Shown in pieces: positions 1 to 64,000 of a DNA stretch of 64,000 bases. The notes beneath the pieces are model-generated. The model was not told where the DNA came from. It saw only the letters and a program-made list of their open reading frames with translations, and made no database searches. The stretch lies in contig NZ_JNYE01000010.1 in the NCBI RefSeq assembly GCF_000717185.1, positions 34,908-98,907 on the forward strand. The letters are read 5' to 3'. The position numbers and the translations under genes are program-made. This DNA is from Kitasatospora phosalacinea. Its GTDB lineage: Bacteria > Actinomycetota > Actinomycetes > Streptomycetales > Streptomycetaceae. Numbering within the stretch: position 1 is the stretch's first letter; each line of letters opens with the position of its first letter.

Positions 1-726
1 CAGGAACCAGGCGATCGCCGCGTAGCCGACCGCGAAGGCGATCAGGGTGGCCAGGACGGTCGGCCCCCAGTCGGGCGCCGGGCCGTCGCCGATCTTGAGC
101 AGCTCCAGGCCGCCGGAGGCCAGCACGGCGGGGATGGCGAGCAGGAAGGAGTAGCGGGCGGCCGCCTCCCGGCTGTAGCCGAGGAACAGGCCCGCACTGA
201 TCGTGCCGCCGGAGCGGGAGACGCCCGGGATCAGTGCCAGCGACTGGGCGCCGCCGTAGACCAGCGCGTGCTTGAAGCTCAGCGAGCTGATCGGCCGGGC
301 GTTGCGGACGGCGCGGGAGCGGTCGGCGACCGCCAGGACGACGCCGAACACGATCAGCGTGGTGCCGATCAGGCGCAGGTCGCGCAGGGTGGTCTCGATG
401 GTGTCCTGGAACAGCTTGCCGAGGATGCCGATCGGCAGCGTGCCGGCGATCACGTACCAGCCGAGCCTGGCGTTCTGGTCGCGCCGCCACTCGGCGCGGA
501 ACAGCGACAGCGTCCAGGCCTTGACGATCGCGCCGATGTCCTTGCGGAAGTAGAGCAGCACCGCGGACTCGGTGCCCAGCTGCGTCACCGCCGTGAACGC
601 CGCGCCCGGGTCGTCCCAGCCGACCAGGGCCGAGAACACCCGCAGGTGGGCGCTGGAGGAGACCGGCAGGAACTCGGTCAGGCCCTGCACCAGGCCGAGC
701 ACGGCCGCGTGGAACCAGTCGATCAC
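1..726 (-). CDS. uppP: Undecaprenyl-diphosphate phosphatase (BacA/UppP), 3' end cut by window edge
   Basis: Integral membrane enzyme that dephosphorylates undecaprenyl pyrophosphate to recycle the lipid carrier of cell-wall synthesis; the family confers bacitracin resistance. The 242 residues present contain both family signatures: LTEFLPVSSSAH near residue 17 (the E-rich active-site loop) and PGVSRSGG in the middle, with hydrophobic helices between. Family length is about 275-290, so roughly 35-45 residues lie beyond base 1. The start is the GTG at 724-726, giving VIDWFHAAVLGLVQG, the usual N-terminus. It stands alone here; the next gene has the same strand but a 175-base gap separates them. 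Confidence 0.93.
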   Translation of the reverse strand, partial: MIDWFHAAVLGLVQGLTEFLPVSSSAHLRVFSALVGWDDPGAAFTAVTQLGTESAVLLYFRKDIGAIVKAWTLSLFRAEWRRDQNARLGWYVIAGTLPIGILGKLFQDTIETTLRDLRLIGTTLIVFGVVLAVADRSRAVRNARPISSLSFKHALVYGGAQSLALIPGVSRSGGTISAGLFLGYSREAAARYSFLLAIPAVLASGGLELLKIGDGPAPDWGPTVLATLIAFAVGYAAIAWFL

Positions 727-901
727 CGGACACCCGCCGCGGATATCTCTCGGGGGTTCAGCATGGCGGTTTCCTGTTCGCTCGTGGGGTGGTCCGGCGG
801 CCGGGCGCTGTCCGGTGCGGGCAGATGATAGGGGGTCCGGATGTACTGAAGATCGCAAAGGTGCAATGCCTGACGAACCGGACCATCCGCACCGACGGGC
901 G

Positions 902-1486
902 TCAGGGTGCGGCGGTCGCCCACTCGGCGCGGGTCAGCGCATGGACCACGTCGCCGTGCTCGCTGCCCGGGATCGGGTCCGGCCAGTCGAGGAAGAACGT
1001 CCGGACGCGGCGCAGGCCGACCCGTTCCAGGACGCGGCGGGAGGCCGCGTTCACCGTCATCGTGGTGGCCACCACCCGCTCGGCCCGCAGCTCCGCGAAC
1101 GCGGCGCCGACCAGCGCGGCCGCCGCCCCGGTGGCGTACCCGCGGCCCCGGGCGGCGGGCAGCAGGCGGTAGCCCAGCTCCAGGCTCCCGGCCGCCAGCT
1201 CCGGGCCCGCCAGGCCGACCGAGGACGGCGGGCGCAGCGCCGCCCACCCCAGGAAGCGGCCCTCCGCCTCCAGCGCCCAGCAGCCCAGCCCGTCCGGCAG
1301 CTCCGCGTACTCGCGCAGCAGGCCGGGCAGCACCTCGTCCGCGACCCGGTCGGGCGGGACGGGGCGGCCGTCGTCGATGTACCGCATCACCTCCGGGTCG
1401 CCGCACAGGGCGGTGACGGCGGGCAGGTCGGCGGGGGAGAAGCGGCGCAGCGCGAGGCGGTCGGTGCGCAGGCGGAAGGCGGTCAT
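902..1486 (-). CDS. GNAT-family N-acetyltransferase (RimJ/RimL type)
   Basis: A 194-residue acetyltransferase predicted to use acetyl-CoA on an amino group; substrate not predictable. It opens with the RimJ/RimL-like pattern LRTDRLALRRFSPADL, and the acetyl-CoA-binding turn LLPAARGRGYATGAA (motif A, R/Q-x-x-G-x-G/A) follows near residues 100-115. The C-terminal half has the family pattern NAASRRVLERVGLRRV (N-x-x-S-x-x-x-x-E-x-x-G). ATG start at 1486. It is divergent from the EamA transporter that starts 140 bases away, so the two probably share a regulatory region. Confidence 0.85.
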   Translation of the reverse strand: MTAFRLRTDRLALRRFSPADLPAVTALCGDPEVMRYIDDGRPVPPDRVADEVLPGLLREYAELPDGLGCWALEAEGRFLGWAALRPPSSVGLAGPELAAGSLELGYRLLPAARGRGYATGAAAALVGAAFAELRAERVVATTMTVNAASRRVLERVGLRRVRTFFLDWPDPIPGSEHGDVVHALTRAEWATAAP

Positions 1487-1625
1487 CGGGCGAGCAGAAC
1501 ACCGCGGGGAGCGGGCGGCAAGCGGTTTCCGGGGCGGGAATGCGAGCGGCGATCATTCTGTTGGCCTGGTTCGTTCACTCTGTTGTACCGTTCGAGTGGT
1601 TCCGCCTCACCTCCCGGGAAGTGCC

Positions 1626-2519
1626 ATGATCGCCCTGCTGCTCGCCCTCGGCAGTTCCCTCGCCTACGGCTGCGCCGACTTCCTCGGCGGCCTCGGCGCC
1701 CGCCGCGCGCACGTGCTGCGCACCGTGCTGGTCGCCGCGCCCGCCAGCCTGGCCGTCGAACTGCTGCTCTGGCCGCTGCTCGGCGCCCGCTTCGAGCCCG
1801 GGGCGGTCGGCTGGGGCGCGGCCTCCGGGGCGGCCTCGGCCGCGGCGTTCGCGCTGCTGTACCGGACGCTGGCGATCGGCCCGATGAACGTGCTCTCGCC
1901 GGTGACGGCGCTGGTCTCGGCGATGCTGCCGGTCGCCGTCGGCCTGCTGCAGGGCGAGCGGCTGGGGGCGGCCGGGCTGCTCGGGCTGCCGCTGGCGCTG
2001 TTCGCGGTGGTACTGGTGAGCGCGGGGCCGGGCGGCGGGCAGGACGACGGCGGCGACGGCGGTAACGGTGGTGGCGACGGCGGTGGCGGCGGTGGTCGGG
2101 CGCGGGCGAGTCGTCGCGCGCTACTGCTGGCGCTCGGCGCGGGCACCGCGATCGCCGTCCAACTGGTCTGCCTGCACCAGGCGCCGTCCGGCAGCGGCGT
2201 CGCCCCGCTGATCGTCGGCCGGGCCGTCACCTCCGCACTGACCCTGACCGCCGTCCTCCTGTGGCGCCGCCGACTCGGCCCCGAGCGCCCCGCGTACGGC
2301 CTGGCGGCCACCGCCGGGGCGCTCGACTCGCTGGCCGGGGTGCTGTTCCTGCTGGCCGCGCGCAGCGGCGACCTGGCCGTGGTCGCGGTGGTCACCGCGC
2401 TCTACCCGACCGGCACGGTGCTGCTGGCCCGCACCGTCCTCGCCGAGCGCGTCCACCGCGGCCAGCTGGCCGGCCTCGGCGCGGCCGCCCTCGCGGTCGG
2501 CCTGCTGGCCCTGGCCTGA
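1626..2519 (+). CDS. EamA/DMT-superfamily transporter
   Basis: A 297-residue inner-membrane protein of the drug/metabolite transporter type, built of about ten hydrophobic helices in two EamA repeats. The first half includes the typical segment YRTLAIGPMNVLSPVTAL; the second half repeats it as AVVAVVTALYPTGTVLLARTVLAERV. A cytoplasmic linker between the repeats (about residues 137-160) is almost pure Gly/Asp/Asn encoded by a GGC/GGT-rich run, a low-complexity insertion. ATG at 1626 was chosen because it opens directly into the first helix. Substrate unknown; exporters of metabolites or amino acids are common in the family. Confidence 0.82.
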   Translation: MIALLLALGSSLAYGCADFLGGLGARRAHVLRTVLVAAPASLAVELLLWPLLGARFEPGAVGWGAASGAASAAAFALLYRTLAIGPMNVLSPVTALVSAMLPVAVGLLQGERLGAAGLLGLPLALFAVVLVSAGPGGGQDDGGDGGNGGGDGGGGGGRARASRRALLLALGAGTAIAVQLVCLHQAPSGSGVAPLIVGRAVTSALTLTAVLLWRRRLGPERPAYGLAATAGALDSLAGVLFLLAARSGDLAVVAVVTALYPTGTVLLARTVLAERVHRGQLAGLGAAALAVGLLALA

Positions 2520-2546
2520 CACCCCCGCCCGAAAGGAACCCCTCCC

Positions 2547-3227
2547 GTGCCCGACCTGCACCTCCACCCCGCCGTCGCCGCGGCCTTCCCCGCCGCCCGG
2601 ATCGCCGTCCTCACCGCCCGCGGCGTCCGCGGCACCACCGGTCCGTGGCCCGCCACCGAGGCCGCGCTCGCCCGCCTGGAGGCCGAACTCGCCGACGGCG
2701 ACTGGCACCCCGCCGACGAGCACGACCCGCGGATCGCCGCCTGGCACGCCGCGTACCGCGCCTTCGGCACCAATCCGCGCCGCGTCCGCCCCAGCGCGGA
2801 CGCGCTCGGCCGCCGCCTCGCCAAGCAGGGCGCGCTGCCCCGGATCAACCCCGCCGTCGACTCCTACAACGCGGTCTCCGTCCGGCACGCCCTGCCCGCC
2901 GGGGCGTTCGACCTGGCCGCGGTCGACGGCCCGATCGAGGTCCGCTTCGCCGACGGCGGCGAGGAGTTCACCCCGCTCGGCGAGCCCGGCACCGTCGAGC
3001 GCCCCAGGCCCGGCGAGGTGGTCTACGCGGACGCGGCGGGCGTCCTCACCCGCCACTGGAACCACCGCGACGCCCACCGCACCCGCGTCACCGAGCACGC
3101 CACCGACGTGCTGTTCGTCCTGGAGACCATGGGCGGTGACGGACCGGAACTCGACACCGCCGCCGAGGAGTTGAGCACCCTGCTGGCGCCGCACAGCGAG
3201 AGCGTGACGGTGCGGCGGCTGGGCTGA
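2547..3227 (+). CDS. B3/B4 tRNA-binding-domain protein
   Basis: A 226-residue cytoplasmic protein matching the stand-alone B3/B4 domain family, related to the editing module of phenylalanyl-tRNA synthetase beta subunit. Supporting segments are AYRAFGTNPRRVRPS, LPRINPAVDSYNAVSVRH and the C-terminal DVLFVLETMG, all usual in this family. A role in tRNA or mischarged aminoacyl-tRNA handling is inferred from the domain only. The GTG start follows a GAAAGGA ribosome site, 27 bases after the EamA stop, so the two may be co-transcribed. The C-terminus is convergent with the decayed GyrB-like fragment. Confidence 0.75.
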   Translation: MPDLHLHPAVAAAFPAARIAVLTARGVRGTTGPWPATEAALARLEAELADGDWHPADEHDPRIAAWHAAYRAFGTNPRRVRPSADALGRRLAKQGALPRINPAVDSYNAVSVRHALPAGAFDLAAVDGPIEVRFADGGEEFTPLGEPGTVERPRPGEVVYADAAGVLTRHWNHRDAHRTRVTEHATDVLFVLETMGGDGPELDTAAEELSTLLAPHSESVTVRRLG

Positions 3228-3231
3228 GACG

Positions 3232-3450
3232 TCACGCCGGGGCGGGCGCGGGGTGCCCGGCCGGCCAGGGTTCCACCGCGCGCCGCACGGCCGCGGCCGT
3301 CCAGGCGCGGACGGGTCCGTTGCCGAGCCGTTGGTGGCAACTCCCCTCGTGCTCCGGTGCGTTCAGCTTCACCGCGACAGCAGCGGTCAAGCCGGGTGGT
3401 GGGTCGGGCGGCGGGTCGGGGCGGCCCAGGGCGGCGGCCGGGTCGACCCC
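3232..3450 (-). pseudogene. Decayed duplicate of the 3' end of the neighbouring GyrB-like gene
   Basis: Read on the minus strand, bases about 3440 to 3232 encode a tail similar to the last ~65 residues of the adjacent GyrB-like protein. AAALGRPD, LTAAVAVKL, EHEGS, RLGNGPVRAWTAAAVRRAVE correspond to AAALHRPD, LTAVVSVKL, HYEGC, VLANHPVHARTATAVQRAVE, ending in TGA at 3232-3234. No start codon or upstream GyrB-like sequence precedes it; upstream of about 3450 the similarity fades before the intact gene's stop at 3487. It looks like an old tandem duplication or recombination remnant of the last part of the gene. Similarity was found by eye, so the upstream boundary is approximate. Confidence 0.7.
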
Positions 3451-3486
3451 GGATCGCCTCCAGGGTCGTCAGGTGGGGCGGCAGGT

Positions 3487-4515
3487 TCACCGGCCCGCTG
3501 TTCCGGTCAACTCGGCTTCCCGCTCCGGGTGTTGGGTCATCCAGGTCTCCACTGCGCGCTGGACGGCCGTGGCGGTGCGGGCGTGGACCGGGTGGTTGGC
3601 GAGTACGTCGCGGATGCAGCCCTCGTAGTGGGGGTCGTCGAGCTTCACCGAGACGACGGCGGTCAGTTCGGGCGGCAGGTCGGGGCGGTGCAGGGCCGCG
3701 GCCAGGCCGTCCCGGAAGCCTTGCAGGTGGGTGCCCTCGCCGGTGCGGCGGCTGTTGGCGTAGCCGCGGACGCCGCCGTGGCCGGTCCAGGAGAGGGCGA
3801 CGTCGAGGGTGCCGCCCATCTCCTCGTCGGTGGTGGTGAGGCCGAGGGTGTCGGCGGGGTCGCCGCCGAGGTGGGTGGTGAAGTCGCGCAGTCCGGCGGG
3901 GTGGTGGAAGCGTTCGGTGCGGGGCGGGGTGGTGCGTTCGTCGGTGAGGGTGATGTCCAGTTCGCGGTTGAGGAAGGCGAGTTCGTGCAGGCGCCCGGCG
4001 ACGGTGTCGTGGTCGAACGACAGCGTCTCGAAGACCTCGGGGTCGGGGTGGAAGGTGATCACCGTGCCGGTGCGGTCGGTCGGACCGGTCTCGGTCGGCC
4101 CGGTCAGCAACTCGCCGCGGGCGTAGGCGTGGTGGACCGTCACGCCGTCGCGGTGCTCCACCGCGGTCAGTCGGACGGAGAGGGCGTTGACGACGAAGAG
4201 GCCGACGGCGAAGAAGGAGACGCTGATCCGGGAGCCGTGCGGACGCGGGGGCGTCCAGCAGGTGGTCAGGCGCTGCGGCAGCTCGTCCTCGGGACGGCCG
4301 TCGTGGGCGATCCGCGCGCCGCCGTCGGCGGTCAGGGTGACGTCGAGGCGGCTCGCCAGGCCCAGCAGTACGGCATCCGCGGCCGGGTCCAGCGCCTCGT
4401 ACAGCAGGTGGTGCAGCCCGCGTTCGCCGGTCGAGCCGATGTACATCCCGGGCCGCTTCCGGACGGCCTCCAGTCCTTCCAGCACCTGGATGTGCGCAGC
4501 GCTGTACTCGGTCAT
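3487..4515 (-). CDS. Degenerate DNA gyrase B-like protein (ATPase plus transducer, no TOPRIM)
   Basis: A 342-residue paralogue of the GyrB N-terminal half. Clear GyrB landmarks remain: HIQVLEGLEAVRKRPGMYIG at the start, FLNRELDITLTDER, YANSRRTGEGTHLQGF and LTAVVSVKL of the transducer domain. The GHKL ATP site is broken: the metal-binding Asn of the E-x-x-D-N motif is Pro (EALDPAAD), the DGRGIP loop reads HDGRPEDE, and the Gly-rich lid has become SVSFFAVGLFVVNALS. TOPRIM and DNA-binding tail are absent. It probably cannot drive supercoiling; a regulatory or DNA-binding role is possible but not shown. The ATG at 4515 is preceded by GGAGGGG, fixing the start. Confidence 0.85.
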   Translation of the reverse strand: MTEYSAAHIQVLEGLEAVRKRPGMYIGSTGERGLHHLLYEALDPAADAVLLGLASRLDVTLTADGGARIAHDGRPEDELPQRLTTCWTPPRPHGSRISVSFFAVGLFVVNALSVRLTAVEHRDGVTVHHAYARGELLTGPTETGPTDRTGTVITFHPDPEVFETLSFDHDTVAGRLHELAFLNRELDITLTDERTTPPRTERFHHPAGLRDFTTHLGGDPADTLGLTTTDEEMGGTLDVALSWTGHGGVRGYANSRRTGEGTHLQGFRDGLAAALHRPDLPPELTAVVSVKLDDPHYEGCIRDVLANHPVHARTATAVQRAVETWMTQHPEREAELTGTAGR

Positions 4516-4796
4516 CACGTGTCCCCTCCGGCGGTGGTCCGCAGTGCCGCCAACCCTAGGGGAAAAACGGGAAAACGCCAGGTCAGGGGCTATGTGGCGA
4601 GGGCATGTGCGGCCCGCGACGGGGGGTTTCGGCGGGGGGTGGCCGCCACGCACCGGGAGGTGGGGGCCAGGGGTGCGGCGGGGCGGCGGAGGGCCGGGGA
4701 GGGGCCTTTCCGGGCGGCGGGGGGAGCGGGAATTCCGGGAATTTTCCGGGGGACGGCGGCGGGGCGCGACGGGGAGGTGACGGGGCGTCGGGAGGC

Positions 4797-5573
4797 TCAG
4801 GTGAAGGCCTCGACGCGGACGCCCGCGGAGGCGAGCGCGCCCCGTACCCGCCAGGCGAGTTGCGCGGCGCCCGGGGTGTCGCCGTGGACGCAGAGGGAGC
4901 GGGCCCGGACGGTGATGGGCTCGCCGCCGACGGCGGTGACGGTGGCGTCGCGGGCGATGCCGACGGCGCGGGCGATCACGGCCTCGGGGTCGTGGACGAC
5001 GGCGTCCGGCTCGCGGCGCGGGACGAGGGTGCCGGTCCAGGTGTAGGCGCGGTCGGCGAACGCCTCGGTGACGACGGGCAGTCCGACGCCCTCGGCGACC
5101 GCCAGCAGCCGGGAGCCGGGCAGGCCGAGCAGCGGCAGCGGGCCGTCGCAGACCGCACCGGCCCGCAGCACGCCCGAGACCACCGCCTCCGCCTGCTCGT
5201 TGTCGTGCACCACCCGGTTGTAGAGCGCGCCGTGCGGCTTGACGTAGGAGACCCGGGAGCCCGCCGCGCGGGCGAACACCTGGAGCGCGCCGATCTGGTA
5301 GGCGATCTCGTCGGCGAGCTCCTCCGGCGGGACGTCCATGGCGCGGCGGCCGAACCCGGCGAGGTCGCGGTAGGAGACCTGGGCGCCGATCCGCACCCCG
5401 CGCTCGGCGGCCAGCGAGCAGACCCGGCGCATCGTGGACGGGTCGCCCGCGTGGAAGCCGCAGGCGACGTTCGCGCTGGTGACCACGGAGAGCAGGGCCT
5501 CGTCGTCGGTCAGGCTCCAGCGTCCGAAGCCCTCGCCGAGGTCCGCATTGAGATCGATCACCGCGTCGGCCAC
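4797..5573 (-). CDS. pxpA: 5-oxoprolinase subunit A (LamB/YcsF family)
   Basis: A 258-residue PxpA homologue. In known systems PxpA works with PxpB and PxpC to hydrolyse 5-oxoproline to glutamate using ATP. Signatures seen: DLNADLGEGFGRW, TSANVACGFHAGDP (metal/substrate loop), YVKPHGALYN and SLCVHGDTPGA. The GTG at 5573 is chosen for its GAGGAG site six bases upstream. No pxpB or pxpC is nearby, which is common in actinomycetes where subunits are scattered. The upstream MarR gene is in the same frame with no intervening stop, so a read-through fusion product is formally possible. Confidence 0.9.
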   Translation of the reverse strand: MADAVIDLNADLGEGFGRWSLTDDEALLSVVTSANVACGFHAGDPSTMRRVCSLAAERGVRIGAQVSYRDLAGFGRRAMDVPPEELADEIAYQIGALQVFARAAGSRVSYVKPHGALYNRVVHDNEQAEAVVSGVLRAGAVCDGPLPLLGLPGSRLLAVAEGVGLPVVTEAFADRAYTWTGTLVPRREPDAVVHDPEAVIARAVGIARDATVTAVGGEPITVRARSLCVHGDTPGAAQLAWRVRGALASAGVRVEAFT

Positions 5574-6272
5574 TGTTCTCCTCGTCCGTCCTTCCGCGCG
5601 CGGGCCGATCCGGGCCCGGGGTCCGCTCCTGGGGGTGATCGTAGGGCCTGAACCGTTTCGGTCGGGGCGGTGGTCGCGGCCCGGGCGACAGGTTTTACCC
5701 GCCGGTCCGCGCGGGGGCGTCGGCACGTCCACCCGCTCGGCGCAACACCCGCAGGGGGGAGTGGCGGGCGACGGGTGTTGACGGGCGGTCGGGCCGGGAG
5801 CGGTGGCGGGCCAGCCGCGCGGCCAGGGGCGGCCCTGGAGCCGCTCGATGTCGCGGTTGAAGCGCTCCAGCACCTCGGCGAACTCGGCCAGGTCGTCGGA
5901 CGTCCAGTCGCTGACCACCCTGGCCAGGCCCTGGATCGACCAGTCGCGGTCCTGGCGCAGGCGGCGCAGGCCCTCCTCGGTGATCCGCAGCTTGCGGGCC
6001 ACGCCGCCGTCCGGGTCCGGGATGCGGTCGACCAGGCCGGCCCGCAGCATCGCGGCGGTCTGCCGGTTGACGGTGGAGGTGTCCAGCCCGAAGGCCTCGG
6101 CGAGCTGGCCGATGGTCAGCGGGCCCTCGGTCTCGATCCGGCTGAGCAGGGTGTACGCGCTGCGCTCCAGCGCGTCGGGGCCGCTGCCGGTGCGGGCGGT
6201 GGCCAGCACCTGGTGGCGGGCGAGCAGCATCATCTCGCGTTCGATCAGGGCGAGTTCCTCGTGGCGCTGCAT
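5574..6272 (-). CDS. MarR-family transcriptional regulator, frame open into pxpA
   Basis: The first ~155 residues form a MarR wHTH repressor: PLTIGQLAEAFGLDTSTVNRQ is the recognition helix region and KLRITEEGLRRL the wing. The recognisable domain ends near ERLQGRPWPRG (about base 5815), but no stop codon follows in this frame; some 80 residues of Pro/Arg-rich low-complexity sequence lead straight into the GTG of pxpA. Either the stop was lost by mutation, or MarR-PxpA is a fusion. ATG at 6272 has GGAGGAG close upstream. It diverges from the MFS exporter, the standard arrangement of a MarR repressor with the pump it controls. Confidence 0.85.
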
Positions 6273-6330
6273 GCTCCTCCGTCCCGTGCGGTCCCGTGGG
6301 TCACTTTTCGGCAGCATATCCCGCAGGTAG

Positions 6331-6373
6331 ACCATATGTATGGTACACATTGTATGCATCATGCATCATGCAT
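6331..6373. promoter_or_regulatory. Operator-like palindromes between marR and the MFS gene
   Basis: This AT-rich island in GC-rich surroundings holds a perfect inverted repeat, ACCATA-TG-TATGGT (6331-6344). It is followed by three copies of the self-complementary hexamer ATGCAT at 6354, 6361 and 6368, spaced exactly seven bases. It lies between the two divergent starts, so it is the natural binding region for the MarR protein. Which element is the operator is inference. Confidence 0.6.
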
Positions 6374-6400
6374 ATGTAGCTAGAGAGATGGAAGTACCCC

Positions 6401-7867
6401 ATGAGTCAGGCACGCACCGGCCCCGTCGTCGGAGTGCTCGCCGGCGCGGGCATCGTGGTCTCGCTGATGCAGACCCTGGTCGTCCCGCTGATCCCGGACC
6501 TGCCGAACCTGCTCCACACCTCGGCCGCCAACGCGTCCTGGGCGATCACCGCCACCCTGCTGGCCGGTGCCGTGGCCACCCCGGTGCTCGGCCGACTCGG
6601 CGACATGTACGGCAAGCGCCGGATCCTGCTCGCCAGCCTCACCATGCTCGTCATCGGCTCGCTGGTCTGCGGCTTCAGCGACTCGCTCGCCCCGATGGTG
6701 GTCGGCCGCGCCCTGCAGGGCGTCGGCGCGGGCGTCATCCCGCTCGGCATCAGCATCATGCGCGACGAACTGCCGCCGCAGAAGCTCGGCTCCTCCATGG
6801 CGCTGATGAGCTCCTCGCTCGGCATCGGCGGCGCGTTCGGCCTCCCGCTGTCCGCCGTCATCGCCCAGAACGCCAGCTGGCACGCGCTGTTCTGGATCTC
6901 CGCCGCGCTCGGCGCGGTGGTCGCCGCCGCCGTGTTCCTCCTCGTCCCCGAGTCCCCCGTCCGCTCCGGCGGCCGCTTCGACGTGGTCGGCACGGTCGGA
7001 CTCACCATCGGCCTGGTCGCCCTGCTCCTCACCATCTCCAAGGGCAGCGACTGGGGCTGGGGCTCCGGCACCACCCTGGGCATGCTCGCCGCCGCCGTCG
7101 TGGTGCTCCCGGTCTGGGGCTGGTGGGAGCTGCGCACCGAGCAGCCGCTGGTCGACCTGCGCACCAGCGCCCGCCGCCAGGTGCTGATGACCAACCTCGC
7201 CTCCGTGGTCATCGGCTTCGCGATGTACGCGATGAGCCTGGTCTCCCCGCAGCTGCTGCAGATGCCCACCGCCACCGGCTACGGCCTCGGCCAGTCGATG
7301 GTCGCCGCGGGCCTGTGGATGGCCCCCGCGGGCGTGGTCATGATGCTGCTCTCGCCGATCTCCGCCAAGCTCTCCCGGGCCAAGGGCCCCAAGGTCTCGC
7401 TGCTGGTCGGCGCCGTCGTCATCACCGCGGGCTACCTCTCCGCGCTGCCCCTGATGGGCCACGCCTGGGGCGTGCTGGTCTTCTCCTGCCTGATCAGCGG
7501 CGGCATCGCGTTCGCCTACGCGGCCATGCCCGCCCTGATCATGGGCGCCGTCCCGGTCTCCGAGACCGCCGCCGCCAACGGCCTCAACACCCTGATGCGC
7601 TCCATCGGCACCTCCAGCTCCTCCGCCGTCATCGGCGTGGTGCTGGCCCACATGACCACCGACTTCCACGGCCACGCCCTGCCCTCGGAGGGCGGTTTCC
7701 GCACCGCCTTCATGATCGGCGCGGGTGCGGCCGTCGCCGCCGCCCTGGTCACCCTCGCCATCCCGGGCGTCCGCCGCGCGGTCACCGGCGGCGGCGTCGC
7801 GGGCCAGGCCGGTCCGAAGGACGGCGCGGTGCCGACCGCCGCGGCCGAGGGCGCGGCCGCGAAGTAG
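6401..7867 (+). CDS. DHA2-type MFS drug exporter
   Basis: A 488-residue inner-membrane protein with about 14 predicted helices, the size and pattern of EmrB/QacA-type drug:H+ antiporters. The loop between helices 2 and 3 reads GRLGDMYGKRRIL (MFS motif A), and GRALQGVGAGVIPLGISIM carries the motif B-like helix 4 region. Motif C is near GIGGAFGLPLS. ATG at 6401 follows GGAAG. Because it diverges from marR across a palindrome-rich spacer it is probably repressed by MarR and induced by a small toxic compound; the compound is unknown. Confidence 0.88.
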   Translation: MSQARTGPVVGVLAGAGIVVSLMQTLVVPLIPDLPNLLHTSAANASWAITATLLAGAVATPVLGRLGDMYGKRRILLASLTMLVIGSLVCGFSDSLAPMVVGRALQGVGAGVIPLGISIMRDELPPQKLGSSMALMSSSLGIGGAFGLPLSAVIAQNASWHALFWISAALGAVVAAAVFLLVPESPVRSGGRFDVVGTVGLTIGLVALLLTISKGSDWGWGSGTTLGMLAAAVVVLPVWGWWELRTEQPLVDLRTSARRQVLMTNLASVVIGFAMYAMSLVSPQLLQMPTATGYGLGQSMVAAGLWMAPAGVVMMLLSPISAKLSRAKGPKVSLLVGAVVITAGYLSALPLMGHAWGVLVFSCLISGGIAFAYAAMPALIMGAVPVSETAAANGLNTLMRSIGTSSSSAVIGVVLAHMTTDFHGHALPSEGGFRTAFMIGAGAAVAAALVTLAIPGVRRAVTGGGVAGQAGPKDGAVPTAAAEGAAAK

Positions 7868-7885
7868 CGGCGAGCGCGCGTGCCG

Positions 7886-7927
7886 ACGGCGGGCCGTTCG
7901 TCCCTGCGGGGAGGAACGGCCCGCCGT
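7886..7927 (+). terminator. Hairpin terminator after the MFS gene
   Basis: Two perfectly complementary 14-base arms (7886-7899 and 7914-7927, ACGGCGGGCCGTTC and its complement) enclose a 14-base loop, 19 bases after the MFS stop. No U-tract follows, which is usual for streptomycete terminators. Confidence 0.65.
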
Positions 7928-7943
7928 GCGTTCCGGTCCGTAC

Positions 7944-7983
7944 CGGTGGGGAGTTCGTCCACGCGTGGACGAACTCCCCACCG
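7944..7983. repeat. Perfect 40-base palindrome
   Basis: Bases 7944-7983 equal their own reverse complement (20-base arms, no loop, centre ACG|CGT at 7963/7964). It sits 36 bases before the DUF2804 start and 16 bases after the preceding hairpin. It could be a cruciform, a second terminator, or a binding site for a dimeric protein. Confidence 0.8.
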
Positions 7984-8019
7984 TGGCTCCTGCGCAGGTC
8001 GCGGCAGTAGGGTGCGCGG

Positions 8020-9084
8020 ATGGCGACCCATGAGCGAGAGATCACCGGCCCCGTCGAGCTGTGCCGACCCGACGGGCGGCTCAACCGCGACGCCGTCGGC
8101 TGGTCGCGCACCCCGCTGCACCGCGGCAACCTGCGCGGCTGGGGGCGCACCAAGCGCTGGGAGTACTGGTGCGTCACCACGCCCACCCACCTGCTCGCGC
8201 TCACCGTCAGCGACCTGGACTTCCTCACCCTCGACACCGTGTACTTCCTCGCCTGGGACGGGCACGGCGTCCTCGAGGACCACGAGCGCACCGCGCTCGC
8301 CCCCGGCCTGCCGGGCCGCCGCACCGCCTTCCCCGAGGGCGTCGCCGGCTCCGGCGGCCCGCACGGCGGTGACCTCGCCGTCGGCCCCGAGCGGCCCGGC
8401 CGCCGACAGGTCCGGATCTCGATCGGCCACGAGCCCGGCGGCACCCGGCTGCGCGCCCGCGCCCTGACCGCCGACCTGCGCCCGCTGGAGGTCGACCTGC
8501 TGGTCGCGCAGCCCGAGGGCCACGAGACCCTGTCGGTGGTCGTCCCCTGGGACGCCAAGCGCTTCCAGTACACCTCCAAGCACACCGCCCGCCCCGCCAC
8601 CGGCACCGTCCGCCTCGGCGACCGCACGTACGACTTCGGGGGCGACTCCTGGGGCGTGCTCGACCACGGCCGGGGCCGCTGGCCGCGCTCGCTCGGCTGG
8701 AACTGGGGCGCCGCCTCCGGCCGCACCGACGGGCACACCGTCGGCCTCCAGTTCGGCGGGCAGTGGACGGTCGGCACCGGCAGCACCGAGAACGCGCTGT
8801 GCGTGGACGGCCGCCTCACCAAGATCGGCAGCGAGCTCGACTGGCACTACGACCCCGCCACCCCGCTCGCCCCCTGGCGGATCACCACCCCCGACAGCGA
8901 CCTGGTCGACCTCGCCTTCGTCCCCTTCCACGACCGCCGCACCCGCACCGAGGCCGGGCTCCTCGCCAACCGCACCGACCAGTGCTTCGGCCACTACCGC
9001 GGCACGATCCGCACCGACGACGGCCTGCGCGTCGCGGTGGACGGGCTGCTGGGCTGGGCCGAGGACGTCCGGATGCGCTGGTGA
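8020..9084 (+). CDS. DUF2804 domain protein
   Basis: A 354-residue protein matching the DUF2804 family, of unknown function and common in actinomycetes. Typical segments are GPVELCRPDGRLNRDAVGWSR at the N-terminus, GRGNLRG-like tryptophan-rich patches, WNWGAASG around residue 230 and FGHYRGTI near the end. It has no signal peptide or membrane helix, and appears rich in beta strands. The next gene starts inside its stop codon (GTGA overlap), so these are translationally coupled. No function is proposed. Confidence 0.8.
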   Translation: MATHEREITGPVELCRPDGRLNRDAVGWSRTPLHRGNLRGWGRTKRWEYWCVTTPTHLLALTVSDLDFLTLDTVYFLAWDGHGVLEDHERTALAPGLPGRRTAFPEGVAGSGGPHGGDLAVGPERPGRRQVRISIGHEPGGTRLRARALTADLRPLEVDLLVAQPEGHETLSVVVPWDAKRFQYTSKHTARPATGTVRLGDRTYDFGGDSWGVLDHGRGRWPRSLGWNWGAASGRTDGHTVGLQFGGQWTVGTGSTENALCVDGRLTKIGSELDWHYDPATPLAPWRITTPDSDLVDLAFVPFHDRRTRTEAGLLANRTDQCFGHYRGTIRTDDGLRVAVDGLLGWAEDVRMRW

Positions 9085-9521
9085 CGACCCCTCCCGCGTG
9101 CCCCGCGCACGGCCCCGGCCCCGACCTCGCCGCGCTGGTCGGCCGCCGGCTGACCGGCGTGGTCGCGTCCTGGTACTCCTACGAGGGCGAGCGCGCCGCC
9201 GACCCCGTGGTGGTCTGGCTGCGCGACGACCGCGGCGGCTGCACCTTCGTCGGCACCGGCAGCGACTGGTGCCTGATCGTCGCCGACGACCGCCCCCACC
9301 CCGACGTCGACCTCGGCGAGTGGGGCCGCCTCGACGTCCGCGACGCCCCGCACGACACCCCCTTCGCCCCGTACCTCGGCCACCCCGTCCTGGCCGCCCG
9401 CCAGGAGCACGCCCCGCACACCGGCCGCACCGCCCTCGAACTCGACTTCCCGGGCGGCACCGTCCGATGCGAGTCCTGGGACGGCGACCTGCGACTGACC
9501 GCGACCGGAGACCCGCGATGA
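9081..9521 (+). CDS. Conserved hypothetical protein
   Basis: A 146-residue soluble protein. The GTG start overlaps the DUF2804 stop by four bases, and its own TGA overlaps the next ATG, so it is the middle of a translationally coupled trio. Visible features: LVGRRLTGVVASWYSYEGE near the N-terminus, a WLRDDRGGCTFVG strand pair, and a DLGEWGRLDV turn. The pattern resembles small beta-rich proteins of unknown function; I do not recognise a family. Confidence 0.7.
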   Translation: MTTPPACPAHGPGPDLAALVGRRLTGVVASWYSYEGERAADPVVVWLRDDRGGCTFVGTGSDWCLIVADDRPHPDVDLGEWGRLDVRDAPHDTPFAPYLGHPVLAARQEHAPHTGRTALELDFPGGTVRCESWDGDLRLTATGDPR

Positions 9522-9673
9522 CCGAACTCCCGGACCACCGCGCCGACCCGGCCGACCGCGCCGAGCGTCTGCTCGCGACCGGCACCGACCGCCGCCGCCG
9601 GGCCCGCGCCGCCCTGCGCGGTCGGGGCCGGGAGGGCGTCGGGTGGGAGAACGCCGCGGAGCCGCCGTTCTGA
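9518..9673 (+). CDS. Small hypothetical protein
   Basis: A 51-residue, highly charged Arg/Asp-rich peptide (DHRADPADRAERLLA, then RRRRARAALRGRGRE). It begins with an ATG that overlaps the preceding stop by four bases, which is the main argument that it is real. No recognisable domain. Confidence 0.5.
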   Translation: MTELPDHRADPADRAERLLATGTDRRRRARAALRGRGREGVGWENAAEPPF

Positions 9674-9711
9674 CTCCCGGGGCTGTCCGGCGGGAGGGGC
9701 GGCGTGCCCGC

Positions 9712-10188
9712 GTGGACGACACCGAGCTGGACGCCCTGACCGCCGCCTGCGCCGACGTGCTGCCCTACCCGGGGGAGTGGCAGCGGGCGCCGTACGAGGT
9801 GTGGGAGGTGGAGGGGGAGCGCCACCACCTGATCGCCGTCGACCCCGGGGTGAGCGCGATCGGGGTGCGGGTCGACGGCGGGGCGGTGCGGGTGCTGCCG
9901 GAGGAGGAGGGCGGGCCGCGGGTGCTGAACTCCGGGCCGCGGCAGCTGCTCGCCTTCCTGGAGCGGTACGGGGCGGCCGCGACGGAGGCCGAGCGGTACG
10001 GGGCGGCCGCGGCGGAGGCCGAGCGGTACGGGGCGGGCGAGGAGCCGGACGGGTCGTCGGCCGCGGCGGAGGAGCTGACGGACGCGCTGCTGGCCCGGTT
10101 CGCGGCGGTGGACCCGGCGGCGGTGGCGGACGAGAACGCGTACGGGTGCCTCGCCGCGGAGGAGCTGGGCCACGCCGTGGAGGCCTGA
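9712..10188 (+). CDS. SUKH-4/SMI1-like small protein with internal tandem repeat
   Basis: A 158-residue acidic protein. The first ~85 residues (GVSAIGVRVDGG, then VLNSGPRQLLAFLERY) resemble SUKH-4-type immunity proteins, where the terminal helix after VNSS-like turn is typical; the match is weak and made by eye. After it a 10-residue unit ERYGAAA(T/A)EA is repeated almost three times, encoded by a 30-base tandem repeat. GTG at 9712 follows GGGAGGGG at 9692-9699; a start at 9643 is possible. Convergent with the next gene, only five bases apart. No toxin gene is visible nearby. Confidence 0.55.
   Translation: MDDTELDALTAACADVLPYPGEWQRAPYEVWEVEGERHHLIAVDPGVSAIGVRVDGGAVRVLPEEEGGPRVLNSGPRQLLAFLERYGAAATEAERYGAAAAEAERYGAGEEPDGSSAAAEELTDALLARFAAVDPAAVADENAYGCLAAEELGHAVEA
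9961..10038 (+). repeat. 30-base in-frame tandem repeat (2.6 copies)
   Basis: Copies start at 9961, 9991 and 10021 (each GAGCGGTACGGGGC...), the first two differing at one base; the third is partial. It lies inside the SUKH-like gene and preserves the frame, so copy number could vary by ten residues per unit. Confidence 0.85.
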
Positions 10189-10193
10189 GCCCG

Positions 10194-10793
10194 TCAGGGG
10201 CAGGGCGTGGCGCGGGTGAAGTCGTGGTGGGCGGTGACGGCCTGCCGCCACTCCAGGGTGCGGATCAGGCGGTGGACGATCAGCAGCGGGACGATGCCGA
10301 CGACGCCGAACGACATGTCGACGCACTGCCAGAACACGGGTATGCCGCGCAGCGGGCCGCAGACCAGGGCGAGCGGGATGACGCCGCCGCAGGCCAGCAT
10401 GGCCCAGCGGACCACCCAGACGTTGCGGACCGGGTCGCGCAGCGGTCCCCAGAAGGCGGCGGCGATGACCAGGTGGGCGAAGGCGAGCCAGTCGGTGCCG
10501 TAGGCGAGGAAGGGGTGGGTGCCGTAGCCGTCGGCGACGCCCTCTCGGACGCGGTCGACCCAGGCGCCGAGGGAGGGGAGGGCGCCGTCCAGGCCGGTCG
10601 CGTCGACCAGGCGGGCCAGCAGGGAGGTCTCGGTCTGCAGGGGGAAGGCGGTCAGTCCGCTGAGGGCCAGGCAGACGATGAACAGGAGCAGCCAGCGCCG
10701 GATCCGGCGGCGGACGAGCGCGGTGTCGGCGGCGGGTGCGGAATCCGGTCCGGCGGTGGTGGAACCGGCCGGGACGGTGGCGATGTCGGACAT
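10194..10793 (-). CDS. Conserved membrane protein
   Basis: A 199-residue protein with four probable transmembrane segments: WLLLFIVCLALSGL near residue 35, a helix at WLAFAHLVIAAAFW near 105, MLACGGVIPLALVCG near 132, and FGVVGIVPLLIV near 163. The N-terminal ~28 residues are Ala/Thr/Ser-rich and likely cytoplasmic. I do not recognise a characterised family. ATG at 10793; the spacer to the divergent SMC operon carries a palindrome (TTGAAC..GTTCAA). Its stop is five bases from the stop of the SUKH-like gene. Confidence 0.7.
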   Translation of the reverse strand: MSDIATVPAGSTTAGPDSAPAADTALVRRRIRRWLLLFIVCLALSGLTAFPLQTETSLLARLVDATGLDGALPSLGAWVDRVREGVADGYGTHPFLAYGTDWLAFAHLVIAAAFWGPLRDPVRNVWVVRWAMLACGGVIPLALVCGPLRGIPVFWQCVDMSFGVVGIVPLLIVHRLIRTLEWRQAVTAHHDFTRATPCP

Positions 10794-10865
10794 GGGGAAC
10801 CCCCCTCATGGCGCGGGTGCCGGGAGACGGCACGCGGTGTCGCGAGAAGGACTCTAGACCTGAAT

Positions 10866-10879
10866 TTGAACACGTTCAA
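10866..10879. promoter_or_regulatory. Operator-like inverted repeat in the divergent spacer
   Basis: TTGAAC-AC-GTTCAA, perfect six-base arms with a two-base spacer, in a small AT-rich patch between the membrane-protein gene and the SMC operon. The form suits a TetR- or GntR-type dimer; no regulator gene is adjacent. Confidence 0.5.
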
Positions 10880-10934
10880 CATGCGGGGACAGGGCTCCCA
10901 TAAGGGGCTTTTCGGACCTGTCAGGGGAAAGCCC

Positions 10935-10940
10935 TAATCT
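10935..10940 (+). promoter_or_regulatory. Probable -10 box of the SMC operon (leaderless start)
   Basis: TAATCT lies eight bases before the GTG at 10949 that begins the kleisin-like gene. Transcription would start at or next to the start codon, giving a leaderless mRNA, a frequent arrangement in actinomycetes. No clear -35 box was found. Confidence 0.45.
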
Positions 10941-10948
10941 TGTCCCCC

Positions 10949-12499
10949 GTGACCGCCATCGCAGACCAGCCCACCCGGCCCGCCCCCGGCCCGGCCGCCG
11001 ACGAGGGGCTCGCCCGCCGGCTCAAGGCGCTGGCGTGCACCGCCCCGCTGCACGACCTGGACAGCCGCAAGGTCAACCTGGCCGGCGAGTACGCCTCGTA
11101 CACCATGGCCGAGGTCGGCCTCGCCGCGATCGACCTGGTCACCCTCAACATGGACTTCGACACCGGCGCCGACCGGGACATAGTGCTGGGCCGCCTGCTC
11201 CCCCGGATCGCCGCCCAGAACCCGGGCCGCGCCGTCGCCGAGCACGAGCGGGTCGCCCGCTGGGTGCTGGAGTCGCTGATCAACGTCGGCAGCGTGGACC
11301 GCGGCTTCCGCGCCGTCTACGGCACCTTCGGCCCGGACGGCGCGTACACCCGCCGCGACTACGACTTCAAGCTGATCGAGGAGGTCCCCGGCCAGGACGG
11401 CGGGGTCTACCTGCGCACCACCGACGAGGCCGTCAACGTCCTGGTCGGCGCCCTCGACACCGACGTCACCAGCGCCCAGATCGCCGCCGAGGTCAAGCTG
11501 GAGGTGCTGATCCGGCGCGGCCGCCTCGCCGACGCCCAGCTCGCCGCCGAACAGGCCCGCTACCGCACCGTCCAGTACGCCGAGACGCTGCGCCGCGCCC
11601 TGGAGGCCACCCGGCGCAACGTCCGCGCGGTCGACTGGATGGAGACCGTCCCGGACCTGATCGACGAGGCGCTCGACCACATCGCCGACCGCTACCGGCA
11701 CGAGAACGCGATCCTCACCAACATCCGCAGGGCCCGCGACGAGAGCGTCGACGGCGAGCACAAGCGCCGCGCCGCCGAACTCGTCGACATCGTCAAGGAC
11801 TGCATCCGCCGCCACACCCAGCTGCAGACCCGCCTGCTGGAGGCCGGCCCGCTGTTCCGCGCCGAACAGGACCGCCAGGCCTTCGCCGCCCCCACCGCCC
11901 GCAGCGGCATCGACCTGTACGGCCAGCTGCTGGCCCCCGTCCTCACCCTCCCGCTCGGCGACGCCACCCGGCCCACCGACGCGTTCTTCGCCCGCGCCAC
12001 CGGCCTGCGCACCCCCGTCGCCGTCCGGGTCGCCGACCTGGTCGACCTGCTGCTCACCCCGCCCGTCGAGCGCGAGCACCTCGGCGCCGAGCTCCCCGAA
12101 CCCGACCTGGTCGCCACCCCCGACGACAGCCGCTTCTCCGAGGCCCAGCTCGAAGCCGCCCTCGACCTGCTCGACCTGCCCGCCGACGCCCCCCGCCGCC
12201 TCTCCGGCCTGCTCGCCGACGCCCGCCGCCGGGCCCGCGACCTCGACGACGAGGACGACCGGGACGGCGACGAACTCGCCTACCTGGTCGCCCTGCTGGC
12301 CGTGCACGCCGCCAGCCCGCCGGTCGGCACCGCCTACCGGCAGGGCGAGGAGCGGCTGCTGTTCGCCGTCGACGACGGCACCCGGCTGGACGACCCCGGC
12401 TTCGGCGGCGCCGACCTGATCGTCGGCAGCGCGCTGCTGGACGCGGCGGGCATGGCCGCCGACCGCAAGGACGCCAAGGGCACCGGGACGGCCGCGTGA
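10949..12499 (+). CDS. Kleisin-like subunit of an SMC complex (JetA/MksF-like)
   Basis: A 516-residue soluble protein, the size of MukF/MksF/JetA subunits. It lies first in a three-gene operon with a wHTH protein and an SMC-like ATPase, the order of JetA-JetB-JetC and MksF-E-B. After an N-terminal helical region, DYDFKLIEEVPGQDGGVYLRT leads to a long helical middle (about residues 150-310) resembling the JetA/MukF segment that contacts the SMC neck. A Glu/Asp-rich C-terminal half follows (DLDDEDDRDGDE). GTG 10949 is preferred because of the TAATCT box; TTG 10940 is the alternative. Assignment rests on context and helical pattern, not on a strong motif. Confidence 0.6.
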   Translation: MTAIADQPTRPAPGPAADEGLARRLKALACTAPLHDLDSRKVNLAGEYASYTMAEVGLAAIDLVTLNMDFDTGADRDIVLGRLLPRIAAQNPGRAVAEHERVARWVLESLINVGSVDRGFRAVYGTFGPDGAYTRRDYDFKLIEEVPGQDGGVYLRTTDEAVNVLVGALDTDVTSAQIAAEVKLEVLIRRGRLADAQLAAEQARYRTVQYAETLRRALEATRRNVRAVDWMETVPDLIDEALDHIADRYRHENAILTNIRRARDESVDGEHKRRAAELVDIVKDCIRRHTQLQTRLLEAGPLFRAEQDRQAFAAPTARSGIDLYGQLLAPVLTLPLGDATRPTDAFFARATGLRTPVAVRVADLVDLLLTPPVEREHLGAELPEPDLVATPDDSRFSEAQLEAALDLLDLPADAPRRLSGLLADARRRARDLDDEDDRDGDELAYLVALLAVHAASPPVGTAYRQGEERLLFAVDDGTRLDDPGFGGADLIVGSALLDAAGMAADRKDAKGTGTAA

Positions 12500-12614
12500 C
12501 CCGCACCGCCCGTACGACCCGTACCGCCCGCACCGCCCGTACGACCCGCACCACCTGCACCGCCCGCACCGTCCGTACGACCCGCACCGCCCGCACCGCC
12601 CGCACCACTCGCAC
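12500..12614. repeat. Degenerate 9-base tandem repeat between the first two SMC-operon genes
   Basis: About twelve imperfect copies of the nonamers CGCACCGCC and CGTACGACC fill the spacer up to the ribosome site GAAGGAG of the next gene. It is too short-period for CRISPR. It could form repeated RNA structure or act as a protein-binding array; copy number probably varies between strains. Confidence 0.75.
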
Positions 12615-12629
12615 CGAAGGAGCGCTCGG

Positions 12630-13517
12630 ATGACCACCACCAGCGAGGCGTGGACACCGCCCGAGGGCGAACCGGCCGCCGCCTCCGCCGCGCCCGCGCC
12701 GATCAGCCCGGCGGACGTCGCCGAGGCCGCCCGGCTGGTCTCCTTCGGCCTGCAGGCCAAGCTGCTGCCCGCCCGGGACGCCGAGTACGGCGAACTGGTG
12801 CGCCGCTACCGGGAGGACCCGCCGTTCGGGCGGCTCGCCGACGCCGTCGCCACCGGCATGGGCCTGGTCGTGCTGGAGGTCTCCGCCCGGGCCGGGATGG
12901 CCGTCGCCGCCGCCGAGGACTCGGTGTTCGCCGTCCGGATGGGCGACTACTCGCGGCGCGCCGCCTCCGAGTCCGCCGACCGCTTCCTGCACGGCCTCGC
13001 GCACCTCGCCGTCGCCGCGCTCGCCTTCCCCCGCCCCGAGGACCTCGCCGACGACGGCTACCTCGGCCGGGTCACCGTCAACGGCGTGGACGCCTTCGTC
13101 CGGCAGGCCTGCCGCCGCCTGGAGGAGCGCGCCGAGGCCGAGGGCACCAACACCGACCCGGCCAGCGACGCCCCCGGCCTGGAGGCCGCCTGGCGGGTCT
13201 GGGCCCGCCGCTCCGCCACCGGCGCCACCAAGGACGCCCGCCGCCTGTCCGGCTCCACCACCGGCATCGTCTCCAAGGCGGTGTCCTTCCTGGTCGACTC
13301 CGGCTTCCTGCAGAAGACCTCCGACGACTCCGGCGGCACCTACCGCACCACCGCCCGCTACCAGCTCCAGGTCCGCGACCTGGCCGGGGGCGCCGCGATG
13401 GCCGAGCTCCTCGACCTGGGCGTCGTCCCGGTCAGCGACGGCACCCCCACCCTGGCCCCGCCCGACGAGAGCGACGACCTGGTGGCCGACGCCGGCCTGC
13501 CGTTCCACGCCCTCTGA
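12630..13517 (+). CDS. wHTH subunit of an SMC complex (MukE/MksE/JetB-like)
   Basis: A 295-residue soluble protein. The second half contains a winged-helix pattern: TTGIVSKAVSFLVDSGFLQK (helix 2-3) followed by a Gly-rich wing and YRTTARYQLQVRDL, as in MukE/MksE and JetB, where this subunit dimerises on the kleisin and helps gate DNA. The N-terminal half (VSFGLQAKLLPARDAEYGELVRRY) is helical and fits the same families. Located between the kleisin-like and SMC-like genes, 35 bases before the latter. ATG at 12630 with GAAGGAG seven bases upstream. Confidence 0.65.
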   Translation: MTTTSEAWTPPEGEPAAASAAPAPISPADVAEAARLVSFGLQAKLLPARDAEYGELVRRYREDPPFGRLADAVATGMGLVVLEVSARAGMAVAAAEDSVFAVRMGDYSRRAASESADRFLHGLAHLAVAALAFPRPEDLADDGYLGRVTVNGVDAFVRQACRRLEERAEAEGTNTDPASDAPGLEAAWRVWARRSATGATKDARRLSGSTTGIVSKAVSFLVDSGFLQKTSDDSGGTYRTTARYQLQVRDLAGGAAMAELLDLGVVPVSDGTPTLAPPDESDDLVADAGLPFHAL

Positions 13518-13552
13518 CCCGCCCCGCAACCGCTCCAGGAGAACCACCGCAC

Positions 13553-16500
13553 ATGTACGAGCTGAACCGGGTCCGCCTCTACTCGATCGGACCGGCGGGC
13601 GCCCGCTACGCCGACACGGTGCTCGACCTGCGCGGAGTCGGCGAGCCCGTCCCCGAGCCGCAGCCCCAGCAGATCGGCCTGTTCGGCGAGGAGCCCGAGG
13701 GCCCGCAGCGCCGCCCCGCGCCCGCGGGCGTGCTGTTCCTGGAGAACGGCGGCGGCAAGTCCGTGCTGCTCAAGCTGATCTTCTCGGTGATGCTGCCCGG
13801 CCACCGCAACACCCTGGGCGGCGCCTCCTCCGGCGTGCTGCGCAAGTTCCTGCTCGCCGACGACTGCGGCCACGTCGCCCTGGAGTGGCAGCACACCGTC
13901 ACCGGCGAACTCATCGTGGTCGGCAAGGTCAGCGAGTGGCGCGGCCGCCAGGTCTCCTCCGACCCGCGGAAGTTCGCCGAACTCTGGTACTCCTTCCGCC
14001 CCGGCCCCGGCCTCACCCTGGACGGCCTGCCGGTCGCCGAGCGCCCCGCCCTCACCGGCGACCAGAAGGTCCGCGGCCGCCGCCGCACCATGAAGGGCTT
14101 CCGCGACGCCCTCACCGAGGCCGCCAAGGCCCAGCCCCACCTCGACGTCACCTTCGAGGAGATCCACGACCGCTGGATCGAGCACCTCGGCGCCCTCGGC
14201 CTCGACCCCGAACTCTTCCGCTACCAGCGCGAGATGAACGCCGACGAGGGCGAGGCGGCCGGCCTGTTCGCCGTCCGCAACGACGCCGACTTCACCGACC
14301 TGCTGCTGCGCGCCGTCACCGACACCCGCGACACCGACGGCCTCGCCGACCTCGTCCACGGCTTCGCCGCCAAACTCGGCCGCCGCGCCGAACTCACCGC
14401 CGAACGCGACTTCACCGCCGGCTCGGTCGACCTGCTGCAGCGCATCGTCGACGCCACCGCCGCCCGCGAGACCGTCCGCGAGGGCCACCGCGCCGCCGAG
14501 CGCCGCACCCGCAGGCTCGCCCTGTCGCTCGCCGCCCGCTCCGCCGTCGAACGCGACCGCGTCCACGACCTGGCCGTCGAGGTCGCCGCCGCCGCGGGCG
14601 CCGTCACCGCCGCCGAGACCGACCGCACCCGGCACTCCCTGATCGTCTCCGAACTCACCTACCGGCACGCCACCCTCGGTCTGGAGGCGGCCACCGCCGG
14701 AGCCGCCCGGCTGCGCCGCGAACTCACCGACGCCCGCGCCCAGTCCGCCGCCTGGCAGGCCGCCGAGGCCGTCCTGCGGCACCGCGCCGCCGCCGACCGG
14801 GCCGGACGCGTCGCCGCCGCCATCCGCGAGGCCGAACTCGACGCCGCCCCCGCCCTCGCCGCCCGCGACCGCGCCGCCGGAGCCCTCGCCCGCGCCCTCG
14901 AAGCCGCCGCCGCGAACGCCGAGGCCCGCGCCGACCAGGAGGAGCTGCGCGCCGGAGAGCTCCAGGAGGACGGCGCCACCGCCCAGTCCGAGGCCACCGC
15001 CGCCGCCACCGCCGCGCAGAAGGCCCGCTCCGAGGCCGAGCACCTGCGCCAGCGCCTCACCGAGGTCGAGCAGGAGACCGCCGCCGCCGTCGAAGCGGGC
15101 TGGATCGACGACTCCGGCGCCGAACCCGACCCGGCCCGCGCCGCCCTGCACGCCGCCGACGCCGAGCAGGCCGCCACCGAAGCCCTCGACCAGGCCCGCA
15201 CCGCCGCCGAGCAGAGCGCCGCCCTGGCCCGCGAGAGCGCCGCCGCCGAGGCCCGCGCCGAACTCGCCGCCGCCCGCGCCGCCGACGCCCGCGCCGCCGC
15301 CGACCGCGCCCTCGCCGCCGAACAGCGCACCGCCGCCCAGCTCGCCGCCGAACCCCGGCTCGCCGAACTGCTCTCCCTGACGCCCTACCAGGACGGCGCC
15401 GAGGAGTCCGAGGGCTTCCTCACCCCGCGCCTCCTGGACGCCTCCGCCGAGGACCTGCGCGAACTGCTCGACCAGTCCGTGGCCACCGCCGAACGCACCC
15501 TGTTCGACCTGCGCACCGCCGCCGCCGACGACTCCCGCATCCTCGCCGCCCTCGGCGACGGCGGCCTGCTGCCGCCCGGCCCCGACGTCCTCGCCACCGT
15601 CGAGCACCTCGGCGAACAGGGCATCCCCGCCCTCCCCGGCTGGCGCTACCTCGCCCAGTCCGTCGACCCCGCCGACCACGACGCCATCCTCGCGGCCCGC
15701 CCCGAACTCGTCGACGGCGTCGTCGTCACCGACCCCGCCTCGCTGGAGCGGGCCCGCGAGGCGCTGTCCGCCGCGGCCCTGCTGCCGCGCTCCACCGTCG
15801 CCGTCGGCACCGCCGCCGCGCTGATCGCCCCCGTCCAGGGCGAGCCCGCGTACTTCCTGGTGCCGCCGAACCCGGCCATGCACAACGAGACCGCCGCCGA
15901 CGACGAGCGCCGCGAACTGCGCACCCGCGCCACCGCCCGCGAGGAGCACATCCGCGAGCTCGCCGCCCGCCTCGGCGGCGACCGCGCCCTCGCCGCCCGG
16001 CTCGCCTCCTGGCACGCCAGCTGCCCGCCCGGCACCCTCGCCGAACTCGCCGAGAGCGCCGCCGCGGCCGCCCTGCACGCCGAGACCACCGCCGCCGAAC
16101 TCGCCACCCTGCGCGCCGACCGCGCCGACGCCGACGCCGAGCACCAGGCCGCCGCCGCCCGCCACGAGGAGTGCCGGGACGCCGCCCAGCGCGCCCGCCG
16201 CCGCGCCGACGCCCTCGAAGGACTCGCCTTCCGGCTGCGCGAACGCGCCAACTGGACCCGCCGACTGCGCGAACTCGCCGACGACGCCGCCGAGTGCGAA
16301 CGCCGCCAGGCCCAGTGCGCCGAACGCGCCCGCACCTGCGACGAGGACCGCCGCGCCGCCCAGCGCGCCGCCGACGACGCCCGCCGCACCGCCCGCACCC
16401 TGCGCGGCGAACGCGCCGAGATCGCCGCTGTCGGCACCGCCGCCGAGCCGGAGGGCCTCGCCCCCGCCTCGCTGCCCGCCCTCCGCGAGGCCTACCGGGC

Positions 16501-18100
16501 CGCCGCCCAGCTCTACGAGAAGGTGGGCGTCGGCGCCGACCTGCGCGCCGAACAGGCCCGCGCCGAGAGCGACGAGACCGCCGCCGCCGCCGAACTCGAC
16601 CGGCTCAGCAACAAGGTCAAGGCCCGCGCCGAGGAACTCCTCGCCAGCCCCGACGGCGCCGACGGCCCCGCCCGGCAGGCCGCCGCCGCCCGCGCCGAGG
16701 AACTCGTCGCCCTCATCGAGGCCCGCTCCGGCGCCGCCTCCGAGGAGGTCGGCCGCCTGCGCGGCGACGCCGAACGCTCCGCGCCGGTCCACGGGGACGC
16801 GCACACCGAACTCCCCGAGGACCTGCTCCCCGCCGACCCCGAGCACGCCCAGGCCCTGCTGCGCACCGCCACCGCCCTGCTCGCCGAACGCCGCGAACGC
16901 GTCGACTTCGCCCGCACCGAGCACGACGACCTGCAGCGGACGCTGGACCAGGCGCAGGCCGCCGCCACCGACTTCGAGGAACTCGCCGGGCAGCTCCGCG
17001 ACGCCCTGCGCGACAACGGCGAGGAGGCCGACGCCGACGCCGACGCCTACCTCGGCTCGCTCGCCGCCGCCCGCTCCGCCGTCACCGACACCCGGCGCGC
17101 CATGCGCACCGCCGCCACCGAGCTCACCGGCGCCGAACTCGCCGTCCGGGACGCCGCCGACGCCCTCGTCCGGCACGCCAACGCCGCCCGCTACGAGGCC
17201 GTCCGCACCCCCGCCCGCCAGCAGATCCGCGAACTGCCCGCCGCCGCGCTGCCCGACCACGCCGCCGCCTGGGCCGCCGCGTTCGCGCCCCGGCTGCGCG
17301 TCCTCACCGACGAACTCGCCCAGCTGGAGCGCAACCGCTCCTCCATCGTCGACCGGCTGCGCGGCCTGGTCGAGACCTCGCTCGGCACCCTGCGCGCCGC
17401 CCAGCGGCTCTCCCGCCTCCCCGAGGGCCTCGGCGAGTGGTCGGGCCAGGAGTTCCTGCGGATCCGCTTCGACGACCCCGACCACGCCGTCCTGGTCGAA
17501 CGCCTCGGCGAGGTCATCGACGAGGCCACCCGCTCCGCCGTCAAGAAGAACTCCGACCTGCGCCGCGACGGCATGTCCCTGCTGCTGCGCGGCGTCGCCG
17601 CCGCGATCGGCCCCCGGGGCGTCTCGGTCGAGATCCTCAAGCCGGACGCGGTGCTGCGCGCCGAACGCGTCTCGGTCGGCCAGATGTCGGACGTCTTCTC
17701 CGGCGGCCAGCTGCTCACCGCCGCGATCGCGCTCTACTGCACGATGGCCGCGCTGCGCGCCAACGACCGCGGCCAGTCCCAGCTGCGGCACGCCGGGACG
17801 CTCTTCCTCGACAACCCGATCGGCCGCGCCAACGCGACCTACCTGCTGGAGCTGCAGCGCGCCGTCGCCGACGCGCTCGGCGTCCAACTCATCTACACCA
17901 CCGGCCTGTTCGACACCACCGCGCTCGCCGAGTTCCCGCTCGTCATCCGGCTGCGCAACGACGCCGACCTGCGGGCGGGCCTGAAGTACATCTCGGTGGA
18001 GGAGCACCTGCGCCCCGGCCTCCCGGCCGCGCAGGACCCGGACGGGCCGACCGTCCACGGCGAGATCACCGCGACGCGGATGTTCCGCAAGCCGGAGTAG
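13553..18100 (+). CDS. SMC-like ATPase (MukB/MksB/JetC-like), 1515 residues
   Basis: ABC-type ATPase with split head and long coiled coil. Walker A is FLENGGGKS (K69, S70); the ABC signature is FSGGQ (residues 1382-1386); Walker B is FLDNPIG (D1420). The catalytic Glu position after D1420 is Asn in this protein, unlike the DE of most SMC/Rad50 ATPases. Residues about 290-600 and 790-1250 are Ala/Glu/Arg-rich heptad-like coiled coil, interrupted at about 606-790 by a globular hinge-like region. It presumably forms a DNA-loading or loop-extruding complex with the two upstream products. AGGAG precedes ATG 13553. A strong hairpin follows. No JetD/MksG-type TOPRIM nuclease gene is adjacent. Confidence 0.85.
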   Translation: MYELNRVRLYSIGPAGARYADTVLDLRGVGEPVPEPQPQQIGLFGEEPEGPQRRPAPAGVLFLENGGGKSVLLKLIFSVMLPGHRNTLGGASSGVLRKFLLADDCGHVALEWQHTVTGELIVVGKVSEWRGRQVSSDPRKFAELWYSFRPGPGLTLDGLPVAERPALTGDQKVRGRRRTMKGFRDALTEAAKAQPHLDVTFEEIHDRWIEHLGALGLDPELFRYQREMNADEGEAAGLFAVRNDADFTDLLLRAVTDTRDTDGLADLVHGFAAKLGRRAELTAERDFTAGSVDLLQRIVDATAARETVREGHRAAERRTRRLALSLAARSAVERDRVHDLAVEVAAAAGAVTAAETDRTRHSLIVSELTYRHATLGLEAATAGAARLRRELTDARAQSAAWQAAEAVLRHRAAADRAGRVAAAIREAELDAAPALAARDRAAGALARALEAAAANAEARADQEELRAGELQEDGATAQSEATAAATAAQKARSEAEHLRQRLTEVEQETAAAVEAGWIDDSGAEPDPARAALHAADAEQAATEALDQARTAAEQSAALARESAAAEARAELAAARAADARAAADRALAAEQRTAAQLAAEPRLAELLSLTPYQDGAEESEGFLTPRLLDASAEDLRELLDQSVATAERTLFDLRTAAADDSRILAALGDGGLLPPGPDVLATVEHLGEQGIPALPGWRYLAQSVDPADHDAILAARPELVDGVVVTDPASLERAREALSAAALLPRSTVAVGTAAALIAPVQGEPAYFLVPPNPAMHNETAADDERRELRTRATAREEHIRELAARLGGDRALAARLASWHASCPPGTLAELAESAAAAALHAETTAAELATLRADRADADAEHQAAAARHEECRDAAQRARRRADALEGLAFRLRERANWTRRLRELADDAAECERRQAQCAERARTCDEDRRAAQRAADDARRTARTLRGERAEIAAVGTAAEPEGLAPASLPALREAYRAAAQLYEKVGVGADLRAEQARAESDETAAAAELDRLSNKVKARAEELLASPDGADGPARQAAAARAEELVALIEARSGAASEEVGRLRGDAERSAPVHGDAHTELPEDLLPADPEHAQALLRTATALLAERRERVDFARTEHDDLQRTLDQAQAAATDFEELAGQLRDALRDNGEEADADADAYLGSLAAARSAVTDTRRAMRTAATELTGAELAVRDAADALVRHANAARYEAVRTPARQQIRELPAAALPDHAAAWAAAFAPRLRVLTDELAQLERNRSSIVDRLRGLVETSLGTLRAAQRLSRLPEGLGEWSGQEFLRIRFDDPDHAVLVERLGEVIDEATRSAVKKNSDLRRDGMSLLLRGVAAAIGPRGVSVEILKPDAVLRAERVSVGQMSDVFSGGQLLTAAIALYCTMAALRANDRGQSQLRHAGTLFLDNPIGRANATYLLELQRAVADALGVQLIYTTGLFDTTALAEFPLVIRLRNDADLRAGLKYISVEEHLRPGLPAAQDPDGPTVHGEITATRMFRKPE

Positions 18101-18112
18101 GCGCAACGCGAA

Positions 18113-18151
18113 GATCGCGGCACAGTGCAACCGGCTCACTGTGCCGCGATC
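18113..18151. terminator. Strong hairpin after the SMC operon
   Basis: Perfect 15-base arms (18113-18127 and 18137-18151, GATCGCGGCACAGTG and complement) with a nine-base loop, 13 bases after the SMC stop and before the convergent acyltransferase gene. It closes the operon at three genes. Confidence 0.85.
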
Positions 18152-18202
18152 CTGCGGGTGGTGCATGGTGGGCCGCGCAGTTCCCCGCGCCCCCGTCGGT
18201 CC

Positions 18203-21055
18203 TTACCCCTTTGCCGAAACCGTGACGGAGGCGACCTTCATCGGGTGGCCCGGTTCCGTCGCCGGGGTGGGCGAACTGCCGTAGGCGGCGGGGAGGTTGC
18301 CGCCGATGGCGACGTTCAGGATCAGGAAGACGCCGTGGTGGACGGCCTGGTCCCAGGCGGCCGGGCCGACCTGGTCGGCGGTGACCTGGAAGTACTCCTC
18401 GCCGTCGCGCAGCCAGCGGACCCGTTCGGGGCTGGTGGAGCGGTCGATCTCGACGGCGTAGGTGTGGAAGGTGCCCCAGCAGTCGGCGCACGGCCGCTCG
18501 CCGGAGCCGAGCCCGTTCGGCTCCTTGCAGGGCCCGCCGGGGGTGGTGCCGCAGTGCACGGTGCCGAACACGCCGCGCCCGCCGACGGATTCGAGCACGT
18601 CCAGCTCGCCGACGCCGGGCCAGCCGGTGTAGCCGTCGCGGAGCTTCCCGCCGAGCGCCCAGAACGCGGGCCAGTACCCGGCCGCGGCCTTGCCGTGGAC
18701 GTCGGGGAGGGCCAACTCGGCCTCCAGCCGCAGGATTCCGCCCGCGGGGGCGGCGAGGTCGGCGCGCCTGGACTCGATCCGGCCGGAGGACCAGCGGCCC
18801 GCCGCGTCCCGGGTCGGGGTGATCTCCAGGGCGCCCTTGCCGTCCAGGTGGACGTTCTCGGCGGAGTCGGTCATGGTCTCGATCTCGCCGGTGCCCCACT
18901 GGGCGGCCGGGCAGCCCGGGTAGCAGGTGCCCAGGTCGTACTGCCAGGTGGCGGGGTCGGGCTTCGCGCCGGCCGTGCCGTCGAACTCGTCGTGCAGCAG
19001 CGTCGTCCAGCCGCCCTCGCTACCGAACACGCCCGCGTCGATCAGCAGTTGGTCGAGTCGCGGGGTGAGGACCACGGCCGCGGCGTTGGTCAGGTGGGAG
19101 TCGTCGCGGTACAGCAGGACGTGCTCCAGGACGGCCGGGCAGCTGCGGCCACTGGCCGGGCAGAGCACCGAGTTGACCTCGACGGTCCGCACGCCGGGGA
19201 ACTTCCCGGCGGCGATCTCCTCGGCCAGCGGGTCGGCGTACAGGCCCTCGGCGCGCGGGAAGTCGCAGGCGGAGGTGGTGTCGGGGTGGCCGGAGACGCA
19301 GGCCGGGACGTCCCGGCCGGGGATCGGGGTGTCCTGCAGGTAGACGATCGGGACGCCCAACTCCCGCAGCGGGGACAGGGTCTGCTCCCAGCCGTGCAGC
19401 AGTGCGGCCCGGTCGGCGGTGTAGCGGTTGAGGGTGGACAGCACGATCAGCTTGGGCCTGGGGCCGTCCTTGAGCCGGGCCAGGGTGTTGGCCCGCCAGG
19501 TGTCGCACTCGTGGTAGGTGCGGCCCAACTGCGGGTTGGTGACCGTCAGTTCGGGCAGCGGGCAGCCCTGCTTGACCAACTCCTCGACGGACAGGTGGTG
19601 TTCGGCGGCGACGCCGAGCAGCGCGGAGAACCACTGTCCGGCGTGCGAGTCGCCGAGCAGCACGATCCGGTCGTCGCCGGTGCCGAAGCGGCACGGCGGG
19701 CTGGTGGTGTCGGCCGGGTCCACCTCGCAGGCGCCGTCCGGCGGGAAGTCCTGCCGGGCCTGGACGGGGTTGGGCACGGTCGGCGCGTGCGGGGGCGGCG
19801 CGGCGGCCAGCAGGCTGCTGCCGGTGCGGGCGCCCGGGGGCAGGCCGGACGGGTCCGGCGGAGTGGCCGGGCCCAGGTTGCGGATGGTGCCGGAGCCGAC
19901 GACCAGGGCCAGCAGCACCGGGAAGACCACCGCGGTCAGGCCCAGCGACAGGCCGCGGCGCGGGATCTCGCCCAGCACCCGGCTGCGGCGCAGCGGCTGC
20001 TCCAGCCAGCGCAGCGCGGCGTACGCGGGCAGTGCGGCGGCGGCGGTCAGGGCGGCCTTGGCGCCCCAGGGCAGGGTGCCCCAGTGGGCCTCGGCGAGGA
20101 CCAGCACCGGCCAGTGCCACAGGTACAGGTTGTAGGAGAGCCGGCCGATCGCGCGCGGCGCGCCGAGCGACAGCGCCCGGCCGACCAGGTGGGTGCCGCC
20201 GGAGCCGGCCAGCACGATCGCGGCGGTGGCGGCGGTCGGCAGCAGCGCGGCGTACCCGGGGTAGGGGGTGTGCTCGTCGAACAGCAGCAGCGCGGCGAGC
20301 ACCCCGGCCAGGCCGCCGAGGCCCAGCAACTCCCTGGCGATCCTCGGTAGTTGGCATACCGGCAGCAGGGCGATGACGGCTCCGGCGGCGAACTGCCAGG
20401 CCCGGGTGGGCGTGGAGAGGTAGGCCCCGGCGCTCCAGTGCAGGGAGAGCCAGAAGGAGGCGGCGCCGAACAGCAGGGTCAGGCCGAGCAGGGTGCGGCG
20501 GCGCCAGGCCCAGCGGGCGGCGAGGGCCAGCAGCGGGGCCCACAGCAGGTAGAACTGCTCCTCGACGGCGAGCGACCAGAAGTGCAGCAGGGCGCTCGGG
20601 TCGCGTCCGGCGGCCAGGTAGTCGGTCTGTTCGGCGATGAAGCGCCAGTTGGCGACGGACAGCGCGGAGGCGAGGACGTCGCGCTCCAGGTCGGCGCGGC
20701 GCAGCGGCGCGGTGAGCAGGGCGCCGAGGACGGCGGTGACGGCCAGCACGACGGCGGCGGAGGGCAGCAGTCGGCGGGCCCGGCGGGAGTAGAACTCGGC
20801 GAGCCGGACGCGTCCGCTGTGCGCGGTCTCGGTGCGGAGCAGGCCGGTGATCAGGTAGCCGGAGATGACGAAGAAGACGTCGACGCCGACGAAGCCGCCC
20901 GCGAAGCCGGGAACGGCGGCGTGGAAGGCGAGCACGGCGAGGACGGCGACGGCCCGCAGGCCCTCGATGTCGGGTCGGAACTTCGGCCGCTCGGCCGGTG
21001 GCCGGTGCAGCACGACGGTGAGCGGGGCGGTGCTCGGGGCGGTACGGGTGGACAC
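18203..21055 (-). CDS. Three-domain AT3 acyltransferase - SGNH - GH16 protein
   Basis: A 950-residue membrane protein. Residues ~25-390: an AT3/OafA-type acyltransferase with about ten helices (RPDIEGLRAVAVLAVLAFHA, GVDVFFVISGYLITG, LWHWPVLVLAE). Residues ~460-660: an SGNH domain (GDSHAG with S470; DDSHLT near 650) that usually completes O-acylation outside the membrane. Residues ~675-950: a GH16-type beta-glucanase domain (LLHDEFDG start) with the catalytic signature E817-L-D819-V-L-E822. AT3-SGNH proteins are well known; a C-terminal GH16 is unusual. It is 15 bases downstream of the GT2 synthase, so it probably acylates and trims or binds the polysaccharide made there. GTG start at 21055. 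Confidence 0.88.
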   Translation of the reverse strand: MSTRTAPSTAPLTVVLHRPPAERPKFRPDIEGLRAVAVLAVLAFHAAVPGFAGGFVGVDVFFVISGYLITGLLRTETAHSGRVRLAEFYSRRARRLLPSAAVVLAVTAVLGALLTAPLRRADLERDVLASALSVANWRFIAEQTDYLAAGRDPSALLHFWSLAVEEQFYLLWAPLLALAARWAWRRRTLLGLTLLFGAASFWLSLHWSAGAYLSTPTRAWQFAAGAVIALLPVCQLPRIARELLGLGGLAGVLAALLLFDEHTPYPGYAALLPTAATAAIVLAGSGGTHLVGRALSLGAPRAIGRLSYNLYLWHWPVLVLAEAHWGTLPWGAKAALTAAAALPAYAALRWLEQPLRRSRVLGEIPRRGLSLGLTAVVFPVLLALVVGSGTIRNLGPATPPDPSGLPPGARTGSSLLAAAPPPHAPTVPNPVQARQDFPPDGACEVDPADTTSPPCRFGTGDDRIVLLGDSHAGQWFSALLGVAAEHHLSVEELVKQGCPLPELTVTNPQLGRTYHECDTWRANTLARLKDGPRPKLIVLSTLNRYTADRAALLHGWEQTLSPLRELGVPIVYLQDTPIPGRDVPACVSGHPDTTSACDFPRAEGLYADPLAEEIAAGKFPGVRTVEVNSVLCPASGRSCPAVLEHVLLYRDDSHLTNAAAVVLTPRLDQLLIDAGVFGSEGGWTTLLHDEFDGTAGAKPDPATWQYDLGTCYPGCPAAQWGTGEIETMTDSAENVHLDGKGALEITPTRDAAGRWSSGRIESRRADLAAPAGGILRLEAELALPDVHGKAAAGYWPAFWALGGKLRDGYTGWPGVGELDVLESVGGRGVFGTVHCGTTPGGPCKEPNGLGSGERPCADCWGTFHTYAVEIDRSTSPERVRWLRDGEEYFQVTADQVGPAAWDQAVHHGVFLILNVAIGGNLPAAYGSSPTPATEPGHPMKVASVTVSAKG

Positions 21056-21070
21056 GGGAGCGTGGACCTT

Positions 21071-22753
21071 TCAGCCCAGCCAGGGCAGCATCGGGGCCGC
21101 CCAGCCGGAGGCGAGCAGGGCGACCAGGGCGAGCGTGCTGGTGACGGCGAGGGCCTCGGGCCAGCGCCGCGGACGCATCGCCGGGTGGGCCCCGGAGTCG
21201 GCGGATTCTGCGGAGTCGGCGGATTCGACGGCGCGCGGCCGGAGTTCGGCGTACAGGTCGCGGATCAGCGGCACGCCGAGGTGCAGCTGCACGGCCAGGT
21301 ACAGGGCCAGGCCCCAGGTGGTGTTCCACCCGTGCAGGTAGGTCGCGGCGGCCACGCCGACGGCGGTGGCGAGCAGCGTCCCGGCCGTCCACAGCAGCGA
21401 GACCAGCAGCACCCTGCGGGCCATGCCGCCGGAGCGGCCGGGCTTGGCGACGCCGGTGGGCACCCAGGCGGCGCTGCGGCCGCGGGCGGTGTGCCAGTAG
21501 GCGGTGGCGGCGGCGAAGCTCATCAGCACGTTGGCGCGCAGCACTTCGGAGCGCCAGCGGGTGCGGCTGACCCGGGGCAGCAGGACGTGCCACAGCCACA
21601 GCAGGGAGAGCATCGGCAGCACGTACCAGGCGCGGACCTCGCCGGGGAAGGCGAACAGCATGACCAGCGGCGGCAGCGGGGCGGTGAGCACGTTCACGGC
21701 GGCGGCCAGGTAGCCGACGATGCCCTCGTCGAAGCAGCGGCGCATCCGCCAGGTCATCGCCCGGCGGGTGGCCCGGTCGCCGATCAGGTGCAGGTTGCCC
21801 ATCGTCCAGCGGTACTGCTGGTTGACGAAGCTGGTGGTGGAGTCCGGCGAGGTGCCCTTGGCGACCAGCACCGGCACGTACCGGGTGGTGTAGCCCTGCT
21901 GGTGCAGGGCGAGGCCGGTGTACATGTCCTCGCTGTGGTCGAGCCGGGCGAAGCCGCCCGCGGCGTCGATCGCGGCGCGCCGGTAGACGGCGTTGGAGCC
22001 GCAGCAGATGGCGGCGTCGGAGGCGTCCCGGCTGGGCTGCACCCAGCGGAAGAACCACTCCTGGGCGGATCCGGCGGCGCGCTGCACCCAGCCCATCGAG
22101 GCGTCGGTGTCGAAGCACTGCGGGCTCTGCACGATGCCGACCTGCGGGTCGCCGAAGTACGGCAGCAGGTGCTGCAGCAGGTCGGCGCGCGGCGCGAAGT
22201 CGGCGTCCAGGATGGCGACGTACTCGCCGGTGCTGAGGGTCAGCGCGTGGTTGAGGTTGCCGGCCTTCTTGAACTCGCCGCGGTTCGGACGCACCACGTA
22301 GTGGTAGCCGAACTCCGTTGCCAGGGCGGCGACTTCGGGCCGGTCGGCGTCGTCGAGCACCCACACGTCGAGACGGCCCGGGTAGTCGTTGCGGGCGACC
22401 GCGCGGTAGGCGTTCGCCAGGATGTCGAGCGGTTCGCCGCAGGTCGGCAGGTACAGGTCGACGGACGGCGGCTGCGCGGGCTGCCAGGCGGAGACCAGCA
22501 GTTCGTGGCCGGCCCGGGTGAAGCGGCGGCGGCGCAGGCCGTTCAGGCAGGTCAGCGCGAGCGCGACGGCGTTGATGCCGAGGACGGCGAGGAACGGCCA
22601 CAGGGCCGGGGTGCGGAGGGAGAAGCTGAGCATTGTGGCGGCGCTGGCGGTGAAGGCGAGCGCGGACAGCAGCGGGACCCAGCGGCGCTGAGGCCCGAAG
22701 TACCAATAGAGCTCCTGATCGGAAGGTGGTGACGGAAGGTGATTGGCAGTCAT
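21071..22753 (-). CDS. Processive family 2 glycosyltransferase (cellulose/curdlan synthase-like)
   Basis: A 560-residue membrane synthase. Motifs of processive beta-glycan synthases are complete: DDAD near residue 134, DAD near 182, SEDMYTG (TED-equivalent) near 273 and QQYRW (QxxRW) near 313. Two N-terminal and several C-terminal transmembrane helices surround the catalytic domain. It lacks a PilZ domain, so no direct c-di-GMP control is visible. The product is probably a linear beta-glucan or related polymer, extruded and then modified by the downstream AT3-SGNH-GH16 protein. ATG 22753 follows a GGGGGG site; a DasR-like box lies 51 bases upstream. Confidence 0.88.
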   Translation of the reverse strand: MTANHLPSPPSDQELYWYFGPQRRWVPLLSALAFTASAATMLSFSLRTPALWPFLAVLGINAVALALTCLNGLRRRRFTRAGHELLVSAWQPAQPPSVDLYLPTCGEPLDILANAYRAVARNDYPGRLDVWVLDDADRPEVAALATEFGYHYVVRPNRGEFKKAGNLNHALTLSTGEYVAILDADFAPRADLLQHLLPYFGDPQVGIVQSPQCFDTDASMGWVQRAAGSAQEWFFRWVQPSRDASDAAICCGSNAVYRRAAIDAAGGFARLDHSEDMYTGLALHQQGYTTRYVPVLVAKGTSPDSTTSFVNQQYRWTMGNLHLIGDRATRRAMTWRMRRCFDEGIVGYLAAAVNVLTAPLPPLVMLFAFPGEVRAWYVLPMLSLLWLWHVLLPRVSRTRWRSEVLRANVLMSFAAATAYWHTARGRSAAWVPTGVAKPGRSGGMARRVLLVSLLWTAGTLLATAVGVAAATYLHGWNTTWGLALYLAVQLHLGVPLIRDLYAELRPRAVESADSAESADSGAHPAMRPRRWPEALAVTSTLALVALLASGWAAPMLPWLG

Positions 22754-23075
22754 TGGGCCCCCCACGGCCAGACATTGACACCTGTCGCCGGTCAGATTAC
22801 CTGATTGGTATAGACCAAATGACCACGAGGGATGAACGCCGGAACAACTCCGGTGAAGGCGGTGTGACCAGGAATGACCGCGTCAGGCAAGATCGACGCG
22901 GTGGCGCGCGAGGGGCCGGTGGGACGGTTGACGTGCGGAGTGGCCCAGTGGTTCCGGGGCGCGGGTGGCGGACGTCCGCCGGGCGGGGCGGCGGGTTCGC
23001 GCCGCGAGTTGACGGGGCGTCAGGTGGCGCTCGGTGACCGAAGGGGCATCCGGTGGCGCCCTTCGGGGCAGCCGG
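22754..23075. other. Gene-free spacer upstream of the glycan-synthase operon
   Basis: Between the GT2 start and the ArsR stop. It contains one clear element, the DasR-like box at 22804-22819. The remainder is a GC-rich stretch; the repeated GGGCG/GGGGC pattern gives no convincing gene, and no terminator was recognised for arsR. Confidence 0.6.
22804..22819. promoter_or_regulatory. DasR-like responsive element (dre)
   Basis: ATTGGTATAGACCAAA matches 12 of 16 positions of the known streptomycete dre consensus ACTGGTCTAGACCACT, including the conserved TGGT..TAGACCA core. It lies 51 bases before the GT2 start, inside the expected promoter. DasR is the GlcNAc-responsive GntR regulator; binding here is a prediction. 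Confidence 0.5.
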
Positions 23076-23438
23076 TCAGGGGGCGGCGACGGCCTTCGGG
23101 CACGGCGGGGCGGCGGCCAGCACCGCGTCCAGCAGGCCCGGGAAGCGGGCGGCCAGGTCGTCCGCGCGCAGGGTGTTCATCTTCGAGGTGCCGCGCCGGT
23201 GCTGCCGGATCAGCCCGGCCTCGCGCAGCACCCGGAAGTGGTGGGTCATCGTCGACTTGGTGACCGGCAGTTCGAAGGCCAGGCAGTTCAGCTCGTCGCC
23301 GCCCGCGCCCGCGAGCTCGGAGACGATCCGCAGCCGCATCGGGTCCGCCAGGGCGTGCAGCACGCAGGCCAGTTCCAGCTCCGCGGCGGGGGGTTCGGGG
23401 AGCAGGCCGGGGCAGTCCTGGTCGTGGTCGAGGGTCAC
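23076..23438 (-). CDS. ArsR-family HTH repressor
   Basis: A 120-residue winged-helix regulator. The HTH core is HALADPMRLRIVSELAGAGG then FELPVTKSTMTHHFRVLREA and GLIRQHRRGT, typical of ArsR proteins that control oxidoreductases rather than metals. Cys18 (DQDCPG), Cys36 and Cys57 could serve redox sensing, but no metal-binding ELCVCDL-type motif is present. GTG at 23438 is the start. It diverges from the old yellow enzyme gene across a 105-base spacer with a perfect palindrome, so it most likely represses that gene and itself. Confidence 0.82.
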   Translation of the reverse strand: MTLDHDQDCPGLLPEPPAAELELACVLHALADPMRLRIVSELAGAGGDELNCLAFELPVTKSTMTHHFRVLREAGLIRQHRRGTSKMNTLRADDLAARFPGLLDAVLAAAPPCPKAVAAP

Positions 23439-23466
23439 GGGGTCATGGTACGACACCTCTCGTAGT

Positions 23467-23495
23467 TTGACAGCCACCGTAGTACGGTGAGTATC
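23467..23495 (+). promoter_or_regulatory. Promoter with embedded ArsR operator
   Basis: TTGACA (23467-23472) and an AGTATC-type -10 (23490-23495) are 17 bases apart. The spacer between them is almost filled by a perfect 15-base palindrome, CACCGTAGTACGGTG (23475-23489). A protein bound there would block RNA polymerase directly. A further CTCGTA...TACGAG pair brackets the region. This fits repression of the downstream oxidoreductase by the divergent ArsR protein. Confidence 0.65.
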
Positions 23496-23543
23496 GTACG
23501 AGGCGAAGAAGCCGTGTCCGGACCACAGGAAGGACGGGCCGCC

Positions 23544-24638
23544 GTGAGCGCCCTGTTCGAGCCCATCACCCTCCGCTCGCTGACCGTTCCCAACCGGGTC
23601 TGGGTCAGCCCGATGTGCATGTACTCGGCCGCCCCCGAGGGGCCCGACACCGGTGCCGCCACCGACTTCCACCTCGCCCACCTCGGCTCCCGCGCCGCGG
23701 GCGGCGCCGGACTGGTGATGGTCGAGGCCACCGGCGTCCGCCCCGACGGCCGGATCTCCCCGTGGGACCTCGGCCTGTGGAACGACCGCCAGCAGGAGCA
23801 GCTGGCCCGGGTCGCCGCGCTGATCACCCAGCACGGCTCCGTCCCGGCGATCCAGCTGGCCCACGCCGGGCGCAAGGCGTCCACCAACCGGCCCGGCAAG
23901 GGCGGCGGCCCGCTCCCGGTCGAGGAGGGCGGCTGGCAGGTGGTCGGGCCGTCCCCGATCCCGTTCAACGAGGGCTACCCCGTCCCGGCCGAGCTGTCCG
24001 AGGCGCAGATCGCCGAACTCGTCGAGGACTTCGCCGCCTCGGCCCGCCGCGCGCTGGCCGCCGGGTTCAAGGTCGTCGAGGTGCACGGCGCGCACGGCTA
24101 CCTCACCCACCAGTTCCTCTCCCCGGTCTCCAACCACCGCACCGACGGCTACGGCGGCGACTTCGCCGGGCGCAGCCGCTTCGCCCGCGAGGTCGCCGCC
24201 GCGGTGCGGGCCGTCTGGCCCGCCGACCTCCCGGTCTTCTTCCGGGTCTCCGCCACCGACTGGCTCCCCGGGGAGCCCAGCTGGACGGTCGAGGAGTCCG
24301 TCCTGCTCGCCAAGGAGCTGCAGGCCGTCGGCGTCGACCTGATCGACGTCTCCACCGGCGGCAACGTCCCGCACGCGAAGATCCCCGTCGAGCCCGGCTA
24401 CCAGGTCCCGTTCGCCGAGACCGTCCGCCGCGAGTCCGGCCTCCCGGTCAACGCGGTCGGCCTGATCACCGACGCCGCCCAGGCCGAGGAGATCGTCGCC
24501 GAGGGCCGGGCCGACGCGGTGATGCTCGGCCGCGAGCTGCTGCGCGACCCCTACTGGCCGCTGCACGCCGCCCGCGAACTCGACGTCCCCCGCAACTGGC
24601 CCGCCCAGTACGGCTACGCGGTCGGTTCGCGCGGCTGA
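23544..24638 (+). CDS. Old yellow enzyme family NADH:flavin oxidoreductase (YqjM type)
   Basis: A 364-residue FMN enzyme that reduces activated C=C bonds such as enones, maleimides or nitroesters with NAD(P)H. Signatures: VPNRVWVSPMCMYSA (the Cys of YqjM-type enzymes), IQLAHAGRKAS (substrate His region), EVHGAHGYLTHQFLSP, SNHRTDGYGG and phosphate-binding VMLGRELLRDPYWPLHAA. GTG 23544 is used because of AGGAAGGA nine bases upstream. Its promoter overlaps an operator for the divergent ArsR, implying induction by electrophilic or oxidative stress. Confidence 0.92.
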   Translation: MSALFEPITLRSLTVPNRVWVSPMCMYSAAPEGPDTGAATDFHLAHLGSRAAGGAGLVMVEATGVRPDGRISPWDLGLWNDRQQEQLARVAALITQHGSVPAIQLAHAGRKASTNRPGKGGGPLPVEEGGWQVVGPSPIPFNEGYPVPAELSEAQIAELVEDFAASARRALAAGFKVVEVHGAHGYLTHQFLSPVSNHRTDGYGGDFAGRSRFAREVAAAVRAVWPADLPVFFRVSATDWLPGEPSWTVEESVLLAKELQAVGVDLIDVSTGGNVPHAKIPVEPGYQVPFAETVRRESGLPVNAVGLITDAAQAEEIVAEGRADAVMLGRELLRDPYWPLHAARELDVPRNWPAQYGYAVGSRG

Positions 24639-24642
24639 ACCC

Positions 24643-24678
24643 GTACCCGCGGGGTACCCCGGGCGAACCCGCCCGGGG
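24643..24678 (+). terminator. Hairpin terminator after the old yellow enzyme gene
   Basis: Two neighbouring hairpins: GTACCC-GCG-GGGTAC (24643-24657) and CCCCGGGC-GAACCC-GCCCGGGG (24657-24678), just after the stop. They share base 24657, so only one forms at a time. Confidence 0.6.
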
Positions 24679-24853
24679 CCCGCGGCACCGTCGCGTCGAG
24701 GCCCTTCCCGGGGCTCGGCGGACCGGCACCCGCTCGGCGACGGACGGTCCGCCCCAGGTCGCCGCGGCGTCCACCCAGGTCTCCGCGGCGTCCACGACCG
24801 GTGACCCCGGCGCGCCCGGCCGCCCCGAGCGGCACGGTTTTCCGGCAGGGCGG

Positions 24854-25324
24854 CTACTGCCCGGGCGCCAGCCGGGCCGGGAAGCCGCCGGTGGCGATCG
24901 GGCCCCAGCGGCGCGGGGTGATCCGGATCAGCGACTTGCCCTGGCGGCGCATCGCCTCGCGGTACTCGTCCCAGTCCGGGTGCTCGCCCGCGATGGTGCG
25001 GAAGTACTCCACCAGCGGCTCCAGCGCCTCCGGCATGTCCAGCACCTCGGCCTCGCCGTCCACCTGCACCCAGGGGCCGTCCCAGTCGTCGGAGAGCACC
25101 AGCACGCTCACCGCGGCGTCCCGCTTGGCGTTGCGGGTCTTGGCCCGCTCCGGGTAGGTGGAGACGACGATCCGGCCGTCATTGTCCACCCCGCAGGTCA
25201 GCGGGGAGGCCTGCGGGGTGCCGTCGGTGCGGCGGGTGATCAGCAGGGCGCGGTGGCGGGGGCGGACGAACTCCAGCAGTTCGGCCAGCCCGACCCGGGT
25301 GTTGGTGGCGATCGAAGGACTCAT
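24854..25324 (-). CDS. PPOX-class F420/flavin-dependent oxidoreductase
   Basis: A 156-residue split-barrel protein of the pyridoxamine-phosphate-oxidase-like superfamily. HRALLITRRTDGTPQASPL, VSTYPERAKTRNAKRDAAVSVLV and WVQVDGEAEVLD are the expected strands and cofactor loop. The KTRNAKRD pattern is typical of TIGR03618-type F420-dependent proteins in actinomycetes. Natural substrate unknown. ATG at 25324, ten bases from the stop of the MFS gene, so the two may be co-transcribed. Confidence 0.85.
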   Translation of the reverse strand: MSPSIATNTRVGLAELLEFVRPRHRALLITRRTDGTPQASPLTCGVDNDGRIVVSTYPERAKTRNAKRDAAVSVLVLSDDWDGPWVQVDGEAEVLDMPEALEPLVEYFRTIAGEHPDWDEYREAMRRQGKSLIRITPRRWGPIATGGFPARLAPGQ

Positions 25325-25334
25325 GCCGCCCAGC

Positions 25335-26657
25335 CTAGGAGGCGGCGGCGCTCCCGGCCGGTTCGCGTCCCGGCTCCGCGTCGTCCGCGTCGTCCGCGTC
25401 CTTCCAGCGGCCCGGTTCGACCATGAACGCGCCCAGCGCGACGCCCAGCAGCGGGATCGCGGGCAGCAGGGCCAGCACGCCCTGCGGGCCGTGGTGCTGG
25501 GCCAGCAGGCCGAACAGCGGGGCGACCAGGCCGCCGACGCTGACGGCCAGGCCCAGGGTGACCCCGGCCGCGGTGCCCGGGCGGTTGGGCAGGTAGTCCT
25601 GGCCGAGCTTGACCAGCACGGCGAACGGCAGGTTCAGCGCCGCGCCCGCCAGCACGGCGAACAGCAGCGGCGCCCACGCGCCCGGCGTCACCCGCAGCAG
25701 CACCAGCATCGGGACGGTCAGCGCCGTGCCCCACTGCGCGGTGCGCACCATGCCGATCCGGTCGGCCAGCCGCCCGCCGCCCAGGGTGCCCGCGACGCCG
25801 CCGAGCAGGAAGCAGGTCAGCGCGGCCCCGGCCAGCAGGTGGGAGGCGTGCAACTGCCGCAGCCAGTACAGCTCGATGAAGGTGCTGACGCCGAAGAACA
25901 CCACCGAGCGGACGACCTCCACCCCGGTCAGCACCAGGAACGGCCGCCAGCGGTCCCGGCCGGAGCGCTTCGCCCCGCCGCCCGCGTGCGGGTACGTCCG
26001 GTGCCGGGCCCGGAACAGCACCGCCGCCATCAGCAGCGCGGGCAGCACGAACACCGCCGTCGCCCGCACGCCCCACGCCGACAGCAGCGGGGTGGCCAGC
26101 ACCGGCGCCAGGAAGAACCCGACGCTGCCGCCCGCCGCGAAGACGCTCATCGCACTGGTGGAGTCGCCCGCCGCCTCCCGGGCCGCCCGCCCCGCCGCCG
26201 GGTGGAAGGCCGCCACCCCGAGGCCGGAGAGCAGCACCAGCAGCCACACCAGCGCGTACCCGTCGGCCAGCCCGCTCAGCCCCGCGCCCAGCCCGGCCAG
26301 CGCCAGCCCGGCCGCCGACAGCCAGGGCAGCGGGCGCCGGTCCACCAGCAGGCCGACCAGCGGCTGCGGGACCGCGCTGCCCAGCGTCGCCGCCAGGGTC
26401 AGCCCGCCCGCCGCCACGTACCCGTAGCCGCGCTCCAGCACGAAGTACGGCACCACCGCGGGCACCAGGCCCTGGTAGAGGTCGTCCACGGCGTGCGCCG
26501 CGCCCCACATCCGCATCCGGCGCCACACCCCGGCCGGTTCGCCCGCGCCGCCCGTCCCGCCCGCGCTGCCCGTCCCGCCCGCGCTCCCCGCCCCGTCCGC
26601 GCTGCCCGTCCCGTCCGCCCCGCTCGTCCCGCTCGTCGGGACCGTCATGCTCGTCAT
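25335..26657 (-). CDS. MFS transporter, fosmidomycin-resistance-like
   Basis: A 440-residue, 12-helix inner-membrane transporter. The first helix region HAVDDLYQGLVPAVVPYF and the later GRLADRIG and FHPAAGRAAREAAG match Fsr-type exporters. The N-terminal ~40 residues are a Gly/Ala/Ser/Thr repeat (GTGSADGAGSAGG...), low complexity and probably cytoplasmic. Two in-frame ATGs (26657 and 26648) are possible; neither has a strong ribosome site. It diverges from an AraC-family regulator 56 bases away, which probably controls it. Substrate unknown. Confidence 0.83.
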   Translation of the reverse strand: MTSMTVPTSGTSGADGTGSADGAGSAGGTGSAGGTGGAGEPAGVWRRMRMWGAAHAVDDLYQGLVPAVVPYFVLERGYGYVAAGGLTLAATLGSAVPQPLVGLLVDRRPLPWLSAAGLALAGLGAGLSGLADGYALVWLLVLLSGLGVAAFHPAAGRAAREAAGDSTSAMSVFAAGGSVGFFLAPVLATPLLSAWGVRATAVFVLPALLMAAVLFRARHRTYPHAGGGAKRSGRDRWRPFLVLTGVEVVRSVVFFGVSTFIELYWLRQLHASHLLAGAALTCFLLGGVAGTLGGGRLADRIGMVRTAQWGTALTVPMLVLLRVTPGAWAPLLFAVLAGAALNLPFAVLVKLGQDYLPNRPGTAAGVTLGLAVSVGGLVAPLFGLLAQHHGPQGVLALLPAIPLLGVALGAFMVEPGRWKDADDADDAEPGREPAGSAAAS

Positions 26658-26712
26658 GCGGACCAGCCTGGCGGCCCCCGCGGCGTGCGGGCTTCCGGTA
26701 TTCTGCCAACCC

Positions 26713-27489
26713 GTGTCGTCAACCCGCCAACCGTCCGAGGACGGCCCGTCGCGCGCCGCGCACCTGAAGGAGACCGGCCCGAGCCGCCACCCGCTGTCCC
26801 ACCGGCAGCGGATCGACTGGCACTGGCACGACGTCAACCAGCTGATCACCCCCGGCCTCGGCGTGCTGGAGGTGAGCACCCCGCACGGCCGCTGGGTCGT
26901 CCCGCCGCACCGCGCGGTGTGGCTGCCCGCCGGTGTGCCGCACGCCCAACAAGCGTACGGCCCGAGCGAGTTGCGCTGCCTGATCTACCCGGCCGGGACG
27001 AACCCGCTGCGGCTCGCCGCGCCCGCCGTGCTCGCCGTCACCCCGCTGCTGCGCGAGATCATCGCCCACCTGACCGGCCCCGACGCCCCCACCGGACGCC
27101 CCGCCCGGACGCTCGAACAGGCCGCCCTGGACCAGCTCGCGCACGCCCCCGAACTCCCGCTCGGCCTCCCGCGGCCCACCGACCCGCGGCTGCGCGACCT
27201 GGCCGAGCTGCTCACCGCCGACCCCGCAGACGACCGCTCGCTGGCCGCGCTCGGCCGGGCCGTCGGCGCCGCCGAACGCACCCTCAGCCGGCTGTTCCGG
27301 GCCGAACTCGGCCTCGGCTTCCCGCAGTGGCGCACCCAACTGCGCCTGCAGCACGCCCTGGTGCTGCTGGCCGAGGGCCGCTCGGTCACCGCCACCGCCG
27401 CCGCCTGCGGCTTCCGCTCGCCCAGCGCGTTCATCGAGGCGTTCCGGCACGCCTTCGGCACCACCCCGGGGCGCTACCAGCAGGACTGA
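26713..27489 (+). CDS. AraC-family regulator with N-terminal cupin
   Basis: A 258-residue regulator. Residues ~20-110 form a cupin-like sensor (HWHDVNQLITPGLG, HRAVWLPAGVPHAQ); residues ~160-258 hold two HTH motifs (SLAALGRAVGAAERTLSRLFRAELG and VTATAAACGFRSPSAFIEAF). This architecture is common for drug- or xenobiotic-responsive activators adjacent to a pump. GTG at 26713 is chosen: TATTCT, a good -10 box, sits at 26699-26704, nine bases ahead, consistent with a leaderless or nearly leaderless transcript. Confidence 0.86.
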   Translation: MSSTRQPSEDGPSRAAHLKETGPSRHPLSHRQRIDWHWHDVNQLITPGLGVLEVSTPHGRWVVPPHRAVWLPAGVPHAQQAYGPSELRCLIYPAGTNPLRLAAPAVLAVTPLLREIIAHLTGPDAPTGRPARTLEQAALDQLAHAPELPLGLPRPTDPRLRDLAELLTADPADDRSLAALGRAVGAAERTLSRLFRAELGLGFPQWRTQLRLQHALVLLAEGRSVTATAAACGFRSPSAFIEAFRHAFGTTPGRYQQD

Positions 27490-27516
27490 CCACCCGTCGG
27501 CACCCGCGGGCGGCCG

Positions 27517-27816
27517 TCAGCGGTGCCGCGGGCGGCCGCCGCGCTCGCGCGAACCCTCCAGCGGACCGGCCGAGTTGGGGGAGCGGCGGCGGGAGGCGGC
27601 GACCTGCCGGGAGACCACCACGTCGATCAGGCACCAGGCGAGCACGAAGACGCCCAGCGCCATCAGCGCCAACGCCGGTGTCAGCAGGTCGGTGTGGGCC
27701 CAGGAGGCGAACAGCGCCACCACGAAGGCCACCAGGGCGAAGGCGAACGACAGGCCCGCCCGGACGGCGGCCGCCCGCACCTCGTCCGGCAGCCGACCGC
27801 GCCGACGAACGGCCAT
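27517..27816 (-). CDS. Small membrane protein
   Basis: A 99-residue protein with two hydrophobic helices (LSFAFALVAFVVALFASW and LTPALALMALGVFVLAWCLI) separated by a short loop, and basic ends (VRRRGRLPDEVR; SRERGGRPRHR). Both termini are probably cytoplasmic. No family recognised. ATG 27816 follows GGGGG; an upstream TTG at 27822 is less likely. Confidence 0.65.
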   Translation of the reverse strand: MAVRRRGRLPDEVRAAAVRAGLSFAFALVAFVVALFASWAHTDLLTPALALMALGVFVLAWCLIDVVVSRQVAASRRRSPNSAGPLEGSRERGGRPRHR

Positions 27817-27857
27817 CGCCAACCCCCTGTTCGGCCGCGCGCCCCGGTCGGACGCGC

Positions 27858-27896
27858 CAGGACCAGCCTTGCCCCGTCAGGACCAGCCTTGCCCCG
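27858..27896. repeat. 20-base tandem repeat, two copies
   Basis: The 19-base unit CAGGACCAGCCTTGCCCCG occurs at 27858-27876 and 27878-27896 in the spacer between the small membrane protein and gntR. No function is evident. Confidence 0.8.
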
Positions 27897-28032
27897 CCCG
27901 GGCGGAGCCATGCCGCCGCCCCGGTCGATCCAGCCGACCGTGGGCGTGTCGCGACGGCGCCCCGCCGGGCCCCCGTCAGGATCGTAACCGGGGCCGCAAG
28001 GGCGCCTCCCCGGCCGGTCCGGGTACGGGAGT

Positions 28033-28731
28033 TCAGTCCGGCAGGGTGGCGTCGAGCTCCTCCAGGGCCCCGAGCACGATGGTCCGCATCGCCCGTTCCG
28101 CCCGCTCCGGGTCGCCCGCGCAGATCGCCTCGGCGACCTCCCGGTGCAGCTGCACCGCGTACTCGCGCGGCCGGTGCGGCATCAGCCGGTGCTCGGTGCG
28201 GCCGGTGAGGACCGCGCCGACGGTGTCCTTCAGGTGGGCGAACATCTCGTTGCCGGAGGCCCGCAGCACCACCGCGTGGAAGGCGATGTCGTGCGCGAGG
28301 AAGGCCTCCAGGTCGGCCGCCCGGGCGGTGACCGTCAACTCGACGGCCAGCGCGCTCAGTTCGCGGCGGTCGTCGTCGTCCGCGCAGCGCGCCGCCAGCG
28401 CCGCCGCGGCGGGCTCCACCGCGACCCGCAGCGAGCCCAGCGAGCGCAGCTGGGCGGAGCGGTCCGCCCCGGCCAGCCGCCAGCGGATCACCAGCGGGTC
28501 GAACACGTCCCAGTCGGCCTTCGGGCGGACGGTGGTGCCGACCCGGCGGCGCGGCTCGACCATCCGCATCGACTCCAGGATGCGCACCGCCTCGCGGACC
28601 ACCGTGCGGGACACCCCGTGCTGCTGCTCCAGCTCCTCGGCGCGCAGCACCGTGCCCTCCGGCAGCTCACCGGAGGCGATCGCCGGGCCGAGGGCGGCGA
28701 GCAGGCGGCCGGGCAGGCCCTGGATCTCCAT
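28033..28731 (-). CDS. gntR: GntR-family (FadR subfamily) repressor of the gluconate genes
   Basis: A 232-residue regulator with an N-terminal GntR wHTH (LRAEELEQQHGVSRTVVREAVRIL) and an all-helical FadR/FCD sensor domain (about residues 95-225, with D/H residues in HDIAFHAVV and LHREVAEAI that bind a metal in the family). It diverges from gntK-gntP, as is usual for gluconate regulators of streptomycetes. The ligand is expected to be gluconate or a phosphorylated derivative; the operator proposed at 28808-28846 fits. ATG at 28731. Confidence 0.87.
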   Translation of the reverse strand: MEIQGLPGRLLAALGPAIASGELPEGTVLRAEELEQQHGVSRTVVREAVRILESMRMVEPRRRVGTTVRPKADWDVFDPLVIRWRLAGADRSAQLRSLGSLRVAVEPAAAALAARCADDDDRRELSALAVELTVTARAADLEAFLAHDIAFHAVVLRASGNEMFAHLKDTVGAVLTGRTEHRLMPHRPREYAVQLHREVAEAICAGDPERAERAMRTIVLGALEELDATLPD

Positions 28732-28807
28732 CCGGCCAGCTTATCGGCGCCCTCCCGGGGAAGGCGGCCCCCGTCCCACCGCCCTTCACCAGCGCGAACA
28801 CGGAAAA

Positions 28808-28846
28808 GTATGACGATTAGGTTTCGGTCGCTTGAATAAGTCATAC
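28808..28846. promoter_or_regulatory. Probable GntR operator pair upstream of gntK
   Basis: GTATGAC (28808-28814) and its inverse GTCATAC (28840-28846) are 25 bases apart in an AT-rich patch between gntR and gntK. The spacing suits two half sites bound by a dimer or a loop. Inference from position and symmetry. Confidence 0.55.
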
Positions 28847-28896
28847 CTTTGCGCCAAGGTTGCCCACGCAAGCAGGCAAGGACAGGAGCACCACCC

Positions 28897-29430
28897 ATGG
28901 CTCTCAGCGCCGAGAACCAGCAGCCGCCCGTCGTCGTGGTGATGGGCGTCTCCGGAGTCGGGAAGACCACCGTCGCCCGGCTGCTCGCCGACCGCCTCGA
29001 CCTCCCGTACGCCGAGGCCGACGACTTCCACCCCGCCGCCAACATCGCCAAGATGAGCGCCGGGACCCCGCTCGACGACCGCGACCGCCTGCCCTGGCTG
29101 CAGGCCCTCGGCGGCTGGCTGGGCGAGCGGTCCGCGGCGGGCAGCGGGGGGGTGGTCACCTGCTCCGCGCTCAAGCGCCGCTACCGCGACGTGCTGCGCA
29201 CCGCCTGCCCGGACGCGTTCTTCCTGCACCTGTCCGGCAGCCACGACCTGGTCGGTGACCGGATGGCGCACCGCACCGGCCACTTCATGCCGACCTCGCT
29301 GCTGGACTCCCAGTACGCCGCCCTCGAACCGCTCCAGGCGGACGAGAACGGCACCGTGCTGGACGTCGGCGCCGACCCCGACACGCTCGTCGGCCGCGCC
29401 GTCACCGCCCTGGCACAGCGGAACGCCTGA
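28897..29430 (+). CDS. gntK: Gluconokinase
   Basis: A 177-residue P-loop kinase that phosphorylates gluconate to 6-phosphogluconate, feeding the pentose phosphate pathway. Walker A GVSGVGKTT (about residues 18-26), ADDFHPAANIAKM (substrate loop), TCSALKRRYRD (the CSALK motif of gluconokinases) and HFMPTSLLDSQYAALE are all intact. ATG 28897 has AGGAG eight bases upstream. First gene of the gluconate operon; gntP follows 100 bases later. Confidence 0.94.
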   Translation: MALSAENQQPPVVVVMGVSGVGKTTVARLLADRLDLPYAEADDFHPAANIAKMSAGTPLDDRDRLPWLQALGGWLGERSAAGSGGVVTCSALKRRYRDVLRTACPDAFFLHLSGSHDLVGDRMAHRTGHFMPTSLLDSQYAALEPLQADENGTVLDVGADPDTLVGRAVTALAQRNA

Positions 29431-29477
29431 CCCCCACGTCACACCCCCCCACGTCACACACCCCCCACGTCACACCC
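29431..29477. repeat. Tandem repeat in the gntK-gntP spacer
   Basis: Three copies of a C-rich unit (CCCCCACGTCACAC) at about a 16-base period occupy the start of the spacer. Possible role in transcript processing or attenuation is unknown. Confidence 0.75.
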
Positions 29478-29530
29478 CGCCACCGCCCGCCCGACAGCCG
29501 GGTGGTGCCGGCCCGTCAATGGAGACCCCC

Positions 29531-30934
29531 GTGACCCCCACCCTGCTGGCTGCCGGCGCACCGGCGCTGCCGCACACCGCGAGCAACGGTCAGCTGCTGC
29601 TCGCGGTGCTGCTCAGCATCGGCGCGATCGTGCTGCTGATCACCCGGTTCAAGCTGCACCCGTTCCTGGCCCTCACGCTCGGATCCGGGCTGCTCGCCGC
29701 CGTCGCCGGGGCGCCCTTCGACAAGCTGCTGGCCAGCTTCTCCACCGGTTTCGGCGCCACCGTCGCTTCGGTGGGCCTGCTGATCGGCCTCGGCGCGATG
29801 CTCGGCAAGCTGCTCGCCGACTCCGGCGGCGCCAACACCATCGCGGACACCGTGCTGGCCCGCACCGGCCCCAAGCTGCTGCCCTGGGCGATGGCGCTGA
29901 TCGCCGCCGTGCTCGGCCTGCCGCTGTTCTTCGAGGTCGGCGTGGTGCTGCTGGTGCCGATCGTGCTGCTGGTGGCCCGGCGCGGCAACGCCCCGCTGAT
30001 CGGGATCGGCATCCCCGCGCTGGCCGGCCTCTCGGTGCTGCACGGCCTCGTCCCGCCGCACCCCGGCCCGCTGGTCGCCGTCGACGCCCTGCACGCCGAC
30101 CTCGGCGTGACCCTGGCGCTCGGCCTGCTGATCGCCGTCCCCACCCTGATCGTGGCGGGCCCGCTGTTCGGCCGCGTCGCCCAGCGCTGGGTCGGCCCGC
30201 TCGAACTGCCCGCCGAGACCGCGCCCGCCGAGACCGCGCCCGTCGAGATGGAGAAGCGCGAGCGGACCCCGAAGTTCGGCGCCGTGCTGGCCACCATCCT
30301 GCTGCCGGTGGTGCTGATGCTCGGCAAGGCGCTCGCCGACGTGGTGGTCGACGACCCGAAGGCCACCGTCCAGCGGACCTTCGACTTCATCGGCTCCCCG
30401 CTGATCGCGCTGCTCGCCGCGACCCTGCTCGGCATGCTCACCCTGGGCCGGGCGGCCGGGTTCGACAAGGGCCGGATCTCCGAGACGGTCGGCTCGGCGC
30501 TCGGTCCGATCGCGGGCATCGTGTTCATCGTCGGCGCGGGCGGCGGCTTCAAGCAGACCCTGATCGACGTCGGCGTCGGCCAGGCCGTCAGCGAGTGGTC
30601 CGGCAAGTGGCACGTCTCCGCGCTGCTGCTGGGCTGGCTGATCGCGGTGCTGATCCGGCTGGCCACCGGTTCGGCGACGGTCGCCACCATCACCGCCGCG
30701 GGCATCGTCGCCCCGCTGGCCGCCGAGATGTCGACCAGTCACGCCGCGCTGCTGGTGCTGGCGATCGGCGCCGGGTCGCTGTTCCTGTCGCACGTCAACG
30801 ACGCCGGGTTCTGGCTGGTGAAGGAGTACTTCGGGATGAGCGTCGGCCAGACGCTGAAGTCCTGGTCGGTGATGGAGACGGTCATCTCGGTGGTCGCCAT
30901 CGCGCTGATCCTGCCGCTCAGCCTGATCATCTGA
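29531..30934 (+). CDS. gntP: Gluconate:H+ symporter (GntP family)
   Basis: A 467-residue, about 14-helix inner-membrane permease. GntP-family segments are present: GLPLFFEVGVVLLVPIV, VPPHPGPL (the conserved PPHPG), GAGGGFKQTLID, RLATGSATVATITAAGIV and FLSHVNDAGFW. GTG 29531 has GGAG six bases upstream; an ATG four codons earlier (29519) has none. Operon with gntK, presumably under the divergent GntR. Two short APAETAPVE repeats occur in the central loop. Confidence 0.93.
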   Translation: MTPTLLAAGAPALPHTASNGQLLLAVLLSIGAIVLLITRFKLHPFLALTLGSGLLAAVAGAPFDKLLASFSTGFGATVASVGLLIGLGAMLGKLLADSGGANTIADTVLARTGPKLLPWAMALIAAVLGLPLFFEVGVVLLVPIVLLVARRGNAPLIGIGIPALAGLSVLHGLVPPHPGPLVAVDALHADLGVTLALGLLIAVPTLIVAGPLFGRVAQRWVGPLELPAETAPAETAPVEMEKRERTPKFGAVLATILLPVVLMLGKALADVVVDDPKATVQRTFDFIGSPLIALLAATLLGMLTLGRAAGFDKGRISETVGSALGPIAGIVFIVGAGGGFKQTLIDVGVGQAVSEWSGKWHVSALLLGWLIAVLIRLATGSATVATITAAGIVAPLAAEMSTSHAALLVLAIGAGSLFLSHVNDAGFWLVKEYFGMSVGQTLKSWSVMETVISVVAIALILPLSLII

Positions 30935-30953
30935 CCGACGCCACCCCCAAGCC

Positions 30954-30995
30954 GCGACGCCCTCCGGACCTCCCGCTTCTCCCGGAGGGCGTCGC
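30954..30995. terminator. Bidirectional terminator between gntP and glpD
   Basis: 14-base perfect arms (30954-30967, GCGACGCCCTCCGG, and 30982-30995) with a 14-base loop, between convergent genes. Confidence 0.8.
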
Positions 30996-31002
30996 CCTGC
31001 GC

Positions 31003-32607
31003 TCAGCCCCCCAGCAGCTCCGCGGTGCGCCTGCGCACCTCCGGCCCGTCCAGCCCGCGCACCGTCAGCGTGGTGCGCCGCCGCAGCACGTCGTCCACCG
31101 TGTACGCCCACTCCTGCTCGGCCGCGTACACCACCTGCGCCCACACGTCCGGCCCGTCCGGGTGGATCCGCTCGCCCAGCTCCGGGCGCTCGGCGATCAG
31201 CCGGGCGATCCCGAAGGACAGCGTGCCGTAGTGGGTGGCCAGGTTGCGGGCCACCAGCGGGTCCATCCGGCCGCCCGGCTCGCGGTCGGTCAGCAGGCGG
31301 CGCGCCACCGCCTGCGGGGCGCCGATGCCCGGCAGCGGCACGGTCGGCGGGATCGGCGAGACGTCCTCGGCCAGGCCCACGCCCGGGGCGTGCTTGAGCT
31401 TCTCCAGGATCACCCGGCCGATGTGCCGGTACGTGGTCCACTTGCCGCCCGCCACCGACAGCATCCCGGCCCGGCCCTCGGTCACCACCGTCTCCCGCTT
31501 GGCCGCCGCGGTCCCCCCGGGCCCGCCCGGCAGCACCCGCAGGCCCGCGAAGGCGTACGTGATGTCCTGGCGGCGCAGGTGCTCGCCGCGCACCGCGTGC
31601 CCGGCCTCGGCGAGGATCTGCTCGACGTCCGCGTCGGTGGCCCGCACCTCCAGCGGGTCCCCGGCGTACTCCTCGTCGGTGGTGCCGAGCAGGACGTGGT
31701 CCTCCCACGGGATGGCGAACGACACCCGGTAGTGGTCGATCGGGATGGTCAGCGCCGCCCGCCACGGCGCCTGCCGCCGCAGCACCACGTGCGCGCCCTT
31801 GGACAGCCGGATCGACGGCGCCGCGCCCGCGTGCTCCATCCGCCGCAGGTGGTCCACCCACGGGCCGGTGGCGTTCAGCACCAGCCGGGCGTCCACGCCG
31901 AACTCGGTGCCGTCCAGGGCGTCGCGCACCTCCGCGCCGGTGACCCGGCCGCGGGTGAAGCGCAGCCCCGTCACCTCGGCGTGGTTGAGCACCACCGCGC
32001 CCGCGTCCACCGCCGCCCGCACCGTCATCACGGCCATCCGGGCGTCGTTCATCTGGTGGTCGCCGTACACCGCGACCCGCCGCAGCCCCTCGGTGCGCAG
32101 CCCCGGCACCGCGCGCGCCGCCGCCGCCGGGGAGACCACCCGGCCCAGGCCGTCGCGGAACGCCGACAGCGCCGAGTACAGGAACACGCCCGCGCCGAGC
32201 TTCGGCGCCGAGTGCGGCCCGCCCTCGTACACCGGCACGAAGAAGGTCAGCGGGTTGACCAGGTGCGGGGCCACGTCGGTGGCCAGCGCCCGGCGCTCCT
32301 TGTGGTTCTCGGCGACCAGCCGCACCGCGCCGGTCTGCAGGTAGCGCAGCCCGCCGTGGACCAGCTTGGAGGAGGCCGAGGAGGTCGCGTTGGCGAAGTC
32401 CCCGGCGTCCACCATGGCGACCTTCAGCCCGGCCTGGGCGGCGGTCCACGCGGTGGCGGTGCCGAGGATGCCGCCGCCGATCACCAGCAGGTCGTAGCGG
32501 GCCCGGCCGAGCAGCTCGCGGGTGGCGGCGCGGGGGGCGAGGCGGCCCGTGCTGCGCTCGGCGCCCAGGGTCGGGACGGTGGCCGCGGGGGGCGGGATGG
32601 TTGCCAT
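31003..32607 (-). CDS. glpD: Glycerol-3-phosphate dehydrogenase (FAD)
   Basis: A 534-residue membrane-associated flavoenzyme that oxidises sn-glycerol-3-phosphate to dihydroxyacetone phosphate. DLLVIGGGILGTATAW is the FAD-binding beta-alpha-beta; SSASSKLVHGGLRYLQ, HQMNDARM and GGKWTTYR are GlpD signatures. The C-terminal ~130 residues form the usual extra helical domain. ATG at 32607, 75 bases downstream of glpK on the same strand, so glpK-glpD form one operon. Confidence 0.95.
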   Translation of the reverse strand: MATIPPPAATVPTLGAERSTGRLAPRAATRELLGRARYDLLVIGGGILGTATAWTAAQAGLKVAMVDAGDFANATSSASSKLVHGGLRYLQTGAVRLVAENHKERRALATDVAPHLVNPLTFFVPVYEGGPHSAPKLGAGVFLYSALSAFRDGLGRVVSPAAAARAVPGLRTEGLRRVAVYGDHQMNDARMAVMTVRAAVDAGAVVLNHAEVTGLRFTRGRVTGAEVRDALDGTEFGVDARLVLNATGPWVDHLRRMEHAGAAPSIRLSKGAHVVLRRQAPWRAALTIPIDHYRVSFAIPWEDHVLLGTTDEEYAGDPLEVRATDADVEQILAEAGHAVRGEHLRRQDITYAFAGLRVLPGGPGGTAAAKRETVVTEGRAGMLSVAGGKWTTYRHIGRVILEKLKHAPGVGLAEDVSPIPPTVPLPGIGAPQAVARRLLTDREPGGRMDPLVARNLATHYGTLSFGIARLIAERPELGERIHPDGPDVWAQVVYAAEQEWAYTVDDVLRRRTTLTVRGLDGPEVRRRTAELLGG

Positions 32608-32681
32608 GGCGTGTGCCGGACGCGGCCCTGGGCCGGTCCGCTGCTCCTTCCGATCGGTGGGTCCTGCCGGGCGGTCCGGGG

Positions 32682-34202
<1,521 letters not shown>

Positions 34203-34311
34203 GCGGTTCCTCGGCTCGTGGGCGGCAGCGGGGCGGGGTGACCATTCGTCAGTCCCCGTCCGCGCAGGTCCGGCAAACCAGGCGGGGCGGTTCACCCGGG
34301 CCGGCCGGACG

Positions 34312-34332
34312 CCGTTCGACAATGTCGAACGG
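34312..34332. promoter_or_regulatory. GylR-type operator upstream of glpK
   Basis: A perfect inverted repeat with ten-base arms (CCGTTCGACA and complement TGTCGAACGG) around a single central A. It lies between the stop of the IclR regulator and glpK, 110 bases before the glpK start, consistent with repression of glpK-glpD by the adjacent regulator. Confidence 0.7.
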
Positions 34333-34405
34333 TCTTCGGAAGCCAATCGCAGCCGGACGCCCGCCGTCAAGGCGGTGTGACGCAACCCGCTCACCCCTGC
34401 GGGGC

Positions 34406-35173
34406 TCAGAACCGGTGCGCGCCCAGGTCCCGGGAGATCGCCCGGGCCGCCGTCCGCACCGAGGCCACCAGCGACGGCCGCACCGCGCCGTCCGGACCGC
34501 ACACCGTCTCCACCGCGCCCGACGCGCACACCGCGCCCACCGGGTTGCGCCGCCGGTCCCGGATCAGCGCCGCCACCGAGGCCACGCCCTCCCAGGTCTC
34601 CTCCACCGCGTCCGCCCAGCCCCGCTCGCGCACCAGCGCGCACTGCGCGTCCAGCGCCGCCGGCTCCGTCACCGTCCGGGCCGTGAACGCCTCCCACGGC
34701 CCGTCGCCCAACTCGCCGCGCGCCACCGGGTCGTACGCCAGCAGCACCTTGCCCAGCGCGGTCGCGTGCAGCGGCTGCATCGAACCGACCTCCAGCACCT
34801 GCCGCGAGTCGTCCGGCCGGAACACGTGGTGCACCACCAGCACCCCCCGCTGGTGCAGCACCCCCAGGTACACCGTCTCCCCGGCCGCCCGCGCCAGGTC
34901 GTCCGCCCACACCAGCGCCCGGGCCCGCAGCTCGTGCACGTCCAGGTAGCTCTGGCCCAGCCGCAGCAGCTCCGCGCCCAACTGGTACTTGCCGCTCTCC
35001 GGGTCCTGCTCGACGAAGCCCTCCTGCTGGAGCGTCCGCAGGATCCCGTGCGCCGTGCCCTTCGCCAGCCCCAGCCCCGCCGCCACCTCCGACAGGCCTA
35101 GCCGGCGCTCCCCGCCCGCCAGCAGGCGCAGGATCGCGGCCGCCCGCGACAGCGACTGGATCGCACCGGGCAC
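34406..35173 (-). CDS. gylR: IclR-family glycerol operon repressor (GylR-like)
   Basis: A 255-residue IclR protein: wHTH at the N-terminus ([21 protein letters not shown]) and a C-terminal effector domain ([24 protein letters not shown], then [11 protein letters not shown]). Length and sequence agree with GylR, which represses the streptomycete glycerol operon and responds to glycerol-3-phosphate. GTG 35173 has GGAGG seven bases upstream. It is on the same strand as glpK and glpD. Confidence 0.87.
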
Positions 35174-35364
35174 CCGCCCACCTCCACTGAACACCGGTCG
35201 ACGATGCCGACCGCGATGCCGAGAACGGGACGACGTGCCCTCGAAGACCGTACTACCCGGCCGCCCCGTCCCGCCCCACGGCACCCGGCCGCTCACGCGC
35301 GGCCCCTTCGGCCCGCCCGGCCCCGTCGGCCCCCTCGGCCCGTCGGCCCCGTCGGCCCGCCCGG

Positions 35365-36588
35365 TCAGGCCGCGGCGGGCTCCGCCACCCAGCCCGCGAC
35401 CAGGGCCAGGCCGGTCGGCCGGTGCACCGCGAGGAAGGCGAACGGGCGGTCGAAACGGGCCGTCGCCTGGCGCGAGCGGAAACGGAGGAGCCGGCCGCCC
35501 GCCATGCCCCGGGTCATCTCCACCACGGTGACCGCGCTCGCCTCGAAGCCCTTCGCGGTGAACTCCGCCACCGCGGCCTGCTTGGCCCCGCTGACCCGCA
35601 GCGGGACGCTCCGGCTGATCCCCGGGAAGTGGCTGCCCGGCCCGGCGGCCGCGCCCAGGCCGAACACCCCGGCCCGCGCCAGCAGGTCGTGCTCCGCCTG
35701 CACCCGGAAGGCCACGGTCTGCAGCGTCCCGGAGTTCCGCAGCGCCGAGGACTGCACCGACTCCAGCACCAGCCCCGGCCACGCCTCCCCGTCCGACAGG
35801 CCCTCCACCGGCATCCGCCAGGCCGCGCCCGACAGCAGCTCGAACCCGGCCGCCACCACCGCGCCCGGCTCGGCCGCCTCCGCGCCGAGCACCAGGTGCA
35901 CGTCCACCTCGCCGTCGCCCACCACCCGGACCTCCGTCACCGGGCCCGCCGAGGTCTCCGCCACCGCGATCCGCTCGTACAGCTCCGGGCCCGACACCGT
36001 GAGCCGGGGCAGCTCCCGCCAGGCCCACGGCCCCTGGTCGGTCCTGGAGCGGGACGGCCGGAACGGCTTCGCCCACGCGGTGCGCACCGTCAGCGCCGAG
36101 GCCAGCACCAGCAGCGCCCCGGACAGCTCCACCGGCATCCGCTCGACCAGGCCGCCGGTCCGCTCCCGCGCCCAGGCGTCCAGCGCCGCCCGGTCCTTCG
36201 CCTCGTCGCCGGTCAACCTCCCCCACAGCGAGGCGTCTAACTGCTCCAGCCAGCCGGGCTCCACCACGACCCCGTCGGCCGTCCACAGCCCGAGCGCCGC
36301 CGCGCAGCCCGGCACCTCCCGCAGCCGCGCCAGCAGCTCCCGGGCCAGCGACGGCGCCCGCTCGGCCGGGACGCCCAGCGCCCCGGCCAGCTCCGCCCGG
36401 GCCGGGCCGCCCGCGCCCGCCGCCAGCACGGCCAGCAGCGGCCACACCCCCAGCGCCGTCCACACCTGCCCGGCGGCGAAGTCCAACTCCCGCCCCCAGC
36501 GCGCCCCCAGGGCGTTCACCTGCTCGACCGCGCCCGTACCCGCGCCTGCGCCTGCGCCCGTACCAGCGCCCGTACCCGCGTCCGTCAT
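35365..36588 (-). CDS. Serpin-family protein
   Basis: A 407-residue protein with serpin hallmarks: the reactive-loop hinge AVAEFTAKGFEASAVT (about residues 335-350) and the C-terminal signature FDRPFAFLAVHRPTG. Serpins trap serine or cysteine proteases by insertion of the reactive loop; bacterial members are uncommon but known in actinomycetes. No signal peptide is visible; the first ~20 residues are a Gly/Ala/Thr repeat (GTGAGTGAGAGAGTG). In the hinge the small residues expected at P10-P15 are only partly present (GFEASAV), so inhibitory activity is uncertain. ATG at 36588. Confidence 0.8.
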   Translation of the reverse strand: MTDAGTGAGTGAGAGAGTGAVEQVNALGARWGRELDFAAGQVWTALGVWPLLAVLAAGAGGPARAELAGALGVPAERAPSLARELLARLREVPGCAAALGLWTADGVVVEPGWLEQLDASLWGRLTGDEAKDRAALDAWARERTGGLVERMPVELSGALLVLASALTVRTAWAKPFRPSRSRTDQGPWAWRELPRLTVSGPELYERIAVAETSAGPVTEVRVVGDGEVDVHLVLGAEAAEPGAVVAAGFELLSGAAWRMPVEGLSDGEAWPGLVLESVQSSALRNSGTLQTVAFRVQAEHDLLARAGVFGLGAAAGPGSHFPGISRSVPLRVSGAKQAAVAEFTAKGFEASAVTVVEMTRGMAGGRLLRFRSRQATARFDRPFAFLAVHRPTGLALVAGWVAEPAAA

Positions 36589-36660
36589 GCTCCCGTCTCC
36601 TCCCCGGCCCGTCCCGTCCCCACCATCCCTACCAGAGCGGCCGGACGGCGCCCCGCCGGG

Positions 36661-37602
36661 CTACCCGCCGAGCGCCGCCGCGAGTTCCGCGATCGCGGCC
36701 GGGCCGACCCGGCAGCAGCCGCCCACCAGCCGGGCCCCGGCCGCCGTCCAGTCCGCCGCCGACCCGGGGTCGAACGCCGCCGGGCCGGTCCAGTCCCGGG
36801 CCGACGCGTCCCAGTCCTCCCCGCTGTTCGGGTACGCCACCGCGGGCAGGCCCGTCACCTCCGCGGCCAGCGCCACCGCCGCCGCCACCTCCCGGGGCGC
36901 GCAGCAGTTGACGCCCACCGCCACCACCTCCGGCACCTCCGCGACCAGCGCGAACACCTCCGACAGCGGCTCCCCGCCCCTGGTCAGCCCGTCCGCCGCG
37001 CCGAACGAGAACCACACCGGCACCCCCAACCCCCGTACGCAGTCCGCCAGTACGGCCGCCTCCAGCAGGTCCGGCACGGTCTCCACCGCCAGCACGTCCG
37101 GCCCCGCGGCCGCCAGCACCTCCAGCCGCGGACGGTGGAACTCCGCCAACTCCGAGGCCGACACGCCGTAGTGGCCCCGGTACTCGGAACCGTCCGCCAG
37201 CACCGCCCCGTACGGGCCCACCGACGCCGCCACCCAGCGCGGACGGCCGTCCCCCAGCTCCGCCGACGCCTCCTCGGCCGCCAGCCGCGCCACCTCCACG
37301 CTCAGCGCCAGCAGCCGGTCCGTCTTCGCGGCGTCCACCCCGCGGGCGGCGAAACCCGCCCGGCTCGCCTGGTAACTCGCCGTGGTCGCCACCCGGGCGC
37401 CCGCCGCGAAGTACGCCCGGTGGGCCGCCACCAGCTGCCGCGGCTCGTCCAGCAGCAGCCGGGCCGACCACAGCGCGTCCGACAAGTCGCAGCCCTGGTC
37501 GGCCAGTTGGTTCGACAGTCCGCCGTCGAGCAGCACCGGCCCGGCCGCCATCGCCGCCACCAGCGCCGCACCGGAAGGGGAACTGCCGAAGTGCGTCACC
37601 AT
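36661..37602 (-). CDS. mmuM: Homocysteine S-methyltransferase
   Basis: A 313-residue zinc enzyme that makes methionine from homocysteine using S-methylmethionine (or SAM). PVLLDGGLSNQLADQG starts the domain; the zinc ligands are in GVNCCAP (Cys) and GGCCRVGP (Cys-Cys), both intact. TASYQASRAGF and VETVPDLLEA fit the family. ATG 37602 directly adjoins GGAGGG; a GTG one codon later (37599) has better spacing. No permease for S-methylmethionine is adjacent. Confidence 0.92.
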   Translation of the reverse strand: MVTHFGSSPSGAALVAAMAAGPVLLDGGLSNQLADQGCDLSDALWSARLLLDEPRQLVAAHRAYFAAGARVATTASYQASRAGFAARGVDAAKTDRLLALSVEVARLAAEEASAELGDGRPRWVAASVGPYGAVLADGSEYRGHYGVSASELAEFHRPRLEVLAAAGPDVLAVETVPDLLEAAVLADCVRGLGVPVWFSFGAADGLTRGGEPLSEVFALVAEVPEVVAVGVNCCAPREVAAAVALAAEVTGLPAVAYPNSGEDWDASARDWTGPAAFDPGSAADWTAAGARLVGGCCRVGPAAIAELAAALGG

Positions 37603-37707
37603 CCCTCCAGCCTGCACCCGCCGTCGGCCCGCGGCGAACCGGCCGCTGCGGGGCGGCCCGCGGCGAACCGGCCGCTGCGGGGGCGGCCGGGGCGGCCCGG
37701 GGTCGCG

Positions 37708-38211
37708 TCAGAGCGCCTCGGCCGCCACCGGGTGCGAGGTGACCGCGATCCGGTTGTAGGTGTTCACCACGGTCGCCGCCCAGGCCACGAACGCCGTCTC
37801 CGGCTCGGACAGCACGCCGAGGGCGGCCCGCCGGGCCCGGACGCCCTCGGTCCGGTCGGTGAGCCGGGTGACCGCCTCGGCCAGGGCGAGCGCGGCCCGC
37901 TCCCGGGGCGTGAACAGCCCGGACTCCCGCCACACCACCAACTGGGCCAGCCGCTCGTCCTGTTCGCCCGCCTTCCGGGCGCTCGCCGTGTGCAGGCCGA
38001 CGCAGTACGTGCAGCCGTTCAGCTGCGAGCAGCGCAGCCGCACCAGTTCCAGCAGCAGCGGCTCCAGCCCGGCCGCCGTCGCGGCCTCCTCCACCGCCGC
38101 GTGCAGGGCGTGCACGGCGGCGAAGGCCTGCGGGCCCAACTCGGTCATCGGCAGCGGCGGCAGCGGCGGCAGCGGGGGAAGGGCCGCGGGCGGCGGAAGC
38201 GTCTCGGTCAT
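37708..38211 (-). CDS. Carboxymuconolactone decarboxylase / AhpD-like protein
   Basis: A 167-residue all-helical protein. The AhpD-type redox motif CTYCVGLH (C-x-x-C-x-x-x-H) follows LELVRLRCSQLNG, the normal position. Family members are alkylhydroperoxidases or decarboxylases. The N-terminal ~25 residues are Pro/Leu-rich (PPPAALPPLPPLPPLP), a low-complexity tail. ATG 38211 is the most likely start; M at about residue 22 is an alternative without the tail. Confidence 0.85.
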   Translation of the reverse strand: MTETLPPPAALPPLPPLPPLPMTELGPQAFAAVHALHAAVEEAATAAGLEPLLLELVRLRCSQLNGCTYCVGLHTASARKAGEQDERLAQLVVWRESGLFTPRERAALALAEAVTRLTDRTEGVRARRAALGVLSEPETAFVAWAATVVNTYNRIAVTSHPVAAEAL

Positions 38212-38548
38212 CCTTCGAGCGTAGGAGCGGGCCGGGGCCCGGACGGGGCGGAACGGGGCCGGGTCACCCACTCGGGAGGCCGCTTCCGAAACCGTTGACG
38301 GTGTCCCCAAATCGTGGCGGGGTACGTCCGGTTCAAGGGCCGTCGAGTCGGCGGAGCGTCAACGAACCGCGAACGTCACCCGCTTGGCCGCACGTGTGCG
38401 ATCCGTCGCTCAGAGTGCCGGTAGTGTGACGTTCCGTTGCCGCGCCGATCGTGTGACGGCCCACTGAAAGCACCGCAGGGCGACTCCCGCCGACTCCGGT
38501 CCCCGGGGCGGCCGCCGCCCGCGCCAGACCACACTGGAGAACTCCGCA
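38212..38548. other. Divergent spacer before the EF-hand gene
   Basis: 337 bases without a gene between the AhpD-like start and the EF-hand start. It ends with GGAGA, the ribosome site of the latter. TAGTGT at 38422-38427 is a possible -10 box, without a recognisable -35. No palindrome stands out. Confidence 0.45.
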
Positions 38549-39088
38549 ATGACCACTTCCGTGCAGCTCGACCGTGCCCAGAAGCGCTTCGACCTCTGGG
38601 ACGTGAACGGCGACGGCCAGATCGACCGCTCCGACTGGCAGGCCGAGGCCCAGCGCATCCTGCAGGCCTTCGGCGAGGCCCCGGTCTCCCCGGCCGGCCG
38701 CCAGCTGACCGAGGCCTACCTCGGCATGTGGAGCTTCTTCGCCGACAAGGCGGGCATCGACGAGCAGGACGGCGCGCTCACCCCCGAGCAGTTCAACCAC
38801 ATCGCCGAGGAGCACATCCTGGAGAACGGCGGCGCCGGCTTCGGCCGCGTCGTCAAGCCGACCATCCAGGCCATGGTCGAGCTGGTCGACGTGGACGGCG
38901 ACGGCCAGGTCAACCCGGCCGAGTTCAAGACCTGGCTGGACGCGATCGGCGTCTCCAGCGTCGAGCCCGCCGAGGCGTTCCGCCAGATCGACGCCAACGG
39001 CGACGGCCAGCTGTCCGTCGAGGAGCTGGTCCAGGCCGTGCGCGCCTACCACCTCGGCGACATCGACGTCCCGCTGCTCGGCCGCTGA
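38549..39088 (+). CDS. EF-hand calcium-binding protein (calerythrin-like)
   Basis: A 179-residue acidic cytoplasmic protein with the four-EF-hand layout of calerythrin and streptomycete calcium-binding proteins. Loop 1 is DVNGDGQIDRSD (residues 18-29); loop 2 (IDEQDGALTPEQF) lacks consensus ligands; loop 3 is DVDGDGQVNPAEF (about 113-125); loop 4 is DANGDGQLSVEEL (about 148-160). Three loops should bind Ca2+. Likely a calcium sensor or buffer; such proteins affect development in Streptomyces. A strong terminator follows. Confidence 0.93.
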   Translation: MTTSVQLDRAQKRFDLWDVNGDGQIDRSDWQAEAQRILQAFGEAPVSPAGRQLTEAYLGMWSFFADKAGIDEQDGALTPEQFNHIAEEHILENGGAGFGRVVKPTIQAMVELVDVDGDGQVNPAEFKTWLDAIGVSSVEPAEAFRQIDANGDGQLSVEELVQAVRAYHLGDIDVPLLGR

Positions 39089-39130
39089 GCACCGCCCGGC
39101 ACCGCTGAGCGCTGCTCGGCACCGCTGACG

Positions 39131-39179
39131 GCCGAAGGGCCCGGAACGGGGAGGCGCCCCCCGCTCCGGGCCCTTCGGC
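39131..39179. terminator. Bidirectional terminator after the EF-hand gene
   Basis: Perfect 15-base arms (39131-39145 GCCGAAGGGCCCGGA; 39165-39179 complement), with an additional inner GGGG/CCCC pairing. It lies between convergent genes and marks the left edge of the putative biosynthetic cluster. Confidence 0.88.
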
Positions 39180-39242
39180 GTCCCCCGCGCGCGCCCTGCC
39201 GATCCCCAGCCGATCCCCAGCCGGTCCCCGGTCAGTCCCCGG

Positions 39243-39656
39243 TCAGTCCCCGGCCGGGACGAACCGCACCGGCAGCTCCGGCCGCAGGTCCAGCTTCTCC
39301 CCGGTCAGCAGGTGGTCGGCCGCGATCAGCACGTTGTAGTGGTTCGGGAAGTGGCAGGCGTCGAAGCCCAGCACGGTGCCGACCCGGTGCTCGCCGACGA
39401 ACACCTCGTCGCCCCGGTCCAGCACCCCGGCCGCCGCGATCTCCGCGAAGCCGAGGAACCCCACCCGGTCGATCCGCGCTCCCGCGGCGGTGTCCCGCTG
39501 GTCCGTGGTCACCAACTCGTGCACCTCGCCCGCCCGTACGCACCGGCTGGCGAACGGCTCCAGGCTCATCCCGCGCTCGGTCCGGCTGTGCAGCAGCACC
39601 TTCACCAGCGTGCCGGTGACCGTCCGCTTCGGTCCGTTCTCCCGTACGGGGTTCAT
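39243..39656 (-). CDS. Small protein of the DUF6917 type
   Basis: A 137-residue protein, last in the six-gene minus-strand operon. TLVKVLLHSRTERGMSLEPF, VHELVTTDQRD and HFPNHYNVLIAADHLLTGEKL resemble the DUF6917 family found in metabolite clusters; function unknown. Strand-rich, no membrane helix; the His/Tyr/Asn-rich HFPNHYN patch could be a ligand site. ATG 39656 overlaps the upstream stop by four bases (ATGA), so it is translationally coupled to the dehydrogenase. Direct repeats (GGTCAGTCCCC) reach into its last codons. Confidence 0.65.
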   Translation of the reverse strand: MNPVRENGPKRTVTGTLVKVLLHSRTERGMSLEPFASRCVRAGEVHELVTTDQRDTAAGARIDRVGFLGFAEIAAAGVLDRGDEVFVGEHRVGTVLGFDACHFPNHYNVLIAADHLLTGEKLDLRPELPVRFVPAGD

Positions 39657-40630
39657 CCCAGCGCCCCCGCCCCGGCCCCGGCCTCGGCGCGGTACGCCGC
39701 CTCGACCACCCGCAGTGCGTCCACCCCGTCCGGGCCCCGCTCCGAGCCGCCTGCGCCCCCGCCCCCGCTCCCGCTCCCGTCGCGCAGCAGCCCGGCGAAC
39801 TCGCCGAGGATGCCCTCGTACTCGTGCCACAGCGACTGCTTGAAGCCCTCGTGCCCTGCCAGCAGGTCCGCCCGCAGCACCGTCCCGTCCGCCAACTCCA
39901 CGGCCACGTCCTTGAGTTCGCCCGGGTACGACCAGTCCAGCTCGATCCGGCCGCGCGCCCCGTCGCCGTGCACCCCGCTCCGGCCCGCCAGCTCCAGCGC
40001 CGCGTACCGGTCCACCCCGGTGCCGTCGCGCACCACGTGCGCGTCGGTCAGCTCCATCGGGCCCGCCAGCAGCCGCACCAGGTCGTACGCGTTCGGGCCG
40101 TTGTCGGCGACGCAGCCGCCGCCGCACCGCTCCGGGTCTAGGTACCAGCGGTCCCGGCCGACGTGCTCCTCGATCAGCTCGAAGTAGCGGACCGTCACCG
40201 ACCGCACCGGCAGCGGCTGCCCGGCGAGCGCGGTGCACAGCTCCCGCACCGCCGTGTTGTAGCGCCGGTGGAAGGCCGTGAACAGCGGCACCCGCCGTTC
40301 GGCCGCCAGCGCCGCGAGTTCGGCGCCCTCGGCGGCCCGCAGCGCCAGCGGCTTCTCCACGCACACCGGCAGGCCGGCCCGCAGCGCGTCCCGGCAGATC
40401 GCCAGGTGCAGGTCGTTCGGGACGGTCACCACCACGGCGTCCAGCCCGCCCGCGGCCAGCAGCTCCCGGTGGTCCGTGAAGCGTGCGACCCCGTTGTCGA
40501 ACGGCTCCAGCAGCGAACCGTCCCGGTCGCAGACCGCCGCCAACCGCACCCCCGGCAGCCGCTCCAGCGCGGCCAGGTAGAACCGCGAGATCACCCCGAG
40601 CCCGACCACCCCGAACCGCAGCCCGCTCAC
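39653..40630 (-). CDS. Gfo/Idh/MocA-family oxidoreductase
   Basis: A 325-residue NAD(P)-dependent dehydrogenase acting on a sugar, cyclitol or similar alcohol. The Rossmann fold opens with FGVVGLGVISRFY; the catalytic region is CVEKPLA (EKP motif) and the substrate helix contains HRRYNTAVREL; GGGCVADNGPNAYDLVRLLAG is the expected C-terminal strand region. GTG 40630 overlaps the upstream stop by four bases. A Gly/Ser run (SGSGGGGAGGS) lies in the C-terminal part. Confidence 0.87.
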   Translation of the reverse strand: MSGLRFGVVGLGVISRFYLAALERLPGVRLAAVCDRDGSLLEPFDNGVARFTDHRELLAAGGLDAVVVTVPNDLHLAICRDALRAGLPVCVEKPLALRAAEGAELAALAAERRVPLFTAFHRRYNTAVRELCTALAGQPLPVRSVTVRYFELIEEHVGRDRWYLDPERCGGGCVADNGPNAYDLVRLLAGPMELTDAHVVRDGTGVDRYAALELAGRSGVHGDGARGRIELDWSYPGELKDVAVELADGTVLRADLLAGHEGFKQSLWHEYEGILGEFAGLLRDGSGSGGGGAGGSERGPDGVDALRVVEAAYRAEAGAGAGALG

Positions 40631-41844
40631 CGCCCGCCCTCCGTCCCGGCGACCGTGCCCGCACCCGTGCCCGCACCCGTGCCCGCACCCGCGGCCGACG
40701 CCGGAACCGAAACCGACGCCGGAACCGAAACCGGACGGACGCCGAACTGCTCGGCGACGGCCGCCAGTTCGGCCAGCAGCGGCGCAGCCACCGGCACCCC
40801 GTCGCGCCGCGCCTCGGCGGTGCGCCGGGCCTCGTGCCAGCCCGGGTACGCGACCGGGCCCGAACTCCCCTCCGCGGGCGGGCAGTCCAGTACCGTGCCG
40901 AACAAGGTCCGGGCGTCCAGGGCGACCTGCTCGGCGTCCCGCAGGGCGGCCGGGGCGATCGCCAGCGCGAACACGCCGATGTCGTCGTCCCGCCCGGACG
41001 GGCGGCCGTCGCCCTCCAGCGCGGCCGGGTCCGGCCCGAGGCCCGCGCCCGGCAGCAGCGCCGCCAGCACCTCCACCATCAGTCCCAGCCCGAAGCCCTT
41101 GAACTCGCCGCCCGCACCCGACCCGAGCCACAGCAGGTGCGCCTCGCCGCGGTCGAACGCGCCCGGGTCGGTGACCGGCCGCCCGTCCGGCCCGGCCAGC
41201 CACCCCTCCGGGATCGCCCGCCCGGCCCGCTCCGCCGCCCGGACCCGGCCGGTCGGCACCGCCGTGGTGCTCATGTCCAGCACGTAGGGCGGCAGTTCAC
41301 CCGCCGGTGCGGCCACGCTCCACGGGTTCGTCCCCAGCAGCGCCACCGCGCCGCCCGGCGGCCGGGCGATCCGCTGGCGGCCGCAGTTCGAGGCCAGCAG
41401 CCCGATCATCCCGCGCCCGGTGACCCGCGCCGCGTGGTGGCCCGCGCACCCGAAGTGGGTGGCCCGGCGCACCGACACCAGTCCGATCCCGTACTGCTCG
41501 GCCCGCTCCGCGGCCAGCTCCATCGCGGCCCCGGCCTGCCACAGTCCGAGCGCCCCGGCCGCGTCCACCAGCACCGCCGCCCCCCGGTCGGCCAGCACCA
41601 CCGGCTCCGCCCGCGGATCGGCCCGGCCCTCGGCCAGCAGCGGCAGGTAGAGCCGGGTCAGGTTGGCCAGCCCGTGCGAGTCCATCCCGGCGGCGTCGCC
41701 GTAGCACAGCGCCTCCGCCGCGGCCCGGGCCCGCTCGGGCGGCAACGCGCAGGCCGCGAACACGTCGGTGGCGAAACGGATCAGGTCGGCGTACGGGACG
41801 CGGACGGTGCCGGTGGCACGGGGCGCGGACGCCACGGTGGTCAC
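40627..41844 (-). CDS. Ldh-family (malate/L-lactate-type) dehydrogenase
   Basis: A 405-residue NAD(P)-dependent oxidoreductase of the MDH2/LDH2 family, which oxidises 2-hydroxy acids or reduces imines or 2-keto acids. MDSHGLANLTRLYLP (catalytic His), RRATHFGCAGHHA and LLGTNPWSVAAPAGE are the family motifs. The last ~30 residues are a repeat-derived tail (VSVPASVSVPASAAGAGTGAG) encoded by 12- and 18-base tandem repeats. GTG 41844 has GGAGG nine bases upstream. Confidence 0.85.
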   Translation of the reverse strand: MTTVASAPRATGTVRVPYADLIRFATDVFAACALPPERARAAAEALCYGDAAGMDSHGLANLTRLYLPLLAEGRADPRAEPVVLADRGAAVLVDAAGALGLWQAGAAMELAAERAEQYGIGLVSVRRATHFGCAGHHAARVTGRGMIGLLASNCGRQRIARPPGGAVALLGTNPWSVAAPAGELPPYVLDMSTTAVPTGRVRAAERAGRAIPEGWLAGPDGRPVTDPGAFDRGEAHLLWLGSGAGGEFKGFGLGLMVEVLAALLPGAGLGPDPAALEGDGRPSGRDDDIGVFALAIAPAALRDAEQVALDARTLFGTVLDCPPAEGSSGPVAYPGWHEARRTAEARRDGVPVAAPLLAELAAVAEQFGVRPVSVPASVSVPASAAGAGTGAGTGAGTVAGTEGGR

Positions 41845-41898
41845 GGAGAACAACCTCCAGTCGGGACGGGGGACTTCAGGGGGAGACGAACGGACAGG

Positions 41899-43272
41899 TC
41901 AGGGGCGGCGGTGGCGGGCGAAGGCCACCAGCAGCCGGGCCACCGCCGAGGCGAAGCCGTCGAGCTGCTCGGCCTCGGCGAACTCGCCCGCCGCGTGCGC
42001 CCGGTTGGCGCCGAGGTCGCCCGGGCCGAGCACCACGGTGAACGCGTCGTCCGGCAGGTCGGCCGCCCAGATCGCGTCGCAGGTGAACGCCGGTTCCGTG
42101 TCCGGCATCCGGGCGATCCCGGCCCGCCGGGTGAGTAGGTCCTCCAGCTCCGGGTGCCGGTTGTCGAGGACCGGCAGGCCGCGCTTGGGCCAGTCGAGCC
42201 GGGTGATCCGCGCGCAGTCGGCGGCGGTCCGGGCGAACTCCGGCAGCCCGGCGAAGGCCTGGCGGAACGCGTCCAGCCCGGAGCGGACCGCGGCCTCCAC
42301 CGCGGCCTCCGCGCGGCGGCCCGAACCCGCGTCCCGGTAGGGGAGGTTGAGCAGCAGCTCGCCGCTCCCGTAGACCCGGTTGTGCAGCGGGCCGGTGACC
42401 GACCCGGCCACGCAGACCGGGTCGCGCGGTCCGGGCGCGGAGCCCAGCTCCCGGGCCAGGTGCTGGGCGAGGAAGCCGAGCAGTACCGTCGCGTTGTGGC
42501 CCGCGCCCGGGCAGTCGTCGATCGCGTCCTCGCCGCGCACCCGCAGCCGGGCGGTGGCGGCGGCGGTGGCCCGCGGCAGGTAGCGCAGGCCGGTCGGCTC
42601 GCAGAACACGTTCAGCGCGCCCGCGTACCCGGCCCCGACCAGCGGACGGGTGCCGAACACGCCCATCGCGCCGCCCTCCTCGCCGGACACCGCCTGCACC
42701 AGCACCGCGACCTCCCGCCCCACCCGGGGCTCCGCCGCCGCCGCGGCCCGCACCCCGGCCAGCAGCGCCACCGCCGGGCCCTTGGCGTCGATCGCGCCCC
42801 GCCCGGTGAACCGCCGCCCGTCGAAGCCCACCGGCTCCGCCCCGGCCACGGTGTCCAGGTGCACGTTGAACATCACCGTCGCCGCCCGCGGGAGTTCCGG
42901 CCCCAGCCGCAGCACCAGGCTGGGCTGGCAGGCCAGGAACCCGGGCGTCCCCGCCACCGCGTCGCGCACCGTCAACGGCACGTCCGGGCGGTCGAGTTCG
43001 GCCTCCGCGGGCGCACCGCGGTACAGCTCGGCCAGCCCGAGGCCCGCCGCCGCCCGCGCGTACCGCTCCAGCGCCTCGGGCAGCAGCGGCAGCGGTGCGC
43101 CCGGGCCGGTCTCCAGCGGGCCGGCGGTGGGCAGCCGCAGCAGGTCGAGCAGCAACTCCCGCTCGTCCGGCCGCAGTTCGGCCGTCAGCAGGCTGCTTTC
43201 CCGCTCGTCCGGCCGCAGTCCGGCCGTCAGCGGACCGGTTCCCAGGACGTCCGCCGACGGCTCACCCGGCAT
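41899..43272 (-). CDS. M20-family metallohydrolase (ArgE/DapE/acetylornithine deacetylase type)
   Basis: A 457-residue zinc hydrolase that would remove an acyl group from an amino group. Metal-binding motifs: MFNVHLDTV (H-x-D), GRGAIDAKGP (Asp), SGEEGG (Glu-Glu), FCEPTGL (Glu) and a final GAGHNATV-like His region. Residues ~13-40 contain a duplicated 14-residue unit (LTAGLRPDERESSL / LTAELRPDEREL), encoded by a 42-base direct repeat near 43160-43230. ATG 43272 overlaps the upstream isomerase end by 11 bases. Could deprotect or hydrolyse an N-acyl pathway intermediate. Confidence 0.8.
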   Translation of the reverse strand: MPGEPSADVLGTGPLTAGLRPDERESSLLTAELRPDERELLLDLLRLPTAGPLETGPGAPLPLLPEALERYARAAAGLGLAELYRGAPAEAELDRPDVPLTVRDAVAGTPGFLACQPSLVLRLGPELPRAATVMFNVHLDTVAGAEPVGFDGRRFTGRGAIDAKGPAVALLAGVRAAAAAEPRVGREVAVLVQAVSGEEGGAMGVFGTRPLVGAGYAGALNVFCEPTGLRYLPRATAAATARLRVRGEDAIDDCPGAGHNATVLLGFLAQHLARELGSAPGPRDPVCVAGSVTGPLHNRVYGSGELLLNLPYRDAGSGRRAEAAVEAAVRSGLDAFRQAFAGLPEFARTAADCARITRLDWPKRGLPVLDNRHPELEDLLTRRAGIARMPDTEPAFTCDAIWAADLPDDAFTVVLGPGDLGANRAHAAGEFAEAEQLDGFASAVARLLVAFARHRRP

Positions 43273-44206
43273 CGGACACCACGCCTTCCCGCCCGTCCGC
43301 CGGCCGGGGCACCGGCGCGTCCAGCACCAGGCCGCCCGGGACGAGCCGCCAGCCGGGGGAGTGCGGCAGCACCTCGCGCTCGACCAGGGCGGTCAACGCC
43401 CGTCCGGCGGCGACGAATCCGCTCTCGGTGCGGCCGTCGGCGGCCAGGCCCTCGTGCGGCCGGGTGACCAGGTGCGGTTCCAGCGACCACACGCCGTGCC
43501 AGCCGCGGGCGGTCAACAGCCGCAGGGTGTCGGCGAGTCGAGCGTTCCCGGCGCCGGGCAGCACGTACCGGGTGTCCTCGCCGCCGCCGACCGCGTCCTT
43601 GACGTGCAGGTGGTCGACGTGGTCGACGGTGCGGCGCAGCAGTTCGAACCCGTCGTAGCCGTAGGGGATCCCGTTGCCGGTGTCGTGCAGCAGCCGTAGC
43701 CCGGGGCCGCCCGCCGAGGCCATCAGGTCGAGCGTGTTGTCGGCCGAACTCCCGGCCCAGCCCTGGCAGTTCTCGTGCAGCAGGAGCAGGCCGCCGCGGT
43801 GCGCCCGGTCCGCGAGGCGGCGCATCCGCCGCAGCACCCGCAGGCGCCACTCGGCCTCGGGCAGGCCGGTGCGGTTGGGGTAGGACATCACCCGGACCCG
43901 GCGGGTGCCGAGCAGGGCGGCGCGGGTGCCGAGCGCGTCGAGCTCCCGGTCGTCCGCCGCGGGGTCGTCGGTGACGTCGGAGGCCCAGTTGCCGATCCGG
44001 GCGGCGATGCCGCAGGTCCGGATCCCGTGCTGCCGCAGGGCGGCGGCGACCTCCTCGACCCGGGGGAGCGGCAGGTCGGCGATCCAGACGCCGTCCACCG
44101 TCCGCAACTCCAGCTCGTCCCAGCCGAGTTGCTGCAGCGCGTCAATCTGCCCGGCCAGATCGGGCGCGGCCTCGTCGCCGATGCCGCCGAACCGGACGGC
44201 GCTCAC
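43262..44206 (-). CDS. Sugar phosphate isomerase/epimerase (xylose-isomerase-like TIM barrel)
   Basis: A 314-residue TIM-barrel protein of the AP-endonuclease-2-like superfamily that includes IolE and IolI. Metal ligand regions: ELRTVDG (Glu), LLHENCQGW (Glu-Asn), LLHDTGNG (His-Asp) and HLHVKDAVGG (His-x-Lys-Asp), ending with WSLEPHL (Glu). These predict a divalent-cation isomerase or epimerase on a sugar or inosose. GTG 44206 overlaps the upstream stop by four bases. Confidence 0.85.
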   Translation of the reverse strand: MSAVRFGGIGDEAAPDLAGQIDALQQLGWDELELRTVDGVWIADLPLPRVEEVAAALRQHGIRTCGIAARIGNWASDVTDDPAADDRELDALGTRAALLGTRRVRVMSYPNRTGLPEAEWRLRVLRRMRRLADRAHRGGLLLLHENCQGWAGSSADNTLDLMASAGGPGLRLLHDTGNGIPYGYDGFELLRRTVDHVDHLHVKDAVGGGEDTRYVLPGAGNARLADTLRLLTARGWHGVWSLEPHLVTRPHEGLAADGRTESGFVAAGRALTALVEREVLPHSPGWRLVPGGLVLDAPVPRPADGREGVVSDAG

Positions 44207-45255
44207 CGGCCCACCGCCGCGCGCACCGCACCGGTGCGGGACCCGTCCCGCACCGTGCCGCCCGCGGCGATCGCCTTGGCGCGGTCGAGCAGCCGCACCA
44301 CCTGGGTGTTGACCGCCAGGTCGGGGTGCGGCCCGCGCCGGGTGCCGTCCGCCGCGTAGTACCGGTAGGTGTGCTCCAGGAAGCCGCCGAGCGCGTCGTC
44401 GTGCAGCAGTTCGGTGCTCTCGCCGTCGCGGTCGATGACGGTCAGCCGGGCGTACGCGTCGGCCTCGCTGCCGGGGAAGTGCCCGATCAGGGTGCCGTGC
44501 GCGAGCTCCAGGGTGACCCGGCGCTCGCGCACCGGCGAGGTGAGGTCGGAGCGGATCCTGGTCCACGCCCCGCTGTCGTGCTGGAGGTTGAGCCAGGCGG
44601 TGCCGAGCCGGGGCAGCACCCGCCCGCCGACCACCATGTCGGTGCCGCCCGCGCCGGTCACCTCGCCGGGCCCGGCGAGGGCGAGGCACAGGCCCAGCGA
44701 GTGCGGCAGTTCGACGTCGAACGCGGTGGGGTGCCCGTCCCCGGCCAGCGAGCGGGAGAACCGCGGCTTGCGCTGGACGACGTGGATGGTGCGCAGCGGC
44801 CCGTACGCGTCCTGGGCGAGCAGCGCGCGCAGCCGATCGGTGAGGCGGCTGCCCAGCCACTGGGCGACCACCACCAGGTCGGTCCCGTACCGGTCGCGCA
44901 GCGCGAGCAACTCGTCCAGGCCGCGGCTGTCGGCGGCCACCGGCTTCTCCAGCAGCACCCGCCGGTAGCCGAGCCGGCCGAGCGCGTCCAGGGCGGCGGC
45001 CCGCGCGGTGGGCGGGGTGCACAGGTGGACGACGGTGCGGTCCGGGTCGAGCAGCCGGGGCGCCTCGGCGAGGGTGGTCGGGCGCAGGTCGGCGGCGGCC
45101 CCGGGCCGGTGGTGCGGGTCGACGGCGAGCACCGGCCCGGGCGCGAACAGGTGCGCCGTGCCGGGGTCGGCGCGCAGCCGGCGCAGCACCGGGAGGTGGA
45201 GTCCGCGCCCGGCCCGTCCCATTCCGACGAGTAAGGTCCCGAGTCCGTTCGACAT
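44203..45255 (-). CDS. Gfo/Idh/MocA-family oxidoreductase, first gene of the left operon
   Basis: A 350-residue NAD(P) dehydrogenase. TLLVGMGRAGRGLHLPVL is the dinucleotide-binding turn; VLLEKPVAADSRG carries the EKP catalytic lysine; AFDVELPHSLG and HTYRYYA lie in the C-terminal domain. It differs strongly from the second Gfo/Idh protein of the same operon, so the two probably act at different steps (for example oxidation before and reduction after transamination). ATG 45255; divergent from the DegT genes over a 215-base spacer. Confidence 0.85.
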   Translation of the reverse strand: MSNGLGTLLVGMGRAGRGLHLPVLRRLRADPGTAHLFAPGPVLAVDPHHRPGAAADLRPTTLAEAPRLLDPDRTVVHLCTPPTARAAALDALGRLGYRRVLLEKPVAADSRGLDELLALRDRYGTDLVVVAQWLGSRLTDRLRALLAQDAYGPLRTIHVVQRKPRFSRSLAGDGHPTAFDVELPHSLGLCLALAGPGEVTGAGGTDMVVGGRVLPRLGTAWLNLQHDSGAWTRIRSDLTSPVRERRVTLELAHGTLIGHFPGSEADAYARLTVIDRDGESTELLHDDALGGFLEHTYRYYAADGTRRGPHPDLAVNTQVVRLLDRAKAIAAGGTVRDGSRTGAVRAAVGR

Positions 45256-45470
45256 GGCGAGACGTCATTCCTTCCGCGTCGCGGTATTGCTTCACCCGGT
45301 ATTCAAGCAGTAATTCGCCGACGGTCCGTCCGGGCGTCAAATCCCTTTTACGGCAGTCCATTCGAAGGGGTGAAACAGTTCCGCGGCCGAGGTGGACGGG
45401 GTGCCGGGGGCATAGATTCGTGGGAAGGGCTGCTCCGCCCGTCCAATCCATACAATCCGATGAGAGTTTC
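45256..45470. promoter_or_regulatory. Divergent promoter region of the amino-sugar half of the cluster
   Basis: This 215-base spacer is AT-richer than its neighbours. It holds a direct repeat GGTATT (two copies around 45280 and 45298), a TGCTT...AAGCA inverted pair, and TAGATT at 45413-45418 as a possible -10 box for the DegT operon. No regulator gene lies inside the cluster. No strong operator was identified. Confidence 0.45.
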
Positions 45471-46640
45471 ATGGGTGTCACTACCTCTCCGGGTGTTCCC
45501 TTCTTCACCCAGGCCGCGACCTTCGAATCCCTCTGGCCCACCACCCGGCGCCACCTCGACGAACTGATGGACCGCGGCAAGTACTCGCACGGCCCCAAGG
45601 TCGCGGAACTCGAAGCCGCCCTCGCCGCCTGGACGGGCGCCCGGCACGTGATCGGCGTCAACAGCGGCACCGACGCCCTGGTCCTGCTGCTGCGCGCGGC
45701 CGGCCTGCGCCCCGGCGACGAGGTGATCGTCCCCGCCTACACCTTCGTCGCCTCCGCGACCTCGGTGGTGCTGGCGGGCGGCCGCCCGGTCTTCGCGGAC
45801 ATCGACCCGGTCACGTACAGCCTCGACCCGGCGAGCGTCGAAGCCGTCCGCACCGACCGCACCCGGATGGTCATGCCCGTCCACCTCTTCCACCAACTCG
45901 CCGACCTGGAGGCCCTGCTGGCCCTCGCCGACCGGCACGGCCTGACCGTCGTAGAGGACAGCGCCGAGGCCTTCGGCATGCGCTGGGACGGCGTCCACGC
46001 GGGCCTGCACGGCGCGGGCGGCGTGCTCTCCTTCTTCCCCACCAAGACGCTCGGCGCGATCGGCGACGCGGGCGCCGTCCTCACCGACGACCCGGCCCTC
46101 GCCGAAGCCGTCTCCGCGATGCGCCACCACGGCCGCACCGGCCGCACCCTGGACGACTTCCCCACCATCAACCGCCCCACCGAACTCCTCGGCACCAACA
46201 GCAAGATGGACGACGTCCAGGCCGCCGTCCTGCTCGCCAAACTCGGCCGCGCCGACCGGGACATCGCCCGCCGCGCCCACCTCGCCGCCGCCTACACCGA
46301 ACGCCTGACCGGCACCCCCGGCCTCACCCTGCCCACCGTCGTCCGGCGGAACGCCGCCACCGACCCGGTCTGGTACGTCTACCTGATCGAGTCCGACCAC
46401 CGGGACGAACTCGCCGCCCACCTCGCCCGGCACGGCGTCCAGACCGAGACGTACTACCCGACGCCGCTCCACCTCCAGCCCTGCTTCGCCGAACTCGGCC
46501 ACCGCACCGGCGAGTTCCCGCACGCCGAAGCCGCCTGCGGCCGCGCCCTCGCGCTCCCGCTCTACCCCGACCTCGCCGACCACGAACTGGACCTGGTCAG
46601 TGACCTGGTCCGCGACTTCCAGCACGGAAAGCAGCGGTGA
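45471..46640 (+). CDS. DegT/DnrJ/EryC1-family aminotransferase
   Basis: A 389-residue PLP enzyme of the sugar/cyclitol aminotransferase family. VNSGTDALVLLLRAAGLRPGD and IVPAYTFVASA form the cofactor phosphate site; D163 in VVEDSAEAFG pairs with the PLP nitrogen and K192 in FFPTKTLGAIGDAGA is the Schiff-base lysine. Expected reaction: glutamate- or glutamine-dependent amination of a keto-sugar, inosose or similar. ATG 45471 with GAGAG upstream. Seven bases separate it from the second aminotransferase, so they are co-transcribed. Confidence 0.9.
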   Translation: MGVTTSPGVPFFTQAATFESLWPTTRRHLDELMDRGKYSHGPKVAELEAALAAWTGARHVIGVNSGTDALVLLLRAAGLRPGDEVIVPAYTFVASATSVVLAGGRPVFADIDPVTYSLDPASVEAVRTDRTRMVMPVHLFHQLADLEALLALADRHGLTVVEDSAEAFGMRWDGVHAGLHGAGGVLSFFPTKTLGAIGDAGAVLTDDPALAEAVSAMRHHGRTGRTLDDFPTINRPTELLGTNSKMDDVQAAVLLAKLGRADRDIARRAHLAAAYTERLTGTPGLTLPTVVRRNAATDPVWYVYLIESDHRDELAAHLARHGVQTETYYPTPLHLQPCFAELGHRTGEFPHAEAACGRALALPLYPDLADHELDLVSDLVRDFQHGKQR

Positions 46641-46647
46641 CCCACCG

Positions 46648-47790
46648 ATGACCACCCTCCCCGCGGACACCGCCACCACCATCCCGTTCTTCCCGCCCGA
46701 CCTCTTCGAGGACGACCGCGACCTGCTGCTCGACGTGGTCCGCGACGTCGCCACCGACCCCGCCCAGCGCTTCATCCTCGGCGAACGCACCGCCCGCTTC
46801 GAGGAGTTGCTGCGCACCGACCTCGGCGCCGAGGACGTCATCGCCTGCGGCAGCGGCACCACCGCCCTCACCCTGGTGCTGCGCGCCACGGGCGTCACCA
46901 CCGGCGACGAGGTGATCGTCCCCGCCTTCGGCTGCGCCCCGCTCGCCAACACCGTCCTCGGCGTCGGCGCCACCCCCGTCTTCGCCGACGTCGACCCGCA
47001 CACCCTGGTCATCGACCCGGACGCGGCCGAGGCCCTCGTCACCCCCCGCACCAAGGCCCTCATGCCCGCCCACATGTTCTCCGTGATGGCCGACATGCCC
47101 CGCCTGCGCGCCCTCGCGACCCGGCACGGCCTGCGCCTGGTCGAGGACTCCGCGGTCGCCCAGGGCGCCGTCCTCGACGGCCGCCCGGCCGGCACCTGGG
47201 GCGACGCGGGCGTGTTCTCCTTCGTCCAGGTCAAGTCCTTCGGCGGCCCCGGCGAAGGCGGCGTCGTCGTCACCGGGGACCCCGAACTCGCCCGCACCGT
47301 ACGGATGCTGCGCAACCACGGCCAGGACGGCGTGCACCGCTTCCGCCACCACCTGATCGGCCTGAACAGCCGCTTCGACGAAGTCCTTGCCGCCTTCCAG
47401 ATCCGCCGCCACCCCGGCCTGGCCCGCCGCCTGGCCCGCCGCGCCGAGATCGCCGCCCACTACACGGAGAGCTTCGCCCCGCTCGCCGCCCGGGGCGTCC
47501 TCCCGCCCCCGCCCGGCACCAACGGCCGCTGCTACTACGTCTACACCCTGCTCGCCGAACGCCGCGACGACCTCCGGCGCCACCTCGCCGCCCACGGCGT
47601 CGACAGTCACGTCTACTACCCCCAACCCCTGCCCCATCAGCCCGCCTTCGCCCACGCGGCCGCCCCCGACGGTCACTGGCCGCACGCCGAACGGGCGGCC
47701 CGCCAGTGCCTCTCCCTGCCGGTCTACCCGCACCTGACGGACGCCCAGGTCGAGCGGATCACCGAAGCCGTCCTCGCCTTCCCGGCCTGA
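46648..47790 (+). CDS. Second DegT/DnrJ/EryC1-family aminotransferase
   Basis: A 380-residue paralogous family member. GSGTTALTLVLRATGVTTGDEV and PAFGCAPLANTV form the PLP pocket; LVEDSAVAQGA supplies the PLP-pairing Asp and K196 in VQVKSFGGPGEGG is the catalytic lysine. The Ser-Phe-Gly-Gly context differs from the upstream enzyme, pointing to a different substrate. Two separate aminotransferases suggest a diamino product or two acceptor steps. A strong terminator follows. Confidence 0.88.
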   Translation: MTTLPADTATTIPFFPPDLFEDDRDLLLDVVRDVATDPAQRFILGERTARFEELLRTDLGAEDVIACGSGTTALTLVLRATGVTTGDEVIVPAFGCAPLANTVLGVGATPVFADVDPHTLVIDPDAAEALVTPRTKALMPAHMFSVMADMPRLRALATRHGLRLVEDSAVAQGAVLDGRPAGTWGDAGVFSFVQVKSFGGPGEGGVVVTGDPELARTVRMLRNHGQDGVHRFRHHLIGLNSRFDEVLAAFQIRRHPGLARRLARRAEIAAHYTESFAPLAARGVLPPPPGTNGRCYYVYTLLAERRDDLRRHLAAHGVDSHVYYPQPLPHQPAFAHAAAPDGHWPHAERAARQCLSLPVYPHLTDAQVERITEAVLAFPA

Positions 47791-47814
47791 GAACGCCGGC
47801 CAGGCCTGAGAACG

Positions 47815-47854
47815 CCGGTGGGCGCCCCCTCCGCACGGACGGGGCGCCCACCGG
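47815..47854. terminator. Bidirectional terminator between aminotransferase and ligase genes
   Basis: Perfect 14-base arms (47815-47828, CCGGTGGGCGCCCC; 47841-47854) with a 12-base loop between convergent genes. Confidence 0.85.
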
Positions 47855-47861
47855 TGGCGGT

Positions 47862-49487
47862 TCAACCCACCGCCACCCCGTCCGCCCGCACGGCCGCCGC
47901 CGCCAGCTCCGCGACCACCCGCCGGTCCGGCTTCCCCGACCCGCCCAGCGGCATCCGCTCCAGCAGCAGCAGCCGCTCCGGCAGCTTGTACCGCTCCAGA
48001 CCGCACAACTCGCGTAGGAAGAACGTCAGTTCATCGAGCGTCAGCGCCTCCCCCCGTGGCACCGCGCAGACGCACATCCGCTCGCCGAGATCCGGATCCG
48101 GCACCGGCACGCACACCGCCTCCGCGACCTCCGGGTGCCCCTCCAGCAGCCGCTCCACCTCCGCGACGGAGATCGACACTCCGCCCCGGTTCACCGTCTG
48201 CTTGATCCGCGCCAGCACCCGCAGCGAACCGTCCGCCTCCAGCACCCCCCGGTCGCCGGAGCGCACCCAGCCCCCGTCCACCCGCAGCCGGGCGTCCAAC
48301 TCCGGCTCCCCGACGTGGCACAGCGGCGTCATCGGACCCCGCGCCTGCAACTCGCCCGGCACCCCCGCGGGCACCGGGCGCCCGTCCGGCCCGCACACCC
48401 GGAACTCCGCGACCTGCGGGTCCGGCAGGCCCACCCGCAGCACGTCGCCTTCCGGATCCGCCCACCGCGCATGGCAGTTCAGCCCGTCACTGGCCCCGTA
48501 CACGTTCACCACCGGGCACCCGAACCGCCGCAGCGCCGCACCCAGCACCGCCGGGGACAGCGCCGCCGCGCTCGACACCACCGCCTGCAACGAGGACAGG
48601 TCCTCGCCCGGCGCGGGCACCCGCTCCGCCATCCGGCGCAGCATGGTCGGCACCGCCGCCAGGTGCGTCGGCCGCCACCGCCCCACCGCGGCCAGCGCCC
48701 CCGCCGGGTCGAACCGCTCCCCGACCGGCGGCAGCAGCACCGTGGCCCCGCACCGCACCAGCGCCACCACCGCCAGCGAACCGTACGCCGTCGCCGGGCT
48801 CACCAGCAGCAGCACCCGCGGCGGCGCACCGTCCGCGGTCGCCAGCACCCGCTCCACGTACCGCCCGCGGCCGCCAGCCAGGGCGTTGTGCGAGTACGCG
48901 ATCAGCTTCGGGGCGGCCTCCGAACCCGAGGACAGCAGGATCCGGGCGGGCGCCTCCGCGTCCACCACGGCGGGCACCCACTCCGCCCGCTCCGGCCAGG
49001 CGTCCTCGCCGAGCACCACCACCTCGTGCAGGTCCGGGAGTTCGGGCCGCAGCCCGTCCACCAGGCCCTTCCACTCCGGCACCGTCACCACCGCGTCCAC
49101 CCGCGCCGTGCCCCACACCGACAGCAGGTCCCGCCGCCCGTGCCCGGCCGTGCACGGCAGCACCACCGCACCCAGTGCCGCCACCGCCAGGTCCACCACC
49201 GGCGCCCGCCGGTCCGCGGGCACCTTCACGCCCACCACCGACCCCGGCCCCACTCCCCGCGCCGCCAGCCCGGCCGCCAACCCCCGGACCCACCGGCCCA
49301 GTTCCGCGTACGAGAGCGCGCCCGCCCCGTCCACCACCGCGGCCCGCTCCCCGTGCGCCGCGACCCGCTCCGCGAACAGCTCGTACAACCCCCGCCCCGG
49401 GCACCACCCCCGGGCCACCCAGCGCTCCCGCAACTCCCGGTCCACCCGGTCGGGGAACTCCACCCCGGCCACCGAAACCCACGTCAC
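47862..49487 (-). CDS. Acyl-AMP ligase (ANL superfamily), last gene of the right operon
   Basis: A 541-residue adenylate-forming enzyme. LLSSGSEAAPKLIAYS is the phosphate-binding loop (with SGSEAAPK instead of the common SGTTG.PK), NVYGASDG is motif A5, WVRSGDRG (A7) and RIKQTVNRGGVSIS (A8), and the catalytic lysine is in LGGSGKPDRR. The A5/A8 pattern is like aryl-acid AMP ligases (EntE/DhbE type), so an aromatic acid is plausible. GTG 49487 has GGGAG at a good distance; an upstream GTG (49514) is possible. No carrier protein is seen in the window. Confidence 0.86.
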   Translation of the reverse strand: MTWVSVAGVEFPDRVDRELRERWVARGWCPGRGLYELFAERVAAHGERAAVVDGAGALSYAELGRWVRGLAAGLAARGVGPGSVVGVKVPADRRAPVVDLAVAALGAVVLPCTAGHGRRDLLSVWGTARVDAVVTVPEWKGLVDGLRPELPDLHEVVVLGEDAWPERAEWVPAVVDAEAPARILLSSGSEAAPKLIAYSHNALAGGRGRYVERVLATADGAPPRVLLLVSPATAYGSLAVVALVRCGATVLLPPVGERFDPAGALAAVGRWRPTHLAAVPTMLRRMAERVPAPGEDLSSLQAVVSSAAALSPAVLGAALRRFGCPVVNVYGASDGLNCHARWADPEGDVLRVGLPDPQVAEFRVCGPDGRPVPAGVPGELQARGPMTPLCHVGEPELDARLRVDGGWVRSGDRGVLEADGSLRVLARIKQTVNRGGVSISVAEVERLLEGHPEVAEAVCVPVPDPDLGERMCVCAVPRGEALTLDELTFFLRELCGLERYKLPERLLLLERMPLGGSGKPDRRVVAELAAAAVRADGVAVG

Positions 49488-49554
49488 AGCCACCACTCCC
49501 GTCCGCCGATCCACCGATCAGAACCCTTGCCCCGCCCGCTCACGTCCCGCCCGC

Positions 49555-51180
49555 TCACGCCCCGAACTCCCACGGCCCGCGGACGAACGCGCACCCGTCC
49601 GCCCCGAACTCGAACGCCGCCGCCACCCGCGGGTCGCGCACCAGCGCGGCCAGGTCCGTGCACACCTCCACCCCGTCCCCGGGGAAGCCGCCGCCGCCCG
49701 CCGCCCCGCACAGCAGCCGGGCCGCCGACAGCAGCGAGGACTCGACCCGCTGCGCCCGCCCGGTCCGCTCCCGGGCCTCCAGCGCGGCGACCGCCCCCGC
49801 GGCGCAGACCAGGCCGCCCAGCACGTCGCAGACCGTCAGCAGGGTGGGGCGCGGCGGCAGCCCGTCCGGCGCCAGCAGCGCGGCCAGGCCGGAGTGCGCC
49901 TGCACCGGGTAGTCGGTGCTCAGCCCGGGCCCGCCGCCGCTGGCCTGCGCGTACACCAGGCCGGGGCGCAGCGCGGCGGCCGTCCCGGCGTCCAGCCCCA
50001 GCCCGGCGACCTTCGCGGGCGCGAGGCTGTGCAGCAGCACGTCCGCCCCGCTCACCAACTCCCGTACGGCAGAGCGCCCTTCCGGGCTCCGCAGGTCCGC
50101 CTCCAGCACCCCCTTGCCACGGTTGAGCGCCGCGAACCGGGCCGACACCGCCGCCCCCTCCCCGCCCGGCTCCGCCGTCATCGGTGGCACGCCGCGCAGC
50201 GGGTCCCCGCCCGGGGGCTCGACCCGCAGCACGGCGGCCCCGAGCAGCGCCAACACCCGCCCGGCCATCGGCCCCTGGACCCGCCGGGTGATCTCCACCA
50301 CCGTCACGCCGCTCAACGGGCCCGGCCCGTCGAAGGGTTCACCCCGTCGCACGGTTCCCGGCGCCCCCGCCCGCAGCTGCCACGGCATCCCGCCCAGCAC
50401 CGCGGGCCGCCCCGCCACCTCCGTCAGCTCCACCCCGCACTCCGCCGCGACCCGCAGCAGCCGCCGGTACTCGACCGCCCGGGCCGCCGCGAACAGCTGC
50501 TCCGGCAGCGGGCAGGCCGCCGTCCCGTACCGGGCCTGGAACGGCAGCCAACCGCGCCCCACCACCCGCCGCTCGACGTCCAGTTCGCACCAGAACCGCA
50601 GCCAGCCGTCCGCCTCCAGCGCCTCCAGCTCGAACCACACCCCGTCCGCCGACCCGAACGGCGGCCCGCCCGCCCCGGACGGCTCCGCGCCGTCGCCGCC
50701 CGCGCCGTCGCCCCCCACCGAGGCCGCCGCCAGGTACTGCGACAGCCCGAGCAGCGCGCCCTGCGCCACCGACACCCCCACCTCGCGGTACGCCGCGCCC
50801 AGCCGCCGGGCGCGCAGCGCCGCCAGCGTGCCGGTGGTGGCCAGCACCCCGGCCGCCACCGAGGCGAAGTCCACCCGCAGCGGCGTCGGCGCCCCGTAGC
50901 GCCGCCCGTGCACGTGCATCACCCCGCAGGCCGCCTGGACGTCCGCCTCGCTGTCGAGCCGCAGCCCCAGCGGCCCGGACCAGGACATCCGGCACGCCAA
51001 CTCGCCGCCGACCTCCAGCAGTTCACCCTCGCCGACCGCCACCCCGGAAGCCCGCAGCAGCCCCGCCGCCACCTCCCGCGCCACCCGCGGCCGCACACCG
51101 ACGGCCCCCGTCGCGGCCGCCGTCACGGCTGCCACCCGCGGCCGCACACCGACGGCCGCCGACCCGACGGCCCCCGTCAC
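49555..51180 (-). CDS. CaiB/BaiF-type CoA-transferase with rearranged halves
   Basis: A 541-residue family III CoA-transferase of unusual layout. Residues ~30-270 look like the middle and C-terminal part of a CaiB fold (PLRVDFASVAAGVLA with candidate catalytic D104). Residues ~287-541 look like the N-terminal and middle part (LSGVTVVEITRRVQGPMAGR, VLRVEPPGGDPLR, then CDVLGGLVCAAG with candidate D452) followed directly by a short C-terminal end. The usual order is therefore inverted, or the protein is a deleted tandem dimer. The first ~35 residues contain a duplicated GVRPRVA unit (27-base direct repeat, 51080 and 51130). GTG 51180 overlaps the methyltransferase stop (GTGA). Confidence 0.75.
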   Translation of the reverse strand: MTGAVGSAAVGVRPRVAAVTAAATGAVGVRPRVAREVAAGLLRASGVAVGEGELLEVGGELACRMSWSGPLGLRLDSEADVQAACGVMHVHGRRYGAPTPLRVDFASVAAGVLATTGTLAALRARRLGAAYREVGVSVAQGALLGLSQYLAAASVGGDGAGGDGAEPSGAGGPPFGSADGVWFELEALEADGWLRFWCELDVERRVVGRGWLPFQARYGTAACPLPEQLFAAARAVEYRRLLRVAAECGVELTEVAGRPAVLGGMPWQLRAGAPGTVRRGEPFDGPGPLSGVTVVEITRRVQGPMAGRVLALLGAAVLRVEPPGGDPLRGVPPMTAEPGGEGAAVSARFAALNRGKGVLEADLRSPEGRSAVRELVSGADVLLHSLAPAKVAGLGLDAGTAAALRPGLVYAQASGGGPGLSTDYPVQAHSGLAALLAPDGLPPRPTLLTVCDVLGGLVCAAGAVAALEARERTGRAQRVESSLLSAARLLCGAAGGGGFPGDGVEVCTDLAALVRDPRVAAAFEFGADGCAFVRGPWEFGA

Positions 51181-51977
51181 GGCCGCCGCCCGCGCACCGC
51201 GTACACCACGTTCGAGCAGGCCCGGAACCGCGGATCGGCGAACAGCCCCCGCAGCTCGGCGAGTTCGTCCTCGCCCAGCCCCTCCCGCAGCAGCGGCTCC
51301 CGCAGGTGCCAGGTGTTGTGCAGCTGCATCTCCAACTGCGGCGTGCCGGGCGCGAGGGTGCCGATCCGCACCTCCGCCTCCACCCCGGTGAACCCGGCCC
51401 GCACCAGCGCACCGGCGCACTCCCGCCCCCAGCCCTGGTGCGAGCCGCGCGCCCGGAAGGCCCGCAACTTCGCCCGCTGGTAACGCTCGTACAGCTCCCG
51501 GGCCCGCTCGTCGGGGACGGTCAGCACCGGCGCGTACTCGGCGTCGAACTCCAGCAGGTGCAGCACCCCGCCGGGCCGCAGCGCCGCGAACAGCCGGGCC
51601 AGCACGGCCTCCCGTTCCGGCAGGTGGGAGAGCACCAGCCGGGCGTGCACCAGGTCGAAGGCGCCCGGGGGCAGTTCGTCGCGCACCACGTCGTGCCGGA
51701 GCACCGTCAGCCCGGGTCGCACCGGCACCGGCAGCGGCGCCAGGTCCGTCGCCAGCACCGAGCCCCCGGGCGCGACCCGCTCGGCCAGCCAGAGCGCGAC
51801 GCTCCCCGCCCCGGTGCCCACGTCCAGGCAGCGCATCCCGGGCCCGACCCCGCCCGCCCGCAGCGCGCCGAAGCTGACCGGGTCGAGCCACGCCGCCAGG
51901 CAGCGGTGCTGCCCGGCCGCGTGCGCGCTCCCGTTGTCGAACAGGTACGACCCCGTCTCCCGCACCGCGCCCGCCAT
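51177..51977 (-). CDS. SAM-dependent methyltransferase (class I)
   Basis: A 266-residue Rossmann-fold methyltransferase. CLDVGTGAGSVALWLAERV is motif I, VLATDLAPLPV the acidic loop, FDLVHARLVLSHL motif post-I/II and LRPGGVLHLLEFD motif III. C-terminal half has a helical substrate-binding part. The substrate is unknown; O- or C-methylation of a prenylated aromatic is possible given neighbours. ATG 51977 overlaps the stop of the upstream flavoenzyme (TGATG). Coupled to the CoA-transferase start by a GTGA overlap. Confidence 0.88.
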   Translation of the reverse strand: MAGAVRETGSYLFDNGSAHAAGQHRCLAAWLDPVSFGALRAGGVGPGMRCLDVGTGAGSVALWLAERVAPGGSVLATDLAPLPVPVRPGLTVLRHDVVRDELPPGAFDLVHARLVLSHLPEREAVLARLFAALRPGGVLHLLEFDAEYAPVLTVPDERARELYERYQRAKLRAFRARGSHQGWGRECAGALVRAGFTGVEAEVRIGTLAPGTPQLEMQLHNTWHLREPLLREGLGEDELAELRGLFADPRFRACSNVVYAVRGRRP

Positions 51978-53362
51978 CAGACCCGCCCCGCCACGGTGGG
52001 AACGGCCCCCGCACCCGCGTGCGCGAGCACCCGCCGCGCCGCCAGCTTCCCCGACCGCACCGCCCCCTCGCTGCTCGGCCGCAGCATCACCCAGTCCCCG
52101 GCGTACTCGACCGGCCCGGTCGGCCGCTCCAGGAACGCGGCCCGCTCCCGGACGGCGGCCGGCGCGCCCTGCGGCAGCCCGAGCGGGAAGCGGTGCACCA
52201 GCGTCCGGACGGTGGCCGCCCGCAGGCCGGGCAGGAACCGCTCGGCCTCCGCGCAGACCACCTCCGCCACCCGCCCGTCCGGTTCGCCCAGCAGCCCGGG
52301 GGAGGCCCACGGCGAGGCGAACGCGGTGACCAGCCCCTTCCCCTCCGGCGCCCGCCCGTCGGCCTTGAGGTGGTCGAGGACCAGCCCGGTGCAGACCCGG
52401 CTCTCCTCCTCCGGCACCGACAGCGCGTAGCTGGGCGCCCGGGTCGGGCTCGGCAGCGGCCGGTCCAGCAGACAGGCGACCTTGAGCATCGGCGCGTACG
52501 TGCTCGCCGCCAGGTACGGCCGCTCCCGGTCCGGGAGGTCGTCCCCGCGCAGTTCCAGGGCGAGCGGCGCGGGCACCGCCAGCACCGCCTGCCGGGCCCG
52601 CACCCGCGCCCCGTCGGCGAACTCCAGCAGCACGCCGCCCGCCCCGCCGGGGGCCGAGCCGTCCCGCACCGAGACCACCTGCCGCCCGAGCTCCACCGGC
52701 AGCCGTTCGGCCAGCCGCCGGGCCAGGGTGTCCATCCCGTCCCGGTAGGTCATCCAGCGCGCCCCGGCCCCGCCCACCGACAGCAGGGTGGCGACCATCG
52801 GGGCGACCGCCGAGCTGTCCGGCCGCCAGCCGAAGCAGTGGCTGGAGAGCGGTTGCAGCATCGCGGCCAGCAGTTCCTCCCGCCCGGCCGACCCGGCGCA
52901 GTACGCGCTCAGCGTGGCGTCCCCGCTGGGTGCGGTCTCCGGCCGGTCGGGGTCGAACTCCCGCCAGCGGGTGGCGAGTTCGGCGGCGAACCGGAGCCAG
53001 GCCCAGCGGCCGCGCCAGGACAGCCCGGCGCCGGTCAGCAGCCCCTTCGGGTGCCCGAGGTGGGGGTGGGCGCGCCCGCCCCGCCACAGGGCGAAGCCGG
53101 GTTCGACCACCGGCACCTCGTCCTCCGGCAGGCCGACCGCCCGGATCAGCTCCCAGGTGGCCTCGTACCCGGCGCCCGCGATGGTCTCCGCGCCCTCGTC
53201 CAGCAGCCAGCCGTCCACCCGGCTGGACGCCATCCGCCCGCCGACCCGGTCCGCGCCGTCGAAGACCCGCACCGCACGCCCGGCCGCGGCCAGGTGGTGC
53301 GCCGCGGACAGCCCCGCGATCCCCGCCCCGACCACCGCGACGTCGACCTCGACCTCGTCCAT
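51977..53362 (-). CDS. FAD-dependent oxidoreductase (amine-oxidase / protoporphyrinogen-oxidase-like)
   Basis: A 461-residue flavoprotein. The dinucleotide site is DVAVVGAGIAGLSAAHHLAA with GADRVGGRM following (the GG doublet of the amine-oxidase superfamily); the C-terminus holds GPVEYAGDWVMLRPSSEGAV, the FAD ribityl contact region. PLSSHCFGWRPDSSAVAPM is similar to protoporphyrinogen-oxidase-like desaturases. Likely desaturation or oxidation of an isoprenoid or amine. ATG 53362 with GGAGAG six bases upstream; GTG 53380 is an alternative. Confidence 0.85.
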   Translation of the reverse strand: MDEVEVDVAVVGAGIAGLSAAHHLAAAGRAVRVFDGADRVGGRMASSRVDGWLLDEGAETIAGAGYEATWELIRAVGLPEDEVPVVEPGFALWRGGRAHPHLGHPKGLLTGAGLSWRGRWAWLRFAAELATRWREFDPDRPETAPSGDATLSAYCAGSAGREELLAAMLQPLSSHCFGWRPDSSAVAPMVATLLSVGGAGARWMTYRDGMDTLARRLAERLPVELGRQVVSVRDGSAPGGAGGVLLEFADGARVRARQAVLAVPAPLALELRGDDLPDRERPYLAASTYAPMLKVACLLDRPLPSPTRAPSYALSVPEEESRVCTGLVLDHLKADGRAPEGKGLVTAFASPWASPGLLGEPDGRVAEVVCAEAERFLPGLRAATVRTLVHRFPLGLPQGAPAAVRERAAFLERPTGPVEYAGDWVMLRPSSEGAVRSGKLAARRVLAHAGAGAVPTVAGRV

Positions 53363-53407
53363 GCCCAGCTCTCCGCTCACCTCAACCCACTTCCACAGAT
53401 CCGGAGT

Positions 53408-55036
53408 TCACGTCCACAGGCCGGTACCGATCCGGGTGCTCCCGGCCAGCACCCGCTCCCGCAGCTCGTGCCGCCGCACCTTCCCGGTGGCCGTCCGCGG
53501 CACCGCGTCCCAGCCGACCACCAGCGGTTCGGCCAGCGGCGGCAGGTCGCGCACCGCGTCCCGCCAGCGGGCCGGGTCGAGGGTGCCGTCGGCGGTGACC
53601 AGCACCGGCTGCGGGCGGCCCTCGGCGACGGACAGCAGCACGGCCTCCTCGACGTCCGGCAGCCGCTCGTGCAGCACGTCCTCGACCTCGACGCAGCTCA
53701 TCCCGGGCACCATGTCGACCTCCCGGTCCAGCACCAGGACGCGGCCGTCGCGGGTCCGGACCCCGAGGTCCCCGGTGTTGAACCAGCCGCGGTCGAGCTT
53801 GCGCCGCCAGCGTTCCGGCTCGTCCAGGTAGCCCAGGCACAGCGCCCCGGTGCGGGCGTACAGCATGCCGGTCTCGCCGGGCCGCACGGTCCGGCCGGGC
53901 CGCTGCGGGTCGGTGACCCTGAGCCGCACCCAGCCGGGCACCGGGCGCCCCAGGTCTCGGGTGGTCGGGTGCCGTTCACCGGCGGCGGCCAGCGCGCCCC
54001 GGGTGAGGAAGCGGAAGCTCAGCGGCCCGGTCTCGCTCTGCCCCCAGCCCTGCATCCACAGCGGCCGCCGCCGCCGGGTGGCGTCCAGGAAGGTCCGCAC
54101 CGTCGGCGGGTGCACCGCGTCGAAGGTCGAGATGAACAGCCGCACGTCCCGGAACGGGTTGCCCGCCCCGGCCGCCAGCGGCTGCCAGCGCACGTAGCTG
54201 GACGGCAGCGCCTCCAGCACGGTCGGCGGGTGGCTGCGCAGCAGCGCGGCGGCCGCCGACGGGTCCGCGTCGGGCAGCAGCGCGACGGTCCGCGGGGCGC
54301 GCCAGAACGCGCTGACGGTCCAGGTTAGCGCCCGCCCGTGGGCGAAGGAGATCGCGCTGGCCACGGTGTCCTCGCGGCGCACCGACAGCACCGGCCAGGG
54401 CCGGGCCTCGAACGCGGACAGCCGCCGGATCAGCGTCCGGGTGGAGTGCACCACGAGCTTGGGGACGCCGGTGGTGCCGGAGGTGTGGATGACCGCGAGC
54501 GGCTCGTCCTCCCCGCGGGTGCGCACGCCCGGCACCGGCCCGCCGCGCAGCCCGTCCACCGGCAGCGCGCCCTCGGCGGGCCCGTCCAGGCACACCGTCC
54601 GCCCGGCCAGCGCGGTCAGCTCCACCCCGGCGGCCCGCGCCCCGCCCAGCACGTCCCGCTGGGTGACCAGCACGTCCGGCCGCAGCCGCCGCAGCAGCGC
54701 GCCCAGCCCCTCCGGCGGCACCCGGTCCGAGAGCAGCGCGGGCACCGCCCCGATCCGGGCCGCCGCGCAGGCCAGCAGCACGTAGTCCCAGTGGTTGCGC
54801 TTGACCACCGCCACCGAGGAGCCGGGCCCGGCCCCGGCCGCCGCCAGCCAGGCCGCGGTCTCCCGCACCAGCTCGGCCAGCTGCGCGGTGTCGTACGCGG
54901 TGCCGCGCTCCGGCGCCAGGTCCAGCGGACGGCCCAACTGCACGTCCACCGAAGGACGTCGATCGGCCAGCGTGTCGAACAGCGGCCCCAGGTCGAGCGG
55001 CAGCCGCCCGAACACCGCCCCCAGCCCCCCGCTCAC
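53408..55036 (-). CDS. Acyl-AMP ligase (ANL superfamily), second gene of the right operon
   Basis: A 542-residue adenylate-forming enzyme. IHTSGTTGVPKLVVHS is the P-loop (about residue 182), QGWGQSETG motif A5, WFNTGDLG (A7) and RTATGKVRRHEL contains the catalytic lysine. The His/Trp-rich AYDTAQLAELVRE N-terminus is typical of fatty or aryl acyl-CoA ligases. Together with the other ligase and a CoA-transferase it suggests a CoA-thioester intermediate. GTG 55036 overlaps the UbiA stop by four bases. Confidence 0.87.
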   Translation of the reverse strand: MSGGLGAVFGRLPLDLGPLFDTLADRRPSVDVQLGRPLDLAPERGTAYDTAQLAELVRETAAWLAAAGAGPGSSVAVVKRNHWDYVLLACAAARIGAVPALLSDRVPPEGLGALLRRLRPDVLVTQRDVLGGARAAGVELTALAGRTVCLDGPAEGALPVDGLRGGPVPGVRTRGEDEPLAVIHTSGTTGVPKLVVHSTRTLIRRLSAFEARPWPVLSVRREDTVASAISFAHGRALTWTVSAFWRAPRTVALLPDADPSAAAALLRSHPPTVLEALPSSYVRWQPLAAGAGNPFRDVRLFISTFDAVHPPTVRTFLDATRRRRPLWMQGWGQSETGPLSFRFLTRGALAAAGERHPTTRDLGRPVPGWVRLRVTDPQRPGRTVRPGETGMLYARTGALCLGYLDEPERWRRKLDRGWFNTGDLGVRTRDGRVLVLDREVDMVPGMSCVEVEDVLHERLPDVEEAVLLSVAEGRPQPVLVTADGTLDPARWRDAVRDLPPLAEPLVVGWDAVPRTATGKVRRHELRERVLAGSTRIGTGLWT

Positions 55037-56004
55037 AGCCCACCGCCGGTCACCGCGAGCGCCAGGTCCACGCCGACCAGCAGCGCGCAGCACACCCGGT
55101 GCAGGCGAATCCCGAGCCGGCGGGCGAGCAGGATCTCGCCCCGGACGAACCCGAGCACCCACTGCCGGGCCCGCAGCGCGACCACCGGCGCCATCACCAG
55201 CGGGAACCACCACGGCGCGTACCCGGCCACCGCCGAGCCGACCAGCAGCACCGCCTCCAGCGCCGAGCACCCGGCCACGAACGCCGCGTTGCCGCGCGGC
55301 GACAGCAGCACCGCGGCGGTCCTGCGCCCCACCGCCCGGTCCCCGGCGATGTCGTTGGTGTTGGAGTAGACGCCGAACAGCAGCGGGCCGAGCCCGAACA
55401 GCAGCGCCTGCACCACCGCGAAGCCGTCGAACCGCCCGGCCAGCAGCCCGTACAGCGGCAGCACGAAGAACCAGCCGAGCGCGGCGAGGAAGAGCTCCTG
55501 GAAGCCGTTGTAGCTGATCCGTAGCCACCAGGTGTACTGGAAGCCGAACACGGCCAGCGCCGCCGTCCCGGCCACCGCCCACCCGGGCCGGGCGGGCGCC
55601 GCGGCCACCGCCGCCGCCCAGCACAGCACGCACGCCGCGACGGTCGCCCAGCCGAACCGGATCGCCTGGCGCTCCGTCAGCGTCCCGGCCACCAGCGGCT
55701 TGCGGGCCAGCCGCCGGGCGGGCGCGTCCGGCCCGTAGTTCACCGCGTCGCTGCCGTCCCGGTACCCGGTGACGTCGTCGAAGGTGCACATGGCCGCGCT
55801 CATCGCGACCTCCCCGCCCAGGAACAGCACCAGCACCAGCAGCGCCGTCCCCGCGCCCACCCCGGTCCCGGAGGCCAGCACCAGCGCGGCCACCAGCGGG
55901 ACGCTCAGGTAGTAGTCCCAGATGTCGAGCTTGGCCAGCCTGGCGTACGCCCGCCAGGGGACCGGGGCCGCCTCGGGAGCGGCGGGAAGGGCGACGTGCT
56001 CCAC
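55033..56004 (-). CDS. UbiA-family prenyltransferase, first gene of the right operon
   Basis: A 323-residue membrane enzyme with about eight or nine helices. The two Asp-rich prenyl-diphosphate motifs are FDDVTGYRDGSD (about residues 75-86; the usual first N/D position is Phe-Asp-Asp here) and NDIAGDRAVG (N217, D218, D222). UbiA enzymes transfer a prenyl chain to an aromatic ring or cyclise a terpenyl diphosphate. Which is meant here cannot be told. GTG 56004 was chosen for a GAGAGGA site upstream; a GTG 27 codons earlier is possible. Confidence 0.85.
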   Translation of the reverse strand: MEHVALPAAPEAAPVPWRAYARLAKLDIWDYYLSVPLVAALVLASGTGVGAGTALLVLVLFLGGEVAMSAAMCTFDDVTGYRDGSDAVNYGPDAPARRLARKPLVAGTLTERQAIRFGWATVAACVLCWAAAVAAAPARPGWAVAGTAALAVFGFQYTWWLRISYNGFQELFLAALGWFFVLPLYGLLAGRFDGFAVVQALLFGLGPLLFGVYSNTNDIAGDRAVGRRTAAVLLSPRGNAAFVAGCSALEAVLLVGSAVAGYAPWWFPLVMAPVVALRARQWVLGFVRGEILLARRLGIRLHRVCCALLVGVDLALAVTGGGL

Positions 56005-56247
56005 GGGAAACGCAGTCCTCTCGACGGCGGCCGCAACCCGGGACGCGACTGCCGCGGGGGGCCGGAGACAACGGGCCGACCGCACTGACAGTGCGCCAAA
56101 TCGCCGCGACGGACGAGGAGTCGGCGGTCGCCATCATGGCATAGGGAGACCGTTCGGACGCATTCCTGTGATCAGACAGAAAGCGGGCGATCGGCTTTTC
56201 CGCCGACCGCCCGTGCGATCATCCGACCGCTTTTCCGCCATTGCGCA

Positions 56248-56553
56248 CTACGCGGAGAAACTCCCCGCCCCGCCCGGCACGTGCGTCCCGTAACCCGGCT
56301 GCGCCACCACCGACGGACCCAGGCAGAACGGGTTCCCGTAGACCTTCACCGGACGGTCCGTCTGGTTGGCCAACACATGGGCCAGACCGGGGAGTTGCTG
56401 GCAACCGGCCGGGTCCCGGTAGACGTCCAGCGGCTGCGCCTCGGTCGAGAACACCACCACGTCACCGCTCGCCGCGCGCGCCGCCGCGGGCGCCGGAGCC
56501 GCCAGCCCGAGCACCGAACCCACCGCCACCAGGGAAACCAGAATCGCTCGCAC
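56248..56553 (-). CDS. Small secreted protein, beta/gamma-crystallin-like
   Basis: A 101-residue protein with a signal peptide ([20 protein letters not shown], cleavage likely after APAAARA). The mature part contains [13 protein letters not shown] and [12 protein letters not shown], two similar Cys-containing beta turns that could form a disulfide, resembling small secreted beta/gamma-crystallin-like proteins of streptomycetes. Function unknown. GTG 56553 has GAAGG six bases upstream; ATG 56559 is too close to it. It is adjacent to the cluster but separated by a 243-base spacer. Confidence 0.65.
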
Positions 56554-56736
56554 AGTCATCCTTCACGACGTTCCACTCCCGTGTCCGTCACGGGCCGCCA
56601 CCATCGCTATCGTGCGCACACATCTGAACTCCAATCCCGCCCACCGAATTCACCCGACCGGCCGAAACCCGGGCCGCCGCCGCACGCCCCTCCACCGGCC
56701 CCGTCCGATCCCGCCCCGCCCGTCACCCGCCCGGAC

Positions 56737-56742
56737 TACCAT
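56737..56742 (+). promoter_or_regulatory. Probable -10 box of the Nudix gene (leaderless start)
   Basis: TACCAT ends seven bases before the ATG at 56750 and no ribosome site is present, so transcription probably starts at the A of the start codon. Confidence 0.45.
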
Positions 56743-56749
56743 CGCCCCC

Positions 56750-57331
56750 ATGACGACCCCGCCGTCCGCCCGCCCCGCACCCTTCGGCCCGCACACCCAC
56801 TGCCACTGGTGCGGAGCCTCCTACCCGGTCGGCACCGAGAGCTGGCCGCGCACCTGCCCCCGCTGCGGCGAGATCAGCTACCGCAACCCGCTCCCGGTCA
56901 CGGTCGCCCTCCTCCCGGTCCGCCTCCCCGACGGCGACGCCCGGCTGACGGTCATCCGCCGCACCATCGAACCCGGCTACGGCCTGCTCGCCCTGCCCGG
57001 CGGCTACGTCGACTACGGCGAGAGCTGGCAGCAGGCCGCCGTCCGCGAACTGCGCGAGGAGACCGGCATCCTGGCCGACGCCGCAGACGTCCGCCTGGTC
57101 GCCACCGACTCCGACGCCCGCGGCGGCTTCCTCTGCCTGTTCGGCCTCCTCCCGGCCCGCGACCTGGCCGACCTGCCCCCCTCCGTCCCCACCGACGAGA
57201 CCGAGGGCTGGCAGCTCGCCACCGCCGACACCCCGCTCGCCTTCCCCTTCCACACCCGGGTCGCCCGCTCCTGGTTCGACGGCGAGTACCTCCACCTCAC
57301 CGCCGAACCCACCGCCGAACCCACCGTCTGA
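56750..57331 (+). CDS. Nudix hydrolase with N-terminal zinc ribbon
   Basis: A 193-residue pyrophosphohydrolase. Two CxxC pairs (CHWCGASY and [12 protein letters not shown]) form a zinc ribbon at residues ~23-45, as in NUDIX enzymes of the NudC/YjhB kind. The Nudix box [23 protein letters not shown] is complete (G-x5-E-x7-RE-x2-EE). Probable substrates are nucleoside diphosphate derivatives such as NADH or ADP-ribose. ATG 56750. Confidence 0.93.
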
Positions 57332-57406
57332 CCCCCCGAACCCGCCCGCCGGGCCCGGCCACCCGCCCGCCGGGCCCGGCCACCCGCACCGCCGGCCCGG
57401 CCCCCG

Positions 57407-58972
57407 CTACCGCCCCAGCACCGCCATCGCCGCGTTGTGCCCCGGGATCCCGCTCACCCCGCCCCCGCGCACCGCCCCCGCCCCGCACACCAGCACCCGC
57501 GGCCACCCGGTCCCCACCCCCCACCGCCCCGCGTCCGGCCCCTCGCCCGCGAACGGGAACGCCAGGTCCCGGTGGAAGATGTTCCCGCCCGGCAGCCGCA
57601 GGTCCGCCTCCAGGTCCAGCGGCCCGCGCACCTCCAGGCACGGCCGCCCCCGGACGTCCACCGCCAGGCAGTCCGCCAACGGCTCCGCCAGCACCCCGTC
57701 CAACGTCCCCAGCACCCCCGCCAGCGCCGCCTCCCGCACCCCCTCCGGATCCCCGGCGAACAGCCGCGCGGGCAGCTGCAGCCCGAACAGCGTCAGCGTC
57801 TGCGCCCCCTCCGGCACCCCCGGCCCCAGGATCGACCGGTCCGCCAGCGAGTGGCAGTAGATCTCCGACGGCGCGGGGGAGGGCAGCCGCCCCGCCACCG
57901 CCTCCCGGTACGCCCCCTCCAGCTCCCGGTACGACTCCGCGACGTGGAACGTCCCCCCGAACGCGTCCCGCGCGTCCACTGCCCCGTCCCGCAGCCGCGG
58001 CAGCCGGCGCAACAGCATGTTCACCTTCAGCTGCGCCCCCTCCGGCGCGGGCTCCCCACCGCCCGCACCGCCCACCAGCCGCTCCAGCTCGGCCGGTGCC
58101 GCGTTGCACAGCACCCAGCGCGCCCCCACCCGCCGCTCCACCCCGTCCGCGTCCAGGTACCCGACCTCGGCCGGCCCCGCCGCGCCCCCCGGGTCGACCG
58201 ACACCACCTCGCACCCCGTCCGCAGCTCCGCCCCGCCCGCCCGCGCGGCCTCCGCCAGCGCCCCGGTCACCGCCCCCATCCCGCCCACCGGCACGTCCCA
58301 GTCACCCGTCCCGCCGCCCACCACGTGGTAGAGGAAGCACCGGTTCTGCCGCAGCGAAGGGTCGTGCGCGTGCGAGAACGTCCCGATCAGCGCGTCCGTC
58401 AGCACCACCCCGCGCACCACGTCGTCCGCGAACCGCCGCTCCAGCGCCACCCCCAGCGGCTCCTCGAACAGCTCCGCCCACGCCACCGGATCGTCCACCC
58501 GCGCCCGCAGCTGCGCCCGCGAGGGCAACGGCTCCGTCAACGACGGGAACACCCGCTCCGCGACCCGCCCGGTCATCCCGTAGAACTCCCGCCACGCCGC
58601 GAACTCCCGCTCCCCACCCGTCAGTTCACGGAACGACCCGGCCGTCCGCCGCTCGTCCCCGCCGTCCACCAGCAACCCCCCGACCCGCCCGTCCCGCTCC
58701 CACGGCGTGTACGAGGAGATCCGCCGCCGCCGCAACTCCACCCGCACCCCCAGCTCCGCCAGGATCCGCCGCGGCAGCAGGCTCACCAGGTACGAGTACC
58801 GCGACAGCCGCGCGTCCACCCCCGCGAACGCCCGCTCCGACACCGCCGCCCCGCCCACGTGCCCCAACCGCTCCAGCACCAGCACCCGCAGCCCGGCCCG
58901 ACCCAGGTACCCGGCCGCCACCAGCCCGTTGTGCCCGCCACCCACGATCACCACGTCATGAGCCACCGTCAT
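57407..58972 (-). CDS. Phytoene-desaturase-like FAD oxidoreductase
   Basis: A 521-residue flavoprotein of the CrtI/PYROXD2 group. VVIVGGGHNGLVAAGYLGRAG is the FAD-binding fold, followed by LERLGHVGGAAV, and the C-terminus has GHNAAMAVLG with CGAGAVRGGGVSG. These enzymes are not carotenoid-committed in every case; many streptomycete members have unknown substrates. ATG 58972. The downstream spacer to the convergent Nudix gene consists of CCCGCCGGGCCCGG repeats that form a GC-rich hairpin. Confidence 0.85.
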   Translation of the reverse strand: MTVAHDVVIVGGGHNGLVAAGYLGRAGLRVLVLERLGHVGGAAVSERAFAGVDARLSRYSYLVSLLPRRILAELGVRVELRRRRISSYTPWERDGRVGGLLVDGGDERRTAGSFRELTGGEREFAAWREFYGMTGRVAERVFPSLTEPLPSRAQLRARVDDPVAWAELFEEPLGVALERRFADDVVRGVVLTDALIGTFSHAHDPSLRQNRCFLYHVVGGGTGDWDVPVGGMGAVTGALAEAARAGGAELRTGCEVVSVDPGGAAGPAEVGYLDADGVERRVGARWVLCNAAPAELERLVGGAGGGEPAPEGAQLKVNMLLRRLPRLRDGAVDARDAFGGTFHVAESYRELEGAYREAVAGRLPSPAPSEIYCHSLADRSILGPGVPEGAQTLTLFGLQLPARLFAGDPEGVREAALAGVLGTLDGVLAEPLADCLAVDVRGRPCLEVRGPLDLEADLRLPGGNIFHRDLAFPFAGEGPDAGRWGVGTGWPRVLVCGAGAVRGGGVSGIPGHNAAMAVLGR

Positions 58973-59128
58973 CCCGCCGGTCTACCACCTCCCGCCCGCC
59001 CCCACCAGCACCCCTGCCGCGCGACCCTGGACCCCCGGACGATCACGTGGCATGGTCAGCAGCGTCAGCCTCCCCCGGACGGCCCGCCACAAGCCCAGCC
59101 GTCCCCACCACGGCCTGGAGACCACCAC

Positions 59129-61177
59129 GTGAGCACCCCTCCGACCCCCCAGGACCAGCAGCACCCGCACTCCGAACCGCTCTGGCGCCCCGACCCCGCC
59201 CGCGCCGCCGCCAGCCGCCTGGTCGACTTCCAGCGCTGGGCCGCCGACCACCACGGCGCCCCCGCCGCCCCGCTCGCACCGGCCGCCACCGACACCGAGG
59301 CCGCCACCCGCTACGCGGACCTCCACCGCTGGTCCACCGACGACCTCACCCGCTTCTGGACGGCCGTCACCGAGTACTTCGACGTCCGCTTCCACACCCC
59401 GCCCACCGCCGTCCTCGCCGAACCCGCCACCATGCCCGGCGCGAAGTGGTTCCCCGGCGCCACCCTCAACTACGCCGAACACGCCCTGCGCGCCGCCGAG
59501 GACCCGGCCAACGCCGACCGCCCCGCCATCCTCCACCTGGACGAGCGCACCACCGAGCCGACCGCCACCACCTGGTCCGAGCTCCGCCGCCAGGTCGGCT
59601 CCCTCGCCGCCGCCCTCCGCGCCCTGGGCGTCCGCCCCGGCGACCGCGTCAGCGCCTACCTGCCCAACGTCCCGCAGGCCGCCGTCGCCCTCCTCGCCAC
59701 CGCCGCCGTCGGCGCCACCTGGACGAGCTGCGCCCCCGACTTCGGCGCCCGCAGCGTCCTCGACCGCCTCCAGCAGATCGAACCCACCGTCCTGTTCGCC
59801 GTCGACGGCTACCACTACGGCGGCAAGGACCACGACCGCACCGGAGTCGTCGCCGAACTCCGCCGCGAACTCCCCACCCTCACCACCGTCGTCCACGTCC
59901 CCCTGCTCGGCACCCCCGCCCCCGGGGGCACCCTGTCCTACGACGACCTGGTCGCCGACGACACCGCACCCGTCTTCGAACCCGTCCCCTTCGACCACCC
60001 CCTCTGGGTCCTCTACTCCTCCGGCACCACCGGCCTCCCCAAGGCCATCGTGCAGAGCCAGGGCGGCGTCCTGGTCGAACACCTCAAGCAGGCCGCCCTC
60101 CACCTCGACCTCGGCCCCGACGACCGCTTCCTCTGGTACACCAGCACCGGCTGGATGATGTGGAACTTCCTGCTGGCCGGCCTGCTCACCGGCACCACGG
60201 TCGTCACCTACGACGGCAGCCCCGGCCACCCCGACACCGGCGCCCTCTGGTCCGTCGCCGCCCGCACCCGCGCCACCGTCCTCGGCACCTCCGCCGCCTA
60301 CGTCATCGCCAGCCGCAAGGCCGACCTCCACCCCGGCCGCGACCTCGACCTCTCCGCCGTCCGCTGCCTCGGCACCACCGGCTCACCGCTCCCGCCCGAC
60401 GGCTTCCAGTGGATCTACGACGAGGTCAAGTCCGACCTCTGGCTCGCCTCCGTCAGCGGCGGCACCGACGTCTGCTCCTGCTTCGTCGGCGGCGTCCCCA
60501 CCCTCCCCGTCCACCTCGGCGAGATCCAGGCCCCCTGCCTCGGCGCCGCCGTCGAGTCCTGGGACGCCGACGGCCACCCGCACACCGACACCGTCGGCGA
60601 ACTCGTCGTCACCAAGCCCCTCCCCTCCATGCCCACCGGCTTCTGGAACGACCCGGACGGCCACCGCTACCACGACAGCTACTTCGACACCTACCCCGGC
60701 ACCTGGCGCCACGGCGACTGGATCACCGCCACCGGCCGCGGCACCGTCGTCATCCACGGCCGCTCCGACTCCACCCTCAACCGCCAGGGCGTCCGGATGG
60801 GCTCCGCCGACATCTACGAGGTCGTCGAACGCCTCCCCGAGATCGCCGAGTCCCTGGTCATCGGCCTCGAAGAACCCGACGGCGGCTACTGGATGCCGCT
60901 GTTCGTCGTCCTCGCCCCCGGCGCCGAACTCGACGAGGACCTCACCGCCCGCATCCGCACCTCGCTGCGCACCGAACTGTCCCCGCGCCACGTCCCCGAC
61001 GAGGTGATCACCGTCGCGGGCCTCCCGCACACCCTCACCGGCAAGCGCCTCGAAGTCCCCGTCAAGCGCCTGCTCGGCGGCACCCCCCTCACCCGGGCCG
61101 TCAACCCCGGCTCCGTCGACAACCTCGACCACCTGCGCTTCTTCGAACAGCTCGCCACCACCCGCAAGCAGCCCTGA
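59129..61177 (+). CDS. aacS: Acetoacetyl-CoA synthetase
   Basis: A 682-residue ANL enzyme that activates acetoacetate with CoA and ATP. An acetyl-CoA-synthetase-like N-terminal cap (LWRPDPARAAASRLVDFQRW) is followed by WFPGATLNYAEHAL and the P-loop YSSGTTGLPKAIV, the TSTGWMMWNFL segment and SVSGGTDVCSCFVGG, characteristic of acetoacetate ligases. The catalytic lysine is in LTGKRLEVPVKRLL. GTG 59129 follows GGAG eight bases upstream. A terminator hairpin follows. Confidence 0.92.
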   Translation: MSTPPTPQDQQHPHSEPLWRPDPARAAASRLVDFQRWAADHHGAPAAPLAPAATDTEAATRYADLHRWSTDDLTRFWTAVTEYFDVRFHTPPTAVLAEPATMPGAKWFPGATLNYAEHALRAAEDPANADRPAILHLDERTTEPTATTWSELRRQVGSLAAALRALGVRPGDRVSAYLPNVPQAAVALLATAAVGATWTSCAPDFGARSVLDRLQQIEPTVLFAVDGYHYGGKDHDRTGVVAELRRELPTLTTVVHVPLLGTPAPGGTLSYDDLVADDTAPVFEPVPFDHPLWVLYSSGTTGLPKAIVQSQGGVLVEHLKQAALHLDLGPDDRFLWYTSTGWMMWNFLLAGLLTGTTVVTYDGSPGHPDTGALWSVAARTRATVLGTSAAYVIASRKADLHPGRDLDLSAVRCLGTTGSPLPPDGFQWIYDEVKSDLWLASVSGGTDVCSCFVGGVPTLPVHLGEIQAPCLGAAVESWDADGHPHTDTVGELVVTKPLPSMPTGFWNDPDGHRYHDSYFDTYPGTWRHGDWITATGRGTVVIHGRSDSTLNRQGVRMGSADIYEVVERLPEIAESLVIGLEEPDGGYWMPLFVVLAPGAELDEDLTARIRTSLRTELSPRHVPDEVITVAGLPHTLTGKRLEVPVKRLLGGTPLTRAVNPGSVDNLDHLRFFEQLATTRKQP

Positions 61178-61195
61178 CCCCGCAGCCGGAGAAGC

Positions 61196-61240
61196 CCCGA
61201 GGGGCCGCCGCCACCCCCACGGCGGCAGCGGCCCCTCGGG
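61196..61240. terminator. Hairpin between aacS and ptsI
   Basis: Arms CCCGAGGGGCCGC (61196-61208) and complement (61228-61240), with an inner CCGCCG/CGGCGG pairing, between convergent genes. Confidence 0.85.
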
Positions 61241-61251
61241 AGCACGACCCC

Positions 61252-62922
61252 CTACTCCCCGGACAGCACCCGCTGCGCCGCCTCCCGCGCCTCCCCGGCG
61301 GTGTCCGCCACCCGCGCCGCCTCCGCCGCCCGCTGGCACTGCGCCAACGTCGCCCGCCCCAGCGCCGCCCGCACGTACGGGATCGCCGCCGCACCCATCG
61401 ACAGGCTCGTCACCCCGAGCCCCGTCAACACGCACGCCAGCAGCGGGTCCGCCGCCGCCTCCCCGCACACCCCGCAGCTCTTCCCGGCCGCCTTCGCCGC
61501 GTCCGCCGCCGCCGCGATCAGGTCCAGCAGCGCCGGCTGCCACGGGTCCTGCAACCGCGCCAACGACCCCACCTGCCGGTCCGCCGCGAACGCGTACTGC
61601 GCCAGGTCGTTCGTCCCCAGCGACAGGAACTCGACCTCCCGCAGGACCGCCGCCGCCCGCAGCGCCGCCGACGGGATCTCCACCATCGCCCCGTACTTCG
61701 CGTCCAGCCCCACCTCCCGGCAGGCCGCCGCGAACGCCCGCGCGTCCACCCCGTCCGCCACCATCGGCGCCATCACCTCCAGGCGCACCGTCAACCCCTC
61801 CGCCGCCCGCGCCAGCGCCCGCAGCTGCGAACGCAGCACCTCCGGGTGCTCCAGCAGCGTCCGCAGCCCCCGCACCCCCAGCGCCGGGTTCGGCTCGTCC
61901 CCGGGCGTCAGGAAGTCCAACGGCTTGTCCGCCCCCGCGTCCAGCACCCGCACCACCACCCGGCCCCCCGGGAACGCCTCCAGCACCTTCCGGTACGCCT
62001 CGACCTGCTTCTCCTCGCTCGGCGCCTGCGCCGAATCGTCCAGGAACAGGAACTCCGTCCGGAACAGCCCGACGCCCTCCGCCCCGTTCTCCAACGCCGC
62101 GGCCACGTCCGCCGGGCCACCCACGTTCGCCAGCAGCGGCACCATGAACCCGTCCGAGGTCCGCCCCGGCCCGGTCGCGGCCGCCAACGCCGCCTGCCGC
62201 TCCGCCGCCTGCCGGCGCAACTCCTCCTGCCGCTCCGCCGCCGGCTCCACCAGCACCTCGCCCGACGCCCCGTCGACCGCCACCACCACCCCCTCCGCCA
62301 ACCCCGTCGCCCCCGCCAGCGCCACCACCGCCGGCACCCCCATCGCCCGCGCCAGGATCGCGCTGTGCGAGGTCGGCCCGCCCTCCTCCGTCACGAACCC
62401 CAGCACCAGCGACGGATCCAGCAGCGCCGTGTCCGCGGGCGCCAGGTCCCGCGCCAGCAGCACGTACGGCTCGTCACTGTCCGGCACCCCCGGCATCGGC
62501 ACCCCCAGGAGCCGCGCCACGATCCGGTTCCGCACGTCGTCCAGGTCCGCCACCCGCCCGGCCAGGTACTCACCCGCCGCCGCCAGCAGCTCCCGGTACG
62601 CCGCGAACGCGTCGTACACCCCGCGCTCCGCACTGCTCCCCGCCTCGATCCGCCGGTTCACGTCCGCCAGCAGCTCCGGGTCCTGCGCCATCAGCGCCTG
62701 CGCCTCCAGCACCGCCTGCGCCTCACCACCCGCCAGGTTCCCGCGCGCGACCAGGTCCGCCGCCACCGCGTCCACCGCCGCCTGCGCCCGGGCCTGCTCC
62801 CGCGGCACCTCCTCGGCCGACACCTGGGTCACCGGCGGCTCCAGCACCGCCGTCCCCATGTGCCGCACCTGCCCGATGGCGACCCCGTGGCTGACCCCCA
62901 CGCCCCGCAGCGTCCGCTCCAT
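61252..62922 (-). CDS. ptsI: PTS enzyme I (phosphoenolpyruvate-protein phosphotransferase)
   Basis: A 556-residue cytoplasmic enzyme that transfers phosphate from PEP to HPr. The phosphorylated His is in GGPTSHSAILAR; the PEP-binding barrel contains GLFRTEFLFLDD, FLSLGTNDLAQYAF and the catalytic Cys in CGVCGEAAADP. Length agrees with streptomycete PtsI. ATG 62922; it follows crr at 48 bases on the same strand, as in the crr-ptsI operon of Streptomyces. Confidence 0.96.
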   Translation of the reverse strand: MERTLRGVGVSHGVAIGQVRHMGTAVLEPPVTQVSAEEVPREQARAQAAVDAVAADLVARGNLAGGEAQAVLEAQALMAQDPELLADVNRRIEAGSSAERGVYDAFAAYRELLAAAGEYLAGRVADLDDVRNRIVARLLGVPMPGVPDSDEPYVLLARDLAPADTALLDPSLVLGFVTEEGGPTSHSAILARAMGVPAVVALAGATGLAEGVVVAVDGASGEVLVEPAAERQEELRRQAAERQAALAAATGPGRTSDGFMVPLLANVGGPADVAAALENGAEGVGLFRTEFLFLDDSAQAPSEEKQVEAYRKVLEAFPGGRVVVRVLDAGADKPLDFLTPGDEPNPALGVRGLRTLLEHPEVLRSQLRALARAAEGLTVRLEVMAPMVADGVDARAFAAACREVGLDAKYGAMVEIPSAALRAAAVLREVEFLSLGTNDLAQYAFAADRQVGSLARLQDPWQPALLDLIAAAADAAKAAGKSCGVCGEAAADPLLACVLTGLGVTSLSMGAAAIPYVRAALGRATLAQCQRAAEAARVADTAGEAREAAQRVLSGE

Positions 62923-62970
62923 GGTCCGAAACCCCTTCGCCGTCAGTCGCCGTCAGTCCTGTCAGTCCCG

Positions 62971-63420
62971 TCAGTTCCAGATGAACAGCTCGCCACCGGC
63001 CGTGACCTCACCGGACTCCGCCACCCCGCTCAACTGCTCCGCCGAAGCCTCCAGCGCCACGATCGGAGAGATCGGCGACTTCCCCGCCGCCTCCACCGCC
63101 GCCGGGTTCCACTTGATCACCGGCTGCCCCCGCTGCACCCGGTCCCCCTTGTGCACCAGCAGCTCGAACCCCTCCCCATTGAGCTGCACCGTGTCGATCC
63201 CCAGGTGCGTCAGCACCCCGTGCCCGTTCTCGTCCATCACCACGAACGCGTGCGGGTGCATCGACACCACCTGCCCGTCCACCGGAGCCACCGCCTCGAT
63301 CGGCTCCCGCAACGGATCGATCGCCGTACCCGGCCCGACCATGGCCCCGGCGAACACCGGGTCGGGAACGTTGGCGAGGCCGACAGCGCGACCGGCGAGC
63401 GGCGACGTGACAGTGGTCAT
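62971..63420 (-). CDS. crr: PTS glucose-type EIIA component
   Basis: A 149-residue EIIA-Glc/Crr. The phosphorylated His is in HGVLTHLGIDTVQ and the second active-site His in VVSMHPHAF; VFAGAMVGPGTAIDP opens the family. In streptomycetes it serves GlcNAc uptake with NagE2. ATG 63420. First gene of crr-ptsI; the DasR box about 200 bases upstream indicates GlcNAc-dependent control. Confidence 0.95.
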   Translation of the reverse strand: MTTVTSPLAGRAVGLANVPDPVFAGAMVGPGTAIDPLREPIEAVAPVDGQVVSMHPHAFVVMDENGHGVLTHLGIDTVQLNGEGFELLVHKGDRVQRGQPVIKWNPAAVEAAGKSPISPIVALEASAEQLSGVAESGEVTAGGELFIWN

Positions 63421-63819
63421 GGTGGAGCCTCCCAGGTACGGAGTACATCGCGTGCGGCCGCGGGGCAGCGGCCCATTGATCGACTGACCCCAAATTACGT
63501 CAACTTCGGACATTTCATGCGATAGCACCCACAGGCCGCCCGGGTGAAGATCGCCACCCGCCTCACTAGCACCGCACACGAACCGACCGCCCCGCGCCAT
63601 CCCCGCCGCCCCGCCACCCTCAAGTGGTCTAGTCCTCTTGGCCGCCCCGCCGCACTCTACGGCATCCGAGTGACCCCCCATCAGCCGCGCCCACCCACCC
63701 CACACGGGGCCGACCGGGTGACTCCACCCCGCCCCGATTAGGCGCCCGGCCGCCGACCCGCTATGGTTGCCCGAGTCGCCGCGCAACGGCGGCAAACAGA
63801 GCAAGTCGGACGAGTAAAG
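63421..63819. other. Gene-free spacer between crr and the rRNA operon
   Basis: About 400 bases carrying the crr promoter region, the DasR-like site (63623-63638) and no convincing coding sequence on either strand. The nearer half is AT-richer (CCAAATTACGTCAACTTCGG) and may hold the crr promoter. Confidence 0.6.
63623..63638. promoter_or_regulatory. DasR-responsive element (dre) upstream of crr-ptsI
   Basis: AGTGGTCTAGTCCTCT agrees at 14 of 16 positions with the dre consensus (A-C/G-TGGTCTAGACCA-C/G-T). It lies about 203 bases before the crr start. DasR control of pts genes through such sites is established in Streptomyces coelicolor. Confidence 0.75.
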
Positions 63820-64000
63820 CTTCGGTCAACGCCGAGTAAACGGTCTGGTAAGCTCTAAACACGAAAGAACGAAGCGCCCGGAGATGCGGTCGGAAGGCCG
63901 GTCGAAGGAAGTGTCCGTTCCTTGAGAACTCAACAGCGTGCCAAAAGTCAACGCCAGATATGTTGACATCCCCGGCCAGCCGGTATCGGTTGGTTGGAGA
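63820..64000 (+). promoter_or_regulatory. rRNA operon promoter and leader (upstream of 16S rRNA)
   Basis: The tail of the window is the typical streptomycete pre-16S leader. Several TAAA/TAAG boxes (AGTAAAGC, GAGTAAACG, GTAAGCT at 63848-63854) suggest tandem promoters, TAAGCT being the best -10. Downstream, the conserved CCTTGAGAACTCAACAGCGT segment and the AT-rich CGCCAGATATGTTGAC region match leaders of known rrn operons. The 16S gene begins beyond base 64000. Confidence 0.85.

Follow-up and report, generated by a model that had tools for sequence, protein, structure and literature searches.

A recurrent actinomycete locus joining amino-sugar-type enzymes to a UbiA prenyltransferase and adenylate-forming ligases: a candidate specialised-metabolite cluster in Kitasatospora phosalacinea

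Across actinomycete genera, a core block of sugar-modifying-type enzymes, a pair of aminotransferases and a prenyl/ligase module co-occur at short distance from one another. In Kitasatospora phosalacinea they make up 14 consecutive genes that fill positions 39243..56004 of the window, i.e., the whole stretch of 64,000 nucleotides that was analysed, which is part of contig C10 in a genome of 8.6 Mb. The conserved locus is wider than these 14 genes, since an EF-hand gene on the left and a gene for a small secreted protein on the right recur alongside; the whole conserved set comprises about sixteen genes and is also present in many relatives. On balance, we favour the interpretation that this is one specialised-metabolite cluster, in which an NDP-amino-uronic sugar would be converted to a polyamino unit and joined to a prenylated, adenylate-activated acid, in a manner resembling that of xiamenmycin assembly.

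The genes were delimited by gene calling, open reading frames and Pfam. Six lie at left on the minus strand (DUF6917, Gfo/Idh 1, Ldh_2, M20, TIM barrel and Gfo/Idh 2) and six at right, also on the minus strand (ligase 1, CaiB, methyltransferase, FAD oxidase, ligase 2 and UbiA), while the two DegT genes sit between them on the plus strand. The gene families listed by the sequence-only reading were confirmed for this range, except that DUF6917 had been overlooked and that the locus extends past the range on both sides (38549-39088 and 56248-56559). Of the two Gfo/Idh enzymes that it named, the first was borne out by PF01408, while the second, for which neither Pfam nor NCBIfam gave a match at E<=0.001, was assigned because a 44%-identical relative carries the RefSeq name Gfo/Idh/MocA. 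Its statement that most adjacent genes overlap by four bases was mistaken: only 4 of 11 same-strand junctions do so, with further overlaps of 11 and 1 base, as judged from called starts. The reported lack of polyketide synthase, NRPS, carrier protein and terpene synthase held, as no ketosynthase, condensation, carrier or terpene-synthase Pfam was matched among the 14 genes. Two tRNA calls by ARAGORN on the minus strand (50616-50692 and 55262-55339) fell inside the CaiB and UbiA genes, had no Rfam match at the gathering score and were taken as chance.

The association of the two halves was evaluated with DUF6917 as marker of the core block. Of 61 Kitasatospora genomes, 19 had both DUF6917 and UbiA, 3 had only DUF6917, none had only UbiA and 39 had neither (Fisher p = 5e-13); this count leaves out a DUF6917 match of 24 bits over 61 residues in G014. 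The corresponding values for 392 Streptomyces genomes were 38, 13, 4 and 337 (p = 4e-37), where UbiA was counted above 300 bits (42 genomes) and the 54 rows of the DUF6917 search represented 51 genomes, through split matches in G866 and G715. Strong UbiA was missing from 13 of these 51, one of which (G866) has UbiA in fragments, and DUF6917 was missing from 4 of the 42. At a looser threshold (E<=1e-20), 13 more DUF6917-negative Streptomyces genomes had a UbiA of 152-215 bits; these were taken for probable members of other UbiA families. Where both genes were on one contig, 34 of 37 pairs were no more than 18 kb apart; the distance was 185-856 kb in G547, G676 and G513, and in G504 the genes were on different contigs. 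Two of the Kitasatospora genomes with DUF6917 and without UbiA (G040 and G056) had a different version of the locus, adjoining trp genes. In G005, which also lacks UbiA, just M20, Ldh_2, Gfo1 and DUF6917 were present in the fetched 20 kb (9972-13895), and this locus looks like a remnant.

A scan of 84,980 species genomes for DUF6917 produced 210 relatives, the best 80 of which were retained, so the named set leans towards the window; among these 80, the closest to the window's DUF6917 were K. phosalacinea strains with 97-99% identity. UbiA was present in all 80 named genomes: within the stretch in 49, elsewhere in the genome in 23, and in 8 Kitasatospora. That is, 31 stretches lacked UbiA; 23 of these genomes were queried, together with L070, whose UbiA was already established, and every one of the 23 had it at 317-509 bits, while for the 8 Kitasatospora it was taken from genomes of the Kitasatospora search that these records appear to represent. 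Fetching showed UbiA to be adjacent beyond the 10-kb flank in G899 and G902 (loci L222 and L223). Pairwise distances of UbiA and DegT1 were correlated (0.88) over 47 sequences, comprising the window and the 46 loci that hold all six families, and the core and DegT genes gave 0.78-0.94 among themselves; common descent alone could explain the correlation of UbiA with DegT1.

From 39 of the 51 Streptomyces DUF6917 genomes, 40 stretches were fetched. Loci of relatives were compared in 120 stretches. They were classed as UbiA (60), MEP (14), tryptophan (4), mixed UbiA and MEP (4) or none (38), with some genomes counted twice; this classification depends on identity thresholds and on an in-house gene caller, which overlooked DegT2 in L051 and L055, where it was recovered at 80%. 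The 38 class-less stretches, many of them incomplete, included 22 with the EF-hand gene and 12 with the dehydrogenase discussed below. A-type Kitasatospora loci have the same arrangement as the window. B-type loci (seven genomes, L043-L049) retain the left half together with both DegT genes, with the prenyl genes on the opposite strand; the 20 kb fetched for them showed no ligase 1, CaiB or EF-hand gene, and encoded a 167-aa protein whose start resembles a signal sequence. Nine loci from Streptosporangium, Streptomonospora, Nocardiopsis and Sphaerimonospora (L085, L087, L091, L098, L101, L115, L128, L130 and L133) had the whole series on one strand, in the order Gfo2, TIM, M20, Ldh_2, Gfo1, DUF6917, EF-hand, DegT1, DegT2, UbiA, FAD oxidase and ligase 2, followed by CaiB in eight of the nine. 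L124 had this order too, with the TIM gene not called. All five further stretches of the class that were fetched (L224, L225, L227, L228 and L229) showed the UbiA side and then FAD oxidase, ligase 2, methyltransferase, CaiB and ligase 1. In the Streptomyces locus L222, six genes follow one another directly on a single strand, namely those for DegT1, DegT2, a methyltransferase, UbiA, an NDP-sugar 6-dehydrogenase and a transporter of BenE type, the BenE assignment being based on two relatives (441 and 443 bits).

Two independent clusters were rejected on the co-occurrence of DUF6917 with UbiA and the distance between them; the halves do not occur independently in most of the Kitasatospora and Streptomyces genomes, and the earlier proposal of a single cluster was sustained. 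Likewise, it is most improbable that a sugar-acid catabolic operon at left merely adjoins an unrelated, small prenylated-acid set at right. Gfo/Idh, TIM barrel, Ldh_2 and M20 proteins are frequent in catabolism, the DegT genes of the window are on the opposite strand, and a block with trp genes and without UbiA exists, but co-occurrence, short distance, one-strand arrangements and the presence of both halves in 80 of 80 named genomes all speak against chance adjacency.

The core block begins with DUF6917 (39243..39656; PF21891, E = 6.9e-56), a family with no predicted function; its AF2 model had a pLDDT of 94, and fold comparison with this model gave no clear match. Gfo/Idh 1 (39653..40630; PF01408, E = 1.2e-22) retains the EKP motif and has Asn where we take His to be the usual residue of the Gfo/Idh/MocA family. 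The Ldh_2 oxidoreductase (40627..41844; PF02615, E = 9.2e-95) is of the malate/L-lactate dehydrogenase type, and the M20 metallohydrolase (41899..43272; PF01546, E = 8.8e-13), of deacylase type, has conserved HxD, D, EE and E motifs. Then follow a TIM barrel of the sugar isomerase/epimerase type (43262..44206; AP_endonuc_2, PF01261, E = 5.7e-22), which matched IolE weakly in the PDB (E = 0.026), and the divergent Gfo/Idh 2 (44203..45255). DegT1 (45471..46640, with ATG at 45471 and homologues of 387-389 aa; PF01041, E = 6.7e-107) and DegT2 (46648..47790; PF01041, E = 1.7e-96) both retain the lysine expected to bind PLP. So far as specificity can be predicted, they are closest to 3-keto-sugar aminotransferases: the best PDB matches of both include 2oga (3e-82 for DegT1) and WbpE (3nyu; 1e-67 for DegT1 and 7.5e-61 for DegT2), and the second-best match of DegT1 was glutamine--scyllo-inositol transaminase (7b0d). 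Homologues for these residue comparisons (DegT lysine, EKP, M20 motifs, and the GK motif of ligase 2) were filtered by length ranges.

An NDP-sugar 6-dehydrogenase accompanied the block in 44 of 60 UbiA-class stretches (TIGR03026, 413 bits, cut-off 190). In the genome of the window, a search for the NDP-GlcNAc 6-dehydrogenase matched three other contigs and not that of the window; the homologue, at 49% identity, is on C143 (12.9 kb), where no cluster gene was found. Since the dehydrogenase is so frequent among UbiA-class stretches, a sugar start is favoured, and of the two substrates proposed earlier, an aminated sugar or cyclitol, the cyclitol has become the less likely. Gfo/Idh is also paired with DegT in C7N aminocyclitol and AHBA clusters, but a cluster of either kind was rejected, there being no match to a sugar-phosphate cyclase or aminoDHQ synthase among the 14 genes.

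The core block might instead make the prenyl acceptor, such that an inositol or sugar ring is aminated, dehydrated by the IolE-like TIM barrel and aromatised before UbiA prenylates it, with the ligases acting elsewhere. UbiA acceptors are usually aromatic, and no chorismate-lyase-type gene was found among the 14 by Pfam; these points agree with such a route, as do the weak likeness to IolE and the scyllo-inositol transaminase match. However, the dehydrogenase points to an NDP-sugar, M20 enzymes suit N-acyl removal from an acetamido sugar, and the tryptophan class has the core block without UbiA. This route was considered unlikely, though not negligible.

A precedent for a sugar start is the set WbpA, WbpB and WbpE, described in PMC10622841 as a route to the 3-amino-uronate UDP-GlcNAc3NA. 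Shared elements are Gfo/Idh and DegT enzymes and, in most relatives, a 6-dehydrogenase; WbpE is one of the top PDB matches for each DegT protein, and Gfo/Idh 1 matched WbpB (3o9z) at E = 2.8e-7, far below its best match. By contrast, the window has two Gfo/Idh and two DegT enzymes plus M20, Ldh_2, TIM barrel and DUF6917, the 6-dehydrogenase is missing from it, and neither a WbpD acetyltransferase nor a WbpI epimerase was seen there. Thirteen of the proteins, DUF6917 not included, were compared with NCBIfam; no primary-pathway model reached its curated cut-off among the matches listed (the best 25 for each ligase and for the FAD enzyme), and neither half corresponded to a known primary pathway on this evidence.

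The prenyl/ligase module is read from the minus strand. UbiA (55033..56004; PF01040) has DDxTGxRDGSD and NDxxGDR motifs that are invariant across 9 aligned sequences. Ligase 2 (53408..55036; PF00501, E = 1.1e-45) is of the ANL type and retains the C-terminal GK motif; next to it are an FAD-dependent oxidoreductase of the amine-oxidase/desaturase type (51977..53362; PF01593, E = 1.1e-44) and a SAM methyltransferase (51177..51977; PF13489 and others). The CaiB-type, or class III, CoA-transferase-like protein (49555..51096; PF02515, in two stretches) has about 250 additional N-terminal residues, and its best match stops at profile position 204 of 366; rearrangement or duplication of a class III CoA-transferase may account for this. 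ANL ligase 1 (47862..49487; PF00501 and PF13193), an acyl- or aryl-adenylate forming enzyme, was closest to salicylate- and DHB-AMP ligases in the PDB (salicylate-AMP ligase 5wm2, 7e-52). In aryl-acid AMP ligases of this type, the Asn of the HN(Y/F) motif presumably belongs to the acid pocket; in ligase 1 it is replaced, aligning to Ala (against 1md9) or Tyr (against 5wm2), and a simple aryl acid is therefore disfavoured. Because UbiA is present, and MEP genes and the BenE transporter occur in sister loci, a prenylated acid is favoured. Hence, the prenylated aromatic acid first suggested is favoured as to prenylation, while its aromatic nature is put in doubt and its amide or ester link to the sugar stays conjectural.

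A known system with a UbiA-type prenyltransferase and an ANL amide synthetase, and without PKS or NRPS, is xiamenmycin (XimA-E) of Streptomyces xiamenensis, as outlined in PMC4053376. The likeness was drawn by gene family: the window has UbiA, with PF01040 and D-rich motifs, and two ANL enzymes whose amide activity is predicted. It differs in having no chorismate lyase, epoxidase or SnoaL-like cyclase Pfam among its 14 genes; moreover, the amine is threonine in the xiamenmycin account, whereas an amino sugar is proposed here, with six extra core enzymes.

The EF-hand protein (38549..39088, plus strand; 179 aa) belongs to the calerythrin family, matching EF-hand Pfams and, as its best solved relative, calerythrin itself (1nya, E = 1.4e-47), with which it aligns end to end (residues 2-178 with 1-176). 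The coelenterazine-binding EF-hand protein 2hps is among its structural neighbours, and calerythrin shares 63-64% identity with the EF-hand protein encoded in the Saccharopolyspora rosea locus. By class, the gene was present in 55 of 60 UbiA stretches and in none of the 14 MEP, 4 tryptophan and 4 mixed stretches. Of 70 Kitasatospora genomes, 14 had close copies (at least 344 bits), and each of these also carries UbiA; the other seven UbiA-bearing genomes, which are B-type, had none. Streptomyces proteins 82-88% identical to it exist, which may count against exclusivity. On the other side, the small protein with a signal-peptide-like start (56248..56559, minus strand; 103 aa) was called as an open reading frame, and its family is present in 30 of 80 named stretches. 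A CMD/AhpD-type protein (37708..38211, minus strand; PF02627) is a possible accessory member, found in 14 of the 80, 8 of them Kitasatospora.

The two flanking proteins could be taken to act at the cell envelope, in which case a glycolipid or a polyprenyl-linked sugar would be made, and no diffusible product. Enzymes for uronates and amino sugars are typical of surface polysaccharides (cf. WbpA/B/E), sugar phosphates are substrates of some UbiA relatives, and the small signal-peptide-like protein recurs. Yet the locus of the window showed no glycosyltransferase, and Pfam matched neither a flippase nor a polymerase in the 14 genes; the spread is patchy (22 of 61 Kitasatospora genomes, 51 of 392 Streptomyces genomes), and free acid ligases and CaiB are atypical of glycans. 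An envelope function was accordingly rated improbable.

The core block also occurs with MEP or tryptophan genes in sister classes, and is for this reason portable. In the fourteen MEP-class stretches it adjoins DXS, IspG, IspH or polyprenyl-diphosphate synthase, pointing to use of an isoprenoid by the pathway. UbiA is missing from L053, L054, L175, L201, L202 and L207, where the genes for DegT1, DegT2, TIM, M20, Ldh_2 and Gfo1 are accompanied by tryptophan genes and one for a B3/4-domain protein, and Gfo1 is fused to DUF6917 in L053 and L054; possibly, this class makes another product from the same block. The block in this class sits between TrpC/TrpB/TrpA and the B3/4-domain protein, with TrpE/TrpG-like genes in some. 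A further variant (L208, L209 and L210) has an NDP-sugar dehydrogenase, Gfo2 and the DegT pair; in L208 and L209 there is also a protein of roughly 740 aa with an M20 match, whose length would leave room for the TIM barrel. Since L210 carries one gene of the enolase superfamily and one of the ATP-grasp L-amino-acid-ligase type, the block may feed peptides. Divergent DUF6917 genes adjoin TPP-dependent enzymes, without the core block, in L211, L212 and a Thermomicrobium roseum plasmid (L216), the last with LysX and proline racemase also near. In L134, and likewise in L215 on a plasmid, a single reading frame spans DUF6917 and DXS; together with the TPP enzymes, this hints at a link between DUF6917 and TPP enzymes.

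From these data we infer the following order of steps, acid and product for the single cluster that we favour. An NDP-N-acetylhexosamine would be oxidised at C6 to the uronate, by a dehydrogenase perhaps supplied in trans here; the Gfo/Idh enzymes would create keto groups, the two DegT enzymes would aminate them, and M20 would take off the N-acyl group. TIM barrel, Ldh_2 and DUF6917 are conjectured to reshape the skeleton. In a separate branch, UbiA would attach an isoprenoid chain to the acid, which the FAD enzyme and methyltransferase may tailor; the ANL ligases would then activate the acid and couple it to the sugar unit at an amino group, and CoA handling is the conjectured role of the CaiB protein. 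The EF-hand protein may be a calcium-dependent helper or regulator.

More speculatively, a prenylated acid joined to a polyamino-uronate could be a new product class made by a portable block, with the EF-hand protein as a calcium-gated carrier or switch for an oily product and sister products made with MEP or tryptophan genes; we regard this fuller picture as doubtful. A literature search for the gene combination found no matching paper, coverage being thin for subscription journals. With its marker in 51 of 392 Streptomyces and 22 of 61 Kitasatospora genomes, and no PKS or NRPS among the 14 central genes, the cluster would open up a large, as yet unmapped, supply of metabolites. DUF6917 and the calerythrin family, the latter known mainly from structural work, gain a biosynthetic context that can be tested by single deletions.
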